From Verrucomicrobiota bacterium (GTDB taxonomy: Bacteria; Verrucomicrobiota; Verrucomicrobiia; Chthoniobacterales; UBA10450): a stretch of 54,884 bases of DNA. The notes below the pieces were generated by a model that was given only the letters and a program-made list of their open reading frames with translations, was not told where the DNA came from and made no database searches. The first letter of the stretch is position 1; each line of letters starts with the position of its first letter. The translations under genes and the position numbers were made by a program. The stretch is taken from assembly GCA_003218475.1 (NCBI GenBank), contig QHNR01000071.1, positions 1 to 54,884 on the forward strand, given 5' to 3'. Shown one piece after another: positions 1 to 54,884 of this stretch.

Positions 1-77
1 ATCTAGCCTAACAGCGGGAAAACGGGTTTCCTCGTGTACGTCGAGATTGCGCTGCCGATCTTGTGCTAAATTGTCGG

Positions 78-2306
78 ATGCCGTTTCAGCTCGAATCTAA
101 TTACAGACCGCGTGGAGATCAGGGACAGGCAATCGCCAAGCTGATCAAGTCCGTCGAGGCCGGCAATCGGCATCAGACGCTGCTCGGCGTCACCGGTTCC
201 GGTAAGACTTTCAGCATTGCGAATGTGATCCAGAAGCTCGACCGGCCGACGCTCGTCATTTCGCACAATAAAACGCTCGCCGCGCAACTCTACTCAGAGT
301 TCAAACAATTCTTTCCACGTAACGCGGTCGAATATTTCGTCAGCTACTTCGATTACTATCAGCCGGAAGCTTACATTCCGCGCTCCGATACTTACATCGA
401 GAAGGATTCGTCCATTAACGAGGAGATTGAGCGGTTGCGGCTTGCGGCGACAAGCGCATTGCTTTCGCGCCGCGACACCATCGTGGTCGCAAGCGTTTCC
501 TGTATCTACGGGATTACTTCGCCGGAAGATTACCTACAGATGTTGCTTACCGTAAAACGCGGCCAACACATTTCACGTGAGGCTGTCCTCGGTCGTTTGA
601 TCGACATGCTATATGAGCGCAACGACGTTAATTTCGCGCGCGGACGGTTTCGCGTGCGCGGCGACGTGGTGGAAGTTTACCCGGGCAGCGCGGATGAAGA
701 AGGAATTCGCCTCGAGTTTTTCGGCGACGAAATTGATGCGATCAGGCGGTTCGACCCGTTGACCGGTCACGCGCACGAATCGCTGAATGTCATCACATTT
801 TTTCCGGCAAAACAGTTCGTGACTCCGGCGGACAAACTCAATCGGGCGCTGCGCACCATCCGGGAAGAACTGGAGCAACGGATCGTCGAGCTGGAATCGC
901 AAAACAAACTGCTTGAAGCACAACGCCTGCGGATGCGGACTGAATACGACTTGGAAATGTTGCAGGAAATGGGGTTCTGCAACGGCATCGAGAATTATTC
1001 GCGCCATTTGTCGGGGCGGCCACCTGGATCGAAGCCCTACACGATTATCGACTTTTTCCCCAAGGATCTTCTCGTGGTCATCGATGAATCGCATGCCACG
1101 ATTCCGCAAATCGGCGGGATGTACGAAGGCGATCGTTCGCGCAAGACCGTGCTCGTAAATTATGGGTTTCGTCTCCCGAGCGCGCTCGATAATCGTCCGC
1201 TTAATTTCGATGAGTTCATGAAGATGACGAACCAGATGATCTACGTGAGCGCGACGCCGGCGGAATTTGAAATTCAAAACAGCGTCGTTGGAAACAAAGG
1301 ATACATCCCACATCGGCGGCAGCGGATTGGAGAAGAAGAGCTTGTGCCGTTCGTATTGCCGGGCGGCAAACGCCCAACGTCCAACGTCCAACGTCCAACG
1401 TCCAATTCAGAAACCCACGTTTCGCGCACGGATGAGCCGCCGGAAAAATTCGATGCCCACACGCCGGGTGCGCCGCTCATTGTTGAACAGATCATTCGTC
1501 CTACCGGGCTTCTCGATCCAAAAATTACGTTGAAACCGCTTAAGAATCAGATCGACGAAACGATTGAGCTCTGCCGTCAACGTGTGGAAAAAGGGGAGCG
1601 GATTCTCGTGACGACACTCACGAAGCGAACGGCGGAAGATCTTGCCGATTATCTCCGCGATGTCGGATTAAAAGTGCGCTACCTGCATAGCGACATCGAT
1701 GCGATCGAGCGAGTTGAAATTTTGCGCGGATTACGCGCGGCGGATTTCGATATCCTCGTCGGGATCAATTTGCTTCGGGAAGGCCTCGATCTTCCCGAGG
1801 TTTCGCTCGTCTGCATTTTGGACGCGGACAAGGAAGGATTTTTACGAAGCCAGACTTCACTGATCCAGACGGCAGGCCGCGCAGCGCGTCATGTAAATGG
1901 AGAAGTGGTGCTCTTCGCGGATGTCGTCACGCAAAGCATGGAAGCGCTCATGTCGATTTCCGAATACCGGCGCGCCAAGCAGATGGATTACAACGAGAAA
2001 CACGGAATCACGCCGCAAACGGTACGGCGCGCCGTGCAGGAGAGCCTGCACACAATTTTGCGCGGACGCGAAATCGAATCATCCGTGATCAGCGAAGCTG
2101 GCGGCAATTTCGATCTGACAGAGCTGCTTCGCGAGCTTGAGGAGGAAATGCAACACGCTTCGGCGAACCTGGAGTTCGAGCGCGCCGCGCTTTTACGCGA
2201 CCAGATTATGGAAGTGAAAAGCGGCGCCGGAATTTCGAAAATCGAGCCGAAGCGAAGGCCGGTGAGATACACGCGCAACGCCGGTCGTCGGCGCTCCCGT
2301 GTGTAA
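78..2306 (+). CDS. uvrB: Excinuclease ABC subunit B with a repeat-derived insertion
   Basis: UvrB is the damage-verifying, helicase-like subunit of cytoplasmic nucleotide excision repair and works with UvrA and UvrC. ATG 78 is chosen because [15 protein letters not shown] is the usual family opening; the in-frame GTG at 63 adds only five atypical residues. Visible: Walker A GVTGSGKT (37-44), the beta-hairpin region with [14 protein letters not shown] (about 336), SATP (391), [13 protein letters not shown] and a C-terminal UVR motif ([12 protein letters not shown]). The protein is 742 residues against about 670 normally. The excess lies between SATP (391) and RPTGLLDP (474), a step of about 20 residues in E. 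coli UvrB and 83 here. Part of the insert is encoded by a CCAACGT tandem repeat. All core motifs are intact, so the protein is probably active. Identification is secure. Confidence 0.97.
1374..1408 (+). repeat. Heptanucleotide tandem repeat (CCAACGT) inside uvrB
   Basis: Four perfect CCAACGT units followed by a degenerate fifth (CCAATTC). Because seven is not a multiple of three, successive units are read in different frames and give the peptide [14 protein letters not shown] at about residues 433-446. A related tandem (CAACGCT/CAACGTT units) lies between genes near 10912-10955. Confidence 0.9.
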
Positions 2307-2315
2307 GAACGAACT

Positions 2316-2458
2316 CTGGGGAGCACAGGCTACCAGCCTGTCGTCGTCGGCAGCTTGCCGACGACTCCCGCGCGGTAGAAAAACGTAACGTAAAGAACGT
2401 TCGATGAGCTTTTCGGCAGGCTGCCGAAAAGGACAGGCTAGCAGCCTGTGCTCCCCAG
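2316..2458. repeat. Long palindromic intergenic element (nested inverted repeats)
   Basis: The outer arms begin CTGGGGAGCACAGGCT and end AGCCTGTGCTCCCCAG, forming a long imperfect inverted repeat. Two further hairpins sit inside (TCGGCAGCTTGCCGA and CTTTTCGGCAGGCTGCCGAAAAG). It fills nearly all of the gap between uvrB and holA. It looks like a composite REP/MITE-like element without a coding region; it could also act as a transcription stop by structure alone, since no T-run follows. Confidence 0.85.
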
Positions 2459-2503
2459 CCCATGCTTACGCAACACAACTTGTAATCCGCTGTTTAGGGT
2501 GCG

Positions 2504-3763
2504 ATGAAACCAGCGATGCCGAAAGCAAAAACAAGATCGGCAACCGCAAACATCTACGCGGTCGTCGGCTCGGATGAAGCGGAAGTAAAACGCGTGGCCA
2601 CTGAGCTGGCGACCAACCTGACGCCAGCGGGCGCAGGCGACTTTGGATTGGAAGTGATCGATGGCGCGGCAGATAACGCCGAGCAGGCCGCCGCCCGGAT
2701 TCGATCAGCAATCGAGGCGGTGCAAACCTTACCGTTTTTCGGCAGCACAAAAGTAGTTTGGTTGAAAAACGCGAATTTTCTCGGCGACGATCCAAAGGCG
2801 CGCTCAGCGGCAGTTCAGTCTGCGCTCGAAGAATTATCGGAACTGCTCGACGGCGGTTTCGATTTTGGGATTACGTTTTTAATCAGCGCCACCGACGTGG
2901 ATAAGCGGCGTGGATTTTACAAAATGCTGGTCAAACGCGCAGAGCTGCAGGTTTTTGATCGGCTCGACTCGGGCCGCGCCGGTTGGGAAGAAGAAGCAAC
3001 TGAAATCGTTCGACTGCGCGCGAAGAAACAAAAACTCGAATTTGACGATGACGCGCTGGGTCTTTTCGTGTTGCTAACGGGCGGCGATACGCGCCAGATC
3101 GAGAACGAGCTGGAGAAGATCGACATTTATTGTAGTGCAGGCGTTAAGCCTGTGGAGCCAGCGGGCGTGTCGCCTGTTGAACCCAAACCAGCGCGCTCGC
3201 CACGGCGAGTCCGTCCTGTGGCGGACAAGACGCCCGACGGCTCTACCGCCAGGATGGTTGTGCCACGAATCACTGTCGATCTCGTTCGCGAGTTGGTACC
3301 GCTGTCGCGTGCAGGCATCATTTTCGAATTGAGCAACGCGCTGGCGCTGCGTGATCTAGAGCTCGCGCTTACGCTTGTTCGCCGCTTATTGGATCAGGGC
3401 GAAAAAGCCATCGGCATTTTGTTGGTAGCGATCGTGCCGACGGTCCGCAATCTGTTGCTCGCAAAAGATTTGATGGATCGTCATCGTCTGCCGCGCCCGC
3501 ATTCGCCGTTTCAATTCGTCTCCGCGATCAATCGTCTGCCCGAAAGAGCAACCGAACATTTGCCACGCAAAAAAGATGGCTCGATTAACGCCTATGCGCT
3601 GGGAATCGCAGCGCAGCACGCGCATCACTTCGAGATTAACCAACTAATTAACGCTATGCGGGCGTGTCTGACCGCCAATGTTCAATTGGTTACCACCCAA
3701 CTCGATCACGAACTGATTTTGACTGAGGTCGTCGTGAAGTTGCTTCAAAGGCCGTCATCCTGA
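2504..3763 (+). CDS. holA: DNA polymerase III delta subunit with a repeat-derived insertion
   Basis: HolA is the clamp-loader subunit that opens the sliding clamp. The sequence shows the delta-family course: an N-terminal domain with EVKRVATELA, a central region with WLKNANFLGDD and FLISATDVDKRRGFYK, the TGGDTRQIENELEKI motif, and a C-terminal helical domain (LVRRLLDQGEKAIGILL). At 419 residues it is longer than the usual 330-350. The excess, about residues 210-253, lies between the linker DIY and RITVDLV and is encoded by a repeat element that also occurs between genes. The last codons TCA TCC TGA belong to a second dispersed repeat, which therefore supplies the stop codon. ATG 2513 is an alternative start. 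Confidence 0.9.
   Translation: MKPAMPKAKTRSATANIYAVVGSDEAEVKRVATELATNLTPAGAGDFGLEVIDGAADNAEQAAARIRSAIEAVQTLPFFGSTKVVWLKNANFLGDDPKARSAAVQSALEELSELLDGGFDFGITFLISATDVDKRRGFYKMLVKRAELQVFDRLDSGRAGWEEEATEIVRLRAKKQKLEFDDDALGLFVLLTGGDTRQIENELEKIDIYCSAGVKPVEPAGVSPVEPKPARSPRRVRPVADKTPDGSTARMVVPRITVDLVRELVPLSRAGIIFELSNALALRDLELALTLVRRLLDQGEKAIGILLVAIVPTVRNLLLAKDLMDRHRLPRPHSPFQFVSAINRLPERATEHLPRKKDGSINAYALGIAAQHAHHFEINQLINAMRACLTANVQLVTTQLDHELILTEVVVKLLQRPSS
3131..3262. repeat. In-frame palindromic repeat inside holA
   Basis: Begins TGTAGTGCAGGC and ends near GGCTCTACCGCC, the TGTAG...CTAC ends typical of the intergenic palindromes in this window. Its segment CGAGTCCGTCC-GTGGCGGACA matches the intergenic repeat downstream of the gene ending at 22749. 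It is translated as a Pro/Val/Arg-rich linker. Confidence 0.8.
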
Positions 3764-3853
3764 GCGGAGTCGAAGGATCTCGCGGCGTTATCCTGAATTT
3801 CCATCACGGGATTCCTCCCGCCACGGCGGGCAAGCTGTTTCGCTCAGAATGAC
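3754..3853. repeat. Dispersed repeat with GTCAT...ATGAC ends
   Basis: Starts GTCATCCTGAGCGGAGTCGA and ends CGCTCAGAATGAC, so the ends are inverted. A second copy is at 23611-23703. This kind of MITE-like repeat is widespread in bacterial genomes. It overlaps the holA stop codon and lies just after the 3' end of the convergent DUF4870 gene. Confidence 0.75.
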
Positions 3854-3858
3854 AGGAA

Positions 3859-4293
3859 TTATGCCGTGCCTTCCACTTGCTTCCGCGCGACTGGCCCGAT
3901 GTAGGGAATGTCCCAGCGGACACCAGTGAATGCCTTCACGATCGTGACAATCATGATTACCAAAAACAGCAAATGCACCAGGGCGGCGATAATCGCCCAG
4001 AAAAATACCAGAATGCCGCCGATTCCTGGAATTGCCGCGAACACCGCGTGCACGACCGCGGACACGATGTTGAAGAGAAACCAGGCGCAGCCGAAGATGA
4101 TTGATTGCATCGCGTAGAAACGTACAAAGGCGTCGCGCTTTTCGAGAATATAAAAAATAATGCCGCCGATCAGCGGAATGCAGGCAATCGCCGCCGCGAC
4201 ATTCGAAGGCAAACCGGTCGTGCCGGATTGAGGGCCTGGCTCGGGTCCTGGGCTTGGCGGAGGCGGCGGCGCAATGGGCTCTTCGTCTGGCAT
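3859..4293 (-). CDS. DUF4870/Tic20-like membrane protein
   Basis: A 144-residue membrane protein. The N terminus is a Pro-rich cytoplasmic tail (about residues 3-25). Three or so hydrophobic segments follow (about 32-50, 58-82, 90-122), then a short polar tail with WDIPYIGPVARK. The spacing of LEKRDAFVRFYAMQSIIFG after the first segment is the signature of DUF4870. The function of that family is not established. It is convergent with holA and divergent from the pseudopilin gene at 4410. Confidence 0.75.
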   Translation of the reverse strand: MPDEEPIAPPPPPSPGPEPGPQSGTTGLPSNVAAAIACIPLIGGIIFYILEKRDAFVRFYAMQSIIFGCAWFLFNIVSAVVHAVFAAIPGIGGILVFFWAIIAALVHLLFLVIMIVTIVKAFTGVRWDIPYIGPVARKQVEGTA

Positions 4294-4409
4294 GACCTAC
4301 ATACACAAAACAGCAGTTGCCTTGTCAAGCAATCTTGCGCTGGACGCTCGTTTTTGCTTCCCTTCTGGAATCAAAGTGAATATCGTGTCGCTTAAGTTCA
4401 ATAGATTAC

Positions 4410-5087
4410 ATGACCAACAATCGTTCCCCCGCGTTTACCCTAATCGAATTGCTCGTCGTAGTGGCGATCATCGGGATCCTTCTCGCAGCTGCGGTCTGGG
4501 CTTTCCAAGGCGCTCTGGAGCGTGCGAAGGCGACAAAAGACATGAGCAACCTGCGCCAGATCGCGATGGCAACGCAGATGTACATGAACGACAACAACGG
4601 CGTGTTCCCTGGCTCAGCAACACAAACATGGATGTCACAGCTGGAACTGAATCGAAAATACCTCTCGGTCTGGCGGATCCTTGAATCGCCCTTTGATAAA
4701 CGTTCCACATCGGAATCAGGCGACGGAACAACCGCAATCAGCTATGGGATTAATTCAAACATTTATGTGAGCAATGTTCCGATATCAGCCGACAAAATCA
4801 CGAAGCCTACCGTCTTTATAGTGTTTGCGCCCACGCAGGCATCGACCCCGACCGTCAGCTTTCAAGGTCTGGGAAACTCCGCTATGCCCGGCGTCGGGGT
4901 CGTAGCGGCAACAAGTACCCCAGGAGGAACGGCCACAGGCGGAACACACAGCAATCGCGCAAAAATTAACGCGCTCTGCGCAGACTGGCACGCTGAGACG
5001 ATGTCTTGGAGCGGAACGGGTCCGGCTTTTACGAATACCATGCCGACGGCAAGTGATCCCGACGCGCAGTTCCGTTGGTCTCCTTAG
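4410..5087 (+). CDS. Type II secretion/type IV prepilin-type protein
   Basis: 225 residues with a class III signal: short basic leader MTNNRSPA, then FTLIELLVVVAIIGILLAAA with the conserved Glu at mature position 5. Prepilin peptidase should cut before Phe. The body has MSNLRQIAMATQMYMNDNNGVFPG, typical of the large set of pseudopilin-like proteins in Verrucomicrobiota and Planctomycetota, and near the end HSNRAKINALCADWHAE, similar to their terminal motif. Probably an extracellular or periplasmic pseudopilin; no secretion machinery genes are adjacent. The stop (TAG 5085-5087) lies about 20 bp before the aroB start. Confidence 0.8.
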   Translation: MTNNRSPAFTLIELLVVVAIIGILLAAAVWAFQGALERAKATKDMSNLRQIAMATQMYMNDNNGVFPGSATQTWMSQLELNRKYLSVWRILESPFDKRSTSESGDGTTAISYGINSNIYVSNVPISADKITKPTVFIVFAPTQASTPTVSFQGLGNSAMPGVGVVAATSTPGGTATGGTHSNRAKINALCADWHAETMSWSGTGPAFTNTMPTASDPDAQFRWSP

Positions 5088-5107
5088 GCTTCTTTCTCCA
5101 TTGCGCT

Positions 5108-6172
5108 GTGCAAATTCGTTGCGGTGTCGATCGCTGTCCTGTGCTGATCGGCGCGAGTTTGCTTGACCAGCTCGGGACGCACGCGCACAAATATTTGCCT
5201 CGCGAGACATGCGCGGTCATTTCCGATAGCAATGTCGCGCGGCTCTTCGCCGATCGGGTGAAGAAGAGCCTGGCGTCAGCCGGATTTCGCCCGACGCTTA
5301 TTACGATTCCGGCCGGCGAGAGATCCAAAACGCTTCAGCAAGCCGGCGCGATTTGCGATCAGATGATCGCGGCGGGGCTTGACCGTCACTCGTTTGTCGT
5401 TGGGCTCGGTGGCGGGATGATTGGGGATCTTTCGGGCTTCGTGGCGGCGATTTATCATCGCGGCATTCCGCATGTCCAGATTCCAACCACGCTGCTGGCA
5501 ATGGTGGACAGCTCGATTGGCGGGAAAACCGGAATGGACACGCGCGCGGGGAAAAATTTGATCGGCGTGTTCCATCAGCCGTCGCTCGTGATTGATGATC
5601 TCGATGTTTTGAAAACGCTGCCGCGGCGCCAATTCAATCAAGGTTTCGCAGAGATCATTAAGCACGCGATTATCGCAGACGCCAAGATGTTCGGCACGCT
5701 TCAACACTGGAAGGCAGCCGATGCGGCTGCCCTACAGCGGCTGATCCAGCGCAATATCAAGATCAAAGCAAAAATCGCGACGAGAGATGAGCGCGACCAG
5801 ACTGGCGAGCGTGCCCTTCTGAATTTTGGTCACACGATTGGTCACGCGATCGAGCGCGCGGGAGACTTCAAGCAATTTCTCCACGGAGAAGCGTTGAGTC
5901 TTGGAATTGTCGCTGCGTGCGCGATCTCCACGGACAAGGCTGGGCTGCCGGCAGACCAGCACGATGCGATCGTTGATCTTCTCGAAAAATTCAAGTTGCC
6001 GATCAAATTGCCGAAGAATTTTCCGCGCCAAAAGATCGTTGAAGCATTGAAGTTCGACAAAAAATTCGAAGGCGGAAAAGTGCGGTTTGTTGTGACCCCG
6101 CGGATCGGTGCGGCGCACGTAACCGAGGACGTAACGTTCGACGATATTCACGAGGTGATTGCACAACTGTAG
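5108..6172 (+). CDS. aroB: 3-dehydroquinate synthase
   Basis: Converts DAHP to 3-dehydroquinate in the shikimate pathway, using NAD and a divalent metal. Motifs: VVGLGGGMIGDLSGFVAA, PTTLLAMVDSSIGGKTGMD, KNLIGVFHQP, a metal ligand Glu in FAEIIKHA, and the His ligands in LLNFGHTIGHAIE and FLHGEAL. GTG 5108 is chosen because VQIRCGVDRCPVLIG is a normal opening; an earlier TTG at 5075 would overlap the pseudopilin. Length is 354 residues, normal. The stop TAG is part of the palindromic element that begins at 6168. The segment WKAADAAALQRL is encoded by a small palindrome (GGCAGCCGATGCGGCTGCC), possibly repeat-derived. Confidence 0.95.
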   Translation: MQIRCGVDRCPVLIGASLLDQLGTHAHKYLPRETCAVISDSNVARLFADRVKKSLASAGFRPTLITIPAGERSKTLQQAGAICDQMIAAGLDRHSFVVGLGGGMIGDLSGFVAAIYHRGIPHVQIPTTLLAMVDSSIGGKTGMDTRAGKNLIGVFHQPSLVIDDLDVLKTLPRRQFNQGFAEIIKHAIIADAKMFGTLQHWKAADAAALQRLIQRNIKIKAKIATRDERDQTGERALLNFGHTIGHAIERAGDFKQFLHGEALSLGIVAACAISTDKAGLPADQHDAIVDLLEKFKLPIKLPKNFPRQKIVEALKFDKKFEGGKVRFVVTPRIGAAHVTEDVTFDDIHEVIAQL

Positions 6173-6218
6173 CCGGAGTCGGTGACTCCGGCGGCCGGAT
6201 CACCGATCCCGGCTACAG
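6168..6218. repeat. TGTAGCCGG palindromic element shared by two convergent gene ends
   Basis: TGTAGCCGGAGTCGGTGACT ... GGATCACCGATCCCGGCTACAG: inverted ends with two inner hairpins. The aroB stop codon (TAG 6170-6172) and the last codons and stop of the convergent amidase (TGA at 6202-6200) both lie inside it. Related copies are at 32484-32559, 35550-35577 and within the RNase D gene. Confidence 0.88.
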
Positions 6219-7501
6219 CGCGCTTTGGAATAGTAATCAATCAGTCCATCCACCACGCTATCGGCGTATTCGCGGAAGATACTCTTGCGCTCTGTGCCGT
6301 TGACGTTGCGCGTTCCTTCGTAATCGCCAGCCTGAATGCGAGCAAATGCATCCTTGCTATTCATGACGTACGGCTCGCAGTAGACCACGGGACAGCGATA
6401 AATCCGCGTGGCCAGCAAATTGCGGGCATACACGTAACCGCTGCTGCCGACTTTGGTCGTGCTGTTCGTGGTTGGATATTCGTATGGCGGCAAGCTAGTC
6501 TCGCCCGCCATTGCCGCGGCAATTGTGTCCGCCAGCGGCAATTCTTCGTCGTACGCACGGCTGAGAAGCCGTCGAATCATTTCAAAACGTTCGTCATCAA
6601 ATTCGAGCTCCTCCGCCAGGTAAGATCCGTTCACAAGCAGATGAAAATGATTCGCGTCCGTCAGGGTCGGGCTGTTTGGATCGCCCCAGCCTTCAGCGTT
6701 TAAATGCAGACAAAGCACAAGGTCGGGATGTAATTTGAAGTTAACCAGCGCCGCGCGGCGACGAATCTCGCTGTAGCGATAGAACAAAATTTCGCTTTGC
6801 CAGCGAATCGTTTGCTCTTTTTCCGGATCATTCGGATCAAGAACGTCAGCGCGCGGCTGTGGCACGCCGTTCTTGATCAGAATTTTTCTGGCGAGTTCAC
6901 GAAAGTCATCCGGCCGTTTAGCCGTAATTGGCTCATTGTTGTTTCGGACAAATGAAACGTTCGCCCCGAGTTGACGCAATCGCAGGCCGAGCAGTCGCGC
7001 CACGCGCAAGGCCAGATCGCCTTCCTGAACCGGTTGGCTGTCGCCGAACTGAAACCAACGCTCCTCCATCTTTGCCCACGTCCCACCGAGATGCCCCGGA
7101 TCGAGCGCGACTTTTAAGCCAGAAAGAGGTTTGCCCGGGCGTGCTGCCGGCAAAGATTTCGCTGGCCGCCAAAGTCGCGGCACAGGCTTGCGCTCGGTGT
7201 CGTTCGCCGCAAATCGGAGCGTGAAGAATTCCTGCGCGCTGCGATTCATCATGAGCCGGGCAGACTTCTCGTTTATTTCGATTAAATCGGGTGCAAACCC
7301 ATGAGTGCAGTAAATGCTTTGGATTACTCGGGCGAAGTCGTCGCGCGTGATTGTTTCTTGATAGTGGTCCAGCACGCTCCATCGCGGTTTGCTGCCGAGG
7401 ACGCTGATGTTGTCGGCGGCTTGAAGAGCCGGGAGGAAGATCAGGAGCAGAAATGACGAATGATGAATGAGCGAATGAAGAACTAATGACAAATGACGCA
7501 T
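6200..7501 (-). CDS. N-acetylmuramoyl-L-alanine amidase (Amidase_3 family), exported
   Basis: A zinc amidase expected to cleave the amide between MurNAc and the stem peptide of peptidoglycan in the periplasm. It has KVALDPGHLGG (first zinc His), a Glu-containing segment EGDLALRVARLL, and the second His in LVLCLHLNAEGWG, with a long N-terminal region before the catalytic domain. ATG at 7501 is preferred because it gives a signal peptide (MRHLSLVLHSL, then FLLLIFLPALQA); an in-frame start at 7627 would add 42 residues without a signal. The signal-peptide codons consist of the dispersed ATGACGAATG-type repeat read in reverse. The last residues (CSRDR) come from the shared palindrome. Confidence 0.85.
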   Translation of the reverse strand: MRHLSLVLHSLIHHSSFLLLIFLPALQAADNISVLGSKPRWSVLDHYQETITRDDFARVIQSIYCTHGFAPDLIEINEKSARLMMNRSAQEFFTLRFAANDTERKPVPRLWRPAKSLPAARPGKPLSGLKVALDPGHLGGTWAKMEERWFQFGDSQPVQEGDLALRVARLLGLRLRQLGANVSFVRNNNEPITAKRPDDFRELARKILIKNGVPQPRADVLDPNDPEKEQTIRWQSEILFYRYSEIRRRAALVNFKLHPDLVLCLHLNAEGWGDPNSPTLTDANHFHLLVNGSYLAEELEFDDERFEMIRRLLSRAYDEELPLADTIAAAMAGETSLPPYEYPTTNSTTKVGSSGYVYARNLLATRIYRCPVVYCEPYVMNSKDAFARIQAGDYEGTRNVNGTERKSIFREYADSVVDGLIDYYSKARCSRDR

Positions 7502-7740
7502 GACGAAAACCGAAGCAGCGGAAAGAGAGTGCGGCGACATCTTGTCATTCGGGCTTCGCCGCGTATAAGCGAGCCGCGGCGCGCGCAGCAAGTCTATGTT
7601 TACGCGGCTTCGGCATTGCTTCGTCATTCGTCATTCGGGCTTCGGCATTGTTCTGTCGTGGCGCTTCAACGCTTTAACGTTGTAAGGTTTTAACGTGGCG
7701 GAGCCATTCGTAATTCGGGTTTCGTCATTAATTTTCACAT
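7440..7740. repeat. Region of tandem ATGACGAATGACGAA-type and CGTTTAACG-type repeats
   Basis: Repeated variants of TCATTCGTCATTCGGG and its reverse complement (AATGACGAATGATGAATG) occur on both sides of 7500, followed by CGCTTCAACGCTTTAACGTT. Similar tracts occur at 36720-36730 and 36845-36885. Apart from the signal-peptide codons of the amidase I see no gene in 7502-7776. Confidence 0.75.
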
Positions 7741-7776
7741 CGACGTTTCAAACCGCTTTAATACGATGCTCGCAGA

Positions 7777-8631
7777 ATGCTGACCGTTCTTTTTCTTGGC
7801 GATGTCGTTGGTGAGCCGGGACGCACCGCAGTCATTGCCCGCCTACCTGAGCTGAAGTCGAAGCACGCGTTGGATTTCGTCATCGTCAACGGTGAGAATG
7901 CCGCGGGCGGCCGGGGGATAACGGGAAAAATCACGATTGATCTTTTACGAGCCGGCGTCTCAGTCATCACCACAGGCGATCATATTTGGGACCAGAAAGA
8001 GATTCTTTCGTTTATCGACACCGAACCGCGTTTATTGCGCCCGATGAATTATCCCGAGGGCGCGCCGGGAAGCGGATCAATCGTTCTGGAGACGGCTAAG
8101 GCGAAAATCGGCGTGCTGAACGTGCAAGCACGCACGTTTATGCAGCCGATTCTCGAAAATCCGTTTCGAGCCGCTGAAGCAGCAGTTATAAAAATGCGCG
8201 AAGAGACGCCGAATATCATCGTGGACATGCACGGCGAAACGACGAGCGAGAGGATTGCCATGGGGCGTTTTCTCGACGGAAAGGTCTCCGCTGTCATCGG
8301 CACGCACACTCATGTTCAGACAGCGGACGAGCAAATCTTCCCCGGCGGAACTGCTTTCATGTGCGACGCCGGCATGTGCGGACCAGTGAATTCCATCTTG
8401 GGCCGTGCCATCGACCCGATCCTGAATCGGTTCATCTCGAATCTGCCTGCGTCGTTCCCCGTGGCCGGTGGCGAGGTGCGTTTGCGCGGGGCGTTAATCG
8501 AAATTGATGAGAGCACCGGCCGCGCCGTGCGCATCTCGCGCGTGGATGAGCCTGGCCCCAGTGAGCGTGCCCCGGCCGAACCCGAGCCAAAGATCGATAT
8601 CGAACAGGCGCATTCTCCGGAACAGACTTGA
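7777..8631 (+). CDS. YmdB-family metallophosphoesterase
   Basis: 284 residues, TIGR00282/YmdB family. Members act on 2',3'- and 3',5'-cyclic nucleotides in Bacillus. Metal-binding motifs: FLGDVVGEPGR, VNGENAAGG, TTGDHIWD, VDMHGETTSE, and GTHTHVQTAD. It is usually cytoplasmic, and no signal peptide is seen. The C-terminal 25 residues (after RVDEPG) are Pro/Glu-rich and unlike the family. Start ATG 7777 gives the normal MLTVLFLGDV opening. It stands alone, followed by a separate TPR gene. Confidence 0.9.
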   Translation: MLTVLFLGDVVGEPGRTAVIARLPELKSKHALDFVIVNGENAAGGRGITGKITIDLLRAGVSVITTGDHIWDQKEILSFIDTEPRLLRPMNYPEGAPGSGSIVLETAKAKIGVLNVQARTFMQPILENPFRAAEAAVIKMREETPNIIVDMHGETTSERIAMGRFLDGKVSAVIGTHTHVQTADEQIFPGGTAFMCDAGMCGPVNSILGRAIDPILNRFISNLPASFPVAGGEVRLRGALIEIDESTGRAVRISRVDEPGPSERAPAEPEPKIDIEQAHSPEQT

Positions 8632-8707
8632 AACTGTTGAGGTTACAGCCAACTGTTGACCTCCTGAGTTTCGAATTGTGTATGAACATTAACGTCCAAC
8701 AGAAACC

Positions 8708-9343
8708 ATGAAAAAATCTTTTGCCTTTACTCTCATCAGCGCTCTAGCCCTCTGCGTTTCACAGGTGTGCCAGGGGGAAGCGAAGAAAAACACCAATGAA
8801 GCAAACAGGCTGGCGCGCGAAGGCGCGGAGGCCGCGAAGAACGAGGACTGGGACAAAGCCGTTGAACTGCTTCGTAAAGCCACGTCTATGGACCACAAAT
8901 ATTCAGACGAGCTCTCCGCTGTTTATCAACGACGCGGATACGCCGCCGCGAGTAACCAGCAATTCCAGGAAGCCATCAACGATTACAGCGAAGCGGCCAA
9001 GCTGACTTCGCAAGATGTGCGCGTTTACGAACAGCGCGCGGCGGTAGAAATGAAGATCCAAGATTACGATAAAGCGCTCGCCGATTACGCCGAAGTCATC
9101 AAACTTAAGCCCAATGAAGTGCGATATCTTAATTATCGCGCTTATATTTACGAGTTAAAGAACGACTCGAAGAACTCGCTGGCGGATACCGAGAAAGTTT
9201 TGAAGCAGGATCCTAACAATCAGGAGGCAAAAGCGCGGAAGCAGCGTATAGAGCAGAAGATAGCTGAAAACACTCCTCTGACTCCTCCGCCGGGAGCTGT
9301 CACTTCGCCTAAAACTTCACCACCAGGTAAAAAGAAACCCTGA
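8708..9343 (+). CDS. Exported TPR-repeat protein
   Basis: 211 residues. A signal peptide is visible (MKKSFAFTLISALALCVSQV, cleavage probably after CQG or nearby). Then come about four tetratricopeptide units: EANRLAREGAEAAKNEDWDKAVE, SAVYQRRGYAAASNQQFQEAI, VRVYEQRAAVEMKIQDYDKAL and VRYLNYRAYIYELKNDSKNSL. A basic, Pro-rich tail follows. TPRs mediate protein contacts; the partner cannot be told from context. It is convergent with infC. Confidence 0.85.
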   Translation: MKKSFAFTLISALALCVSQVCQGEAKKNTNEANRLAREGAEAAKNEDWDKAVELLRKATSMDHKYSDELSAVYQRRGYAAASNQQFQEAINDYSEAAKLTSQDVRVYEQRAAVEMKIQDYDKALADYAEVIKLKPNEVRYLNYRAYIYELKNDSKNSLADTEKVLKQDPNNQEAKARKQRIEQKIAENTPLTPPPGAVTSPKTSPPGKKKP

Positions 9344-9359
9344 GTTTGAGCTTCTGCGC

Positions 9360-9947
9360 TCAGGTGGCCACTGGTTCGCTGGCTTCCTCGCTTTGCTCAG
9401 GCTCCGTAGGCTCCACAGTGAATTTTCGTTTCCGGCGGTTTGCCGGGAGAGGCGCAAGGGTCATGGTGATATTGCGACCGGTAATTTTCGGGTCCATCTC
9501 TACTTGCGACATGCCGGAAAGATCATCGCGCACTTTCTCTACGAGTTGCATCCCAAATTCCTGATGCGCCATTTCGCGGCCGCGAAATTGCAGCTGCACA
9601 CGCACCTTGTTTCCACGATCAAGGAACTCTTCACCGTGCCGGATTTTGGTTAGATAATCATGTTCGTCGATGTTAACGCGAAACTTGATTTCCTTCAGTT
9701 TTGAGCTCGCCGGCTTTTTGTCCTTGGTGTGTTTGGAAATGTCATATCGGAACTTTCCAAAATCGATGATCTTGCATACCGGTGGGTTGGCGGTAGGCGC
9801 GACTTCGACCAGGTCGAGCCCAAGAGTTTGAGCTCTACGCAAGGCGTCGTTCAATTTCATAACGCCGAGCTGTTCGCCGTTGGATCCCAGAATGACCCGG
9901 ACTTCGCGGGCGCGAATCCGACCGTTTACACGAATTTGTGGTTGCAG
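9360..9947 (-). CDS. infC: Translation initiation factor IF-3, probable non-AUG start
   Basis: IF-3 binds the 30S subunit and checks initiator tRNA and start codon. The N-terminal domain motif RVNGRIRAREVRVI and GVMKLNDALRRAQ are complete only if translation starts upstream of ATG 9860. In that frame a stop (TGA at 9956-9954) is followed by TCT AAT CTG CAA CCA CAA ATT CGT, with no ATG, GTG or TTG. An AGGAG lies 11 bases before the CTG (9947), so CTG 9947 or ATT 9935 is the likely start. Non-canonical infC starts are well known and serve autoregulation by IF-3 itself. C-terminal domain: FRVNIDEHDYLTKI and VQLQFRGREMAHQE. rpmI and rplT do not follow; a TPR gene is convergent. Confidence 0.93.
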   Translation of the reverse strand: MQPQIRVNGRIRAREVRVILGSNGEQLGVMKLNDALRRAQTLGLDLVEVAPTANPPVCKIIDFGKFRYDISKHTKDKKPASSKLKEIKFRVNIDEHDYLTKIRHGEEFLDRGNKVRVQLQFRGREMAHQEFGMQLVEKVRDDLSGMSQVEMDPKITGRNITMTLAPLPANRRKRKFTVEPTEPEQSEEASEPVAT

Positions 9948-10183
9948 ATTAGATCAAGCTCCTGACCGGTGAAACGGGAGTGCGCCGCGCCACCGTATTT
10001 CCATCTATCGCAATTCCCAGCGTTAGCATTCGCACACGCCGGGGCACTCTTGCTTCGCCACGGATGCGATCCACCGCGACGAAGTGCTTGCATTAATAAT
10101 CGCAAGCCGAAGGGAAGTTGTAGGCAACAATCCCGCACTGGCAAGGCCAAACTCGTGACAATCAAGTGCCGATCTTCCGACGA

Positions 10184-10843
10184 TCATTTTGCAGGCGGGT
10201 CACCAAAATGCGCCTTGTACGCTGCGTATACAGCTGCGTCATCGAGCATTGAATCAATTGTAGCCGTTAACGGCTCGAGTTTGATGACTCCTGAAAAAAC
10301 GGCCCGATCGCCGATCTCGGTATCGATAACGAACGCCGGACGCTGCGTGATCTGAAGCGCATAGAATTCGACAGTCGACGCGCGAACGCGCTGTTCGATT
10401 TCCGCCGATCTCGCCCGCTCGAGCAATTTTCTGGTGTCGATTCCGCCTACTCCAGCGCCCGTATCAGCGGCAACGTTCCAATCGCCGATTTCCTTGCCTT
10501 CGCGCAGCGCAGCACGAGCCAGTGTGAGGCGAACCCGATCGTCGGTAAAACCAAAGTCCTTAGCCGCCTCGGCCACGCAATTCGGTGCGAGCCACTCCGG
10601 CAAACTGGGGTCGTACCATTCGGTTTTGAGCATGAACGGCGAACGCATCATCATTCCGCTCCGCCGATAAAACCATTGCTCCTGCTCGCGCGAGGTCGGC
10701 AATCCACTGGGATCCATCAACGCGATTTTCCACTGAAATGTGACTCGGCCTTCATATCGCTTTTTTAGTTCTGCCCATGTCGGCTCAGACCAAAAACACC
10801 AGGATGAAACGACATCTAGATAATCAGTGACAGTGATGGGCAT
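10184..10843 (-). CDS. DsbA-family (FrnE/HCCA-isomerase-like) thioredoxin-fold protein
   Basis: 219 residues, cytoplasmic by lack of a signal peptide. The opening PITVTDYLDVVSSWCFWSEP matches the first strand and active-site helix of the DsbA-like thioredoxin domain, the family including FrnE and 2-hydroxychromene-2-carboxylate isomerase. The site reads C-F-W-S, so only one of the two redox cysteines is present, suggesting a glutathione-S-transferase-like or isomerase role rather than disulfide formation. The conserved cis-Pro region is ITQRPAFVIDTE. The substrate is unknown. The 236-base gap between it and infC shows no convincing gene. Confidence 0.75.
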   Translation of the reverse strand: MPITVTDYLDVVSSWCFWSEPTWAELKKRYEGRVTFQWKIALMDPSGLPTSREQEQWFYRRSGMMMRSPFMLKTEWYDPSLPEWLAPNCVAEAAKDFGFTDDRVRLTLARAALREGKEIGDWNVAADTGAGVGGIDTRKLLERARSAEIEQRVRASTVEFYALQITQRPAFVIDTEIGDRAVFSGVIKLEPLTATIDSMLDDAAVYAAYKAHFGDPPAK

Positions 10844-10867
10844 GGTCTGGATTGGACGTTTTGGGAG

Positions 10868-10965
10868 TTGGGCGTCGGACGATGGGCGTTTGCTGTATTG
10901 TAAACTAACTTTCGACGCTCAACGCTCAACGTTCAACGCCCAACGCTCAATGATCCGAGTGCAGC
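10868..10965. repeat. Intergenic heptamer-type repeat (GCTCAACGCTCAACG)
   Basis: CGACGCTCAACGCTCAACGT followed by CAACGCCCAACGCTCAA, preceded by the reverse-oriented GTTGGGCGTCGGACG. It is the same motif type as the CCAACGT array inside uvrB. It fills the gap between the DsbA-like and rhomboid genes. Confidence 0.7.
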
Positions 10966-10978
10966 TGAAATAGACATT

Positions 10979-11983
10979 GTGAATCTCAATCATATTTTTC
11001 TTTTTCTTGCGGTGATTTCATCGCTGCTGGTGTTGGCTCGGGCATGGCGCCCAAGTTCGCCGTACGGTGGCTGGCGTATCGCCGCACTCACCGTCTTCGC
11101 CATTACGTGCATTGCCTGGCTTCTTTGGCGTGGAGCCGCCGGATACATCGGTGGCAGCGCGTGGTTTGTTCTGCTCTTTCTTCCGGCAATTGGGTTACGC
11201 AAGATGACCGAGCTCGCCGCCCAGAGAAATTACAGATCGGCCAGAAAACTCGGGGCTGCTCTTCAAATTTTGCATCCCAGCACTGAATTGCGTGACCAGG
11301 TCCAACTGCTGCGCCAGCTGGAATCTCAGGTAAACCATTCAGCTGGATTCCGTTCAGTTCCACTCGGGTACGAAACGGCGCGTCGCATGCGTCATAATCA
11401 ACTCCGAAGTGCCCCTGCTGTTCTGATCTTCATTGTCCTCAATGTGGTTGCGTTCCTCTTCGAGATGTCGGTTGGCGATTCGAACGACCCGGAAGTTCTG
11501 CATCGGATCGGCGCGCTCGAGCCCTACTCGGTCGTAGGGCAGCACGAATACTGGCGTTTTGTCACTGCGCTATTCTTGCACGGAGGTTTGCTGCATCTGG
11601 GTTTCAATGTTTTCGCGCTCTATGTTCTTGGCCCACCACTTGAACGATCCATCGGCACAATGCGATTCGTCGCGTGTTATTTGATTTCAGGAATTGCATC
11701 CGGCGCGGGCGTTGTCGGTCTAACTTTGGTCGCTCTGACACGGCCGGCTCAGCTGATCGGTGCATCGGGCTCGATCATGGGCATCGTTGGCGCGTGGGCG
11801 GGTTTTTTATTGCGACACCGCCACGCGCTGCATGCGAAACAAAGATTGGCAAATGTGGCGGTGATCGTTGCGATCCAAATCGCGTTCGATCTTTCGACCC
11901 CGCAGGTCAGCATGGCCGCGCATATCTGCGGATTGATCGCCGGATTCATCCTCGGGTTAATTCTCGCTCCTCGAGCGGTGTAG
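10979..11983 (+). CDS. Rhomboid-family intramembrane serine protease
   Basis: 334 residues. Two N-terminal hydrophobic segments (about 5-17 and 30-78) precede a soluble stretch of about 60 residues, then a six-helix rhomboid core from about residue 145. Core motifs: HEYWRFVTALFLHGGLLHLGFN (WR motif region and HxxxH-like loop), the catalytic serine in LIGASGSIMGIVGAW and the catalytic histidine in MAAHICGLIAGFILG. Start is GTG 10979 (MNLNHIFLF), which begins the first membrane segment. Substrate unknown. Confidence 0.9.
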   Translation: MNLNHIFLFLAVISSLLVLARAWRPSSPYGGWRIAALTVFAITCIAWLLWRGAAGYIGGSAWFVLLFLPAIGLRKMTELAAQRNYRSARKLGAALQILHPSTELRDQVQLLRQLESQVNHSAGFRSVPLGYETARRMRHNQLRSAPAVLIFIVLNVVAFLFEMSVGDSNDPEVLHRIGALEPYSVVGQHEYWRFVTALFLHGGLLHLGFNVFALYVLGPPLERSIGTMRFVACYLISGIASGAGVVGLTLVALTRPAQLIGASGSIMGIVGAWAGFLLRHRHALHAKQRLANVAVIVAIQIAFDLSTPQVSMAAHICGLIAGFILGLILAPRAV

Positions 11984-12058
11984 CCACACGCCTGTGGCGC
12001 GTTATCCCATGCGATCCTGGTTTGTTAATCAAACGGGCCGCAATGCCGCGGCCACACG
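11982..12058. repeat. GTAGCCACACGCC...GGCCACAC palindromic element
   Basis: TGTAGCCACACGCCTGTGGCGCG at the left and GCCGCGGCCACACG at the right give inverted ends after the rhomboid stop codon. The remainder of the gap to 12214 holds another repeat (12150-12200) with TCCGCCAGATACGGCGCGGC, related to the copies inside rho and nadE. Confidence 0.65.
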
Positions 12059-12213
12059 AAAACTTGCCGGATCCAATTTTCTTGATTAGCTGCCGCTCTG
12101 TTCTTCTGCCGTGTTAGCATCAGAACGCTTTAAATTTATATTGGCTAGTTTGCCTCGCATCCGCCTCCGCCAGATACGGCGCGGCGAGCGGTGAGGCTGC
12201 TACAGGAATTCGC

Positions 12214-14769
12214 ATGCCGACTTTTCAAACTTACAATGTGACTCCCATCCTGCCGGCTGCGCTGGAGCCGCTGCGGGAAATGAGTTTTAATCTTTGGTGG
12301 ACGTGGGAACCGGCCGCGCGCCGCTTGTTCAGGCATCTCGATCCCGAGCTGTGGGGCCGCACCAATCACAACCCCGTGCGCATGCTGCAGCTTTCGCGGC
12401 AATCCCGGCTGGAAGAGCTGGCGCAAGACAAAAATTTTGTGCGCGAGCTCAAGCAGGTTTTTGAGGAGTTCGAGAAGTATCTCGGACGACACGATACCTA
12501 TGGAAAAACCGGAGCCGGCAGCGCGATCAAGAATCCCATTGCCTATTTTTCCGCTGAATTCGGTTTTCACGAATCGATCCCGAACTACTCCGGTGGCTTG
12601 GGCATCCTCGCGGGCGACCACTGCAAGTCAGCCAGCGATCTTGATCTGAACTTCGTTGCGATCGGTCTCCTCTATCGACACGGCTATTTCCGGCAGCAGA
12701 TCGATAAGGATGGCGTTCAGCAAGCGATTAACCTTAATCAGAACTTCTATCACCTGCCGATCCGAGAAGTTCGCCGGGGCGAGACGAAGTTTGTTATCTC
12801 GGTGCGGATTTTGGACCGGGAAGTTTTTGCCAGGGTTTGGGAATTGCGCGTCGGACGGGTAAACGTCTACCTCCTCGATACCGATATTCCGGAAAACAAA
12901 GCCGAGGATCGATTGATTACTGCCGAGCTTTACGGCGGCGATCTTGAGATGCGCATGCGTCAGGAGATCATGCTCGGGATTGGCGGAGTGAAAGCGCTCA
13001 CTGCGCTCGGAATTCAGCCGGACGTGTTTCACATGAACGAAGGGCATTCGGCGTTCCTGGCGCTCGAGCGCATTCGTCTCAATGTCGTGGAAAAGAAGCT
13101 CAATTTTTATTCGGCACTTCAGGTCGTAGCTGCGGCTAATGTTTTCACCACGCACACTCCAGTTCCCGCAGGCAATGATTCGTTCCCGCGCGAGATGATG
13201 CAAAAGTATTTCGGCAATTTCGCCAAGGAACTAAACATTCCGTTCGAAGAGCTGTTCTCATTCGGCCACACACGCCTCAATCCAGACGATCCGTTCAGCA
13301 TGACCATCCTCGCCCTGCGTCTCAGCCGGCACGCGAACGGTGTGAGTAAATTGCACGGTGAAGTTACTCGGTCGCTTTGGAAAGACGTCTGGGCCAGCGT
13401 TCCAGTCCAGGAAGTGCCGATTACCAGTATCACAAACGGCGTTCATACCAAGACGTGGATGGCGCCCGAATTTGCGGCGCTTTATGGCAGGCACCTCGGC
13501 GACTGGGAGGAACACCTCACCGAACCGGAATTTTGGCGTGGCGTCATTGATATTCACGACGCGCAACTTTGGGAGACACATCAACAACTCAAACGCCGCT
13601 TGATTGACTTCGTTCGCGATCGGGAGCGACAGCGCCGTGAACGATTAGGCGAGTCCCCTGAGTCTATTCGCAACGTCAATCGCATTCTTGACCCAGAAAT
13701 TTTGACGATCGGTTTTGCGCGCCGCTTCGCCACTTACAAGCGCGCCACACTTTTGTTCAGCGACAAGGAACGATTGAAGCGATTGGTGAACGATCCCACG
13801 CGCCCGGTGCAATTCATCTTCGCAGGCAAAGCGCATCCGCGCGACGAAGCCGGCAAGGCGTTCATCCAGGAAGTTTACAGATTCAGTCGCGAGCCTGGCT
13901 TGGAAAATCGCGTCGTCTTTCTTGAGGACTATGACAGTTACATCGCCCGCCGCCTGGTGCAGGGAGTCGATCTATGGTTGAACCACCCGCTGCGTCCGTT
14001 GGAAGCAAGCGGCACGAGCGGAATGAAATCGGCGCCCAACGGCGGAATTAACCTGAGCGTGCTCGATGGCTGGTGGCGGGAAGGCTACAACGGTAGCAAT
14101 GGATGGGCCATTGGCGCTGAGATCGATGACGGCAGCGCGGAATTTCAAAAGCAAGTGGACGCCAGCAGTCTTTACCAATTGCTCGAGAATCAGATCGTTC
14201 CCCTTTATTACGCGAAACCGGACGGCAAGCTTCCGCTCGCCTGGTTGCAGTTGATGCGCGAATCGATTCGCAGCGTCACGCCGGTGTTCAACACGCAACG
14301 AATGGTAAAGGAACATACCGAGCAACTCTATATTCCGGCAGCCCAGGCGTACCAGAATTTTTCCCGCGACGGTTGCGGCGCCGCATCGCAATTAAGCCAG
14401 TGGAAAACGCAGATGCGAAAGGATTGGCCGCAAGTGCAGATTTCCGACGTCCAGGTAACCAACAAAGATCGGCAAACTGTTTTGGTCGGCGAATCGCTGC
14501 AGATCACTGCGCGCGTACACCTCGGCGCAGTCGATCCACGACATGTGCGGGTCGAGGCGTATCACGGCGAAGTGGACGATGGCGACATCCGGAATCCCAC
14601 GGCCACCGTGTTAAATCAAGGCATCAAGGCCGATGGCGACGGCACCTACGTTTACGAGGGCAGCGTTCCGGCGACCGAAAGCGGCACCTATGGTTTCAGC
14701 GTCCGCGTCGTGCCCACACATCCGTGCCTGATGCAAGCGCACGAGTTGCGCCTTATCACCTGGTCGTGA
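12214..14769 (+). CDS. glgP: Alpha-glucan (glycogen) phosphorylase, GT35
   Basis: Releases glucose 1-phosphate from glycogen-like glucans using pyridoxal phosphate. 851 residues, matching the bacterial short type (TIGR02094) with the N-terminal DUF3417-like opening LPAALEPLREMSFNLWWTWEP. Motifs: FSAEFGFHESIPNYSGGLGILAGDH, VFHMNEGHSAFLALE, ITNGVHTKTWMAPE, GFARRFATYKRATLLF, and the PLP lysine in EASGTSGMKSAPNGG at about residue 605. An Ig-like C-terminal extension (from about 740) holds the VTNKDRQTVLVGESLQI region. Start ATG 12214 gives the normal MPTFQTYNVTPILP. Monocistronic, with a terminator behind it. Confidence 0.96.
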   Translation: MPTFQTYNVTPILPAALEPLREMSFNLWWTWEPAARRLFRHLDPELWGRTNHNPVRMLQLSRQSRLEELAQDKNFVRELKQVFEEFEKYLGRHDTYGKTGAGSAIKNPIAYFSAEFGFHESIPNYSGGLGILAGDHCKSASDLDLNFVAIGLLYRHGYFRQQIDKDGVQQAINLNQNFYHLPIREVRRGETKFVISVRILDREVFARVWELRVGRVNVYLLDTDIPENKAEDRLITAELYGGDLEMRMRQEIMLGIGGVKALTALGIQPDVFHMNEGHSAFLALERIRLNVVEKKLNFYSALQVVAAANVFTTHTPVPAGNDSFPREMMQKYFGNFAKELNIPFEELFSFGHTRLNPDDPFSMTILALRLSRHANGVSKLHGEVTRSLWKDVWASVPVQEVPITSITNGVHTKTWMAPEFAALYGRHLGDWEEHLTEPEFWRGVIDIHDAQLWETHQQLKRRLIDFVRDRERQRRERLGESPESIRNVNRILDPEILTIGFARRFATYKRATLLFSDKERLKRLVNDPTRPVQFIFAGKAHPRDEAGKAFIQEVYRFSREPGLENRVVFLEDYDSYIARRLVQGVDLWLNHPLRPLEASGTSGMKSAPNGGINLSVLDGWWREGYNGSNGWAIGAEIDDGSAEFQKQVDASSLYQLLENQIVPLYYAKPDGKLPLAWLQLMRESIRSVTPVFNTQRMVKEHTEQLYIPAAQAYQNFSRDGCGAASQLSQWKTQMRKDWPQVQISDVQVTNKDRQTVLVGESLQITARVHLGAVDPRHVRVEAYHGEVDDGDIRNPTATVLNQGIKADGDGTYVYEGSVPATESGTYGFSVRVVPTHPCLMQAHELRLITWS

Positions 14770-14834
14770 TTCTGTAGCCGAGCGCCTTTGGCGCGCCAGA
14801 ATAGATCACGAAACTCACTCCGGATAACGCCGCG

Positions 14835-14863
14835 GGGCCGCGACCGCTCGGCGCGGCCCTTTT
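14835..14863 (+). terminator. Rho-independent terminator after glgP
   Basis: GGGCCGCG, a nine-base loop, CGCGGCCC, then TTTT. A perfect eight-base-pair GC-rich stem followed by a short U-run about 66 bases beyond the glgP stop codon. Confidence 0.75.
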
Positions 14864-15533
14864 CCACTCCACATCAACTATCCACTATTCAAGATGAAGC
14901 ATTGGGAGATGCCTCTCACCATTCTTCTCCGTAATTTCCGGATCGAAGTTACGAAAAAAATGAAGAACCACGGATTTGAAACTCGCTCATCTCCCGACCC
15001 ACCGGCCGCGTGCCTTCACGGCTTTGGCCTCCTGTCTCGCCGATGCCGCCGACTCGGTTCACGGATAACACCGATTCAAAAACAGAAACGCCTTGTTCGC
15101 CACGGCAAACGCCGTATAAATTCGGGCGCCGGAATTTATCCCGGTGTATCAGCATGCGCGTCTCCGTGATTTCTGTGTCCTCTGTGGTGAAATAAGTCAT
15201 CGTGGAAAGTAGGTGGGGCTCCGCGGTTTCCCGCGGAGCCCTCAAGCGTTGGGGTTATCTAAAGTTCAGTTGTTATGATTTTTCTTTTGCTTGTCTTTCG
15301 GTGAATTCTCTGTTGCCGAAAGCACGGGCCTGGGGGGAACAGGGGAAACATCGCTCTAACCTTAGAACACCCGCGGTATTCTGCCAATCAGGCTGCTATG
15401 CTGATTGAGTGCCTGATTTTTGACCTAGGGCTATGGTGCGAACCGCCCCTAGGGCATTGGTTGAGTTATTAACAGGAGCGCTGTTTACGCTAGGAAGACG
15501 GCCCAGAGGGCCGTGGCTACAACCGCAACGGTC
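14864..15533. other. 670-base gap without a convincing gene; repeats and hairpins
   Basis: Contains a stretch (about 15055-15195) related to dispersed CACGGATAACACGGAT / TCTGTGTCCTCTGTGGTGAA repeats. A perfect hairpin follows at 15215-15241 (GGGCTCCGCGG, loop TTTC, CCGCGGAGCCC). At 15386-15421 is AATCAGGC...GCCTGATT followed by Ts, then CCTAGGG...CCCCTAGG, and a palindrome AGACGGCCCAGAGGGCCGTGGCTAC at about 15498-15523. Short open frames here have no recognisable protein features. Confidence 0.6.
15386..15421 (+). terminator. Terminator-like hairpin in the gap (AATCAGGC / GCCTGATT + T5)
   Basis: Eight-base stem AATCAGGC with GCCTGATT, loop of 17, then a run of five Ts overlapping the stem end. 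No + strand gene lies upstream within the gap, so if it is active it would end a small RNA or read-through from glgP. A similar hairpin lies at 18247-18269. Confidence 0.4.
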
Positions 15534-16274
15534 TTACTTAACTTGCGCTATTTTTTTGGCCGACCGTTTTTGTGATGGAGACGGCGACCACGGCTCGGAA
15601 GGCGCCAAATTTTCAGTGGCCCATTTCCGGGCAAATTGCTTGAGCTCTGCTGCATTGTCCAGGCTGAGCTTGTGCTTTATTTTTTCGCAGTGGGTCTCGA
15701 CGGTCTTTCGGCTAAGGTGAAATTGCTCAGCAATCTCTCGTGCGCTGTATGAGGCTCCGAGAAGTTGAAACACTTGGAGCTCGCGATCGGACAACAGCTC
15801 GATACCTGAACGCGAGCCGCTCGGTTTTTCGCGCAGCGTTCGCTGCACTACAGCTGCCGCGACTCTTTCGCTGAAATATAGCTCACCGGCGAGGACCTTG
15901 CGCAGAGCTCGCAACACCTCATCTGTGGCGTTCTCTTTCATGATGTAACCGAAGGCGCCGGCACGAAGCGCGCGCTCGGCGAAGATCAACTCATCATATT
16001 GTGAGAGGACGAGCACCTTGAGGCCAGGCTGCTCGACGCGCAATGATTTGACCAGATCAAGCGCGTCGCCGGCTTTCAACCGCAAATCCAACACCATAAG
16101 ATCAGGCTTGCATTGTTCGACGAGCCGTTTCGCATCCGAGGTGCTGTCGGCCACGCCGACGCAGGTGAGGTCCGGCTGGCCATCAATCAGTTGCTTCAGG
16201 GCATCGCAGAGCACCGGATGATCCTCGATTACGACGACGCGCGATTTCCTGGGAGCTTCTGCTTTCGGTGTCAT
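15534..16274 (-). CDS. NarL/LuxR-type response regulator
   Basis: 246 residues. The receiver domain has the acidic pair in VVVIEDHPV (17-18), phospho-acceptor Asp63 in LMVLDLRL, conserved Ser/Thr in VLVLSQYD and Lys in GYIMKENATDE. The C-terminal GerE helix-turn-helix (about 165-225) has LLSDRELQVFQLLG, YSAREIAEQFHLSRKTVETH and KLSLDNAAEL. A basic tail follows. Its start overlaps the stop of the upstream kinase gene by four bases, so the two form an operon and a cognate pair. Targets unknown. Confidence 0.93.
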   Translation of the reverse strand: MTPKAEAPRKSRVVVIEDHPVLCDALKQLIDGQPDLTCVGVADSTSDAKRLVEQCKPDLMVLDLRLKAGDALDLVKSLRVEQPGLKVLVLSQYDELIFAERALRAGAFGYIMKENATDEVLRALRKVLAGELYFSERVAAAVVQRTLREKPSGSRSGIELLSDRELQVFQLLGASYSAREIAEQFHLSRKTVETHCEKIKHKLSLDNAAELKQFARKWATENLAPSEPWSPSPSQKRSAKKIAQVK

Positions 16275-17977
16275 GGTATGGGCCGAACGTCGGGATCTGC
16301 TTGCAGCGGCACGCGGCAGGTGACGATCGTGCCATTAGTGGAATTTGATTGCACTTCACAGGAGCCGCCGATGCATTGCGCTCGATATTGCATGATGCGA
16401 AGACCCATTCCATCCAGGCCAGCGCTGCCATCGAACCCTTTGCCGTCATCTCGTATCGTCAGCACCATGTTTTGATGATTAAAGCCAAGATCAATCCACA
16501 CCTGACGAGCGGAGCCATGCTCCACTGCATTGTGCACCGCTTCCTGCGCGATTCGATAAAGTTGAGCGCTCACAGGCGCACTAACCGGGAGGGAGGAGGC
16601 GTCCGCTCTGACCATGCTTTCAACGTGGCAATGGTCACGAACATTCCTCGCCAGGGCCTCGAGCGCGGTTTTCAAATCTCCCACTCCGTCGGCTCCCTCG
16701 AGAGTGCGCGCGGTGAGCCTGGCGTGCCGGGCTGCTTCATTTGCAAGGCGCACAATCGCCGAGGCCTTCTCAGCTTCCACGGGGCTTGCCGTGCGCAATT
16801 TTTGCTCAAGGAGCTTGGCGCTTAAAGCGATGCCGACCAGTTCTTGTCCAACGCCGTCGTGCAAATCGTACGCAATCCGCCGTTGTTCGCGAGCACAGCT
16901 TTCAATCACCTCCCTCTCGAGACGCGCGCGCTCTGCGACCTCTTTCTCAAGCAACGCGGTCTTCTGCTGCCTCAGTTGCTCGAGTTCATTACGCTGCTCC
17001 TGGGCCTGCAACTCCGCCTCTTTTCGAGCAGTCACATCAGCGCTGACACCCAGAAGTCGCATCGGTTTTCCGTGATTGTTTACCTGTACGCGTCCGCGTG
17101 CCCTGACCCAGCGTACACTGCCGTCTGCGAGCACAATCCGAAACTCTGCCTCGTAATCCTTGCCATTTTCGATCGCATCCTTGACTGCGTTGCGAATTTG
17201 ATCGCGATCATCTACATGCCATCGGGAAACGAGATCTTCGAACGTGATCTTTCCGGAAGGAGGCAGGCCTAACTGAACGCGGCGCGTCGGACTGACCCAT
17301 ATCTCATCCTTGTTCAAATCCCATTCCCAAAGCCCGACAGCAGCCGAGTCAGCGGCTAGGTTAAGCCTCTTATCGCTTTCTTCCAGTTCACGCGCGAGCT
17401 GCACCGTTCGAGCCATTTCGTTACTCAGCTCATAACCCATCGCCACCACAATGGCCGTGTAAGCAAAGGTGAAGAAAAATGGGATTTCCAGGACGCCCCA
17501 GATCACGAGCGGCACGTGCACCGCAAAGATCGTGCTAAAAATCATGCTCCCGCCAAGAACTAAGGCGCGTCGGCGGTCGCCGCGTCGCAAAAGGGAAATT
17601 GTAGCATCGACGGAAAAGATAAGCAGCAAAACCAGACTTAGCTGACTAAGAGAGCCCCATGGATTCGGGACACCGATGGGCGCCGACACCATCTCACCCC
17701 ATAACGGGAGCTGGCGAAGGCCGGAAATTGACCAAAAATTTATACTAACAGGAAAACTGAAATTGAGGATCAATACCAGCGTTCGCACGCCGTAGATACT
17801 CCACGCCAACCATGCTCGTCCGGTATGAAGATAGCGCCGCACGAAAGCAACGAACGAGATAATGAGGACCCAGACAGGCAGATGTATCCAGCGTATCAAA
17901 AGTTTTTCTCTTCGATTTCTCACCCTCTTTTCCGAAAATTCGCGGAGCGAAGTTTGGGGGAAATCCTGAACCACCAC
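16271..17977 (-). CDS. Membrane sensor histidine kinase (PAS, HisKA_3, HATPase)
   Basis: 568 residues. Five or six hydrophobic segments fill residues 28-185 (e.g. LLIRWIHLPVWVLIISFVAF, LSLVLLLIFSVDA, IFFSTIFAVHVPLVIWGVL-like). Next come a short coiled linker, a PAS/PAC domain (about 205-320; AAVGLWEWDLNKDEIW and RLLGVSADVTARKEAE), a coiled coil (about 320-360), and the HisKA_3 dimerisation domain with His373 in AYDLHDGVGQEL. The ATPase domain has IAQEAVHNAVEHG, TIRDDGKGFD and GLDGMGLRIMQYRA. It should phosphorylate the regulator encoded next to it. The signal is unknown. Related verrucomicrobial kinases often carry more N-terminal sequence, so truncation at the front is possible. Confidence 0.9.
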   Translation of the reverse strand: MVVQDFPQTSLREFSEKRVRNRREKLLIRWIHLPVWVLIISFVAFVRRYLHTGRAWLAWSIYGVRTLVLILNFSFPVSINFWSISGLRQLPLWGEMVSAPIGVPNPWGSLSQLSLVLLLIFSVDATISLLRRGDRRRALVLGGSMIFSTIFAVHVPLVIWGVLEIPFFFTFAYTAIVVAMGYELSNEMARTVQLARELEESDKRLNLAADSAAVGLWEWDLNKDEIWVSPTRRVQLGLPPSGKITFEDLVSRWHVDDRDQIRNAVKDAIENGKDYEAEFRIVLADGSVRWVRARGRVQVNNHGKPMRLLGVSADVTARKEAELQAQEQRNELEQLRQQKTALLEKEVAERARLEREVIESCAREQRRIAYDLHDGVGQELVGIALSAKLLEQKLRTASPVEAEKASAIVRLANEAARHARLTARTLEGADGVGDLKTALEALARNVRDHCHVESMVRADASSLPVSAPVSAQLYRIAQEAVHNAVEHGSARQVWIDLGFNHQNMVLTIRDDGKGFDGSAGLDGMGLRIMQYRAQCIGGSCEVQSNSTNGTIVTCRVPLQADPDVRPIP

Positions 17978-18093
17978 GGATAGCCGAAGGTCTAATCAGG
18001 AAACCAGGAAGCCAGGAAAATTCTGGCCGTGTATTATGTGGTGACGCCGGCAACAACATGCTCGTCATCGTCGGCGTCTTGAGGGAACATCGT

Positions 18094-18190
18094 CTACGTA
18101 AGCTGAAACACTGCGCTGCCTAGGATCTGTCCGTTGATCTTGATGTCGACGCGATAGGTACCTGGTTTGCGGAAATCTTTCGGATTTGAA
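18094..18190 (-). pseudogene. C-terminal fragment of an exported beta-domain protein
   Basis: The reverse strand reads KDFRKPGTYRVDIKINGQ then ILGSAVFQLT and a stop. This resembles the C-terminal end of the protein at 21736-22749 (APGDYRVEFYVDDVLVDVVK). Upstream the same frame runs into repeats and small hairpins, without a credible gene body. I read it as the remnant of a truncated gene. A 72-residue frame starting at 18312 is possible but unlike any family I know. Confidence 0.4.
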
Positions 18191-18382
18191 AATCCTGACC
18201 TTGGTACAGCCTTAGGGCGATATAGGTAATCTGCCGACGGCTGCCTATCAGGGAACATTCCTGATTTTTGGTATAGGAGAATCCCGATGCCTATCGGGTT
18301 TTGTGTCAACAATCCGATGTGTTATCCGCGATATCCGTGGTTCTGAACAGATCCGCGTCCGGACGGCGCGCAGGTAAGAAAT
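18191..18382. other. Gap with small hairpins between two gene fragments
   Basis: Holds ATCAGG...CCTGAT followed by five Ts (18247-18269), CCCGAT-GCCT-ATCGGG (18283-18298), and a degenerate GTGTTATCCGCGATATCCGTGG repeat near 18320. No gene seen. Bases 17978-18093, between the kinase start and the fragment, also show nothing recognisable. Confidence 0.5.
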
Positions 18383-20065
18383 TTAGTTCGGCGGTTTGGA
18401 AACCGTTGTTCCTTGTTTGGGCGTAAACGCGCCGTTGCCTTCGTCGAGATAAATTGTCGAGCCGACGCGGGAGATTCGAAGTGATTGTCGCCAGCCTCCC
18501 GTTGGAAAATTTCTTGTCGCTTCGACCGTTTTCGTCTCCGGCTTTAACGCCGGCACATCGATGTCAGTCATCGCTTCGGACAAAACCCTGCCATCCAATT
18601 GTTGTGGCAGTGTGATCCCGAGAATCCGCAGGATTGTCGGGGCGAGATCGACATTTCCGGTTGGTAAATCGTCCACTTCACCGCGTGGATAATCCGGGCC
18701 AGCGACGATCAATATGTTGTGCATATCGAATCGGCTGAGAGTGGCGTGTGTCCCCTTCCCCGCTGCTCGTTGCCAGTCCGCGTCAATCATTCCCGGAAAG
18801 CCGAATTGGTTTTGCGAGTCGTTCCAGCGGAACGCCATCACGACATCAGGCGCATGGTCATTGCTTGCCGCGCCGTAGCCTGACGAAGGCGGGTGAATCA
18901 TCGCTTGCTCGAGGCCGAACGTTCCTTGCAGCGGCTTTCGAGTGAAAATAACTCCGGCAAAATCTGATTGCTGCAAAAATTCAATCAGACGGCGCGTCAG
19001 CGTCTCGTCGTGTCCGATGACATAAAAAAGAACGCTCCCGCCGTTCCCAGCCAGAATGATTTCTCCAGGTTTCGGCTCGTCGGTGAATTCGGTCTTCGCG
19101 CCGAAACCGGCGTCGTTCAAAATTTTTCGCAAATCGATCGAGCGCCTGATCGTGGAAAAGCCATGATCGGAGACGACAAATAGATCTGTTGTTTCACGTG
19201 CTTTTTGTCGGTCCAACGCCGATAGAACGGCCGCGAGGTTTTCATCGGCGGACTTGATCGCAGTAAGCGCCGGCGGCGCTCCCGGCGCGGACTCGTGCTG
19301 TGTAAGATCAGGTTCGCCTAACCAAAGAATCGAAAGAGCCGGCACACCACCTTTCCAAAGAAAATCGGTCATCACTTTCGTTGTCCAGGCGTCCTGTTGC
19401 ACATGGCCGGATGGAAACGGACCCAGCACGTCGGTGATCGGAGCTATTGCATCGCCCGAAAACGATTTGCCTGCGAACAGCGTGACGCTGTTTCTTACGT
19501 AGGCTTGCAAATGTAGCGCATGCGTCCCGCTTGCATCGTCTGCGGAAAGCAAGCCAGAGGCATGCCCTACACTGCGATCCAGCAACAGACCGACAGTCTT
19601 TGCTGACGCGATTACCGTGCGTCCGCCTGCGCGCTGGACGAGTTCGACGATGGTTGAAAGGGAAACATATTTTCCACCGGAGAGTTCATCTCCTCTCTTC
19701 ACCACCGCTGGATTCTCGACATCGATTGCGTGGCGAGAATCGATGTCCGGGCGGTACACATGGTTCGCGATGATCCCGTTCCTTCCGGGATAAACACCAG
19801 TAATGAGCGCCGTTCCGTTCACCATCGTCGCGCTGGGATAGACGGAATGATGATTGCGAAAAGTGACTCCCTCATGCGCAAGCTTCCACAGCGTGGGCGT
19901 GTTTTGTGCGCTCACGAAATCCGGTCGCATCCCGTCCCAGACGACGACCACAACATGCCGCGATTCATTCGATATCTCCCCCGCGGACGCAACCACGGAA
20001 AGTCCGCACGTCATCGCGAACACAAGCGGCAAGCGCAACCTCGGCGCGATATGGCGAACTTGCAC
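18383..20065 (-). CDS. Alkaline-phosphatase-superfamily phosphodiesterase/nucleotide pyrophosphatase, exported
   Basis: 560 residues with a signal peptide (cleavage probably near VVASAGE). Features of type I phosphodiesterase/NPP enzymes: VVVVVWDGMRPDF (metal Asp), the nucleophile Thr in YPSATMVNGTALITG, WLGEPDLTQHESAPG (Asp and His ligands), FVVSDHGFS (Asp-His pair), and GTHATLSRFDMHNILIVAGP near the C-terminal end. It should hydrolyse phosphodiester or pyrophosphate bonds outside the cytoplasm; the substrate cannot be predicted. It begins one base after the stop of the upstream transporter gene, so the two are probably cotranscribed. Confidence 0.87.
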   Translation of the reverse strand: MQVRHIAPRLRLPLVFAMTCGLSVVASAGEISNESRHVVVVVWDGMRPDFVSAQNTPTLWKLAHEGVTFRNHHSVYPSATMVNGTALITGVYPGRNGIIANHVYRPDIDSRHAIDVENPAVVKRGDELSGGKYVSLSTIVELVQRAGGRTVIASAKTVGLLLDRSVGHASGLLSADDASGTHALHLQAYVRNSVTLFAGKSFSGDAIAPITDVLGPFPSGHVQQDAWTTKVMTDFLWKGGVPALSILWLGEPDLTQHESAPGAPPALTAIKSADENLAAVLSALDRQKARETTDLFVVSDHGFSTIRRSIDLRKILNDAGFGAKTEFTDEPKPGEIILAGNGGSVLFYVIGHDETLTRRLIEFLQQSDFAGVIFTRKPLQGTFGLEQAMIHPPSSGYGAASNDHAPDVVMAFRWNDSQNQFGFPGMIDADWQRAAGKGTHATLSRFDMHNILIVAGPDYPRGEVDDLPTGNVDLAPTILRILGITLPQQLDGRVLSEAMTDIDVPALKPETKTVEATRNFPTGGWRQSLRISRVGSTIYLDEGNGAFTPKQGTTVSKPPN

Positions 20066-20066
20066 T

Positions 20067-21662
20067 CTAGGTACCCGGAGGTTGCGCGCGCGTCGCGCGG
20101 CCGCTGATCAATAGCAACGAGGTGATCCCGCTCGCCAGCGCTAGTGCAGCGCCAAGAACCATGACGCCGCGAAAACCGTGTACAAAAGATTCGTCAATCG
20201 CCTGACGAACAGGCTGCTGCAATGGCGGCGCAAGCTCTTTCGGAATTTTTATGGCGGCGAGATTGATTCGTTGGTTGGCAAGTGAGGTTTGCACGGAAGC
20301 GGGCAGCCGGAGCTGGGATAGGCGGGAATCAAGTGAATGATTAAAAACATTCAGCATTAAGATGCCGAATACTGCGATCGCGAGCAGACCGGCGACGCGC
20401 GAGACGGCGTTGTTGATTCCTGATGCGATGCCTACGCGGTTTCCAGGGACGGAGTTCATAACAAGCGTAGTTAAGGGCGCAACGCTGACTGCCATACCGA
20501 GACCAAGCACAGCGACTGCCGGGAAAAACTTACTCCAATAGTGCGCGCCAACTCCTGGAACGACAAAAAGAGCAAAGCCAATCGCGGCGATGATCGGACC
20601 GAGGACCAGTGGAAGTCTGCCGCCATAGCGTTCCACAAGTCCGCCAGACCAACGCGATAGAAAAAACATAATCAGAATAAACGGAAGCAACGCAGCGCCC
20701 GCAGCCGTGGCTGTGTAGCCTTGCACTTGAATCAGGTTTAACGGCAAGAAAAAGAGCGTGCCGCCAAGCGCGCTGTAAAGAAACAGGGTGAGTAAATTTG
20801 CCCCGGTGAAATCGCGCGAACGAAAGAGCGCAAGCGGTAACATTGGATTCTTTGCGCGTGCTTCGACCAGCAAGAAGAGGATTAGAAAAAAAGTGCCCCC
20901 AGTCAGCGCCGCGATGACGGCGGGGTGACCAAAATGCAACCGCGAGGATTCGATCAAGCCGTAAATAAGCGATCCAAGACCGATAGTTGCGAGCGTCGCG
21001 CCCAGCCAGTCGAGTCGCGCCTTTTGGTTTTCATCCCGGCTTTCGGGAACTCGCCATAGGGATATAATCAACACGGCCGCCGCCAACGGTAGATTAATAA
21101 AGAACACCGCGCGCCATGATACGTGCTCGATCAACCACCCGCCGAGAACCGGACCGATCGCCGCAGTGATAGCAGTAAAGCCGGACCACGTCCCGATCGC
21201 ATGGCCGCGATCTTGATCACGAAAAGATGCGCTGATGATGGCGAGACTTCCTGGCACCAGAAGAGCGCCGCCAGCGCCTTGCATCGCGCGGGCGAAGATC
21301 AATTCACGGACATTAGTCGCGAAACCGCACCACGCCGAAGCGAGAGAGAAAATTGCGACGCCGGCGATGAAAATGCGGCGACGCCCGTAGTAATCTCCCA
21401 ATGATCCTCCCATGAGCAGCAATGCGGAAAGCAGAAGCGAGTACGATTCGACGACCCATTGAACGTCAATGACAGTTGCACCCAAACTTTGCTGCAAGGC
21501 TGGCAGCGCCACGTTGACAGCGGTCCCGTCAATAAAGGCCATACTTGAGCCCAGAATTGTCGCGGCGAGGATCCACGGGCCCGAAGTCCTTGCGCACGGC
21601 GCGACTGCAGCCTTCGAATGAATCAGGACTTCATCGCAGGGTTGTTGAACGAAAGTTGCCAT
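20067..21662 (-). CDS. DHA2-family MFS multidrug transporter (EmrB/QacA type)
   Basis: 531 residues with about 14 predicted membrane helices. TM1 contains the DHA2 motif region LGSSMAFIDGTAVNVALPALQ, motif A is LGDYYGRRRIFIAG and motif C-like AAIGPVLGGWLIEHVSWRAVFFIN follows. A large soluble stretch lies between the last two helices (SLDSRLSQLRLPAS). Probably a proton-driven efflux pump; the substrate is unknown. It is followed at once by the phosphodiesterase gene, an unusual partner. Confidence 0.9.
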   Translation of the reverse strand: MATFVQQPCDEVLIHSKAAVAPCARTSGPWILAATILGSSMAFIDGTAVNVALPALQQSLGATVIDVQWVVESYSLLLSALLLMGGSLGDYYGRRRIFIAGVAIFSLASAWCGFATNVRELIFARAMQGAGGALLVPGSLAIISASFRDQDRGHAIGTWSGFTAITAAIGPVLGGWLIEHVSWRAVFFINLPLAAAVLIISLWRVPESRDENQKARLDWLGATLATIGLGSLIYGLIESSRLHFGHPAVIAALTGGTFFLILFLLVEARAKNPMLPLALFRSRDFTGANLLTLFLYSALGGTLFFLPLNLIQVQGYTATAAGAALLPFILIMFFLSRWSGGLVERYGGRLPLVLGPIIAAIGFALFVVPGVGAHYWSKFFPAVAVLGLGMAVSVAPLTTLVMNSVPGNRVGIASGINNAVSRVAGLLAIAVFGILMLNVFNHSLDSRLSQLRLPASVQTSLANQRINLAAIKIPKELAPPLQQPVRQAIDESFVHGFRGVMVLGAALALASGITSLLLISGRATRAQPPGT

Positions 21663-21735
21663 CTCGTGTCAGAATGCCTGTCGGGCGCAGTTCACATTGA
21701 CGCTGCGAGAATTTTCGCACTTTCCCAAGCGCAAA

Positions 21736-22749
21736 ATGAAAATCGCGATCTTAGTACTTACGCTAGCGCCGCTCGCTGTTGTCTGCGGCGACGAACTGAT
21801 TCCGACCGCCGTGGGCACCAGCTGGCGATACAACATGACAGAAGAAGTCGGCAAAGGTCTCAATGTTCCCAGTGCAAAACCAGATGCTGACGGGAAGATT
21901 CGCCTGCCGGTCGTGTATCGCATCGATGGGACTGAGAACATCGATGGGAAAGATCTTTTCAAATTCGAAATGCACAGGGGCAGCGCGATCACCAACACCG
22001 ACCTTCTTAGTGTAAATGACCAAGGAATTATTTGCTGGGCGCGGATTAATCTGGATGGCGAACTGGTTAAGTTTAATCCGCCGCAGACGATGATCGCCGC
22101 CCCGCTTAAGAAGGGCGCTGGCTGGGATTTCAATGGACAGGCCGGCGAATTAAAAGTGCATCAGCATTATGACGTGCTCGGGGAGGAAGATGTCAAGGTG
22201 GCGGCGGGCGAATTTCACGCGTTCCATATTCGTGGAGAGCAAACGTCGCCGAGCTCGATGACAATTGATCGCTGGTTCGCAACCGGCATTGGAATGGTAA
22301 AGGACGTGACGACAATGAACGCTGCCAGGGGAGATTTGCTCCAGCGCATTTCCCTGGAGTTAGTGGAACGGCCCAAAATAATGCCTCGGCCCGAAGTGAA
22401 ATCCGACGCGATCCCGAACCAGCTTTCGGTGAGTCTTGCAAAGGGACGGTTCGGCAAAGCGATAACGACTTTTTCATCGAGCACATTTCAGATCTACGCG
22501 CGCTGGCAAGGGCGGCGGTTACGACAAGGCGCAAAGGTGAAGGCTGTGTGGATCGCGGACAACATCGGCGAAGATTTCCCTCAAGACTACAAGGTGGACG
22601 AAGCCTCTACCGTCACTGAAACCCCGAGTGCACACGGTGCGTTTACGCTGACGCGACCCGAAGACGGTTGGGCGCCCGGCGATTATCGCGTGGAATTCTA
22701 CGTCGACGACGTCTTAGTAGATGTGGTGAAACTAAAGATTGTGGAATGA
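21736..22749 (+). CDS. Exported protein of unknown function
   Basis: 337 residues from ATG 21736 (MKIAILVLTLAPLAVVCGDEL), with a signal peptide that may end in a lipobox-like VVCG. An in-frame start at 21697 would put 13 polar residues in front of it. The N-terminal half (PTAVGTSWRYNMTEEVG ... VLGEEDVKVAAGEFHAFHIRGE) resembles domains seen in many exported proteins of this phylum. The C-terminal 110 residues look like a beta-sandwich (FSSSTFQIYARWQGRRLRQG ... GAPGDYRVEFYVDDV-type ending). I do not recognise a named family or function. Confidence 0.7.
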   Translation: MKIAILVLTLAPLAVVCGDELIPTAVGTSWRYNMTEEVGKGLNVPSAKPDADGKIRLPVVYRIDGTENIDGKDLFKFEMHRGSAITNTDLLSVNDQGIICWARINLDGELVKFNPPQTMIAAPLKKGAGWDFNGQAGELKVHQHYDVLGEEDVKVAAGEFHAFHIRGEQTSPSSMTIDRWFATGIGMVKDVTTMNAARGDLLQRISLELVERPKIMPRPEVKSDAIPNQLSVSLAKGRFGKAITTFSSSTFQIYARWQGRRLRQGAKVKAVWIADNIGEDFPQDYKVDEASTVTETPSAHGAFTLTRPEDGWAPGDYRVEFYVDDVLVDVVKLKIVE

Positions 22750-22754
22750 CTGTG

Positions 22755-22840
22755 ACGCAGACAATCCTGTCTGCGCATATCCGCTTGCAGGCTCACCGCA
22801 GCGAGTCCGTCCGGTGGCGGACAGGATTGCCTGCATCACC
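22755..22840. repeat. Intergenic palindromic repeat, same type as the holA insert
   Basis: GACGCAGACAATCCTGTCTGCG, then GCTCACCGCAGCGAGTCCGT and CCGGTGGCGGACAGGATTGCC. The CGAGTCCGTCC-GTGGCGGACA core is shared with the repeat inside holA (3202-3230). It fills most of the gap before 22901. Confidence 0.75.
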
Positions 22841-22900
22841 GATTTTCCTGAATCCAATGTCACTTGTGGCAGCATCATAATCGGAGGAGGCATAATTTGA

Positions 22901-23548
22901 ATGAAGAAGATTACGATTGTTTTTCTAGGGGTGTGTGTCGTTCTGGCCACTGGCTGCCACTTGGTAGGAATTCAAGGCAACGGCCACATTAAGACGGATG
23001 AACGCCCAGTCAGCCCGTTCGCCAACATCGATGTGAGAGGCGCTTTCACAATCGAGTGGCAAAGCGGGGCGCCCAGCCTCCGGATCACGACGGACGAAAA
23101 TCTGCTAGGGTACATCGATAGCAACGTTTCCGGCGACACACTGCACTTGCGCACACGCGAGCAGATCCGCCCAACGCATGGAGTTAAGGTGTTTATTTCA
23201 AGCCCGACGCGCACAGGAGCCAGAATCAGCGGTGCGGTTAAGCTTGTTGCAAAGCAGTTGACCGGCTCAAGATTTGCATTGGAATCGAGGGGCGCGTGCC
23301 AGGTCTCACTCGACGGAAACATTGACGAACTGCTCGCGGATATGACTGGCGCAAGCGAGTTAGCAGCCAATTCGTTGCAAACCAAAACTGCTGAAATCTC
23401 GACCACGGGCGCAGGTGACGCGGAGATCGCTGTCGCAGAGACGCTGAAAGTGGTCATCACCGGTGCTGGAAAGGTGAAGTACTCCGGCAGCCCTGCGACT
23501 GTTGAGAAGCACATCAGCGGCGCCGGCTCCATTAGGCACAGGGACTGA
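22901..23548 (+). CDS. DUF2807 (GIN-domain) lipoprotein
   Basis: 215 residues. Lipoprotein signal MKKITIVFLGVCVVLATGC with the lipid-modified Cys19. The body is a repetitive beta-helix-like domain of the DUF2807 family (IQGNGHIKTDERPVSPFANIDVRGAF near the start and ITGAGKVKYSG, HISGAGSIRHRD at the end). The function of the family is unknown. A ribosome binding site, GGAGG, lies 17-21 bases upstream of the start. Confidence 0.88.
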   Translation: MKKITIVFLGVCVVLATGCHLVGIQGNGHIKTDERPVSPFANIDVRGAFTIEWQSGAPSLRITTDENLLGYIDSNVSGDTLHLRTREQIRPTHGVKVFISSPTRTGARISGAVKLVAKQLTGSRFALESRGACQVSLDGNIDELLADMTGASELAANSLQTKTAEISTTGAGDAEIAVAETLKVVITGAGKVKYSGSPATVEKHISGAGSIRHRD

Positions 23549-23610
23549 TCGCTGGGAGCGCGGCTTCAAGGCGCCGTTGGGCGTTTAGCGTTTTCAACCC
23601 CATACTGACC

Positions 23611-23703
23611 TGTCATGTTGAACGGAGCGAAACATCTCTGGCTTTAACTTGGGGGTGCAGTCAAAGCAGTGATCAGAGATTCTTCGCGTGGCTCAGAATG
23701 ACA
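23611..23703. repeat. Dispersed repeat, second GTCAT...ATGAC copy
   Basis: Starts TGTCATGTTGAACGGAGCGA and ends CGTGGCTCAGAATGACA. The inverted ends and the AGCGGAG/ACGGAGCGAA motif match the copy at 3754-3853. The rest of the gap 23549-23822 contains no visible gene. Confidence 0.7.
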
Positions 23704-23822
23704 ACCTAGAATCTCGACAGTGCTAAAAAGATATTACCCCGTCCACAGGTCGGTGGGAAATTTAGTTGCATCGATCGCCGATACAGCTTCAGTCTCCGCG
23801 CACAAGTGTGTGAGCTGCATCT

Positions 23823-24446
23823 ATGCAAACGGGAAGACACGCCAAAATGATTCGCAGCCTTTCTTTCATCTTTGCATTTCTTCTGCTGGTCCATGCGGCC
23901 ACCGCCACAGACGAGAGATCGATTAAGGGCCTAAGTAAAGCCCTGGCAGGACTCGCGCATGATGTGGATCCGGCGGAAGCCGAGCTATTATCGGTAACGG
24001 CGCACACCAAAGCACGTAGTCTCAAGCGTGATTATCGCGTCGTTCTCAATCCCGAGTTTACCGTGTTCTTGGTCAACATCGGCATGCGAAAACGCGGCTG
24101 GTGCGGGCATTGGGCGCAGGACATCGGCGCGCGCCTGAAAGAACTCAACCTCAAGACGCTCGTGCTTCACTGGGGCGTTGCTTACGATCACACATCGAGC
24201 GAAAACAATTGCCTGGTAGTCACTGCGCGTAATCAGCCTTTCCAAGACGGAATCATCCTCGATGGCTGGCGCAGGGCCGGTCGGTTATTCTGGTGTCCTG
24301 TCATAAAAGACGACGAATACGAGATGGAACAGCACTACGGCCACTCCGGCATCACCATGTGGAGAGCAAACATGCAATGGAGCGCCTGGCTGCAGGATAA
24401 GGAGACCGCCGAAAACACGTCGGAAACAGCCGCCGCGCCGCGCTGA
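23823..24446 (+). CDS. Exported protein of unknown function with conserved Cys and His
   Basis: 207 residues; ATG 23847 (MIRSLSFIFAFLLLVHAATA) is an equally good start and gives a clean signal peptide. Conserved-looking features: RGWCGHWAQDIGARL, LHWGVAYDHTSSENNCLVV, FQDGIILDGWRRAGRLFWCPV. The Cys in WCGHW followed by a His-rich segment and Asn suggests a papain- or transglutaminase-like fold, but I cannot name a family. Neighbours give no clue. Confidence 0.65.
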   Translation: MQTGRHAKMIRSLSFIFAFLLLVHAATATDERSIKGLSKALAGLAHDVDPAEAELLSVTAHTKARSLKRDYRVVLNPEFTVFLVNIGMRKRGWCGHWAQDIGARLKELNLKTLVLHWGVAYDHTSSENNCLVVTARNQPFQDGIILDGWRRAGRLFWCPVIKDDEYEMEQHYGHSGITMWRANMQWSAWLQDKETAENTSETAAAPR

Positions 24447-24549
24447 CTTTCATAGCTAAGACCGCGGTGGCTACCGCGGGACAGCTTTGCGTCCGGCGCC
24501 AGCATGAATCTTTTCCGGCTTTCTTGATTCGTACATGCTTAACTGCTGG

Positions 24550-24951
24550 CTAGGGATTCGCGTGTTCAAGCGCCACTGCGAAGGGATGCAACTCTGCGGT
24601 CATTAATCCGGCCGAGACGGTGGGATCGGCTGCCATGAACGCGCGCGCGGCCGCTTCATCGGATGCCCTAAAGATCGCAATGCCAAATGTCTTATCACCT
24701 GGCTCTTTTGTGCGTCCAGCCAGAATCAACTGACCGGATTTTGTCGCTTCCTGGAATCGAGCGAAGTGTCGCTCCAACACTGCATTGTCCTCTTTTGTCC
24801 AGTTCTTGTCGTCGTACAAACGTGGCACGAGTCTTAGCACATAGATAAACTCTTTCGGCTTGCCGGCTTCAGGAGTCTGCGCGTCCAACGAATGGCTCAC
24901 CGCGCAAATGCAAGTGATCAACATGAATAATTGGCAGGATCGGTTGTTCAT
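24550..24951 (-). CDS. Exported YciI-like domain protein
   Basis: 133 residues from ATG 24951 (MNNRSCQLFMLITCICAVSH, a signal peptide); an upstream ATG at 24966 is also in frame. The mature part has the YCII-type ferredoxin-like fold pattern YVLRLVPRL ... VLERHFARFQEATKSGQLILAG ... GIAIFRASDEAAARAFMAADP, with the usual His in ERHFAR. Its biochemical role is not known. Confidence 0.7.
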   Translation of the reverse strand: MNNRSCQLFMLITCICAVSHSLDAQTPEAGKPKEFIYVLRLVPRLYDDKNWTKEDNAVLERHFARFQEATKSGQLILAGRTKEPGDKTFGIAIFRASDEAAARAFMAADPTVSAGLMTAELHPFAVALEHANP

Positions 24952-25107
24952 ATCGTGGTGCGTCACGTTGCGTCCTTGACGGACTTTGTGCGAGGCTTCT
25001 TTGCTTGAATTCTAAAGTTGTCTTCGTCGACAACTCCGAAAACTTCGCGAGAATCCGGCCTTTCTTTTCCTGCTTTCCTCGCTTGCTGACTCGTTCATGT
25101 TTCGTAG

Positions 25108-26457
25108 GTGTCTAAATTCATACTGATTGGCAGCGGTCTCGCAGGTGGTTTGCTCGCTGCGTATTTGGGCCGGCGCGGATACGATGTCGATCTCTACGAG
25201 CGACGCGCTGATCCGCGCGAAGGCAACATTGTCGGCGGGCGTTCGATCAATCTGGCGATTTCAACGCGGGGCATTCATGCGCTCGAACAGATTGGGATCG
25301 CTGATGAAGCATTGCAACACGCCATCCCGATGCGCGGCCGGATGATTCACGATAGATCCGGCGCATTACATTTCAGTCCGTACGATGTCGATCCGAAAAA
25401 CTGTATCAACTCAATCGGACGCGGCGCGCTCAACACGACCGTTATCGAAGCTGCGCAGCGATATCCAAACGTGCGCGTCTACTTCAATCACAAATGCACC
25501 GACGTCGATCTCGACTCTGCGACCGCCCATTTGGAGAGAACCGATCGCGCTGTAGAGGCCGCTGTCTCAGCGGCAAATCCAAAGATCATCCCCGCACACG
25601 GTGACGCAGTGATCGGCGTCGATGGCGCGTTCTCCGCTGTGAGACAATCGATGCAGATGCAGATCAATCGCTTCGAGTACGACGAGAGTTATCTAGCGCA
25701 TGGCTACAAAGAATTGACGATCCCGCCTGCGCCGGATGGCTCGTGGCAAATGGAAAAGAACGCGCTCCACATCTGGCCGCGCAAAAGTTTCATGATGATC
25801 GCGCTGCCAAATCCTGACGGGTCATTCACCTGCACATTGTTTTGGGAGTTCGAAGGGCCGCGGAGTTTTGCCACTACAAAAACCGATGGCGGCGTTCGCC
25901 GATTTTTTGATGAGGAATTTCCCGACGCGGTGCCGCTCATGCCAACATTGCTCGAAGATTTTCGCCAAAATCCAACGGGATCACTGGTAACCATCCGGTG
26001 TGCACCATGGTATTACAAAGACAAGGTCACGCTGGTCGGCGACGCCGCGCACGCGGTCGTGCCGTTTTATGGGCAGGGGATGAACGCTGCCTTCGAAGAT
26101 TGCGTTGTGCTAGACGAATGCCTCGAAGAATTTCCAGACAATCGCGAGCGCGCCTTCGGCGAATACTTTTCCCGCCGGAAAGTAAACGCCGACGCTCTTG
26201 CCGATCTTGCGATCGGAAATTTCATTGAGATGCGCGACAAAACCGCGTCGAAAACATTCCGGGCAAAGAAAAAACTCGATCACTTCCTTGAAGCGGTGCT
26301 ACCCGGAATTTATCTGCCGCTCTACACAATGGTCACGTTCACGCGAATTCCATACGCAACCGCCGCCAAACGCGCTCGAACTCAGGATGCGATCGTTTAC
26401 ACGGCGCTGATTGCAATCGTTTTAATCATCGCGCTGTTGATCTTCCACTTCGTCTGA
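25108..26457 (+). CDS. kmo: Kynurenine 3-monooxygenase
   Basis: FAD- and NADPH-dependent hydroxylation of L-kynurenine to 3-hydroxykynurenine. 449 residues starting at GTG 25108. FAD-binding GSGLAGGLLAAYLGRRGYDV at the N terminus, ERRADPREGNIVGGRSINLAIS (family-specific), VIGVDGAFSAVR and the second FAD motif LVGDAAHAVVPFYGQGMNAAFEDC. A hydrophobic C-terminal helix (residues 430-449) probably anchors it to the membrane, as in other KMOs. Around residues 148-158, extra sequence AVEAAVSAANP is encoded by TGTAGAGGCCGCTGTCTCAG, like the palindrome at 31070, suggesting a small repeat insertion. First gene of a kynurenine-pathway region. Confidence 0.94.
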   Translation: MSKFILIGSGLAGGLLAAYLGRRGYDVDLYERRADPREGNIVGGRSINLAISTRGIHALEQIGIADEALQHAIPMRGRMIHDRSGALHFSPYDVDPKNCINSIGRGALNTTVIEAAQRYPNVRVYFNHKCTDVDLDSATAHLERTDRAVEAAVSAANPKIIPAHGDAVIGVDGAFSAVRQSMQMQINRFEYDESYLAHGYKELTIPPAPDGSWQMEKNALHIWPRKSFMMIALPNPDGSFTCTLFWEFEGPRSFATTKTDGGVRRFFDEEFPDAVPLMPTLLEDFRQNPTGSLVTIRCAPWYYKDKVTLVGDAAHAVVPFYGQGMNAAFEDCVVLDECLEEFPDNRERAFGEYFSRRKVNADALADLAIGNFIEMRDKTASKTFRAKKKLDHFLEAVLPGIYLPLYTMVTFTRIPYATAAKRARTQDAIVYTALIAIVLIIALLIFHFV

Positions 26458-26496
26458 GCTTTGCGATTGCAATGCTGACCGGCTAAGCTGCCGGAC

Positions 26497-27015
26497 ATGA
26501 GTGCCGATCTCGCGCAGCTTGCCGCCGACCGTTACGAAATTGCCGACGCGTTGCATCGCTTCGCATTCGGCCTCGATCATGGCGACGCGGATTCGCTGGC
26601 CTCGACGCTCACGGAAGATTGCATTCTGGATTTTCGACCAGCCGGAAAAAAACTCGGGCTCGATTTTCCGAAGTTGACCGGCAGGCAGGCGATCGTTGAC
26701 GCGCTGATTCCGCTACTTGGTCCGCTCGATACCAGTCACACCATCAGCAATCTTCAAATCGAGATCAGCGACGATTCGGCCACACTCTATGGATATGTAC
26801 TGGCGCAACATTTCATGCCGCGGCAAGGTCCGAAGCCGGGCGCGGAAAACGCGCTCCTGATGAATCGTTACGATTGCGAACTGACGCGCGACGGCGAGAA
26901 ATGGCGTTTCAAACGCATGATGATCGACAACGCGTGGGCGCAAGGCAATCCCGAGATCATCAACGCGCTGGCAGTGCACCGGCTGCTGAGCGCGAAATCG
27001 AAACCGCCGAAATAG
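26497..27015 (+). CDS. NTF2-like (SnoaL-type) protein
   Basis: 172 residues. The start pattern DRYEIADALHRFAFGLDHGDADSLASTLTED and the later strand-rich part (HTISNLQIEISDDSATLYGYV ... RYDCELTRDGEKWRFKRMMID) fit the alpha+beta cone of the SnoaL_4/NTF2-like fold. Members include cyclases, isomerases and non-enzymatic partners. Its position 40 bp after kmo and ahead of other kynurenine genes suggests a related role, but this is only context. Confidence 0.75.
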   Translation: MSADLAQLAADRYEIADALHRFAFGLDHGDADSLASTLTEDCILDFRPAGKKLGLDFPKLTGRQAIVDALIPLLGPLDTSHTISNLQIEISDDSATLYGYVLAQHFMPRQGPKPGAENALLMNRYDCELTRDGEKWRFKRMMIDNAWAQGNPEIINALAVHRLLSAKSKPPK

Positions 27016-27154
27016 TCCGGGCCGAGCGTTTGCCTGCCCCGCGCGTACTCACTTGATAAAGCAGGTTCACCAGCAAGCGTAAGTATCAACGCCAGATCCA
27101 ATCGCGTTCGGCGCAGCATTGATAAATTAGAATCTTAACGTTAAAATCATTACT

Positions 27155-27598
27155 ATGGCTGGTACATACGTTCCACTGATCAGTTCCGGCGTTGCCGGTC
27201 CACTTGGCGTTCTACATCTCCCGCGGCTTTGGCAGAAGGTCTCTCTGGAGGAGAATGGCAAACTTGCTTCCGGCTATCCTGGCGTTGGCAAAGGTTTCGA
27301 TGCGATGCCCCTCGCCGCGCTCGGAGTCGAAGAGCAGGCGGTAAGAGATTACATCAAGCAGAACAAGCCGACCTATCCCGAATTCGAGGTTTGGGTAAAG
27401 AAGAATGCCAAGTCGCTAAAACGAGACGCGATCGAGAAGCACAACGTGGCGGTGCGCGGTTACAATCATGATGACGAAACGCGACGCGGCATTCTGAGCG
27501 AATGCGGCATGACCGATGATGCTTCTGCCCCGAAAGACGCGGTGAACCTGAACAATCTCGACGACTGGTACGAGTTTCACCGAGCGGTGCTGGCATAA
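27155..27598 (+). CDS. DUF5069-family protein
   Basis: 147 residues, no signal peptide. Pattern: VAGPLGVLHLPRLWQKVSLEE, GKGFDAMPLAALGVEEQAVRDYI, KPTYPEFEVWVKKNA, LNNLDDWYEFHRAVLA. This corresponds to DUF5069, a family of unknown function common in Verrucomicrobiota and Planctomycetota. Its placement in the kynurenine region could be meaningful. Confidence 0.75.
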   Translation: MAGTYVPLISSGVAGPLGVLHLPRLWQKVSLEENGKLASGYPGVGKGFDAMPLAALGVEEQAVRDYIKQNKPTYPEFEVWVKKNAKSLKRDAIEKHNVAVRGYNHDDETRRGILSECGMTDDASAPKDAVNLNNLDDWYEFHRAVLA

Positions 27599-27628
27599 GC
27601 GTTGATTGCAGAGAAACGAACTCGGACC

Positions 27629-27695
27629 GCTGTAGTGGCAGGCGTGCCGCCTGCCACGCTCTAGACCTGCAGCCGACACGGCTGCCGCTACAGCG
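27629..27695. repeat. GCTGTAG...CTACAGC palindromic element
   Basis: CGCTGTAGTGGCAGGCGTGC ... GGCTGCCGCTACAGCG: inverted ends plus inner hairpin GGCAGGCGTGCCGCCTGCC. Between the DUF5069 and Rieske genes. Confidence 0.8.
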
Positions 27696-27752
27696 GAAAT
27701 TGATACAGGCGGCTTGGCACGAGCGTTTCTACAACTGCGTTGACGTGAACAT

Positions 27753-29039
27753 ATGCCTCATACAGCTTGCGAGGTGCCTGTAACGCAAACCAAAGCACCA
27801 TCCATATTTCGCAAAACGGCTGAAAGTTTTGAGCCTGGGGCAAAGTCACTGCCGCAACGGTACTTCATCTCGCCGGAGGTCTTCGCGCAGGAGCAAGAGA
27901 GAATTTTCTCGAGGCAATGGGTGTTGGTGGGACATCAGAGCGCAATCGCTCAACCCGGGGATTACTTTATCTCGGAGGTCGCCAACGAAAGCTTGATCGT
28001 TGTCCGCGGTAAACGCGGAGAGATCCGTGGGTTTTACAACGTGTGCCGGCACCGCGGAAGTCGACTCATCGAAAACAGAAACGGACAGTTGTCCGCTGCG
28101 ATTCAGTGTCCATATCACGCATGGACGTACGCACTCGACGGACGCTTGCTCGGAGCGCCACACATGGATGATGTCCCCGACTTTAATAAGGCCAGTTATT
28201 CATTGCATCCGGTGAACGTCGAAATTTGGGAAGGGTTTGTTTTTGTGAATCTGAATGGGGAGGAGGCCCGCCTTCGCTCAGAAGCTACTGCGCGGCAACG
28301 TTCAGGAGATTTCATCTCCCTGGAACGTTGGTTCGCGCCATTGGCCGGAAAATTTTCGCGCTGGAAGTCGCCGACGCTTCGCTCAGCGAAACGGATTGAG
28401 TATGATGTGCGAGCCAACTGGAAGTTGATCTTTGAGAATTATTCGGAGTGTTATCACTGCCTGGGAGTGCATCCAGAGCTTTCGAAAATCTCACCGTATG
28501 ATTCGGCGGAGAATGATCTGACCGAAGGACCGTTCCTCGGTGGATTTATGCGGATCGCCAAAGGCCGGAGCCTGACCATGAGCGGGAACGCGTGCGCGCT
28601 GGGAATCGCAGATGCCAGTCGTGTTCGTGATCGTGCTCCTGCTCATAATCGAAACCCGTCGCAAAAAATCGAGGACGATTACGATCACGAGCATGAACAC
28701 GATGGGAAGAATCGAGTGTTTTACTACTCGATCTTTCCGAACATGCTGCTGAGTTTGCATCCCGACTACGTAATGGTGCATCAACTTCAGCCTCAGTCGC
28801 CGGAGCAGACGCTGATCTTGTGCGATTGGTTTTTCCACCCGGAGGCATTCAAGCACAGCGATTTCGATCCGGACGACGCCATTGAGTTTTGGGACATGGT
28901 AAACAGGCAAGACTGGCACGTGTGCGAATTGAGCCAGCAAGGCATTGCCTCACGTGCGTATCAGCCGGGACCGTATTCGTCACGGGAGTCGATTCCCGCA
29001 GCGTGGGATGAATATTACCTGCGGCGGATGAAAACTTAG
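27753..29039 (+). CDS. Rieske non-haem iron oxygenase alpha subunit with a repeat-derived insertion
   Basis: 428 residues, similar in layout to the glycine-betaine/aromatic-ring oxygenase group. Rieske [2Fe-2S] ligands: C98-x-H100 (VCRHRGS) and C119-x2-H122 (QCPYHAW). Mononuclear iron site: H235 and H240 in ENYSECYHCLGVHPE, with an Asp probably in EFWDMVNRQDWH. No reductase or ferredoxin gene is adjacent. Residues about 290-317 (SRVRDRAPAHNRN ... DDYDHEHEHDGKN) interrupt a normally short loop and are encoded by an inverted repeat also present at 42555-42650. Location between kmo and tryptophan 2,3-dioxygenase suggests a role in tryptophan or anthranilate-type metabolism; the substrate is unknown. 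Confidence 0.88.
   Translation: MPHTACEVPVTQTKAPSIFRKTAESFEPGAKSLPQRYFISPEVFAQEQERIFSRQWVLVGHQSAIAQPGDYFISEVANESLIVVRGKRGEIRGFYNVCRHRGSRLIENRNGQLSAAIQCPYHAWTYALDGRLLGAPHMDDVPDFNKASYSLHPVNVEIWEGFVFVNLNGEEARLRSEATARQRSGDFISLERWFAPLAGKFSRWKSPTLRSAKRIEYDVRANWKLIFENYSECYHCLGVHPELSKISPYDSAENDLTEGPFLGGFMRIAKGRSLTMSGNACALGIADASRVRDRAPAHNRNPSQKIEDDYDHEHEHDGKNRVFYYSIFPNMLLSLHPDYVMVHQLQPQSPEQTLILCDWFFHPEAFKHSDFDPDDAIEFWDMVNRQDWHVCELSQQGIASRAYQPGPYSSRESIPAAWDEYYLRRMKT
28617..28704. repeat. In-frame inverted repeat inside the Rieske oxygenase
   Basis: Left arm TCGTGTTCGTGATCGTGCTC ... ATAATCGAA; right arm ACGATTACGATCACGAGCAT ... GAACACGA. The same arm sequences form the intergenic element at 42555-42650. 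The right arm encodes the His/Glu/Asp stretch DYDHEHEHD. Confidence 0.88.
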
Positions 29040-29097
29040 TGGCAGGCGCAGGACTGCGCTATCATCTGCCGCTCTCTCTGTTCGCCACGTGAATCGT

Positions 29098-29124
29098 TAA
29101 ATCGTTGAAACGTTGAAGCGTTGC
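29098..29124. repeat. CGTTGAAACGTTGAAGCGTTG tandem motif before tdo
   Basis: Repeated units of TCGTTAAA/TCGTTGAA/ACGTTGAAG lie directly ahead of the tryptophan 2,3-dioxygenase start. Related units lie at 7660-7695 and at 29934-30028. Confidence 0.7.
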
Positions 29125-29139
29125 AGCGAGCATGAGCGT

Positions 29140-29925
29140 ATGCCGCCGCTGACGTACGCCAGTTATCTCGATCTGGAGAAACTGCTTTCGCTTCAGAAAC
29201 CGCGCTCTAGTCCGCCGGAGCACGATGAAACGCTTTTCATCATCATCCACCAAACGTACGAGCTCTGGTTCAAGCAGCTGCTACACGAGTTTGAGAAAAT
29301 AAAGCGTGACTTTTCCGCAGGCGATCTTTTCGGAGCGATCCACACGTTTAAGCGTGTCCGCACAATCATGAAGGTGCTCGTGGCGCAGGTGGACATTTTG
29401 GAAACAATGACACCATCGTCGTTTTCGAGCTTTCGCGACCGGCTCGAAACAGCGTCGGGGTTTCAATCTGTGCAGTTTCGGGAAATTGAATTCGCGCTTG
29501 GCTACAAACGCGCATCGACAGTTGCGTACTTGAAGCCGGATTTCCCTGGGTACGATCGGCTGCAAAAACTGCTCCACGAACGCAGTGTGGTTGATCACTT
29601 CTACGATTTTCTCGCGACGCGCGGCGCACAGATTCCCGCCGACGTAAAAAATCGCGACGTCACACAACCAAATGGACCAGATGAGCGTGTCCAGAAGGAA
29701 ATCCTTCGGCTTTACAAGCAGTCGCCTGAATCCTCGATTCTTTTCGAGTTGATGACCGATTTTGATGAGGGGTTACAGGAGTGGCGTTACCGGCACATCA
29801 AGTTGGTCGAGCGAACCATCGGCGCGAAGAAAGGCACGGGGGGATCACCGGGCGTGCCGTTTTTGAAAGAATCGCTATTCAGGCCGGTCTTCCACGATTT
29901 ATGGGCGATCCGGCATGAATTGTAA
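29140..29925 (+). CDS. kynA: Tryptophan 2,3-dioxygenase
   Basis: Haem enzyme that opens the indole ring of L-tryptophan to N-formylkynurenine. ATG 29140 (MPPLTYASYLDLEKLLSLQ) is chosen; a TTG at 29113 would translate the tandem repeat in front. Motifs: FIIIHQTYELWFKQ (substrate His), SGFQSVQFREIE and the RDRLETASG arginine, the haem-ligand His in YRHIKLVERTIG, and GTGGSPGVPFL contacting the amino acid. 261 residues, normal. First step of the pathway served by kmo and the downstream 3-hydroxyanthranilate genes. Confidence 0.95.
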   Translation: MPPLTYASYLDLEKLLSLQKPRSSPPEHDETLFIIIHQTYELWFKQLLHEFEKIKRDFSAGDLFGAIHTFKRVRTIMKVLVAQVDILETMTPSSFSSFRDRLETASGFQSVQFREIEFALGYKRASTVAYLKPDFPGYDRLQKLLHERSVVDHFYDFLATRGAQIPADVKNRDVTQPNGPDERVQKEILRLYKQSPESSILFELMTDFDEGLQEWRYRHIKLVERTIGAKKGTGGSPGVPFLKESLFRPVFHDLWAIRHEL

Positions 29926-29933
29926 CGCTGACG

Positions 29934-30028
29934 CTTCGTTGAACGGTTGAAGCGTTGAAGCGGAAACAAGGAGCGACGGCTTGGGAAGCCGTCATTCCCT
30001 GAAGGCCGCTTTAACGCTTCAACGAATC
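29934..30028. repeat. Inverted pair of CGTTGAAGCG repeats between convergent genes
   Basis: TTCGTTGAACGGTTGAAGCG at the left and CGCTTTAACGCTTCAACGAA at the right form an inverted repeat around the 3' ends of kynA and ACMSD. The right arm includes the ACMSD stop codon. Confidence 0.75.
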
Positions 30029-31066
30029 ACGCTCCATTCCAAGAAATTCGCAGGCGGTGGCGGAAAGCAGCTGCGCTTTCTGTTCGGCGGAAAGTTTCAT
30101 CAATTCAATGAGCTGGCCCGGTTTCGTTTCGCCAAGCGGGAAAGGGTAATCGGAGCCAAGTGCCACGCGTTGCGCGCCGAAAAGCTTGATCAGCATCTTC
30201 AGGGCGTCGGCGTCATGAACGAGCGAATCGACATAGAACCGCGCCGGACGTCTATCGTTCGCTAAATATTTTCGGGGATTCGTTTTGTTATCCATCGCGA
30301 CGAGGTCCGGGCGAACGTGGAATCCATGCTCGATGCGACCGATCGTCCCTGGAAACGCGCCGCCGCCATGTGAAAAGGCAACGCGCAAATTCGGAAAACG
30401 CTCGAAGACGCCACCGAATATCATCGAGCAAATCGCGAGCGAAGTTTCGGCCGGCATCCCGACGAGCCACGGCAGCCAATATTTCGGCATCCGATCCGTG
30501 CCCATCATGTCCCAGGGATGCACAAAGATCGCAGCGTTGAGTTGTTCGGCGGTTTTCCAAACAACGTCGAGAGATGGATGGTCGAGGTTGCGACATTGGG
30601 GACCGTGACAATGGTCATTCGGATCGACGTGCGTGCCGATCTCGACACCGCGCAAGCCAAGCTCGCGCACGCAACGCTCCAATTCGCGCGCGGCAAGATC
30701 GACATCTTGCAGGGGAATTGTCCCGAGCCCTGCGAAATTTTTTGGATAAGCGCGAACAACCTCGGCAATGTGATCGTTCAACATTCGCGAAAGATCGAAC
30801 GTATCTTGCGGTTTGGCCCAATAGCTAAACATCACCGGTACCGTCGAGAGGATCTGCATCGAAACTCGGGCGCGATCCATATCTTCAAGGCGGCGTTCGG
30901 GATTCCAAACGTTCTCGGTGATTTCGCGGAACACACGATCGCCAATCATCATGCGCGCACTGCATTCGTCACGGTGCTCCAACCGGATGAATCCCGGGTA
31001 ACCGTACTTTTTGTCCAAGTCCGGCCAGTCACGCGGCAAAATGTGAGTATGGAGATCGATCTTCAC
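30011..31066 (-). CDS. 2-Amino-3-carboxymuconate-6-semialdehyde decarboxylase (ACMSD), amidohydrolase family
   Basis: 351 residues. Metal ligands: HTHIL (His6, His8) at the N terminus, His in FVHPWDMMG, His in AFSHGGGAFPGT and Asp in GSDYPFPLGE. IGRIEHGFHVRPDLV and GFIRLEH fit ACMSD. The enzyme removes the carboxylate of ACMS, diverting 3-hydroxyanthranilate carbon away from quinolinate (and NAD) toward catabolism. The last codons and stop (TCGTTGAAGCGTTAA) belong to the tandem repeat at 29934-30028. It lies 54 bp after the 3-hydroxyanthranilate dioxygenase stop on the same strand, the gap being a palindrome, so both are probably cotranscribed. Confidence 0.9.
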   Translation of the reverse strand: MKIDLHTHILPRDWPDLDKKYGYPGFIRLEHRDECSARMMIGDRVFREITENVWNPERRLEDMDRARVSMQILSTVPVMFSYWAKPQDTFDLSRMLNDHIAEVVRAYPKNFAGLGTIPLQDVDLAARELERCVRELGLRGVEIGTHVDPNDHCHGPQCRNLDHPSLDVVWKTAEQLNAAIFVHPWDMMGTDRMPKYWLPWLVGMPAETSLAICSMIFGGVFERFPNLRVAFSHGGGAFPGTIGRIEHGFHVRPDLVAMDNKTNPRKYLANDRRPARFYVDSLVHDADALKMLIKLFGAQRVALGSDYPFPLGETKPGQLIELMKLSAEQKAQLLSATACEFLGMERDSLKR

Positions 31067-31069
31067 GAT

Positions 31070-31129
31070 ATTGTAGTGTCCGCTGTCTCAGCGGAATGCG
31101 CTGAGGTACAGCAAACGCCCTACAGCGCC
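31070..31129. repeat. TTGTAG...CTACAGCGC palindrome between two kynurenine genes
   Basis: TTGTAGTGTCCGCTGTCTCA ... CCCTACAGCGCC. It fills the gap between the ACMSD start and the upstream dioxygenase stop; that stop codon (TAG) is the reverse of CTACAG. The TGTAG-G-CCGCTGTCTCAGCGG part recurs inside kmo. Confidence 0.8.
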
Positions 31130-31653
31130 TGCATCGGTTGTGGCTTTTGAACTTTCGCTCCGCATTTCTTGCAAGTGCGGCGTGCATCGTCATTCCAGAA
31201 ATCGAGCATCGCCTGGCTGAAATGTTCGACGATGTCCGCGCAGTCGAAATGGATGTCTTCCACCATTGCCCCGCAATTTTCACAGTAGAAAATGACGTGT
31301 TCTTTTTCTCCAGGCGGACGGCGCCGCTCGACAACCACACCGACCGTGTCCGGCGGCCGCTGCGGGGAATGCGGAACATTTGGCGGGATAAAGAACGTTT
31401 CGCCTTCTCTGACGATATGGTCGACCATGCGGTCGCCTTCGCGAATGCGCACCTTGATGTCGCCCTTGAGCTGGTAAAAGTACTCCTCCGAATCGACGAG
31501 ATGAAAATCGTTCCGCGCGTTTGGCCCCTTGATGACCATTACAAAAAAATCCCGCCCGTCGTATAGGTAACGGTTGCTCACCGGCGGTTGAAATTTGTCG
31601 GCGTTTTGCTCGATCCATTTCTTCAGATCAATCGGCGGTTGCACAGTTGTCAT
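31120..31653 (-). CDS. nbaC: 3-Hydroxyanthranilate 3,4-dioxygenase
   Basis: Extradiol cupin enzyme that opens 3-hydroxyanthranilate to ACMS. 177 residues from ATG 31653 (MTTVQPPIDLKKWIE); an in-frame start at 31689 would add 12 residues with no family match. Iron ligands lie in ARNDFHLVDSEEYFYQ (His, Glu) and PPNVPHSPQ (His). Arg in NARND contacts the substrate. The C-terminal rubredoxin-like site has CENCG and CKKCG, present in the bacterial type. Its product is the substrate of the ACMSD encoded just after it. Confidence 0.95.
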   Translation of the reverse strand: MTTVQPPIDLKKWIEQNADKFQPPVSNRYLYDGRDFFVMVIKGPNARNDFHLVDSEEYFYQLKGDIKVRIREGDRMVDHIVREGETFFIPPNVPHSPQRPPDTVGVVVERRRPPGEKEHVIFYCENCGAMVEDIHFDCADIVEHFSQAMLDFWNDDARRTCKKCGAKVQKPQPMQAL

Positions 31654-31833
31654 GGCGAAAAGCCTATTTGGCCATGCCCAAAGCGTCAAACCGAGGCGTG
31701 AGTTCGCACTTACGGGTCGTTGGGCGCTGCGACGCCACTCGCCGGCGCGCTCACGAAACGGCCGTGAGCACGCTCAAAACCGACATTTAGAGTTGAAGTG
31801 TGCTAATGAACCCCGCATAAATATCCGCTTTCC

Positions 31834-32403
31834 ATGAACCCGCGCCGTTTTTTCCAGATCGCAGCCGCAAGCCTGGTCGCGTTGGTAATATGCAGTTGCG
31901 AGGAGTATCCACCTTACGGCGTGTCTGGTTTTTATCCCCGCGCCGCTCCCGCGGGTTGGTGGCATGACGAAGGCGCTTCCGGCTCGCCGAAAATCATCGT
32001 GCATATCGGCGAACAGAAAGCTTACTTCTACAAGGGAAAAACAGTGGTCGGCGAAACGACCGTCTCCACGGGTAAACCCGGTTTTTCCACTCCGCCCGGT
32101 CACTACACGGTCATATCAAAGGATGTAGACCACGTCTCAACCATATTCGGCGATTACGTGGATGATTATGGCAGCGTGGTGAGATCAAATATTGACGCAC
32201 GAAAAGATTCCCGCCCAAAAGGGACCCATTTTGATGGCGCGCGAATGCCGTATGCGATGTTTTTCAGAGGCGGCTATGCGATGCATCAGGGCTATGTCCC
32301 GCCCTTTGCCGCATCGCATGGTTGCATTCGCATACCAAGGGGAATGGCAAGTCAGTTTTTCGAACACGCACCCGTAGGGACGCCGGTGACCGTAACAGAG
32401 TGA
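31834..32403 (+). CDS. L,D-transpeptidase (YkuD) lipoprotein
   Basis: 189 residues. Lipoprotein signal RFFQIAAASLVALVICSC with the lipid Cys at about 21-22. The YkuD catalytic domain begins at KIIVHIGEQKAYFYKGKTVV and ends in the active site HGYAMHQG-like segment and ASHGCIRIPRG with the catalytic Cys164. It should make 3-3 cross-links in peptidoglycan or attach proteins to it, outside the membrane. Confidence 0.9.
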   Translation: MNPRRFFQIAAASLVALVICSCEEYPPYGVSGFYPRAAPAGWWHDEGASGSPKIIVHIGEQKAYFYKGKTVVGETTVSTGKPGFSTPPGHYTVISKDVDHVSTIFGDYVDDYGSVVRSNIDARKDSRPKGTHFDGARMPYAMFFRGGYAMHQGYVPPFAASHGCIRIPRGMASQFFEHAPVGTPVTVTE

Positions 32404-32483
32404 CCGCTGCACGTCGGACCGGCAACGTTGTACTAATCGACAGCGTGTAAGCGGGTGCGGGGCGGTCAGAAAATCGTTTGAGT

Positions 32484-32559
32484 TGTAGCCGGCATCGGTG
32501 ATGCCGGCATGCAAACAGCGCCTCTGCGTCGGCCGGGATCACCGATCCCGGCTACAGCG
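32484..32559. repeat. TGTAGCCGGCATCGGTGATG...CCGGCTACAG palindromic element
   Basis: Both halves are themselves hairpins (CCGGCATCGGTGATGCCGG and CCGGGATCACCGATCCCGG), flanked by TGTAG and CTACAG. It matches the segment inside the RNase D gene (36501-36576) and that at 6168-6218. Confidence 0.9.
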
Positions 32560-32591
32560 CAGGATTTTTGTGCTAAGATTTCGCTCGGAGC

Positions 32592-33761
32592 ATGAAGCGA
32601 AGCATTATCGATGATCAACGTTCCAGCGCCGTGCACTTGAGCACTGAGGAACTGCAACGCTATTCGCGCCACCTTATCATGCCCGAAGTGACAGCTGACG
32701 GGCAGCGCCGAATAAAGGCAGCGTGCGTCTTGTGCATCGGCGCTGGGGGACTGGGGTCCCCTGCGGCCCTCTATCTTGCGGCAGCAGGCGTGGGAACAAT
32801 TGGCATCGTCGACTTCGACGCCGTCGATCTTTCCAATCTGCAGCGGCAAATACTTCACGGGACAAAGGACGTCGGACGCGGCAAATTGGAATCGGCGCGA
32901 GACCGACTGCGCGACATCAATCCGGAGATCGACATCGAATTGCATCAATGCCGGTTCTCCAGCGAAAACGCTGCGGAAATTGTTTCCAAATACGACGTTG
33001 TCGTGGATGGGTCAGATAATTTCGCCACGCGTTACTTGTCCAACGACGTCTGCGTTTTCGCACAAAAGCCAAATGTGTACGGCTCTGTATTCCGTTTCGA
33101 AGGGCAGACGACCGTATTCGCTCCACACCTTGGCGGACCATGTTATCGTTGCCTTTTTCCGGAGCCGCCTCCACCGGAGTCAGTCCCGAACTGCGCGCAA
33201 GCGGGCGTTCTCGGCGTGTTACCCGGAATCATCGGCATGTTGCAGGCGATCGAGGCAATCAAGCTGATTTTGGGCATCGGTGAACCACTGATTGGACGCC
33301 TCCTTCACTTCGATGCGCTCAAGGTCAAATTTCGTGAGCTCAATCTGCGGCGCGACGCGCAATGTCCCGTTTGCGGGGACACGCCGACAATCTTTTCACC
33401 GATTGACTATGAACAGTTTTGCGGCGCGCGAGACGAGGAGACGATTCCTGCGATCTCAGCGGACGAGCTGAAGCGAAAACTGGATGCGCACGAAGCGTTT
33501 GAGCTAATCGATGTGCGGGAACCATTCGAATACGAAATCGCCCGGATTGATGGCGCTAAGTTAATCCCGCTGGGAGAAATCACTGAGCGGGCAGACGAGC
33601 TGCAACGAGAGCAGCCGATCATTATCCATTGCCACAGCGGGCAGCGCAGCGCCCAGGCGGTGCGACTGCTGCAGCGGCGCGGTTTTAGCAACGTTTACAA
33701 TCTCGAAGGCGGGATCGATGCGTGGTCGGACCAGATCGATCCCAGCGTGCCGAAATATTAA
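32592..33761 (+). CDS. MoeB/ThiF-type E1 adenylyltransferase with C-terminal rhodanese
   Basis: 389 residues. N-terminal E1-like domain: LQRYSRHLIMPEV, GAGGLGSPAALYLAAAGVG (ATP), DLSNLQRQILHGTKDVG, zinc Cys pairs CYRC (about residue 186) and CPVC (258), and NCAQAGVLGVLPGIIG. The rhodanese domain (about 290-385) has the active Cys in IIHCHSGQRSAQAV. This is the MoeZ/MoeBR layout that activates sulfur-carrier proteins (MoaD/ThiS) and supplies sulfur for molybdopterin, thiamine or tRNA thiolation. No carrier gene is adjacent, so the pathway is not resolved. Confidence 0.93.
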   Translation: MKRSIIDDQRSSAVHLSTEELQRYSRHLIMPEVTADGQRRIKAACVLCIGAGGLGSPAALYLAAAGVGTIGIVDFDAVDLSNLQRQILHGTKDVGRGKLESARDRLRDINPEIDIELHQCRFSSENAAEIVSKYDVVVDGSDNFATRYLSNDVCVFAQKPNVYGSVFRFEGQTTVFAPHLGGPCYRCLFPEPPPPESVPNCAQAGVLGVLPGIIGMLQAIEAIKLILGIGEPLIGRLLHFDALKVKFRELNLRRDAQCPVCGDTPTIFSPIDYEQFCGARDEETIPAISADELKRKLDAHEAFELIDVREPFEYEIARIDGAKLIPLGEITERADELQREQPIIIHCHSGQRSAQAVRLLQRRGFSNVYNLEGGIDAWSDQIDPSVPKY

Positions 33762-33810
33762 CGCGCCTTCTGTCAGACACGACGCCTTCGGTGCGGTCTT
33801 GAGAATATTG

Positions 33811-33957
33811 CATTAACACCGCGGCTTTTAGCCCGGTGTTAGTGAGGTACTCGAGCAGAAAACCGTTTTAACGGTTTTCTACAGGTTCGAAGCCGTTGAA
33901 ACGGCTGCCAACTGAGTTGCGCTGAAGGCACCGCGCTGAAGTCGCGGTGTTAATGAG
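33811..33957. repeat. ATTAACACCGCGGC...GCGGTGTTAATGAG palindromic cluster
   Basis: Outer arms TTAACACCGCGGC and CGCGGTGTTAAT are inverted. Inside are AAAACCGTTTTAACGGTTTT and AGCCGTTGAAACGGCT. This composite REP-like unit fills the gap between two convergent genes. Confidence 0.8.
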
Positions 33958-33958
33958 G

Positions 33959-34522
33959 TTACTTCAGCACCTCGGCGAGCTGTTTGGCGCTGGGAACATC
34001 GGTCCAGCGCGCCAGCAATTTCCCGTCTCGCGCAAAAACCAGCACGCGAAACTCCGCCGCCTCGGCCGGTTCCTCGAGCTGCGCAGAGGCTGAGCCATCA
34101 AAATCGGTCACAACGAAGATGTCGCTCCTCGCGTCATGCTGAATTTTTTGTGCGTCGTACCGTGTCTGAAGCCGCTTTGCTGCCTCTTGCATACGGTGGC
34201 GGATGAACGCGGTCGCTACGTTCCGCACGATGACGCCGTGCTTTCTAGTGAATCGAAAAATGGTGATCATCCTGTATTTTGGATTACCCAAACAATAGTT
34301 GGGAATCCTGTCCCCAACCACGTGCGCCTTTTCCCAATCGCTCTTGGTGGCCAGCACCAATACGGTCACGTGTCCATCCGCGGTGGAAAGCTTGTTTTCA
34401 TCAACGTCGACAAAACTCAGCGAGTAAGTCGTTCCAGTTGAAAATGCGCCCTGCAGAAGCCTTGCAGGAAGAGAAGCCGCGAGAGCTGCAACGAAAAAGA
34501 ATTGAAGTGCGCGCAGCTTCAT
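33959..34522 (-). CDS. Exported protein, possibly thioredoxin-like fold without CxxC
   Basis: 187 residues from ATG 34522 (MKLRALQFFFVAALAASLPA, a signal peptide); an ORF start at 34594 is unlikely. The body (TYSLSFVDVDENKLSTADGHVTVLVLATKSDWEKAH ... NPKYRMITIFRF ... DIFVVTDFDGSASAQL ... FRVLVFARDGKLLARWTDVPS) looks like a thioredoxin or peroxiredoxin-type alpha/beta sequence but lacks the CxxC motif. Function unknown. It is divergent from the LysM gene and shares its short upstream region. Confidence 0.6.
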   Translation of the reverse strand: MKLRALQFFFVAALAASLPARLLQGAFSTGTTYSLSFVDVDENKLSTADGHVTVLVLATKSDWEKAHVVGDRIPNYCLGNPKYRMITIFRFTRKHGVIVRNVATAFIRHRMQEAAKRLQTRYDAQKIQHDARSDIFVVTDFDGSASAQLEEPAEAAEFRVLVFARDGKLLARWTDVPSAKQLAEVLK

Positions 34523-34542
34523 AAGTAAGCAAATTGACGACG

Positions 34543-35277
34543 ATGTCGCGTACTGACAACCTTCGGTCTGTCTTATCAAATTCAGCCTCTCCATTCAGCC
34601 GGCGGACGATTGTGGCATGTGCGAGGATATCGATCATTTTCATTTGTGGTTTGGCTGGGGGCTGCGATCGCATGGGGGGCCCGCGCTCCTCGCAGTTGAC
34701 GCAGGATGCAGACAGCAAATCAGCCCAGGGAGATTTTGCGCGCGCGATTGACTTGTACGAAGCCGCGCTCGATGACAGTCCACGCTGCGCCGAGATTCAC
34801 TACAAACTGGCTCTTCTTTACGACGATAAACTCAACGATCCCGTCAGCGCACTGCACCATTTCAAACGCTACCTCGCGTTAAGTCCAAACGGTCCTCACG
34901 CAAATGAGGTTAAAAATTCGATGAAACATGACGAAATCGCGGCGCTGACCGCGCTGTCTGGCGATTCCGTCATCCCCCGATCAGAAGCGGCGCAGTTGCG
35001 CAATGAAAACCTTAATCTGCGGAAACAGCTTGAAGCGCGCACGGCATCATTACGAATCGGGTCGGAGAAATCGCAGACGAAAGATGCAAGCTCAAAAAAA
35101 ATTGCGTCGAAGAAGGGTGACCGAAGCTATGTTGTGCAGCCGGGCGACACGTTCTTCTCTATTTCGCGAAAATTTTATAAGTCATCCAATCATTGGAAAG
35201 AGATTCGCGATGCGAACGAAAAGAATATCCGCGATCCGAAAAAACTTACGGTCGGTCAGACCCTGATTATTCCGTAA
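34543..35277 (+). CDS. TPR and LysM lipoprotein
   Basis: 244 residues from ATG 34543 (TTG 34534 is in frame). Signal with lipobox: IIFICGLAGGC. TPR-like helices (QDADSKSAQGDFARAIDLYEAAL, AEIHYKLALLYDDKLNDPVSALHHFKRYL) are followed by a coiled coil (about 145-165), then a basic linker, and a C-terminal LysM domain (about 190-243: RSYVVQPGDTFFSISRKFYKSSNHWKEI ... KLTVGQTLIIP). LysM binds peptidoglycan, so it probably links an envelope complex to the wall. Confidence 0.85.
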   Translation: MSRTDNLRSVLSNSASPFSRRTIVACARISIIFICGLAGGCDRMGGPRSSQLTQDADSKSAQGDFARAIDLYEAALDDSPRCAEIHYKLALLYDDKLNDPVSALHHFKRYLALSPNGPHANEVKNSMKHDEIAALTALSGDSVIPRSEAAQLRNENLNLRKQLEARTASLRIGSEKSQTKDASSKKIASKKGDRSYVVQPGDTFFSISRKFYKSSNHWKEIRDANEKNIRDPKKLTVGQTLIIP

Positions 35278-35313
35278 GCGTCGCACAAAGTTATAGCCAG
35301 GATCGTTCATCGT

Positions 35314-35577
35314 TATGTGTTTAGCGCCAAAGGCGCAGCATTTCATCATCAGCCTGGAGCAGCGCTCCAGGTTTTGTCGCACCCCGAACGCGCCAGCGCT
35401 GAAAGCGCCATTCACCTGCGGTACAATTCGATGCATCCGCCGATTGAAGCGCGCTTTCAGCGCTTGTTTACACGACAATTTGAATTCCTGGGGCGATACC
35501 CCAGGCTCACATGAGACAGCGCCGTTGGCGCTAAAAGGATAACAGTCAGGAAAACCGGCATCAGCGATGCCGGCTAC
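35314..35577. repeat. Composite palindromic repeat array in a 304-base gap
   Basis: Left to right: GCGCCAAAGGCGC, AGCCTGGAGCAGCGCTCCAGGT, AGCGCTGAAAGCGC, then GCGCTTTCAGCGCT, TCCTGGGGCGATACCCCAGG, AGCGCCGTTGGCGCT and ACCGGCATCAGCGATGCCGG then CTACAAT. The nested order is roughly mirrored, so the whole is one large inverted structure. I see no gene in 35278-35581. Confidence 0.8.
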
Positions 35578-35581
35578 AATC

Positions 35582-36868
35582 TCATGCTGTCACTCCCAGC
35601 AATTCGCGTTGCCATGGAACCAGCAACGACGCTGCTCGTGCCTGGTCTGTTGCGATCGCCTCCAGCGTGTGACGGGGCGCGATGAAGGATGGCTCCAAGC
35701 CGAGCTCTTCAGCTGATTTGTCGCGCAGCAGCAGCAGCTCCTCCGTGCGCCGGACCGTCTCAGCACTTGGCCGGGTTCCAAAACGCCGAGGCAACACCGG
35801 CCAATCCGATTCAGGCGCCGCCAGTGCGATTCGTGCTGCCTGCCGAAACGCGTGACGTCGCCGAGACGAAAAATGTTTGTAATCGGGTACGCTCCCCGAA
35901 GCGAAACCTACTGCAGCGTCCACAAGCTTTTCGTTCTGCAAGATGTGAAATGGCGGGCGATCGACCATTTCCGCTTCTTTTTCGCGCCATTGCCAGAGGG
36001 CGCGAAGTACTGCCGCTGGCTGCCCCTGAAGCGAGCCAGATCCGCGGATGCGCCAAAATTCATCCTGCTTTCGGACACGCGCCACCGCGGCCTGCTCGAT
36101 CGCGCGCTGACACGATTGCCGCAGCCAATCTCGGCGCTGATGACGATCCAACTCGGCTTCCAACTTTTCGGCAAGTGATAACAGATAACGCACATCGTTA
36201 ATTGCGTATTCCGCCATTCGCGCCGGCAGAGGCCGTTTTGCCCAATCCGCTTTTTGTGAACCCTTCGGCAATTCCACGCCAAAATAGCGTTTCACGAGCG
36301 CAGCCAGACTGAACTCGCGAACACCCAGGAGCCGAGCTGCAATCATCGTGTCGAAGATCCTCTGCGCGGTGAAGTTCAAGCCGCGCCGCAGCATTCGTAA
36401 ATCGTAATCGCCGCCGTGCAGGACAATTTCTCTATCTTCGAGCGCGCGGCGTAGTGGCTGCAGGTCGAGATGAGCCAGCGGATCGACAATCACGTCGTGT
36501 TGTAGCCGGGATCGTTGATCCTGGGTGCCGGAGCCAGTTTCCACATCCGGGCCGGCATCATCGATACCGGCTACAGTTGGCACACTGATCTGGAGCAGAC
36601 AAAGTTTCTCCCGATACGAATGCAGGCTGTCTGCCTCAATGTCGATCGCGACACGACCTGCCGCGTCAATCTTTGCGAGCAACGCAGTCAACTGAACATC
36701 GGTCGCAATAAGACGCGATCGTAATGACGAACGACCAATGACCAGGCTCGAAGGAGTGACCCGCCTTCGCGCAGCTACGGCGTGGCCAGCGAAATCCGAA
36801 GGGCGATGAGGTTGCTTCAAGAGCTGCTTCGTCATTTTCGGATGTGGGTTTCTCTCATCATTCGTCAT
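35582..36868 (-). CDS. rnd: Ribonuclease D (DnaQ-like exonuclease + HRDC) with a repeat-derived insertion
   Basis: 3'-5' exonuclease for tRNA 3'-end maturation. DEDD motifs: VAIDIEADSLHSYREKLCLLQI (first Asp/Glu), IVLHGGDYDLRMLRR and MAEYAINDVRYLLSLAEKLE. HRDC domain at the C terminus (about 245-325; QPAAVLRALWQWREKEA). Residues about 98-123, with IDDAGPDVETGSGTQDQR, separate LQISVPTVAG from VIVDPLAHL; other RNase D proteins join these almost directly. The insert is a TGTAGCCGG palindrome. The first 55 residues are also repeat-derived, and the true start may be near LIATDVQLTALLAKI (about 36715), although no ATG is close. Confidence 0.88.
   Translation of the reverse strand: MTNDERNPHPKMTKQLLKQPHRPSDFAGHAVAARRRVTPSSLVIGRSSLRSRLIATDVQLTALLAKIDAAGRVAIDIEADSLHSYREKLCLLQISVPTVAGIDDAGPDVETGSGTQDQRSRLQHDVIVDPLAHLDLQPLRRALEDREIVLHGGDYDLRMLRRGLNFTAQRIFDTMIAARLLGVREFSLAALVKRYFGVELPKGSQKADWAKRPLPARMAEYAINDVRYLLSLAEKLEAELDRHQRRDWLRQSCQRAIEQAAVARVRKQDEFWRIRGSGSLQGQPAAVLRALWQWREKEAEMVDRPPFHILQNEKLVDAAVGFASGSVPDYKHFSSRRRHAFRQAARIALAAPESDWPVLPRRFGTRPSAETVRRTEELLLLRDKSAEELGLEPSFIAPRHTLEAIATDQARAASLLVPWQRELLGVTA
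36501..36576. repeat. In-frame TGTAGCCGG palindrome inside rnd
   Basis: TGTAGCCGGGATCGTTGATC ... GCCGGCATCATCGATACCGG then CTACAG. Same ends and same hairpin design as the intergenic copies at 32484-32559 and 6168-6218. Confidence 0.9.
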
Positions 36869-36890
36869 TCGTTCTTCGCCATTTTCCAGG
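36725..36890. repeat. Mixed repeats around the rnd 5' end
   Basis: AATGACGAACGACCAATGAC, then GTGACCCGCCTTCGCGCAGC-TACGGCGTGG (like the rho and nadE inserts) and CATCATTCGTCATTCGTTCT. They form the first residues of the rnd reading frame if the upstream start is used. Confidence 0.7.
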
Positions 36891-36892
36891 AA

Positions 36893-38284
36893 TCATTTCA
36901 GGCCGCTGAGCAACAATTCGGCGTTCGTCTTCGTCAGGTGTAGATTGTCGATCAGTTTTTCCATCGCCTCGAGAGGCGGAAGCGCTGCCATCGTTTTGCG
37001 GAGCATCAGCACGCGTTCCCATTCATCGGGATGATAAAGCAACTCCTCGCGTCTCGTAGCCGAGAGTAGCGGATGGATCGCCGGATAGAGCCGCTTCTCC
37101 TGCAACGCGCGATCGAGATGCAGCTCCATGTTGCCGGTGCCTTTGAATTCTTCGAATATCAATTCGTCCATTCGGCTGCCAGTTTCTGTTAAAGCAGTCG
37201 CGAGCACGGTCAGACTGCCGCCTTCTTCGGCATTTCGGGCCGACCCGAAGAATTTCTTCGGCTTAATGAGTGCCTTCGCTTCGACGCCGCCGGACATGAT
37301 TCGGCCTCTGCCCGGCTCCAGATTATTGTATCCGCGTGAGAGCCGCGTGAGGCTGTCGAGCAAGACCACCACGTCGCGTTTTAGTTCCACCAGGCGTTTC
37401 GCGCGTTCCAGCACCATCTCGGCTACCTGCACATGTCGTTGCACGCTTTCGTCAAAGTTCGAATGATAAATCTGGCAATCAATTTCCCGCTCCAGATCCG
37501 TAACTTCTTCCGGGCGCTCGTCTACTAGAAGCAGGATGAGCACAATCTCCGGATGATTTACGCGAATGGCTTTTGCGATTTCCTTGAGCAGGATTGTCTT
37601 GCCAACCCGCGGCGGCGCGACGATAAGGCCGCGTTGTCCGCGCCCAAGCGGCGTCAACAAGTCCACCGCCCGCGCGCTGATGGAGTTCGTCTTGGAGTTT
37701 TCCAGAATAATCCTGCCCTGTGGAAATTGCGGCGTGAGCTTGTCAAAGTGCGTCGGTTGCGTCCACTCCTCGACGGATTGGCCTTCGAGACTTGTGACCG
37801 TGTCAAGCGACAGAAACTTCTCACGCTGCGCTGGTAATCGAACTGTTCCGTCAATCTTTTGGCCAGGGCGCAACTTATATTGTTCAATAAGGGCGCGCGG
37901 AACGGCTACGTCCTCGGGGAGAGGCAAAAAATTGAATTTTGGCCAGCGCAATATGGCAAAGGAGTCGCTGACCTGATCCAGGAAACCTTCTGCAGTGACA
38001 GTTGCGCCGTCGCCGCTTAACGTTGTGCGGACAATATCGAGGATGTGCTGATGGCGAGAGCGCGCGGGATGCAAAAACAAATCCAAATCACGCGCCAACG
38101 CTTTTAGTTTTTTTTCCGAAAACTCTTGCAGCTCATTTAGATCAAGCGAGCGAACGGTTGTAGCGGCGGCTGTGCTAGCCGCCTCGTCAGCGGGCGATCC
38201 CCTTTCGCCAGACTTTGGCGTGGCGCGCACGCCTGCCTCCGAAGTTTCCGTCTGCGGAATCGATACCTCTACCTTTTCGTCCAT
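36893..38284 (-). CDS. rho: Transcription termination factor Rho
   Basis: RNA-dependent hexameric ATPase. 463 residues from ATG 38284 (MDEKVEVSIPQTE); a TTG 15 bases upstream is less likely. N-terminal helix pair LNELQEFSEKKLKALARDL, RNA-binding CSD with FLDQVSDSFAILRW, ATPase with Walker A APPRVGKT, LLLVDERPEEVTD, VVVLLDSLTRLSRGYN and the Q/R-loop segments (GTGNMELHLDRAL). The start overlaps the end of coaE by 16 bases. Residues 16-43 (EAGVRATPKSGERGSP ... STAAATTV) are encoded by a repeat, in a region where Rho proteins vary. Confidence 0.97.
   Translation of the reverse strand: MDEKVEVSIPQTETSEAGVRATPKSGERGSPADEAASTAAATTVRSLDLNELQEFSEKKLKALARDLDLFLHPARSRHQHILDIVRTTLSGDGATVTAEGFLDQVSDSFAILRWPKFNFLPLPEDVAVPRALIEQYKLRPGQKIDGTVRLPAQREKFLSLDTVTSLEGQSVEEWTQPTHFDKLTPQFPQGRIILENSKTNSISARAVDLLTPLGRGQRGLIVAPPRVGKTILLKEIAKAIRVNHPEIVLILLLVDERPEEVTDLEREIDCQIYHSNFDESVQRHVQVAEMVLERAKRLVELKRDVVVLLDSLTRLSRGYNNLEPGRGRIMSGGVEAKALIKPKKFFGSARNAEEGGSLTVLATALTETGSRMDELIFEEFKGTGNMELHLDRALQEKRLYPAIHPLLSATRREELLYHPDEWERVLMLRKTMAALPPLEAMEKLIDNLHLTKTNAELLLSGLK
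38158..38239. repeat. In-frame repeat inside rho
   Basis: TGTAGCGGCGGCTGTGCTAG followed by CCGCCTCGTCAGCGGGCGAT, then TTTCGCCAG and TTTGGCGTGGC. The TTCGCCAG...GGCGTGGC part matches the repeat inside nadE and that at 36765-36795. Confidence 0.8.
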
Positions 38285-38880
38285 GATTGCTGTTCCCAAA
38301 GCGCAGCGAGAAAATGCGCTTGCTCCATCAGCGCCGCACGACTGCAGTCATTCCAGACCACGTGGTTCGCTCGCGCGATTTTGTCGTCGAGTGGCATTTG
38401 TGACTTAATCATCTGTTCAGCTTCGGTGTTTTTGAGCGACATTCGTTGTGTCAGCCGTGCCAACTGCACCTTGTAGGAACAGGCCACCACGACCACCCGG
38501 TCGCAGAATGCTTCACCGCCGGTTTCATAAAGGAGTGGAATGTCAGCAAAGAAAAAATCGGGAGAATTGCGATGCCTTTTCGCCTCAGCCCTCCATTGGC
38601 GGCGAATCCGCGGATGGAGGATCCGCTCAAGCGCACGTTTCTTAGTCGCGTCGGCAAATATTATTGCTCGAAGTGTCTCTCGATTCAAGTCCCCGTTGCG
38701 TGAAAAGACGCCGGCGCCAAACTCCGCACGAATTTCTTGCTTCACCTCTGGAAGCTGGACCAGAGTGTGAGCTGCCTGGTCGGCATTGAAGAATTTCGCT
38801 GCGGGAAAGATCTCGCGGAGACATTCGCAGAAGGTGCTTTTACCTGTGGAAATTCCGCCCGTGATCCCGATTGAAGGCAT
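38269..38880 (-). CDS. coaE: Dephospho-CoA kinase
   Basis: Last step of CoA synthesis, phosphorylating the ribose 3'-OH of dephospho-CoA. 203 residues. P-loop GITGGISTGKST (5-16), FFNADQAAHTLV, HPRIRRQW, and FFFADIPLLYETGGE with the usual DVPLL-type motif, then CSYKVQLARLTQRMSLKNTEAEQMIKSQ. Gene order coaE-rho, overlapping, indicates one transcript, which rnd may follow with 24 bp spacing. Confidence 0.95.
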   Translation of the reverse strand: MPSIGITGGISTGKSTFCECLREIFPAAKFFNADQAAHTLVQLPEVKQEIRAEFGAGVFSRNGDLNRETLRAIIFADATKKRALERILHPRIRRQWRAEAKRHRNSPDFFFADIPLLYETGGEAFCDRVVVVACSYKVQLARLTQRMSLKNTEAEQMIKSQMPLDDKIARANHVVWNDCSRAALMEQAHFLAALWEQQSWTKR

Positions 38881-38889
38881 TTGCGAACC

Positions 38890-41709
38890 TCACCGCGGCG
38901 TGATGCCTTCGGCAAGATCAACATGGAAGGTCTGCTTCACTTTCGTTGTGCCGAAAGTTAATTCCGCAGCGTACTCTCCGGCAGGGAGAAGCCGCTTTGG
39001 GTCGTCTCCGCCGTATTCCACGCTGACGTCTTTGGTCGGCCGCAAGTCCCAGTTCAACCGAGTAAAACCCGGCGTCCCAGGCGCTTTCAGGTTTGCGACC
39101 GGTTGTCCGGTTGATTTGGTAACGGCGATTTTGATTTCATCACCAGTAAACTCGCGTACCCACACCGTGAACAGTGCACCCTCGGGCGGATTTTGGCCGC
39201 GATAGATCCCCTTGCCGTTGGAGTCTGCAAAACCTGGTTGGAGATAAGCGCCGGTGACAGAACGCACGCTAAACAATTGGGCCGGCTTCGCCGCGACCTC
39301 CGGGGTGAATTCTCGAAATGGCACGGTGTCGTCAAGGATGGCAATGCTGCGACCGTGCGTCGCGATGACAAGGTCTGATGTGCGGGGATGAATCTGGATA
39401 TCATCCACGCGGACCGAAGGAACATCGCCAATACGCACCCAATGGGCCCCTTGATCGAAGGATGCGAAAACTCCGAAGTGCGTGCCCGCGTACAGCAATC
39501 TTGGAGCGACCGTGTCCTCGCGCACGATTTCGACTGGATTACCCGAAGGAAGGTCACCCGTGACCGATTGCCAGCTTTTGCCGAGGTCGGCCGTGCGCAA
39601 AATCATGGGGCGATCGTCGCCAGAGCGATAGGCATTGGTTGCGACGTAAGCGACGTTGGCATCAGCATTGGAAGGCTCAATGCGCACCATCCATTGGCCG
39701 CGTGCCGGCTCGGGCAAATTGTTCGTCAATTCCGTCCACTTGCCACCCTCGTTCTCTGTAACCCAGAGCCGCCCATCATCAGTCCCAGCCCACAACAGGC
39801 CGGCGCGCTTCGGCGATTCAGCAAGCGAAAAGACGACGCCATAATTTTCCGCGCCGCTGCCAGTGGCGTTTACTTTGGTTGGATCATTGTACGTAAGGTC
39901 GGGACTGATCACTGAATATTTTTCCATCCGATCAGTCAGTTTAAAGACGCGGTTGCCACCCAGATAAATCACTCCCGGTTTATGCCGGCTCATTATCATT
40001 GGCGAACTCCAGTGGAAGCGATAGCGCGGTTGGCCTTCAGCCGGCTCGGGACGCAAACGGCGTATCTCGCCATTTCGCAAATTGATCCGGTGCACTTCGC
40101 CCTGCTGGCTCTCAGCATAAAACGTGTCCTGATCGGCCGGATCGAATAGAACGTAAAAACCGTCGCCTCCGGCCAGCGCGGTCCAATCGCAGTTGCGAAT
40201 GCCTTCCTTGCTCTGCACGCCGCTTGGCCCAACCCAGTTTTCGTTATCCTGAAGTCCGCCTGCAATTCGGAAAAGCGGTTTCGTGTCGTCGAGCGAAATT
40301 CGATAATATTCCCCAGAAGGAATTTTGTTCAGATGGTCCCAGTTCTTGCCGCCCGCAAAACTTTGATAGAGGCCACCATCGGTCCCCAGTAACAAACGCT
40401 GGCAAACTGCCGGTTTCGGCGGCTTGTTCTTGTCTTCCGGTTTGGGCGGCTTTGGTGGCGGCACAGTGCCCGGTTGAATTGCTAGCGCGTGGCAATCGGG
40501 ATGAACTTTCTCACTAAGATCTTCACGGAAATTTTTTCCACCGTCGTCGGAAACAAATAGTGCAAAACCGAGAAGATAAACGCGCTGGTCGTTGGCAGGG
40601 TCAATCCGAATCTGACTGAAATAAAATGGCCGCGGATCCATGGCGCTTACGCGCGTCCATTTTTCGCCTCCGTCTTCAGATCGAAAAACGCCACCTGTTT
40701 TGCTTCGCAGATCATCCAGCTTGCCAAATCCTCCTCCGTAGCTTTGCACGACTGCCATGACGATCTTTGAATTACTCGCGCTGATCGCCAAACCAATGCG
40801 GCCGGTTTGGGGCGGCAGGCCGCCGCCAAGCTTTTTCCAGCTTGCACCGCCATCTGCGCTCTTAAAAATTCCGCCAATGTCTTCGCCCCCAGTCACACTG
40901 GGACCGGAAGTGAAACTCCACGGCGTCCGTTGTCGCGCATAAAGTGCAGCGTAGACGATTTCCGGGTTCGTTGGGTCAATCATCACGTCTCCGCAGCCTG
41001 TACGCGCATCGTGCGGAGCAGCTGCTTTCAAGATTAGTTTCCATGTTTTGCCCGCATCAGTAGTCTTGAATAACCCCCGCTCGCCGCCGTCTTTCCACAA
41101 ATTCCCCATTGCCGCGATATAGGCGACCTCGGGTTCCTTTGGATCGACAACAACGCGCGCGATGGCGCGGCTCTCTTTCAGTCCGATGTTCTGCCATTTC
41201 TCGCCGCCATCGGTCGATCGATAAACGCCGTCCCCCCAATCAGACGAATTGCGATCGTTGGCTTCGCCGGTCCCTACCCAAATGACATCGGAATCGGAAG
41301 GCGCAACCGCGATCGCGCCGATTGAGAGGATTGGTTGTTTGTCGAAGATCGGGTCGAATGTAACTCCGCTGTCATTGGTTTTGAAAACGCCGCCGTGCCC
41401 GAGTCCGACATAGAAAACAAACGGATTACGTAGATCAATCGCAATATCCGAGACGCGCCCGCCCATCACTGCTGGGCCAATCGAGCGCGCTTTCAGATTT
41501 TTGAAAAGCACGTCGGTAAGTTGCGGTGGAGTTGGCGAAGAAGTCGGTGTTGCAGACGACGACAAGAAAGCGGTCGCACTAGGCGAAACCGTTGGCGATG
41601 TGCCAGCGGTCGGGGCGCGGCCTGGCGGTGTTTCCTCTTGTCCCGGCAAACTCGAAATTAGCCAAATCCAGGCGAGCAAAGCGCAAAAAGAAATAGATCG
41701 GGTAGTCAT
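38890..41709 (-). CDS. Large exported VPS10/BNR-repeat (beta-propeller) protein
   Basis: 939 residues with a signal peptide, then a low-complexity Thr/Ser/Pro linker (28-60), then many sortilin/BNR-type repeats with S-x-D-x-G-x-x-W: KTNDSGVTFDP, RSTDGGEKWQN, KTTDAGKTWKL, KSADGGASWKK, RSEDGGEKWTR, VSDDGGKNFRE, RTADLGKSWQS, ASFDQGAHWVR. The propeller is followed by a DDTVPFREFTPEVAAKPAQLF segment and a beta domain with LNWDLRP, as in the xyloglucanase-like VPS10 proteins of Acidobacteria and Verrucomicrobiota. Probably extracellular; enzymatic activity not shown. Confidence 0.87.
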   Translation of the reverse strand: MTTRSISFCALLAWIWLISSLPGQEETPPGRAPTAGTSPTVSPSATAFLSSSATPTSSPTPPQLTDVLFKNLKARSIGPAVMGGRVSDIAIDLRNPFVFYVGLGHGGVFKTNDSGVTFDPIFDKQPILSIGAIAVAPSDSDVIWVGTGEANDRNSSDWGDGVYRSTDGGEKWQNIGLKESRAIARVVVDPKEPEVAYIAAMGNLWKDGGERGLFKTTDAGKTWKLILKAAAPHDARTGCGDVMIDPTNPEIVYAALYARQRTPWSFTSGPSVTGGEDIGGIFKSADGGASWKKLGGGLPPQTGRIGLAISASNSKIVMAVVQSYGGGFGKLDDLRSKTGGVFRSEDGGEKWTRVSAMDPRPFYFSQIRIDPANDQRVYLLGFALFVSDDGGKNFREDLSEKVHPDCHALAIQPGTVPPPKPPKPEDKNKPPKPAVCQRLLLGTDGGLYQSFAGGKNWDHLNKIPSGEYYRISLDDTKPLFRIAGGLQDNENWVGPSGVQSKEGIRNCDWTALAGGDGFYVLFDPADQDTFYAESQQGEVHRINLRNGEIRRLRPEPAEGQPRYRFHWSSPMIMSRHKPGVIYLGGNRVFKLTDRMEKYSVISPDLTYNDPTKVNATGSGAENYGVVFSLAESPKRAGLLWAGTDDGRLWVTENEGGKWTELTNNLPEPARGQWMVRIEPSNADANVAYVATNAYRSGDDRPMILRTADLGKSWQSVTGDLPSGNPVEIVREDTVAPRLLYAGTHFGVFASFDQGAHWVRIGDVPSVRVDDIQIHPRTSDLVIATHGRSIAILDDTVPFREFTPEVAAKPAQLFSVRSVTGAYLQPGFADSNGKGIYRGQNPPEGALFTVWVREFTGDEIKIAVTKSTGQPVANLKAPGTPGFTRLNWDLRPTKDVSVEYGGDDPKRLLPAGEYAAELTFGTTKVKQTFHVDLAEGITPR

Positions 41710-41777
41710 AGGCCAGCAGAATTTAGCGAAGAGGGGTATCTTTGCGATGTTGGAAATGCGCGTATCGTGCAGAGCTT

Positions 41778-42554
41778 ATGACGCAGCAAGTTTTGGCGGA
41801 AAAAGTCGGTGTGGTTTTCGGCGTGGCGAACAAGCGCAGCATTGCATGGGCGATCGCCAAAGCTTGGGCCGCCGCGGGTGCGCGCCTGATTTTTAATTAT
41901 CAAGGCGAGCGGTTAAAGGAAAACGTCGAGGAACTGGTCGGCGAATTTGGAGAGCAAACTCCGTTGTTTCCCTGCGACGTGTCCAGCGACGATGAGATTA
42001 GAGCGTTTTTTGAAAATGTGCGGAGCGAAACCGACCGCGTCGATTTGATGCTTCACTCGCTTGCTTTTGCTCCGCGCGAAGCGTTGGAAGCCGACTTTGT
42101 GAGTACAACGCGCGAAGCGTTCCGTGTCGCACACGATATCAGTGCTTACTCGCTGGTAGCGCTCGCGCGCGAAGCGGCACCGTTGATGACCAATGGGGGC
42201 AGCATCGTGGCCATGAGCTATTATGGCTCGCAAAAGGTCGTGCCCCACTACAACGTCATGGGCGTGGCCAAGGCAAGCCTGGAAGCCAGCACGCGTTATC
42301 TTGCCTATGATCTTGGTCCGAAAAAAATCCGCGTGAACTGCGTTTCCGCAGGGCCAGTTCAGACGCTCGCCGCCCGCGGCATCAGTGGTTTCAGCGCGAT
42401 GCTTAAACATTATCAGGAGCGCGCGCCGTTGAAACGCAGCTGCGATCCAGCTGAGTTGGGCGCCACCGGAGTTTTCCTCGCGAGTGATGGAGCCGCGGCG
42501 ATCACCGGCCAGGTCATTTATGTCGATGGCGGCTACCAAATAATGGGCATGTGA
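41778..42554 (+). CDS. fabI: Enoyl-[acyl-carrier-protein] reductase (NADH)
   Basis: Last reduction in each fatty acid elongation cycle. 258 residues from ATG 41778; an upstream in-frame start would give 12 unrelated residues. Features: GVVFGVANKRSIAWAIAKAW (FabI-type nucleotide loop), FPCDVSSDDEIRAFF, LMLHSLAFAPREAL, the catalytic pair Tyr158 and Lys165 in PHYNVMGVAKASLE, and KRSCDPAELGATGVFLASDGAAAITGQV. Triclosan-sensitive FabI-type rather than FabL or FabV by this motif set. It stands alone. Confidence 0.95.
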   Translation: MTQQVLAEKVGVVFGVANKRSIAWAIAKAWAAAGARLIFNYQGERLKENVEELVGEFGEQTPLFPCDVSSDDEIRAFFENVRSETDRVDLMLHSLAFAPREALEADFVSTTREAFRVAHDISAYSLVALAREAAPLMTNGGSIVAMSYYGSQKVVPHYNVMGVAKASLEASTRYLAYDLGPKKIRVNCVSAGPVQTLAARGISGFSAMLKHYQERAPLKRSCDPAELGATGVFLASDGAAAITGQVIYVDGGYQIMGM

Positions 42555-42650
42555 TCGGGTTCTTGTTCTTATTCCTGCTCATGCTCGTGCTCTTGCTCGT
42601 AATCGAACGACAATCCATCAAGCACGATCACGAGCATGAGCACGAAAAGC
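42555..42650. repeat. Intergenic inverted repeat, same family as the Rieske insert
   Basis: Left arm TTCTTGTTCTTATTCCTGCT ... GCTCGTAATCGAACGA; right arm AAGCACGATCACGAGCATGA ... GCACGAAAAGC. The arms match the inverted repeat inside the Rieske oxygenase gene. It abuts the start of the next gene. Confidence 0.88.
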
Positions 42651-42658
42651 ACTGACCC

Positions 42659-42972
42659 GTGATCGCACGGATTTGGCACGGGTGGACAAAACGCGCGGAC
42701 GCGAAGGCGTACGAGGAGATGCTGCGCGAGGAAATTTCCCGAGCATCGCGGCGCGCAAGATTGATGGATACCGCGGCGGGGAGTTGTTCCTCCGTGAGGA
42801 TGATGACGAAATCGAGTTCCTTACGCTTCTCCGCTTCGACTCCATGGATGCGGTGAAAGAATTCGCCGGCGCGGACACGAGCAAGCCGGTAATTTTTCCG
42901 AAAGCTGAAGCGCTCATCACACGGATGGAGCAGGCGCGGCATTACCGCATCGCGATGGCGGAGGAATTGTAG
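42659..42972 (+). pseudogene. Antibiotic-biosynthesis-monooxygenase-like protein, frameshifted
   Basis: A roughly 100-residue ABM-type (dimeric alpha+beta barrel) protein split between two frames. Frame one starts at GTG 42659: VIARIWHGWTKRADAKAYEEMLREEI. The family continuation then appears in the next frame: FPSIAARKIDGYRGGELFLREDDDEIEFLTL..., to the TAG near 42972. The shift lies at about 42733-42737, in GAAATTTCCC; one more T would restore a single frame. Either a real pseudogene or a sequencing or assembly error in a T-run. The function of such small proteins is usually unknown. Confidence 0.75.
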
Positions 42973-43052
42973 GGCAGGCGCTCCGCCTGCCATCGCTTCG
43001 GCTGACAAGCCGAGCGCTTGCTCTGCAACTGGCGCGCGCGACCTTTATCTGT

Positions 43053-44450
43053 ATGGAGCTCGCTTCGAAGCTTCGAGAGATCCTAGGCAACGAGATTGTC
43101 GCAACCGATCCGGACATGCTTGCTGCACACAGCGGCGACAAATGGTTCGCGGCACAGCAGCCGGAAGTTGTCGTATTCGCAAGATCCGCAGATGACGTCA
43201 GCAAGCTGCTACAATGTGCATCGCGCGAAAAAATTCCGGTCACGGCGCGGGGCGGCGGATTTGGTTATGTAGGCGGATGCGTCCCCGCGCGTGGCGGGAT
43301 TGTCTTATCGCTTGTCCGGATGAATCGGATCAAGGAAATCAGTTTTGGCGATGCGGTTGCAATAGTTGAGCCGGGTGTGTTTACCGCAGATCTGAAAGCG
43401 GCGGTACGCGCACAAAAATTGTTTTATCCGCCTGATCCGGCGAGCATGAAAGATTGCACTATCGGCGGAAACGTGGCGACGAACGCGGGGGGACCGCGGT
43501 GTCTGAAATACGGCGTAACGCGGACTTATGTCATCGGCCTCGAAGTAGTGCTGGCAAACGGCGACGTAATGCGGACTGGTGGACGCGTCCACAAAAACAA
43601 GACCGGATTCGACTTGATCGGTCTGTTTGTTGGCTCGGAAGGACTCCTCGGCGTGGTCACCGAGGTCACGCTACGTTTGCTCCCTCTTCCTCCAGCGCGC
43701 TCTACCCTGTCGGCCGCCTTTGCCACAGCCGCGCAAGCAGCTGAGGCAGTGCAGGCGATTTTCGCCGCGGGATTTCTTCCATCGTCATTGGAAATTGCTG
43801 ATCATTTCACGCTCGAAGCAGCGCGACGCGACCTCGGCAAAGTGATCGTCCCCGAGGGTAATGCACACCTCCTGGTCGATCTGGATGGACAAGAGCAAAG
43901 CGTCCTGAGCGAGTCCGCAGCCATTCGCAAGTTGCTTGAAAAACGGAAACCAAAGGCGCTTGAGATTGCCACGGGCGAAGAAAATTGCGAAAAACTTTGG
44001 GCATTGCGCCGTCAGTTCAGCAACTCACTGCGTGCTACAGGTTTGACAAAATTGAATGAGGATGTGGTCGTACCACGCAGCCGCTTGGTGGACCTCATGG
44101 AATTTGCAGAGTCGCTACAGTCAAAACACGGATTCCCGATGGCGTGCTTTGGTCATGCCGGTGACGGCAACATTCACGTCAACATCATGGCGGACCGGTA
44201 CAACCGCGACCCGGCCGTTCGCGACAAAGTCCAGCGCGCACTCGACGATCTTTTCGCGCAAGTGTTGGCCTGGGGCGGCGTAATTACCGGCGAGCACGGA
44301 ATCGGCTTAGCCAAAAAACGTTGGTGGCCGGAGGCGACCAGCGCCGTCGTGCGCGAGGTGCATCACAGACTCAAGGAAGCGCTCGATCCGGATGAAATCT
44401 TGAATCCGGGAAAGTTTCTCAACGGCGAGGACTCTCCACCGCGTGAATAG
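43053..44450 (+). CDS. FAD-linked oxidase, GlcD/LDH-D type
   Basis: 465 residues. FAD_binding_4 domain at the N terminus (VVFARSADDVSKLLQCA, TARGGGFGYVGGCVPARGG, DCTIGGNVATNAGGPRCLKYGVTR, GLFVGSEGLLGVVTEVTL) and FAD-oxidase C-terminal domain (CFGHAGDGNIHVNIMAD and ITGEHGIGLAKKRWW). It oxidises a 2-hydroxyacid such as glycolate or D-lactate. GlcE and GlcF partners are absent here, so substrate and electron acceptor are uncertain. ATG 43053 gives MELASKLREILG, an ordinary opening. Confidence 0.9.
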   Translation: MELASKLREILGNEIVATDPDMLAAHSGDKWFAAQQPEVVVFARSADDVSKLLQCASREKIPVTARGGGFGYVGGCVPARGGIVLSLVRMNRIKEISFGDAVAIVEPGVFTADLKAAVRAQKLFYPPDPASMKDCTIGGNVATNAGGPRCLKYGVTRTYVIGLEVVLANGDVMRTGGRVHKNKTGFDLIGLFVGSEGLLGVVTEVTLRLLPLPPARSTLSAAFATAAQAAEAVQAIFAAGFLPSSLEIADHFTLEAARRDLGKVIVPEGNAHLLVDLDGQEQSVLSESAAIRKLLEKRKPKALEIATGEENCEKLWALRRQFSNSLRATGLTKLNEDVVVPRSRLVDLMEFAESLQSKHGFPMACFGHAGDGNIHVNIMADRYNRDPAVRDKVQRALDDLFAQVLAWGGVITGEHGIGLAKKRWWPEATSAVVREVHHRLKEALDPDEILNPGKFLNGEDSPPRE

Positions 44451-44800
44451 CGGCATTTGATTCACCTCTCCCCTTTCGCAAAGGGGAGAGGATTGAGGTG
44501 AGGGGTTTAAAACCCAGCACGCGGCACAGTTTGTCGACTAAACCCTCACCCTCCCCCTCTCCCTGTACAGGGCGAGGCGACCCATGCCGTCTATTCCTTC
44601 TACTCGACCACCAAACTGCTAAACGCTGTCCCGGTAAACACTCACGCTCTTGCAGTTGACTATCCCGGATCAGCGTCGAGATTACGTGACTACTATCGGG
44701 CGCATCTGAATTGGACGTGACTGACGCGCATCCGCGTCCTGGCGAACGAACCAATAAGAAAGACCAAACGTCTTTTCATTTCGCGCTGCCTTAACGTTAA
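44451..44800. other. 350-base gap with a palindromic repeat
   Basis: 44463-44578 holds CTCTCCCCTTTCGCAAAGGGG then AGAG, and at the right CCCTCACCCTCCCCCTCTCCC, a BIME-like repeat common in bacteria. The rest, up to the next start at 44801, shows no gene I can support; a reverse frame covering 44693-45403 is a shadow of the gene at 44801. Confidence 0.65.
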
Positions 44801-45655
44801 ATGAAACCTGGAAAATTTACTCACACGATTGCAGTGATCCTTTCGTCGATCACATCTCTGTTCGCACACGGGACAGCTTCGAAGGCGGAACCGGCAAAAA
44901 GCAAGTTCAGCAAGAAATCTCAGAAATCGGGCGAGGATCGTACCTTTGATGTTAGTGCAATCGCCTTCACGCCTGGGCAGTTGGCTGGAGATTCGCCCGA
45001 GCCGGGACAGCGTTTCCCCTGGAAGAAAGATATTGTAACAACCATCTTTTGGATCGGCGAGAAACCGGCCCCAAAAAATCCCGTTCCAAATCGGGTAAGC
45101 TCCTGGGACCCGCAGTGGACCAAAAATTATGGCGGGGTTGACGATCCTGATCCCGCTCATCGCAGTAATTACACTCCCGTAAACTTCACGCCGCGACTGA
45201 ATCCGTTTTACTGCGCGCTTCCGTATAACGACAAAGCGAAGGAGGGGCATCGCCCCGAAGCGCCTAGTGTTGTTCCCTGGTTCAATGAAGCCTATCAAGG
45301 TCCCGCTGTTTCGACGTGCAAAGGCCGCTGGGTGGCGATTCGCAAAGGTAATCGCGTCGCGTATGCCCAATGGGAAGACGCTGGTCCATTCCGCACCGAC
45401 CATTGGCAGTACGTTTTCGGTAACGAACGGCCAAAACCCAACCTAAACAAAGGCGCCGGTCTCGATGTCTCGCCTGCTGTCCGGGATTTTCTTGGGCTAC
45501 AACCAACAGATGTGACGGATTGGAGGTTTGTGGATTTCAGTGAAGTGCCGCGCGGACCGTGGTCCACTTTAGGAGAAAACAATACTTTCGTGATCAACGA
45601 TCGTAAGAAAGGCGCGACCCTGGTCGAACAACTGGGAACAATACTCCCACACTAG
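44801..45655 (+). CDS. Exported protein of unknown function with a barrel-like domain
   Basis: 284 residues with a signal peptide (FTHTIAVILSSITSLFAHGTAS). After a basic linker comes a domain with FTPGQLAGDSPEPGQRFPW, FWIGEKPAPKNP, NYGGVDDP, LNPFYCALPYNDK, then GRWVAIRKGNRVAYAQWEDAGP and GAGLDVSPAVRDFLGL. The last part, an Asp-containing GLDVSPAV next to two beta-rich segments, recalls double-psi beta-barrel (RlpA/expansin-like) domains. I cannot assign it further. Confidence 0.65.
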   Translation: MKPGKFTHTIAVILSSITSLFAHGTASKAEPAKSKFSKKSQKSGEDRTFDVSAIAFTPGQLAGDSPEPGQRFPWKKDIVTTIFWIGEKPAPKNPVPNRVSSWDPQWTKNYGGVDDPDPAHRSNYTPVNFTPRLNPFYCALPYNDKAKEGHRPEAPSVVPWFNEAYQGPAVSTCKGRWVAIRKGNRVAYAQWEDAGPFRTDHWQYVFGNERPKPNLNKGAGLDVSPAVRDFLGLQPTDVTDWRFVDFSEVPRGPWSTLGENNTFVINDRKKGATLVEQLGTILPH

Positions 45656-45663
45656 ACGATTTT

Positions 45664-45694
45664 TCTGTAGGGGAAGCTGACAGCTTCCCTACAG
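45664..45694. repeat. TGTAGGGGAAGCTGACAGCTTCCCCTACA-type hairpin
   Basis: TGTAGGGGAAGCTG followed by ACAGCTTCCCTACAG, a nearly perfect inverted repeat just downstream of the stop at 45655. It could serve as a terminator structure as well as a repeat, but no T-run follows. Confidence 0.75.
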
Positions 45695-45754
45695 GCTACA
45701 GGCTGCATCGGCCAATCCACGCGATCTTTCGCTCGCGAGCGATTGAAAACGTGA

Positions 45755-47083
45755 ATGGACAATCGCAGCGCTCTACGCCTCTTTTTTTCGGCGATTTTCA
45801 TTGCAGCTATTTTCAGGGTCCCCTTCCCAATCAGGGCGGCCGCCGAGAGCGGCACGCTCCTCACTGGCAAAGCCGCGATGGGCGATTGGAAGAGCGATGC
45901 GCCAGGAGTGCGACGAAAGATCACCGTTCAGGATTTACCTCCGCCAAGCTCAAACATTCTGGCAATCAACCGGGCGCGGGTCGTTAATCGTCCAGCCGGT
46001 GTGCCGCTTCGTGTGCCGCCCGGTTTTAAAATCGAACTGTACGCCGAAGGTTTTCGCGATCCACGATTTCTCCTCACTGGGCCGAATGGCGACATCTTTG
46101 TCGTGGAGAGTCGTGCAAATCAAATCAAAGTCTTGCGCGACACCAACGGCGACGGTAAGCCCGACGCGACCGAGACTTTTGCAGAACGCGATCTAAACAA
46201 ACCGTTTGGCATCGCGTTTTATCCGCTAGGGGACGATCCGCAATTTTTATACGTCGCGAACACTGACGGCGTAATTCGATTTCCGTATCGCAACGGCGAT
46301 GTCAAAGCGCGCGGCCAAGCCGAAAAGCTCGGCGCACAACTTTCCGGTGGCGCGGCGCGACTACGCAGCGGCGGACACTGGACCCGCGACATTGTTTTCT
46401 CACCGGACGGGAAAAATATGTACGTCTCCATCGGTTCGCGCTCGAATGTCTCCGATAACGCCACGGAAGCCGATCGCGCGCGCATCTTCGAGTTCAACCC
46501 TGATGGCAGAGATCGAAAAGTTTATGCGTGGGGAATTCGCAACGCGGTAGGAATCGCGTTTCGTCCCGGCAGCAACGAGCTTTGGATGAGCACGAACGAG
46601 CGGGACGAGATCGGCGAGGATTTGCCTCCCGACTACATCAGCAGTGTGCGTCCCGGCGGATTTTATGGCTGGCCGTGGTTTTACATCGGAAATCGTCAGG
46701 ATCCGCGCCACAAGGGAAAACACTCTGAACTTGCCGATAAAGTCATCGTTCCCGATGTGCTCGTGCAGGCGCACTCGGCCACGCTCAATTTGTGCTTTTA
46801 CACCGGCGATCAATTCCCAGCCGAATACAAAGGCGACATCTTCGCCGCCTTCCACGGTTCATGGAACCGGATGAAACGCACCGGCTACAAAGTCGTGCGG
46901 GTGCCGTTCGATCATTCGACCGGCAAAGCGCGCGGCGAATACGAAGATTTCGTGACCGGTTTCGTCTCGCCCGACGGCAAAGTCTGGGGACGCCCTGTCG
47001 GAATAACCGTAGCCAAAGACGGCAGCCTCCTGATCATCGAAGACGGCAACGGCACCATCTGGCGCGTAAGTTACGCCAGATAG
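45755..47083 (+). CDS. Exported sorbosone/glucose-dehydrogenase-like beta-propeller protein
   Basis: 442 residues with a signal peptide (LRLFFSAIFIAAIFRVPFPIRAAA). Six-bladed propeller of the GSDH type: LPPPSSNILAIN, VPPGFKIELYAEGFRDPRFL, VESRANQIKVLRDTNGDGKPD, RDIVFSPDGKNMYVSIGSRSN, VYAWGIRNAVGIAFRPGSNELWMSTNERD, GFYGWPWFYIG, and GSWNRMKRTGYKV near the C terminus. Members oxidise sugars with pyrroloquinoline quinone, but many soil homologues have no proven activity and no PQQ genes are seen here. Periplasmic or extracellular. Confidence 0.85.
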   Translation: MDNRSALRLFFSAIFIAAIFRVPFPIRAAAESGTLLTGKAAMGDWKSDAPGVRRKITVQDLPPPSSNILAINRARVVNRPAGVPLRVPPGFKIELYAEGFRDPRFLLTGPNGDIFVVESRANQIKVLRDTNGDGKPDATETFAERDLNKPFGIAFYPLGDDPQFLYVANTDGVIRFPYRNGDVKARGQAEKLGAQLSGGAARLRSGGHWTRDIVFSPDGKNMYVSIGSRSNVSDNATEADRARIFEFNPDGRDRKVYAWGIRNAVGIAFRPGSNELWMSTNERDEIGEDLPPDYISSVRPGGFYGWPWFYIGNRQDPRHKGKHSELADKVIVPDVLVQAHSATLNLCFYTGDQFPAEYKGDIFAAFHGSWNRMKRTGYKVVRVPFDHSTGKARGEYEDFVTGFVSPDGKVWGRPVGITVAKDGSLLIIEDGNGTIWRVSYAR

Positions 47084-47132
47084 GCTGAGGCTTGCCGCCG
47101 GCGATCTTGCACTTAATCTGCCTTAACGCAGC

Positions 47133-48815
47133 ATGAAGATTGGTTTTGCTCAAATTAACGCGACCGTAGGAGATTTAAGCGGTAATTGTGAGCTGATCAT
47201 CGGCGCTTATGAGCGACTCGCTGCCGCCGGCGCCGAATTGGTGCTGACTCCGGAGCTGGCGATCACGGGATATCCGCCACAGGATTTGGTTTTTAAGTCG
47301 CGCTTTGTTTCGGAAAATCTCGCGATCCTGGAGAAACTGCACGCTCGCGTCGGAGACGCGGCGTTGCTGGTCGGATTTGTTGATCGCAACGAGGGGCGCG
47401 GCAAACCGTTTCGGAACGCGGCGGCTTTGCTCGAGCGGGGCAAACCGATCCGTAAGGCGTACAAGTCCCTTCTGCCGACCTACGATGTTTTCGATGAAGA
47501 TCGCTATTTCGAGCCGGCACGCTACGTCGAGCCTTTTGAAGTTCACGGCAAAAAAATCGGCGTAACTATATGTGAGGACATTTGGACGGAACATTACCTG
47601 CCGCGACCGTTCTACGATGTCGAACCGGTGCAGAGTCTCGTGAATCAAGGCGCGGAGATCATCGTGAATCTAAGCTCCTCGCCGTTTAGTCTGCATAAAC
47701 CGGCGATCCGTTATGAGATGGTGGCGGGACTCGCACGAGCTCATCAACGGCCAATTTGCTACTGCAATTTGGTCGGCGGTAACGATCAACTGGTGTTCGA
47801 TGGCAATTCGTTTGCCGTGAGTTCTGCGGGCAAATTGATCGCGCGACTCGCCGCCTTTCGCGAAGACGAGAAAATTGTCGATACCGATTCGACCGCGACG
47901 ATTGAATTTCGGGAAGGCAAAGCGGCTGAGGAACTCTTTGCCGCGCTTTCGCTGGGTGTTCGCGACTATTTTAGAAAGTGTAATTTTCATTCTGCCGTCG
48001 TCGGCCTCAGCGGCGGAGTCGATTCTGCGGTCACGGCCGTCATCGCGGTCGACGCACTGGGAGCAGAAAACGTCACCGGCATTTCCATGCCAAGTCCCTA
48101 CTCGTCGCGCGGGAGCATCGACGACGCGCGGGCGCTTGCGCGCAATCTGGGAATTAAATTCCTCGAAATTCCGATCACCGAAGCGTTCAGGGATTTCAAA
48201 TCACAGTTCAAAGAAATCTTCAAAGGACTCCAAGAAAACGAAACGGAGGAAAATATGCAGCCGCGCCTGCGCGCGATGACGTTGATGGCGCTCTCGAACA
48301 AGTTCGGTCACCTCGTTCTTAGCACTGGAAACAAGAGCGAACTCGCTGTCGGCTATTGCACGATTTATGGCGACATGGCGGGCGGCCTGGCAGTGATCAG
48401 CGATGTTCCGAAAACGATGGTTTACGACCTGGCGCGCTGGATCAATTCCGACTATGCAGCGCGAATCGGCCGGAAGGGCGACCCCCCTTCGCCAGGTTCC
48501 GGCGTGGCAGGAATCATTCCAAAATTGACAATTGAAAAAGCGCCTAGCGCGGAGTTGAAGCCGGACCAGAAAGACCAGGACACCTTGCCGCCGTACGAAA
48601 TTCTGGATCAGATCCTGCAGCTTTACGTCGAAGAAAACTTGAGCGCGCGCGACATCATCGCCCGGGGATTTGACGAAAAAACTGTTCGCTGGGTGCAGCG
48701 CCGCGTTGATCTCAACGAATACAAGCGCGAACAAGCCGCGCCCGGATTGAAGGTCACCAGCCGCGCTTTCGGCATTGGCCGCAAGATGCCTATCGCGCAA
48801 AAATACGTCGATTAA
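47133..48815 (+). CDS. nadE: Glutamine-dependent NAD+ synthetase with a repeat-derived insertion
   Basis: Last step of NAD synthesis, amidating nicotinate adenine dinucleotide. 560 residues. The N-terminal glutaminase (nitrilase type) has its triad at E41 (LTPELAITGYPP), K111 (YKSLLPTYDVFDE) and C147 (VTICEDIW). The C-terminal synthetase has the PP-loop VVGLSGGVDSAVTA and SSRGSIDDARALARNLG, LALSNKFGHLVLSTGNKSELAVGY, and KAPSAELKPDQKDQDTLPPYE. Residues about 447-460 (KGDPPSPGSGVAG) are extra: relatives run IGRDGEIIPKLTIE. The extra codons match the repeat inside rho. The stop is 12 bp before a tRNA remnant. Confidence 0.95.
   Translation: MKIGFAQINATVGDLSGNCELIIGAYERLAAAGAELVLTPELAITGYPPQDLVFKSRFVSENLAILEKLHARVGDAALLVGFVDRNEGRGKPFRNAAALLERGKPIRKAYKSLLPTYDVFDEDRYFEPARYVEPFEVHGKKIGVTICEDIWTEHYLPRPFYDVEPVQSLVNQGAEIIVNLSSSPFSLHKPAIRYEMVAGLARAHQRPICYCNLVGGNDQLVFDGNSFAVSSAGKLIARLAAFREDEKIVDTDSTATIEFREGKAAEELFAALSLGVRDYFRKCNFHSAVVGLSGGVDSAVTAVIAVDALGAENVTGISMPSPYSSRGSIDDARALARNLGIKFLEIPITEAFRDFKSQFKEIFKGLQENETEENMQPRLRAMTLMALSNKFGHLVLSTGNKSELAVGYCTIYGDMAGGLAVISDVPKTMVYDLARWINSDYAARIGRKGDPPSPGSGVAGIIPKLTIEKAPSAELKPDQKDQDTLPPYEILDQILQLYVEENLSARDIIARGFDEKTVRWVQRRVDLNEYKREQAAPGLKVTSRAFGIGRKMPIAQKYVD
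48472..48511. repeat. In-frame repeat inside nadE
   Basis: GGAAGGGCGACCCCCCTTCG then CCAGGTTCCGGCGTGGCAGG, about 40 bases. The TTCGCCAG...GGCGTGGC core matches the repeat inside rho and the one near the rnd start. Confidence 0.8.
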
Positions 48816-48826
48816 CCAGGAAATTC

Positions 48827-48851
48827 TGCACCGTGCAGGAATCGAACCTGC
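48827..48851 (-). other. tRNA 3'-end remnant, probable left attachment site of a mobile element
   Basis: On the minus strand: T-arm GCAGG-TTCGATT-CCTGC (48851-48835), then ACGGTGC as the 3' half of the acceptor stem and an A discriminator (48827). No matching 5' acceptor GCACCGT or D and anticodon arms exist in the 80 bases upstream, so this is only a 3' fragment. Elements that integrate in tRNA 3' ends leave this fragment at one side and rebuild the whole tRNA at the other, which would lie right of the window. The tRNA identity cannot be read from the fragment. Confidence 0.7.
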
Positions 48852-48924
48852 ATGACATTGCCTCTTTCATAGGTAAATCTCTCAGGTAGAGGTTGCAAGA
48901 TTCTGCAATCTCATGCAGATTAAC

Positions 48925-48944
48925 TGTCATGAAATGTCATGAAA
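48925..48944 (+). repeat. Two tandem TGTCATGAAA units at the integrase start
   Basis: TGTCATGAAA at 48925-48934 and 48935-48944. An inverted CATGACA lies at 48851-48857, next to the tRNA remnant. Could be integrase arm-type binding sites or part of the promoter region; the ATG of the integrase is within the first unit. Confidence 0.5.
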
Positions 48945-50167
48945 ATCCGAATCGCCGAAAACCGATCGTAATAAAGATTGGAAGTGCCTCTGTGAAGGTC
49001 TATCAGGGCAAATCGCGCGGCTACGATCTTTTCACGCTTGTCCATTATGCTGGAGGCCATCGCCAGCGCGAGACCTTCGCGAAATTAGACGACGCCAAGC
49101 GGCGGGCGCGGGAAGTTGCACACGCGATGTTGAATGGTCGCCTTGCGGTGTTGGAACTCACGAGCGCAGATCGCGAAAGCTACATCAAAGCAATGGAACA
49201 GTTGAAACCGCTTCAAATTCCGTTGCACGGCGCGATTGAAGAGTACGTTGCAGCGCGTTCGCATTTGCAGGACGAATCGCTTTTGTCAGCTGTGAAGGAA
49301 CATGTCACACGTCGGCGGTATGTGATTGAGAAATCTGTCGGCGAAATCGTTGACGAATTGCTGGCTGCAAAACAGCACGACGAATTGTCGCCTCGATACC
49401 TTTACATGCTTCGCAGCGACCTCACCCGGTTCAAAAAGGCTTTCAAAACGAATATCGGTTCGATCACTTCGCGGCTAATCGAAGATTGGTTGCTGGCACA
49501 AGAAGTTACAGCCCGCACCCGCAACAATCTGCGCGCCTCTGTCATCACGTTGTTTAATTTTTCCCGATCACGCGGTTATCTGCCCAAGGGTCAACCGACC
49601 GAGGCAGACGACGTGCGGCGCGCGAAAGATCGCGGCGGCAAGATTGGCATCTTGAAGCCCAAACAACTGGCTGCGCTTATTCGCGAGGCTCCGGCAGAGA
49701 CTAAACTTTATCTCACTATTGCTGCATTCACCGGAATGCGAGCCAGTGAGATTCTCAGACTTGATTGGAACGACGTGAATTTTGAGCGAGGGCATATCAC
49801 CGTTGCTGCCGACAAAGCAAAAACAGCCACTCGGCGCTTGGTTCCGATTCAGCCGAACCTCATGCAATGGCTGACGCCATATCGCGGACGCGATGGCAAG
49901 GTCGTTAATCCTCGGGCTGATTGTCGTGCAATCGCGTTCGCAACGAAACAAGGGTTGGCGTGGCCTCACAACTGTTTACGTCATTCTTACGCGACATATC
50001 GTTTGGCTGGAGTTGCCGACACTGCCCGTGTTGCTTTGGAAATGGGCAACAGTCCGCAGAAACTCATGACGAATTATCGCGAGCTTGCCGACGAACACGA
50101 CGCGAAGGGATGGTTCGCAATCGCACCGAAGCGCGCCAAGAACGTTGTCCAGATGCGCGCGGCTTAA
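48929..50167 (+). CDS. Tyrosine recombinase/integrase
   Basis: 412 residues from ATG 48929; a TTG at 48893 would add twelve residues without family match. Active site: R271 (FTGMRASEILRL), a Lys in VAADKAKTATRR, H347 and R351 in HNCLRHSYATYR, Asn in place of the second His/Trp (EMGNSP) and the nucleophile Y383 (MTNYREL). The N-terminal part (155-245) looks like the SAM-like core-binding domain. It catalyses integration and excision of the element by site-specific recombination, most likely at the adjacent tRNA site. Its stop TAA and the stop of the reverse HTH gene share the palindrome TTAA. Confidence 0.93.
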   Translation: MKCHENPNRRKPIVIKIGSASVKVYQGKSRGYDLFTLVHYAGGHRQRETFAKLDDAKRRAREVAHAMLNGRLAVLELTSADRESYIKAMEQLKPLQIPLHGAIEEYVAARSHLQDESLLSAVKEHVTRRRYVIEKSVGEIVDELLAAKQHDELSPRYLYMLRSDLTRFKKAFKTNIGSITSRLIEDWLLAQEVTARTRNNLRASVITLFNFSRSRGYLPKGQPTEADDVRRAKDRGGKIGILKPKQLAALIREAPAETKLYLTIAAFTGMRASEILRLDWNDVNFERGHITVAADKAKTATRRLVPIQPNLMQWLTPYRGRDGKVVNPRADCRAIAFATKQGLAWPHNCLRHSYATYRLAGVADTARVALEMGNSPQKLMTNYRELADEHDAKGWFAIAPKRAKNVVQMRAA

Positions 50168-50868
50168 TCGTCGTAGTCCAGACCGCCGTCGTGTCGCCAG
50201 TTTAGATTCTCTTTCGGTTTCATTTTCGCCGCGCCTAGCCAAGTTTTATTCAGGGGGTCTCGTTCAGTCGGCGTGGTCAGACCAGTCGGCGGGGTAGGAT
50301 CGAACGCTTGAAGATGATGTTTGATCATTCTCATGATCCCGGGACAGCGCCGATACAACTTTGAACAGGAAATGCCGACGTGGCGCGCGAGCATTTCACG
50401 TGTAACCCGTCTGTGATAACGATACAACCATGCGGCAGCAACCCTTAGGTCAGCGTAAGGACGCGAAAGCGCGGCGGTCGCGTCCGGATCAGGCTTGTAG
50501 GAGCGCGCCAGCGCAATGCTGACCAAAAAACGCTTCGCTCTAGTAGTGTCCGAACCAAAAAAACTGCGTAGTTTCTTCGTACGAAGTTTCTTGTTTTTCA
50601 TCCGGAGCTTCATCCGACCGAATCGCTGCTTCAAAAGGGCGTACTCGAACGCACGCTTGTCGCCGGGAAAGTAAGCTCGACAATCTCGCAGACTCTTCTC
50701 CCTGGCGATTAGGTCAGGCAAAATTCGCCGACTAATTTCGAAGCGGTGACCGTCGCTCCGTGTGCCGTATTTGGCTGGAATCTTCTTGGCCTTACTCCAT
50801 CGGCGGACAGTGCGGGGATCAACACCTTTCGCATCGGCGTAGCGCTGGACGTCGGACATTTTGCCCAT
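50164..50868 (-). CDS. HTH protein of the mobile element
   Basis: 234 residues. N-terminal helix-turn-helix-like segment (SDVQRYADAKGVDPRTVRRWSKAKKIP), then a basic central part rich in Lys/Arg (RFGRMKLRMKNKKLRTKK), and a second possible HTH near 150-180 (RRVTREMLARHVGISCSKLYRR). I recognise no family. Convergent with the integrase and divergent from the excisionase-like gene, with a possible operator in the 30-base intergenic stretch; it may repress the element. Confidence 0.65.
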   Translation of the reverse strand: MGKMSDVQRYADAKGVDPRTVRRWSKAKKIPAKYGTRSDGHRFEISRRILPDLIAREKSLRDCRAYFPGDKRAFEYALLKQRFGRMKLRMKNKKLRTKKLRSFFGSDTTRAKRFLVSIALARSYKPDPDATAALSRPYADLRVAAAWLYRYHRRVTREMLARHVGISCSKLYRRCPGIMRMIKHHLQAFDPTPPTGLTTPTERDPLNKTWLGAAKMKPKENLNWRHDGGLDYDD

Positions 50869-50877
50869 TTTTGAGAA

Positions 50878-50918
50878 GTTTTCGCATTAAGCAGAATATT
50901 GCAAACCAGTGCGAAAAC
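50878..50918. promoter_or_regulatory. Inverted repeat GTTTTCGCA...TGCGAAAAC, candidate operator
   Basis: Perfect nine-base arms at 50878-50886 and 50910-50918, spacer 23, i.e. about three helical turns between arms. It lies between the divergent HTH and excisionase-like genes and covers the latter's start. A fitting position for a regulator site, but function is inferred only. Confidence 0.45.
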
Positions 50919-51105
50919 GGCCAAGTCGGGCGGCCTAATTAAAAAGCCCGGCGTGTGTCGCAAGCTGTCAATCAGTTTGCGGACACTCAACTACCGAATA
51001 GCCAACAACGAGATTCCGTACGTCAAGTTTGGTGGCGCTGTGCGATTTCTCGAAAGCGACCTCGACAACTATATCGCCTCGCACCGAATCCCGGCCAAAA
51101 AATGA
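50899..51105 (+). CDS. Excisionase-like helix-turn-helix protein (HTH_17)
   Basis: 68 residues beginning at TTG 50899, the only start-like codon before the domain. The winged HTH has LIKKPGVCRKLSISLRTLNYRIANNEIPYVKFGGAVRFLESDLDNYIASHRI, i.e. the HTH_17/AlpA/Xis pattern. It would direct excision with the integrase or act as a regulator. Its stop overlaps the next start (ATGA), so the two are translationally coupled. Confidence 0.8.
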   Translation: MQTSAKTAKSGGLIKKPGVCRKLSISLRTLNYRIANNEIPYVKFGGAVRFLESDLDNYIASHRIPAKK

Positions 51106-51326
51106 AGACGGCGCAATCTAAATTTTGCCGCGAGCTTCTGCGCGAAATCAGCCCAGAAAATCTGGACCGGCAATTGAAGCGCGAGCAAATGCGAATCGAC
51201 AGAGAGTTCACCGATCGCATTGAGCAAATTCGCAGACAAGACCACGCAGCGTGGAGCGGTTTTCCTTACAGGCTCATAACGCTCGGCAACGAATTAATCA
51301 AAGAAGGCGAAAGGCTGATGCGATAA
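51102..51326 (+). CDS. Small element protein of unknown function
   Basis: 74 residues from ATG 51102, overlapping the excisionase stop by four bases. Sequence is mostly helical and charged: KTAQSKFCRELLREISPENLDRQLKREQMRIDREFTDRIEQIR, then WSGFPYRLITLGNELIKEGERL. The long charged helix suggests a coiled coil. No family recognised; coupling supports it being real. Confidence 0.6.
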   Translation: MKTAQSKFCRELLREISPENLDRQLKREQMRIDREFTDRIEQIRRQDHAAWSGFPYRLITLGNELIKEGERLMR

Positions 51327-51331
51327 GGCAG

Positions 51332-51370
51332 AAAAATTTCGCCGTGCCTCCGGCAAGGAAAAGCACGGCG
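51332..51370. other. Hairpin between element genes
   Basis: TTTCGCCGTGC ... GCACGGCGAAA, an eleven-base stem with a 15-base loop (TCCGGCAAGGAAA region). On the + strand it is followed by As; on the minus strand the stem is followed by TTTTTCT, so it would terminate a reverse transcript if any exists. Confidence 0.5.
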
Positions 51371-51387
51371 AAAAAACGAAACGAACA

Positions 51388-52959
51388 GTGTCAAAGTTAT
51401 CAAAACAGTGCGATGGCAGCAAGCCGGAGCGCGAGATGCCTGCGGAGTTATCAGTCACACCAGCCCCTTACTCTCCGCCACCGTTAACGCTGCTACCGTC
51501 ACAACTTCAAGATTACATAGACGCCTCAGCGGAAGCTCTCAACGTTGACGTGGGTTTTATTCTGCTGCCATTGCTCAGCTCGCTCGGCGCTACAATCGGC
51601 ATTTCGCGTTCGATTCTATTGAAAGCTGGCTTTGTCCAGCCCCCGAATATATGGACTGCGATAATCGCCCGCAGCGGAGCGCGTAAATCTCCGGCGTTAG
51701 AAGCTGGTTGTGTTGGCGTGATGAAATGTGAGCGCGGACTAATCCAGCAAAATAGGCAGGCCCAAGAGCAGTACGAAGAAGAATTAGCACAATGGCAAAC
51801 TGAAAAACCAAGGAATCGTGGCCCGAAACCGGAGTCTCCCACAATCCTTACGTGCGTGATGGACGACCTAACGATGGAAGTCTTGGCCGATGTCCTAATT
51901 GCTAATCCGCGTGGCGTTCTAACTCACAAGGACGAACTGGCGCATCTTTTTGGAAGTTTCGATCAGTACAAGAACCATGCAAAAGGCTCTGACGTTTCCA
52001 GATGGCTCAGCTTGCACAACGGGGTTTTCATCGCCGTAGATAGGAGAACCGACAACAGGCACCACCGGATATGGCAACCGCGTGTCTGCATTTGCGGCGG
52101 CATTCAGCCAAAAATTCTTCGCCGCCTTCTCATAACGGAATTCTTCGAGCGTGGCCTGCCAGCGAGATTCCTGTTTGCGTATCCACCGTTTCGCCAAGAC
52201 AAATGGAGCGAAGCAACGATCCCTGACAAAATTCGTGATGCCGCACTGAGTTTGTCTGAGGAGCTTTGGTTGTCACAGCCCAGCCGTGACGAGCACGGTC
52301 AACCGAGTCCAAAGTTGCTGTCTTTAGACGGCGACGCCAAAACGGTGTTCATTGACTTCTACGACGAGTGTGGCGCCGCGACACTCGAAGCCGGCGAACA
52401 GGAGGAAGCCGCTTGGTCCAAGCTCACCGGATATGGCGCACGCCTTGCCTTAGTAGGCCAACTGGCGCACGATCACAACGCCGAAGTCGTCACTGGCAAG
52501 ATCATGCAGGCTGCATGCGAGCTGGCCCGCTGGTGTGGCAAAGAGGCGGTGCGGATTTACGCGGAGCTTGCAGAAACGCAGGAGCAAAGAGAGCGGCGCG
52601 AGCTAATCGAATTCATCGAACGCCGTGGCGGTGCTGTATACGAGCGGGAAGTGATGCAGTCCCTTACGCGATTGAAAAACGACAAGGAAGGAACTGCGCG
52701 AGAATTGACCGCGCTGGTGAAAGCAGGACGCGGCAAATGGGAACCGGTCAACCACAGCGGGGGCGGCAGACCGGCACGTAAATTCCGCCTAAATAGGGCA
52801 CCTATATCTACACAATTCGGCGTTTCACAAGCGAAAACGAAAAATTCTGTAGATGTAGATAGCACTGACATCAAAAAAACACGCCTTCCGGTAGAGCGGG
52901 AGAAAGAGTTCGAAAAAAACAGTCATCAGGTCACGACAAACCTACGCGAGTTTTTCTGA
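51388..52959 (+). CDS. DUF3987 primase/helicase-like protein of the element
   Basis: 523 residues. The N-terminal part (10-60) leads to a Walker A-like IIARSGARKSPALE (about 94-107), then long charged helices, DDLTMEVLADVL, and the family hallmark ANPRGVLTHKDELAHLFGSFDQYKN, ASCGC-type lacking, then VCICGGIQPKILRRLL. DUF3987 proteins belong to integrative elements and plasmid/phage satellites and are thought to act in replication. GTG 51388 starts the frame; ATG 51436 (MPAELSVTPAP) is an alternative. The C-terminal tail reads STQFG and VDVDSTD, encoded by repeated ATCTAC DNA motifs. Confidence 0.85.
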   Translation: MSKLSKQCDGSKPEREMPAELSVTPAPYSPPPLTLLPSQLQDYIDASAEALNVDVGFILLPLLSSLGATIGISRSILLKAGFVQPPNIWTAIIARSGARKSPALEAGCVGVMKCERGLIQQNRQAQEQYEEELAQWQTEKPRNRGPKPESPTILTCVMDDLTMEVLADVLIANPRGVLTHKDELAHLFGSFDQYKNHAKGSDVSRWLSLHNGVFIAVDRRTDNRHHRIWQPRVCICGGIQPKILRRLLITEFFERGLPARFLFAYPPFRQDKWSEATIPDKIRDAALSLSEELWLSQPSRDEHGQPSPKLLSLDGDAKTVFIDFYDECGAATLEAGEQEEAAWSKLTGYGARLALVGQLAHDHNAEVVTGKIMQAACELARWCGKEAVRIYAELAETQEQRERRELIEFIERRGGAVYEREVMQSLTRLKNDKEGTARELTALVKAGRGKWEPVNHSGGGRPARKFRLNRAPISTQFGVSQAKTKNSVDVDSTDIKKTRLPVEREKEFEKNSHQVTTNLREFF

Positions 52960-53030
52960 CTCCTCATGGCATCTACATCTACACAACTTCCTGAGCCACG
53001 ATGGGAAAACGGCAAATTCAGTAGATTTGA
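52800..53030. repeat. Iterated ATCTAC motifs at the end of the DUF3987 gene
   Basis: ATCTACACAATT near 52808, GTAGATGTAGAT near 52851, CATCTACATCTACACAAC near 52970 and GTAGAT near 53020, on both strands. Two of these are near-perfect inverted partners (ATCTACACAATT / ATCTACAGAATT). Such iterated sites near a replication-protein gene could be an origin, but the DNA is also coding in part. Confidence 0.45.
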
Positions 53031-53048
53031 AGGCGGCCTTTGACGATC

Positions 53049-53537
53049 ATGGGACTACTTAATTACACGACTTCAATCTCTACCGAAAAGACTGTCAACG
53101 AGATTCAATCTGCGCTGGCGAAAGCCGGCGCGCGCGCGGTTTTGCATGAATACGACGGATTCGGGCACGTCGCGGCGCTCTCATTCAGAATCCAAACGCA
53201 ATTTGGCGAGATTGCTTTTCGGTTGCCGGCCAACATCGAAGCGGTCAAGAGGATTCTGAAAAAGCAGGCGCTTACCGGAAAAATCCCGCGACGTTACGCC
53301 GATGACATTGACCAAGCCACACGAACGGCGTGGCGGATTCTCAAAGACTGGCTTCTGGCGCAGTCGGCCTTGATCGAAACTGGCATGGCGACGGTTGAAC
53401 AAGTTTTTTTGCCGTACGCTCAGAACGCTTCCGGTTTGACCCTGTACGAGGCTTTGATTGAGAAAAAGTTCGCTGGCTTGGCGCTGCCCGCTCCAAAGGA
53501 TTCCAAAGTCGTGAGATTGCAGGAGGCTGGAGCTTGA
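53049..53537 (+). CDS. Conserved mobile-element protein of unknown function
   Basis: 162 residues from ATG 53049; TTG 53040 adds three residues. GLLNYTTSISTEKTVNEIQSALAKAGARAV at the start, then FRIQTQFGEIAFRLPANIEAVK, then helices with RTAWRILKDWLLAQSALIETGMATVEQVFLPY. It resembles small proteins commonly found in phage-like elements of soil bacteria, without known function. Follows DUF3987 by about 90 bp on the same strand. Confidence 0.65.
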   Translation: MGLLNYTTSISTEKTVNEIQSALAKAGARAVLHEYDGFGHVAALSFRIQTQFGEIAFRLPANIEAVKRILKKQALTGKIPRRYADDIDQATRTAWRILKDWLLAQSALIETGMATVEQVFLPYAQNASGLTLYEALIEKKFAGLALPAPKDSKVVRLQEAGA

Positions 53538-53649
53538 ACTTTGGACGAGTCTGGCCTGCAAGTCACGCAAGTTCGAAAATTCAAATCGAAGCCGCTGAGC
53601 ATCGGCTTCAGCTTTTCAAGTTTACATGGCCGGTTATTTGTAGTCACCA

Positions 53650-53763
53650 ATGAATCAAAATCAGGAGTCTTCTATAAACGCTTCCCGAAATCCGGAGGTC
53701 ATCCGACTCACGCCCAAATTTTATGAGCGGTGGTTTGAATTCAATAAACGCGCGCAGTGGTGA
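53650..53763 (+). CDS. 37-residue element protein, coupled to the next gene
   Basis: ATG 53650 to TGA 53763: NQNQESSINASRNPEVIRL then TPKFYERWFEFNKRAQW. AGGAG-like bases are not obvious upstream. The stop overlaps the ATG of the next gene (TGATG), and the C-terminal segment is a plausible short conserved motif of mobile elements, so translation is likely but unproven. Confidence 0.5.
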   Translation: MNQNQESSINASRNPEVIRLTPKFYERWFEFNKRAQW

Positions 53764-54317
53764 TGATAGAAGCAAGAGCATTTGGTGAACGAGAGAGCGC
53801 CGACAGCATGACAGCAGCGGCTGCTCGCTTGGGCGTTCCTTTATCCGTGATTAAGTATTGCAAACGGCAGGGCTGCCCTGCATTTCGGGGGAGCCGTGTT
53901 TATCTACGACCACTTGCAGAAATGATCGCGTGCGGTGAAGCCGAGACCGATACAATTCTGTTTCCGATTCCGGCAGGCTCCGGAGCCAGCCCAAAAACGA
54001 TATCAGAGTTTCGCGAATTACTACGCGTATCGATCCGCTGCGGCTTCCTGCAAGCATCGGAAATATTTGAAATTCTGATACAACAAGTTATTGAGCGTTT
54101 GGATAGTACATCGCGCGCTGCAACCTCAGCACGTCCAAAGCGCGAATTAGAAGAATTCGACAAACTGACTCACGCGATCCACATAGGCTTTGGAGTCGCG
54201 AGCTGCCTACTTGATGGCGACGCGACCGACAAATATTTGAGACGATCCGCTGCGGCGTTAGAGCGAGCGAGAAAGAAATTGTTTCAGTCACACTCCGTGC
54301 GGCGGGCTTGCAAATAA
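53763..54317 (+). CDS. Small HTH-type element protein
   Basis: 184 residues from ATG 53763 (GTG 53757 also in frame). N-terminal DNA-binding helices DSMTAAAARLGVPLSVIKYCKRQGCPAFRG, like phage terminase small-subunit or excisionase HTHs. The rest is helical: ISEFRELLRVSIRCGFLQASEIFEILIQQVIERL, and a C-terminal basic helix. Exact family not recognised. Confidence 0.6.
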   Translation: MIEARAFGERESADSMTAAAARLGVPLSVIKYCKRQGCPAFRGSRVYLRPLAEMIACGEAETDTILFPIPAGSGASPKTISEFRELLRVSIRCGFLQASEIFEILIQQVIERLDSTSRAATSARPKRELEEFDKLTHAIHIGFGVASCLLDGDATDKYLRRSAAALERARKKLFQSHSVRRACK

Positions 54318-54533
54318 TTTGTGTGTTCCGTCTTTCTGCAATGATTGACTGTGCCGCCTAACGAAATCCGGCAACCACGTTGCAACGGACGCCCCTTCAT
54401 CGCGGAGCTACGGATTGCTACTCCCTAGAGCTCCGGTGACGCGCGAACGGAGTACCCGCCTAAGTGCGTGCCCGCATGCTAAACTTCCGCGGGTAATTTT
54501 GAGCCTTAGCTCTTCTCAATCCTTCGTTTCGGA
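54318..54533. other. 216-base gap without a recognisable feature
   Basis: No convincing gene. I looked here for a copy of the tRNA fragment that would mark the right end of the element (GGAATCGAACC or its reverse) and found none. Confidence 0.5.
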
Positions 54534-54884
54534 TCAGCCGCGCGGAGGCATAAAGATAGCAATTGAAGCGAAAAGGAAGACTCCGGGAAAAATGACGCGG
54601 CAGTAGCGATCAATTCTTACCGCCCGCTTCTTCTTCTGGGTGTTATCGAGGATGATGGTGGCCACAACCTCGATGAGGGAAAAGAAAACGAGCAATGTGC
54701 AGGCTAGGATAAAGACATCCAGTCGCGTCATGTATGGTAACAGCGGTAGCTGGCTGTCGATGGCGAAACGATAAGCAATCAACGTCAGCATTGAAGTCAT
54801 CGCGATGCTGACCTGAGAGTTGGCGTTAATCGGATCGATCCAGAAAACGGCCCACGACATGATCACGATCAGGACGAGTGGAAG
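54534..54884 (-). CDS. Pentameric ligand-gated ion channel, C-terminal part (runs off the right edge)
   Basis: Only the membrane domain is inside the window; the coding frame continues past 54884. The pattern of TM1 end to TM4 is that of bacterial Cys-loop-type channels such as GLIC: LIVIMSWAVFWIDP, then TM2 with ANSQVSIAMTSMLTLIAYRF, QLPLLPYMTRLDVFILACTLLVFFSLIEV (TM2-TM3 loop with PYMT and TM3), a short KKKRAVRIDRYCRVIFPGVFLF loop and TM4. In such channels the extracellular domain binds ligand and opens a cation- or anion-conducting pore in the inner membrane. Whether it belongs to the mobile element or to the chromosome beyond it is not decidable here. Confidence 0.88.
   Translation of the reverse strand, partial: LPLVLIVIMSWAVFWIDPINANSQVSIAMTSMLTLIAYRFAIDSQLPLLPYMTRLDVFILACTLLVFFSLIEVVATIILDNTQKKKRAVRIDRYCRVIFPGVFLFASIAIFMPPRG

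Follow-up and report, generated by a model that had tools for sequence, protein, structure and literature searches.

Inteins are guests that recur in frame at particular sites of enzymes of replication, repair, and metabolism, and the cyanobacterial heptameric repeats are built of seven-base tandem units; heptamer repeats reportedly occur in Xanthomonas and Nostoc. GGAG is an accepted REP foot. The available part of Di Nocera et al. (2013; PMC3733652) describes in-frame GTAG REPs in many taxa, Verrucomicrobia included, the verrucomicrobium Opitutus terrae having the most intragenic cases. There, genes of the uvr, rec, polymerase, and tRNA-modification groups contain GTAG hairpins and dimers in frame, two Xanthomonas recB genes carry a REP at about the same site, and tolerance in loops or linkers was already proposed. 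The same part treats the Rickettsia palindromic elements, palindromic DNA lying in frame in many genes, such as uvrB, with two families classed as CGTC-tagged and lacking a dedicated transposase. Hence the Rickettsia elements are not the sole parallel, as the initial annotation of the DNA studied here had supposed. Of the RAYTs (REP-associated tyrosine transposases), one published subclass has REPs within the transposase gene, according to the available part of PMC6006769.

The window analyzed here (the whole stretch of 54,884 nucleotides; Table 1) comes from an uncultured group of bacteria, probably of soil, and all of the evidence is sequence from metagenome-assembled genomes (MAGs). Compared with the intragenic GTAG/CGTC REPs of PMC3733652, as far as the available part goes, the likeness lies in GTAG-tagged hairpins standing in frame in genes; the difference is that one loop was tracked here through 14-20 related genomes, revealing family swaps and frameshifts, and that the in-frame elements also include heptamer palindromes and complete RAYT units. 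The Rickettsia elements, as treated there, are likewise palindromic and in frame in many genes, but here the tags are GTAG and GGAG, RAYTs are present, and CGTC was not among the 12 over-represented tags listed for a 254-kb genome sample. The cyanobacterial repeats share the seven-base tandem units, whereas here the heptamers form palindrome arms, some of them in frame in genes.

Table 1. Host genes and repeat elements in the window.
Feature	Position	Strand	Context or evidence
uvrB, heptamer-array host	78..2306	+	Orthologues, PDB UvrB matches, Pfam
In-frame heptamer element AAACG(NNCAACG)n..CCAATTCAGA in uvrB, 15-letter peptide	1366..1411	+	
Inverted GGAG-REP pair (GGGAGCACAGGCT..CCAGCCTGT), uvrB-holA spacer	2316..2458	.	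Intergenic
holA (DNA polymerase III delta), host	2504..3763	+	NCBIfam TIGR01128, two stretches
In-frame REP cluster in holA, own-only, aa 215-254	3131..3265	+	
TGTAGCCGG REP pair	6164..6222	.	Intergenic
Heptamer palindrome, two inverted arms	10861..10950	.	Intergenic
GCCTTCGCC..GGCGTGGC family repeat in phosphodiesterase gene (18383-20065)	18863..18899	-	
TGTAG-tagged REP in kmo, aa 151-162 own-only	25551..25573	+	
84-nt palindrome, TCGTGATCGTGCTC family, in frame in Rieske oxygenase (27753-29039)	28619..28702	+	
TGTAGCCGG REP pair	32482..32556	.	Intergenic
TGTAGCCGG REP pair in rnd (35582-36868), encodes VAGIDDAGP..QRSRLQ	36499..36575	-	
Second rnd repeat, N-terminal region, AGHAVAARRR	36754..36790	-	
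TGTAG hairpin and TTCGCCAG..GGCGTGGC unit in rho (36893-38299), variable N-terminal tail	38159..38224	-	
Relative of the Rieske palindrome	42572..42646	.	Intergenic
TTCGCCAG..GGCGTGGC unit in nadE (47133-48815), aa 451-460	48476..48511	+	

The most over-represented hairpin feet in the 254-kb sample were TGTA (first) and GTAG, i.e., TGTAG; the GTAG foot was observed 15 times (1.6 expected) and the GGAG foot 11 times (2.9 expected). Strict matches of the TGTAGCCGG type number 25 in the genome, with none in the reversed control. As in GTAG-superfamily REPs, the hairpins have an unpaired GTAG or GGAG foot, are multicopy, and, for three families, have a cognate RAYT flanked by the same repeats, but they are not mainly extragenic, 13/24 standing in genes; they are REP-like in structure and not in location. 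Several families indeed act in one genome, as first noted, but they are not all unrelated: rnd, kmo, holA, and rho all carry hairpins of the GTAG type. Half-palindromic heptamers make up the CCAACGT arrays, which, like the Rieske palindrome, are seen in palindromic arrangement, and the second rnd repeat forms one family with those in nadE and the phosphodiesterase gene. Three window families flank RAYTs elsewhere in the genome: the kmo family is similar to the REPs flanking L010, holA 3195-3230 matches both elements flanking L007, and the pair in the uvrB-holA spacer belongs to the family beside L008, a RAYT inside RecG. The TGTAGCCGG REPs have only a similar RAYT-adjoining family (L011), and no RAYT was found in the genome for the heptamer arrays, the Rieske palindrome, or the GCCTTCGCC family. 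In-frame position, repeat identity, and, for these three families, RAYT-REP pairing can be read directly from the genomes.

Alignments with congeners revealed species-variable segments in all seven named genes, kmo included, which had been listed as a likely case. Six are internal; the seventh, in rho, lies in the N-terminal tail (the Rho model begins at aa 53), so the word insert fits rho only loosely. The 40 additional residues of holA are missing in 6/6 aligned congeners and the 12 of kmo in 4/4. Rieske residues 290-319 are absent as such in 16/17 congener rows covering that stretch, and G003 has a shorter acidic/His stretch at this position. Length and content both vary among congeners at nadE 451-460, at rnd about 98-127, and in the UvrB loop, and some congeners have related segments (nadE of G004, rnd of G014); the N-terminal rnd stretch 27-36 is also own-only. 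An eighth case, judged against one aligned congener, is aa 396-402 of the phosphodiesterase gene. Reading frames stay open through the repeats in the window, as originally described, but in G008, G010, and G012 the uvrB frame shifts at the insert. The congeners were too distant for this comparison to resolve a target-site duplication or a clean empty site.

That the insert DNA repeats elsewhere in the genome was borne out for most of nine tested regions, chosen from the earlier finding and the alignments: matches were obtained for 8/9 at E<=0.005 (random coding pieces, 20/400), 7/9 at E<=1e-3 (12/400), and 5/9 at E<=1e-4 (1/400), and the first Rieske segment (173-187) had no repeat match in the genome. 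The random coding control rules out chance low-complexity loops.

We propose the following explanation, which as a whole we hold to be probable. The segments would mostly be REP-type hairpins of several families, each family probably mobilized by a RAYT of its own, or heptamer palindromes, inserted in frame at permissive places of conserved genes and then tolerated. Because most reading frames through these elements are open, a frame-keeping insertion would merely add flexible peptide; frame-breaking insertions would mostly be lost. A loop once holding a repeat could receive later ones that join or replace it. A RAYT clade appears furthest along, its REP-RAYT-REP unit being one stop-free frame, mostly without ATG, that would form a domain of the host protein. 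We infer that RAYTs catalyze the insertions.

The places themselves look permissive, and the idea that inserts land in loops stands to this extent. UvrB residues 427-447, where the insert falls, have pLDDT <50, the low confidence expected of a disordered loop, and at the RecG, AlaS, and UvrB sites, which we infer to be loops, the flanking residues are adjacent or <20 apart in solved relatives. The UvrB loop contains heptamers in 5/14 genomes, tagged hairpins in 6/14, and either in 10/14 (random window 90-mers, 1.2% and 3.8% for heptamers and tagged hairpins), and its content differs between the sister species G007 and G008. Related species differ in the repeat family held by the UvrB loop, and likewise by the RimO loop, with at least seven label switches for uvrB and at least five for rimO on the species tree (labels by eye). 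By eye, the UvrD loop (n = 20) has a REP pair in our genome and nine congeners, is short in three, and is empty in seven. Such turnover might instead reflect gene conversion or recombination among REP copies and not fresh transposition, an alternative that we regard as possible, though somewhat less probable than not. In its favor, the UvrD-site REPs differ by whole-stem subtype between species (by eye), and RecG guests from different RAYT sublineages occupy one site; however, each family's first entry into a gene would still require insertion, and repeat-free UvrD sites exist. No REP remnants were found by eye in the RecG loop of the 7/10 guest-free congeners with a contiguous loop.

The initial annotation had gone further and suggested a mechanism that creates new protein segments. 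Excluding L165 (one of the 25 TGTAGCCGG matches, likely a coding coincidence), the share of TGTAGCCGG REPs in frame in conserved genes genome-wide is that given above, near the 0.56 expected if all frame-keeping, stop-free insertions survive. In-gene repeats are therefore no commoner than in-frame survival predicts, an outcome that the initial annotation had itself named as refuting its idea; neither targeting nor avoidance of genes is seen, and a dedicated segment-making mechanism is not required; gene-targeting through in-gene excess was dropped. A given loop (UvrB, RimO, UvrD, or RecG) does hold different families from species to species, and all four clear gene-internal heptamer arrays are in the CAACG sense, as aimed insertion might produce. 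However, this sense bias fits stop codons, since heptamer strings were open in all frames in 5/5 sense tests and 2/5 antisense tests. The arrays share orientation and not frame (that in ispG is in a different one), and the heptamers cycle through frames. Frameshifting inserts exist, insert peptides vary freely between species, and the UvrB insert is modeled with the low confidence typical of a disordered loop, all of which makes aimed insertion quite unlikely.

The RAYT clade named above sits in frame within RecG, AlaS, MetH, ThrS, CarB, or PriA (76 domains). The family occurs in 65/213 genomes of the order, and 83/93 matches lie in frames of at least 400 aa. The RecG guest scores 72.9 bits against NCBIfam REP_Tyr_transpos, slightly below the 80-bit cut-off, and other members score both above and below it. 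Near-complete domains keep HuH in 74/76 and Y---NP in 73/76 (two partial guests excluded, two free copies included), and tagged hairpins stand upstream in 57/68, inverted downstream in 51/68, and on both sides in 45/68 (host control, 18/629). The clade thus has the NF047646 domain, both motifs, and the inverted flanking REPs of the RAYTs (TnpA-REP) in the available part of PMC6006769, but differs from them in having no stop before the 3' REP, in the rarity of ATG, and in its place inside host proteins; it is not a stand-alone gene with its own start and stop between its REPs. No ATG lies between the 5' REP and the RAYT core in 65/69 copies, counting two free copies and leaving out seven copies without a recognized 5' REP motif; internal initiation is possible where ATG (4/69) or GTG or TTG (32/69) precedes the core. 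All eight free copies have their stop past the 3' REP, in seven of them the nearest ATG precedes the 5' REP, and the copy in G141 shifts frame near its end. The median dN/dS of the guests is 0.126 (12/42 RecG guests), resting on near-saturated dS (median pS 0.72; no finite dS in 21/66 pairs). Differing repeats at the same loop, kept catalytic motifs, and low dN/dS are visible in the sequences. The tree (78 domains, 76 guests and two free, from 93 rows with seven duplicate loci omitted) was a quick one with many weak forks, a long-branch warning, and gain and loss not told apart; under these limits, repeated entry into RecG is likely, but the tree does not compel it.

Like inteins, these guests are in frame at recurrent sites of such enzymes, and REPs form hairpins, so that removal before or during protein synthesis, as an intein, an intron, or by ribosomal bypass, might be imagined. 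However, no intein (Hint) domain occurs among the Pfam matches of the RecG guest protein (E<=1e-5), and the guest, unlike an intein, appears to stay; none of eight guest loci has an Rfam intron, the only match being an rRNA in one flank, which rejects a group I/II intron or IStron; and the open frame and low dN/dS speak against removal, which would need neither. We consider removal quite improbable. Artefacts of MAG assembly or binning are scarcely credible, for although MAGs are incomplete, repeats in them can be misassembled, and breaks, erroneous or genuine, occur in orthologues of uvrB (three) and nadE (two), like host-guest junctions recur in dozens of genomes, some of only ~10-60 contigs (G167, G156, G150, G151, G149, G154, and G169).

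Under the explanation by tolerated insertion, the guests would be translated inside the host protein, and guest and host may both be functional. A stronger reading, on which we are evenly divided, is that this lineage is an obligate in-frame guest, active and spreading to the same loops across species, its transposase made only as a host-enzyme domain since the unit has no stop and usually no start of its own. If true, this would be an intein-like strategy without splicing, and the RecG guest would put an ssDNA-cutting domain onto a fork-remodeling helicase. Such guests are not described in the available parts of PMC6006769, where RecG appears once, in the reference list, or PMC4853749, and no paper on them was found by title or abstract start in the open PMC literature; a RAYT clade within housekeeping proteins is apparently a next step beyond published in-frame REPs. 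It suggests that REP-type elements may be translation-compatible parasites with no need to hide between genes, and that a REP transposase can live within housekeeping enzymes. The embedded RAYTs are natural fusions, open to testing, that join an ssDNA transposase to a helicase or tRNA synthetase. They mark places where a protein tolerates roughly 200 extra residues or more, and they give direct access to the question of how protein length variation arises. For annotators, the parts of such proteins encoded by REPs or RAYTs may be genuine reading frame and not error. The REP family of the RecG RAYT has no exact-pattern copy in the 254-kb sample and, with up to four substitutions, two copies, both of them the window pair.

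By aligning the named genes with their congener orthologues (18 congeners in most comparisons), we found 40 extra residues in holA and 12 in kmo, present in none of six and none of four congeners, respectively. The second segment of the Rieske oxygenase comprises 26 residues, and none of the 16 congener rows spanning the site has it as such. The loops of nadE, rnd and uvrB differ in length and content across the congeners. The extra segments proposed by the initial annotation stand, though the term insert fits rho only loosely, since its variation is confined to the N-terminal tail ahead of the Rho model start. In addition, rnd has an N-terminal insert besides its loop, and an eighth insert-bearing gene encodes a phosphodiesterase. 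The proposal that the insert DNA recurs elsewhere was borne out: seven of nine tested regions match repeats elsewhere in 284 kb of the source genome (E≤1e-3), compared with 12 of 400 random coding pieces, and one Rieske segment has no repeat match in these 284 kb. At the second Rieske segment the inserted DNA forms a palindrome of 84 nt. The nadE orthologue of G002 (L080/L092) is split, with an inverted stretch, and that of G004 (L077) changes frame near residue 80-96.

The source genome of the window is a 3.16 Mb MAG of 195 contigs, 83% complete. By UvrB, its closest named relatives are two MAGs of Verrucomicrobia, AV95 (96%) and AV56 (88%); depths in cm appear in their scaffold names, so that the habitat is likely soil. 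In a 254-kb sample, 284 hairpins were counted on both strands versus 142-174 in three shuffles; the most over-represented feet were TGTA and GTAG (TGTAG), with GTAG occurring 15 times versus 1.6 expected, and GGAG was also high (11 versus 2.9 expected). The GGAG foot is among the hallmarks of REPs (short tagged hairpin repeats), and the TGTAG- and GGAG-footed hairpins carry such hallmarks. By eye, the CCAACGT arrays start with AAACG and contain NNCAACG units, several per array, as well as a turn resembling CCAATTCAGA, with a second, inverted arm following in about 8 of the 19 sites listed; the pattern has 111 overlapping genome-wide matches at ≤2 mismatches and the reversed pattern one.

The strict TGTAGCCGG pattern matches 25 times in the source genome and its reversed control never. 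Thirteen matches lie in frame within long ORFs of known families; the hosts include rnd, UvrD/PcrA, PurL, MiaA, TreS, an MFS transporter, a mannosyltransferase-like protein and, by a weak match, a YfhO-like protein, as well as FtsK and a PLP decarboxylase with a pair each. In a pyruvate dehydrogenase fusion, a REP pair of this family sits where E1-beta meets E2, so that the repeat may have joined the two genes in one frame. With one likely coincidental match excluded, the in-gene share is 13/24, where 0.56 is expected if every frame-keeping, stop-free insertion survived (window coding share 0.85, open frames 0.68). Genes are therefore neither preferred nor avoided, and an in-gene frequency beyond random in-frame survival, which the initial annotation had looked to, did not appear. 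A typical forward repeat has one open frame (VAGIGDPG) and a typical reverse repeat three (AGITDPGY, PGSPIPAT and GRDHRSRLQ), all four being exemplified among the translated in-gene copies. The pattern is present in all 24 congeners searched, with 2-27 matches each, and rare (0-5 matches) in 14 genomes from the order's other families. Among 18 strict heptamer sites, rimO, uvrB, thiC and ispG hold in-gene arrays, each of them read in the CAACG sense, and there are at least two further sites at N-termini, which are ambiguous; every frame was open in 5/5 test strings of the sense strand and 2/5 of the antisense.

The occupants of fixed loops turn over between species. Across 14 genomes including the source genome, the UvrB loop holds heptamers in five, a tagged hairpin in six and either in ten (1.2% and 3.8% in random window 90-mers). 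Sister species differ, with a GTAG hairpin in G007 and heptamers plus a GGAG hairpin in G008, and the heptamers are retained in the nearest named relative. In RimO, heptamers occur in three congeners as well as the source genome, and tagged hairpins in three; further stretches look REP-like by eye. The UvrD loop, also by eye, has a REP pair in the source genome and nine congeners, a short form in three and none in seven. With labels assigned by eye and odd loops as separate states, the concatenated tree requires at least seven switches for uvrB, five for rimO and seven for uvrD. The frames, described as open throughout, are not so in all relatives: in G010 (L029/L147), G008 (L030/L157) and G012 (L031/L041), the uvrB frame shifts at the insert in the loop, as expected if insertion takes no account of frame; these shifts may be errors or real losses. 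The loop predates the inserts: two UvrB motifs lie 52-84 residues apart in many Verrucomicrobia, compared with 16-17 residues in Firmicutes and in other Verrucomicrobia. The UvrB model, from 19 sequences and with a mean pLDDT of 73.5, falls below 50 at the insert (427-447), as well as in three other, longer stretches, and the insert site corresponds to residue 404 in solved UvrB.

Rickettsia elements had been named as the only well-known parallel; however, PMC3733652 already describes GTAG REPs that lie in frame within repair genes and others, and gives loop or linker tolerance as one proposed reason. The window inserts add new members to this class, with heptamer palindromes and turnover between species as further detail.

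Eleven Y1-transposase matches (L001-L011) were found in the source genome. In an NCBIfam scan covering L001-L008, L010 and L011, L001-L004 exceed the IS200 cut-off, L006, L010 and L011 exceed that of the REP-associated tyrosine transposase (RAYT), thought to move REPs, and L005, L007 and L008 match the latter below cut-off. The holA repeat family flanks L007 on both sides, a family resembling the kmo repeat flanks L010, and that of the large uvrB-holA intergenic inverted repeat accompanies L008. Unlike the guest family, to which L008 belongs, L010 is an ordinary RAYT contained between its REPs.

In L008, a complete RAYT lies in frame inside RecG, between residues corresponding to 451 and 469 of T. 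maritima RecG. Such a guest occupies the identical place in the source genome, 7/18 congeners (one of the 18 gave no RecG match) and one genome from another family. The guest family was found in 65/213 genomes of the order, with 83/93 matches in frames ≥400 aa and 9/93 in frames <300 aa. The hosts of 76 guest domains are RecG (42), AlaS (13), MetH site 1 (10), MetH site 2 (5), ThrS (3), CarB (2) and PriA (1), labelled by BLAST against host references for RecG and MetH, by NCBIfam for 12/13 AlaS frames, those of ThrS, CarB and PriA, one of RecG and four of MetH, and by junction sequence for one AlaS. The sites recur within each host: that in AlaS is directly ahead of an ISGEFAF-like motif (human AlaRS 421-426), and the two in MetH resemble domain junctions. 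Both are filled in one frame of G007 MetH (L410), where the first RAYT is truncated by the contig end. We found no description of RAYT guests inside host proteins in open PMC papers.

Introns were rejected since no Rfam intron occurs in eight guest loci, and, as a difference from inteins, no intein domain is among the listed matches for the RecG guest protein. Tagged hairpins lie ≤200 nt upstream of 57/68 guests, inverted downstream of 51/68 and on both sides of 45/68, versus 18/629 control host pieces. HuH is intact in 74 and Y---NP in 73 of the 76 near-complete domains, of which 74 are guests and two are free copies, outside any host. For 12 RecG guests, with dS almost saturated, the median dN/dS is 0.126 in the RAYT part (45/66 pairs) and 0.064 in the host part (66 pairs). 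On the RAYT tree, the guests group with two free copies in a single clade separate from three other RAYTs of the source genome, a separateness favoured by the similarity-based search that collected the sequences. Hosts change at least 13 times on the guest tree (minimum possible 7), and three changes of the RecG label are required by its starred branches, a number that a single gain plus two losses could explain. From sequence of mostly metagenome-assembled genomes, we infer mobility, translation and activity.

The stop lies past the 3' REP in 8/8 free copies and the closest ATG ahead of the 5' REP in 7/8; in the eighth (G141), an ATG is absent there and the frame changes close to the end. The stretch from the 5' REP to the conserved core is without ATG in 65/69 copies and without ATG, GTG and TTG in 33/69. 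In G146 MetH (L469), repeated peptide units encoded by REPs surround the RAYT and bring the protein to 1613 residues.

Coordinates of features in the window and the source genome (G000)
Sequence	Position	Feature
Window	7440-7730	Amidase ORF; upstream end merges into TTCGTCATTCG arrays, true start probably further inside
Window	42573-42646	Intergenic relative of the Rieske palindrome
Window	48893-54317	3' of nadE; integrase-like gene and run of unrelated ORFs, integrated-element look (by eye)
L173 (G000:C103)	377-3025	Fused pyruvate dehydrogenase with TGTAGCCGG REP pair
L008 (G000:C157)	3-2960	Single frame of 986 residues spanning the two RecG halves and the RAYT
G000:C26	3-371	Second, short piece of the RecG N-terminus (96% identical) close to a contig end; possibly strain mixture or contamination
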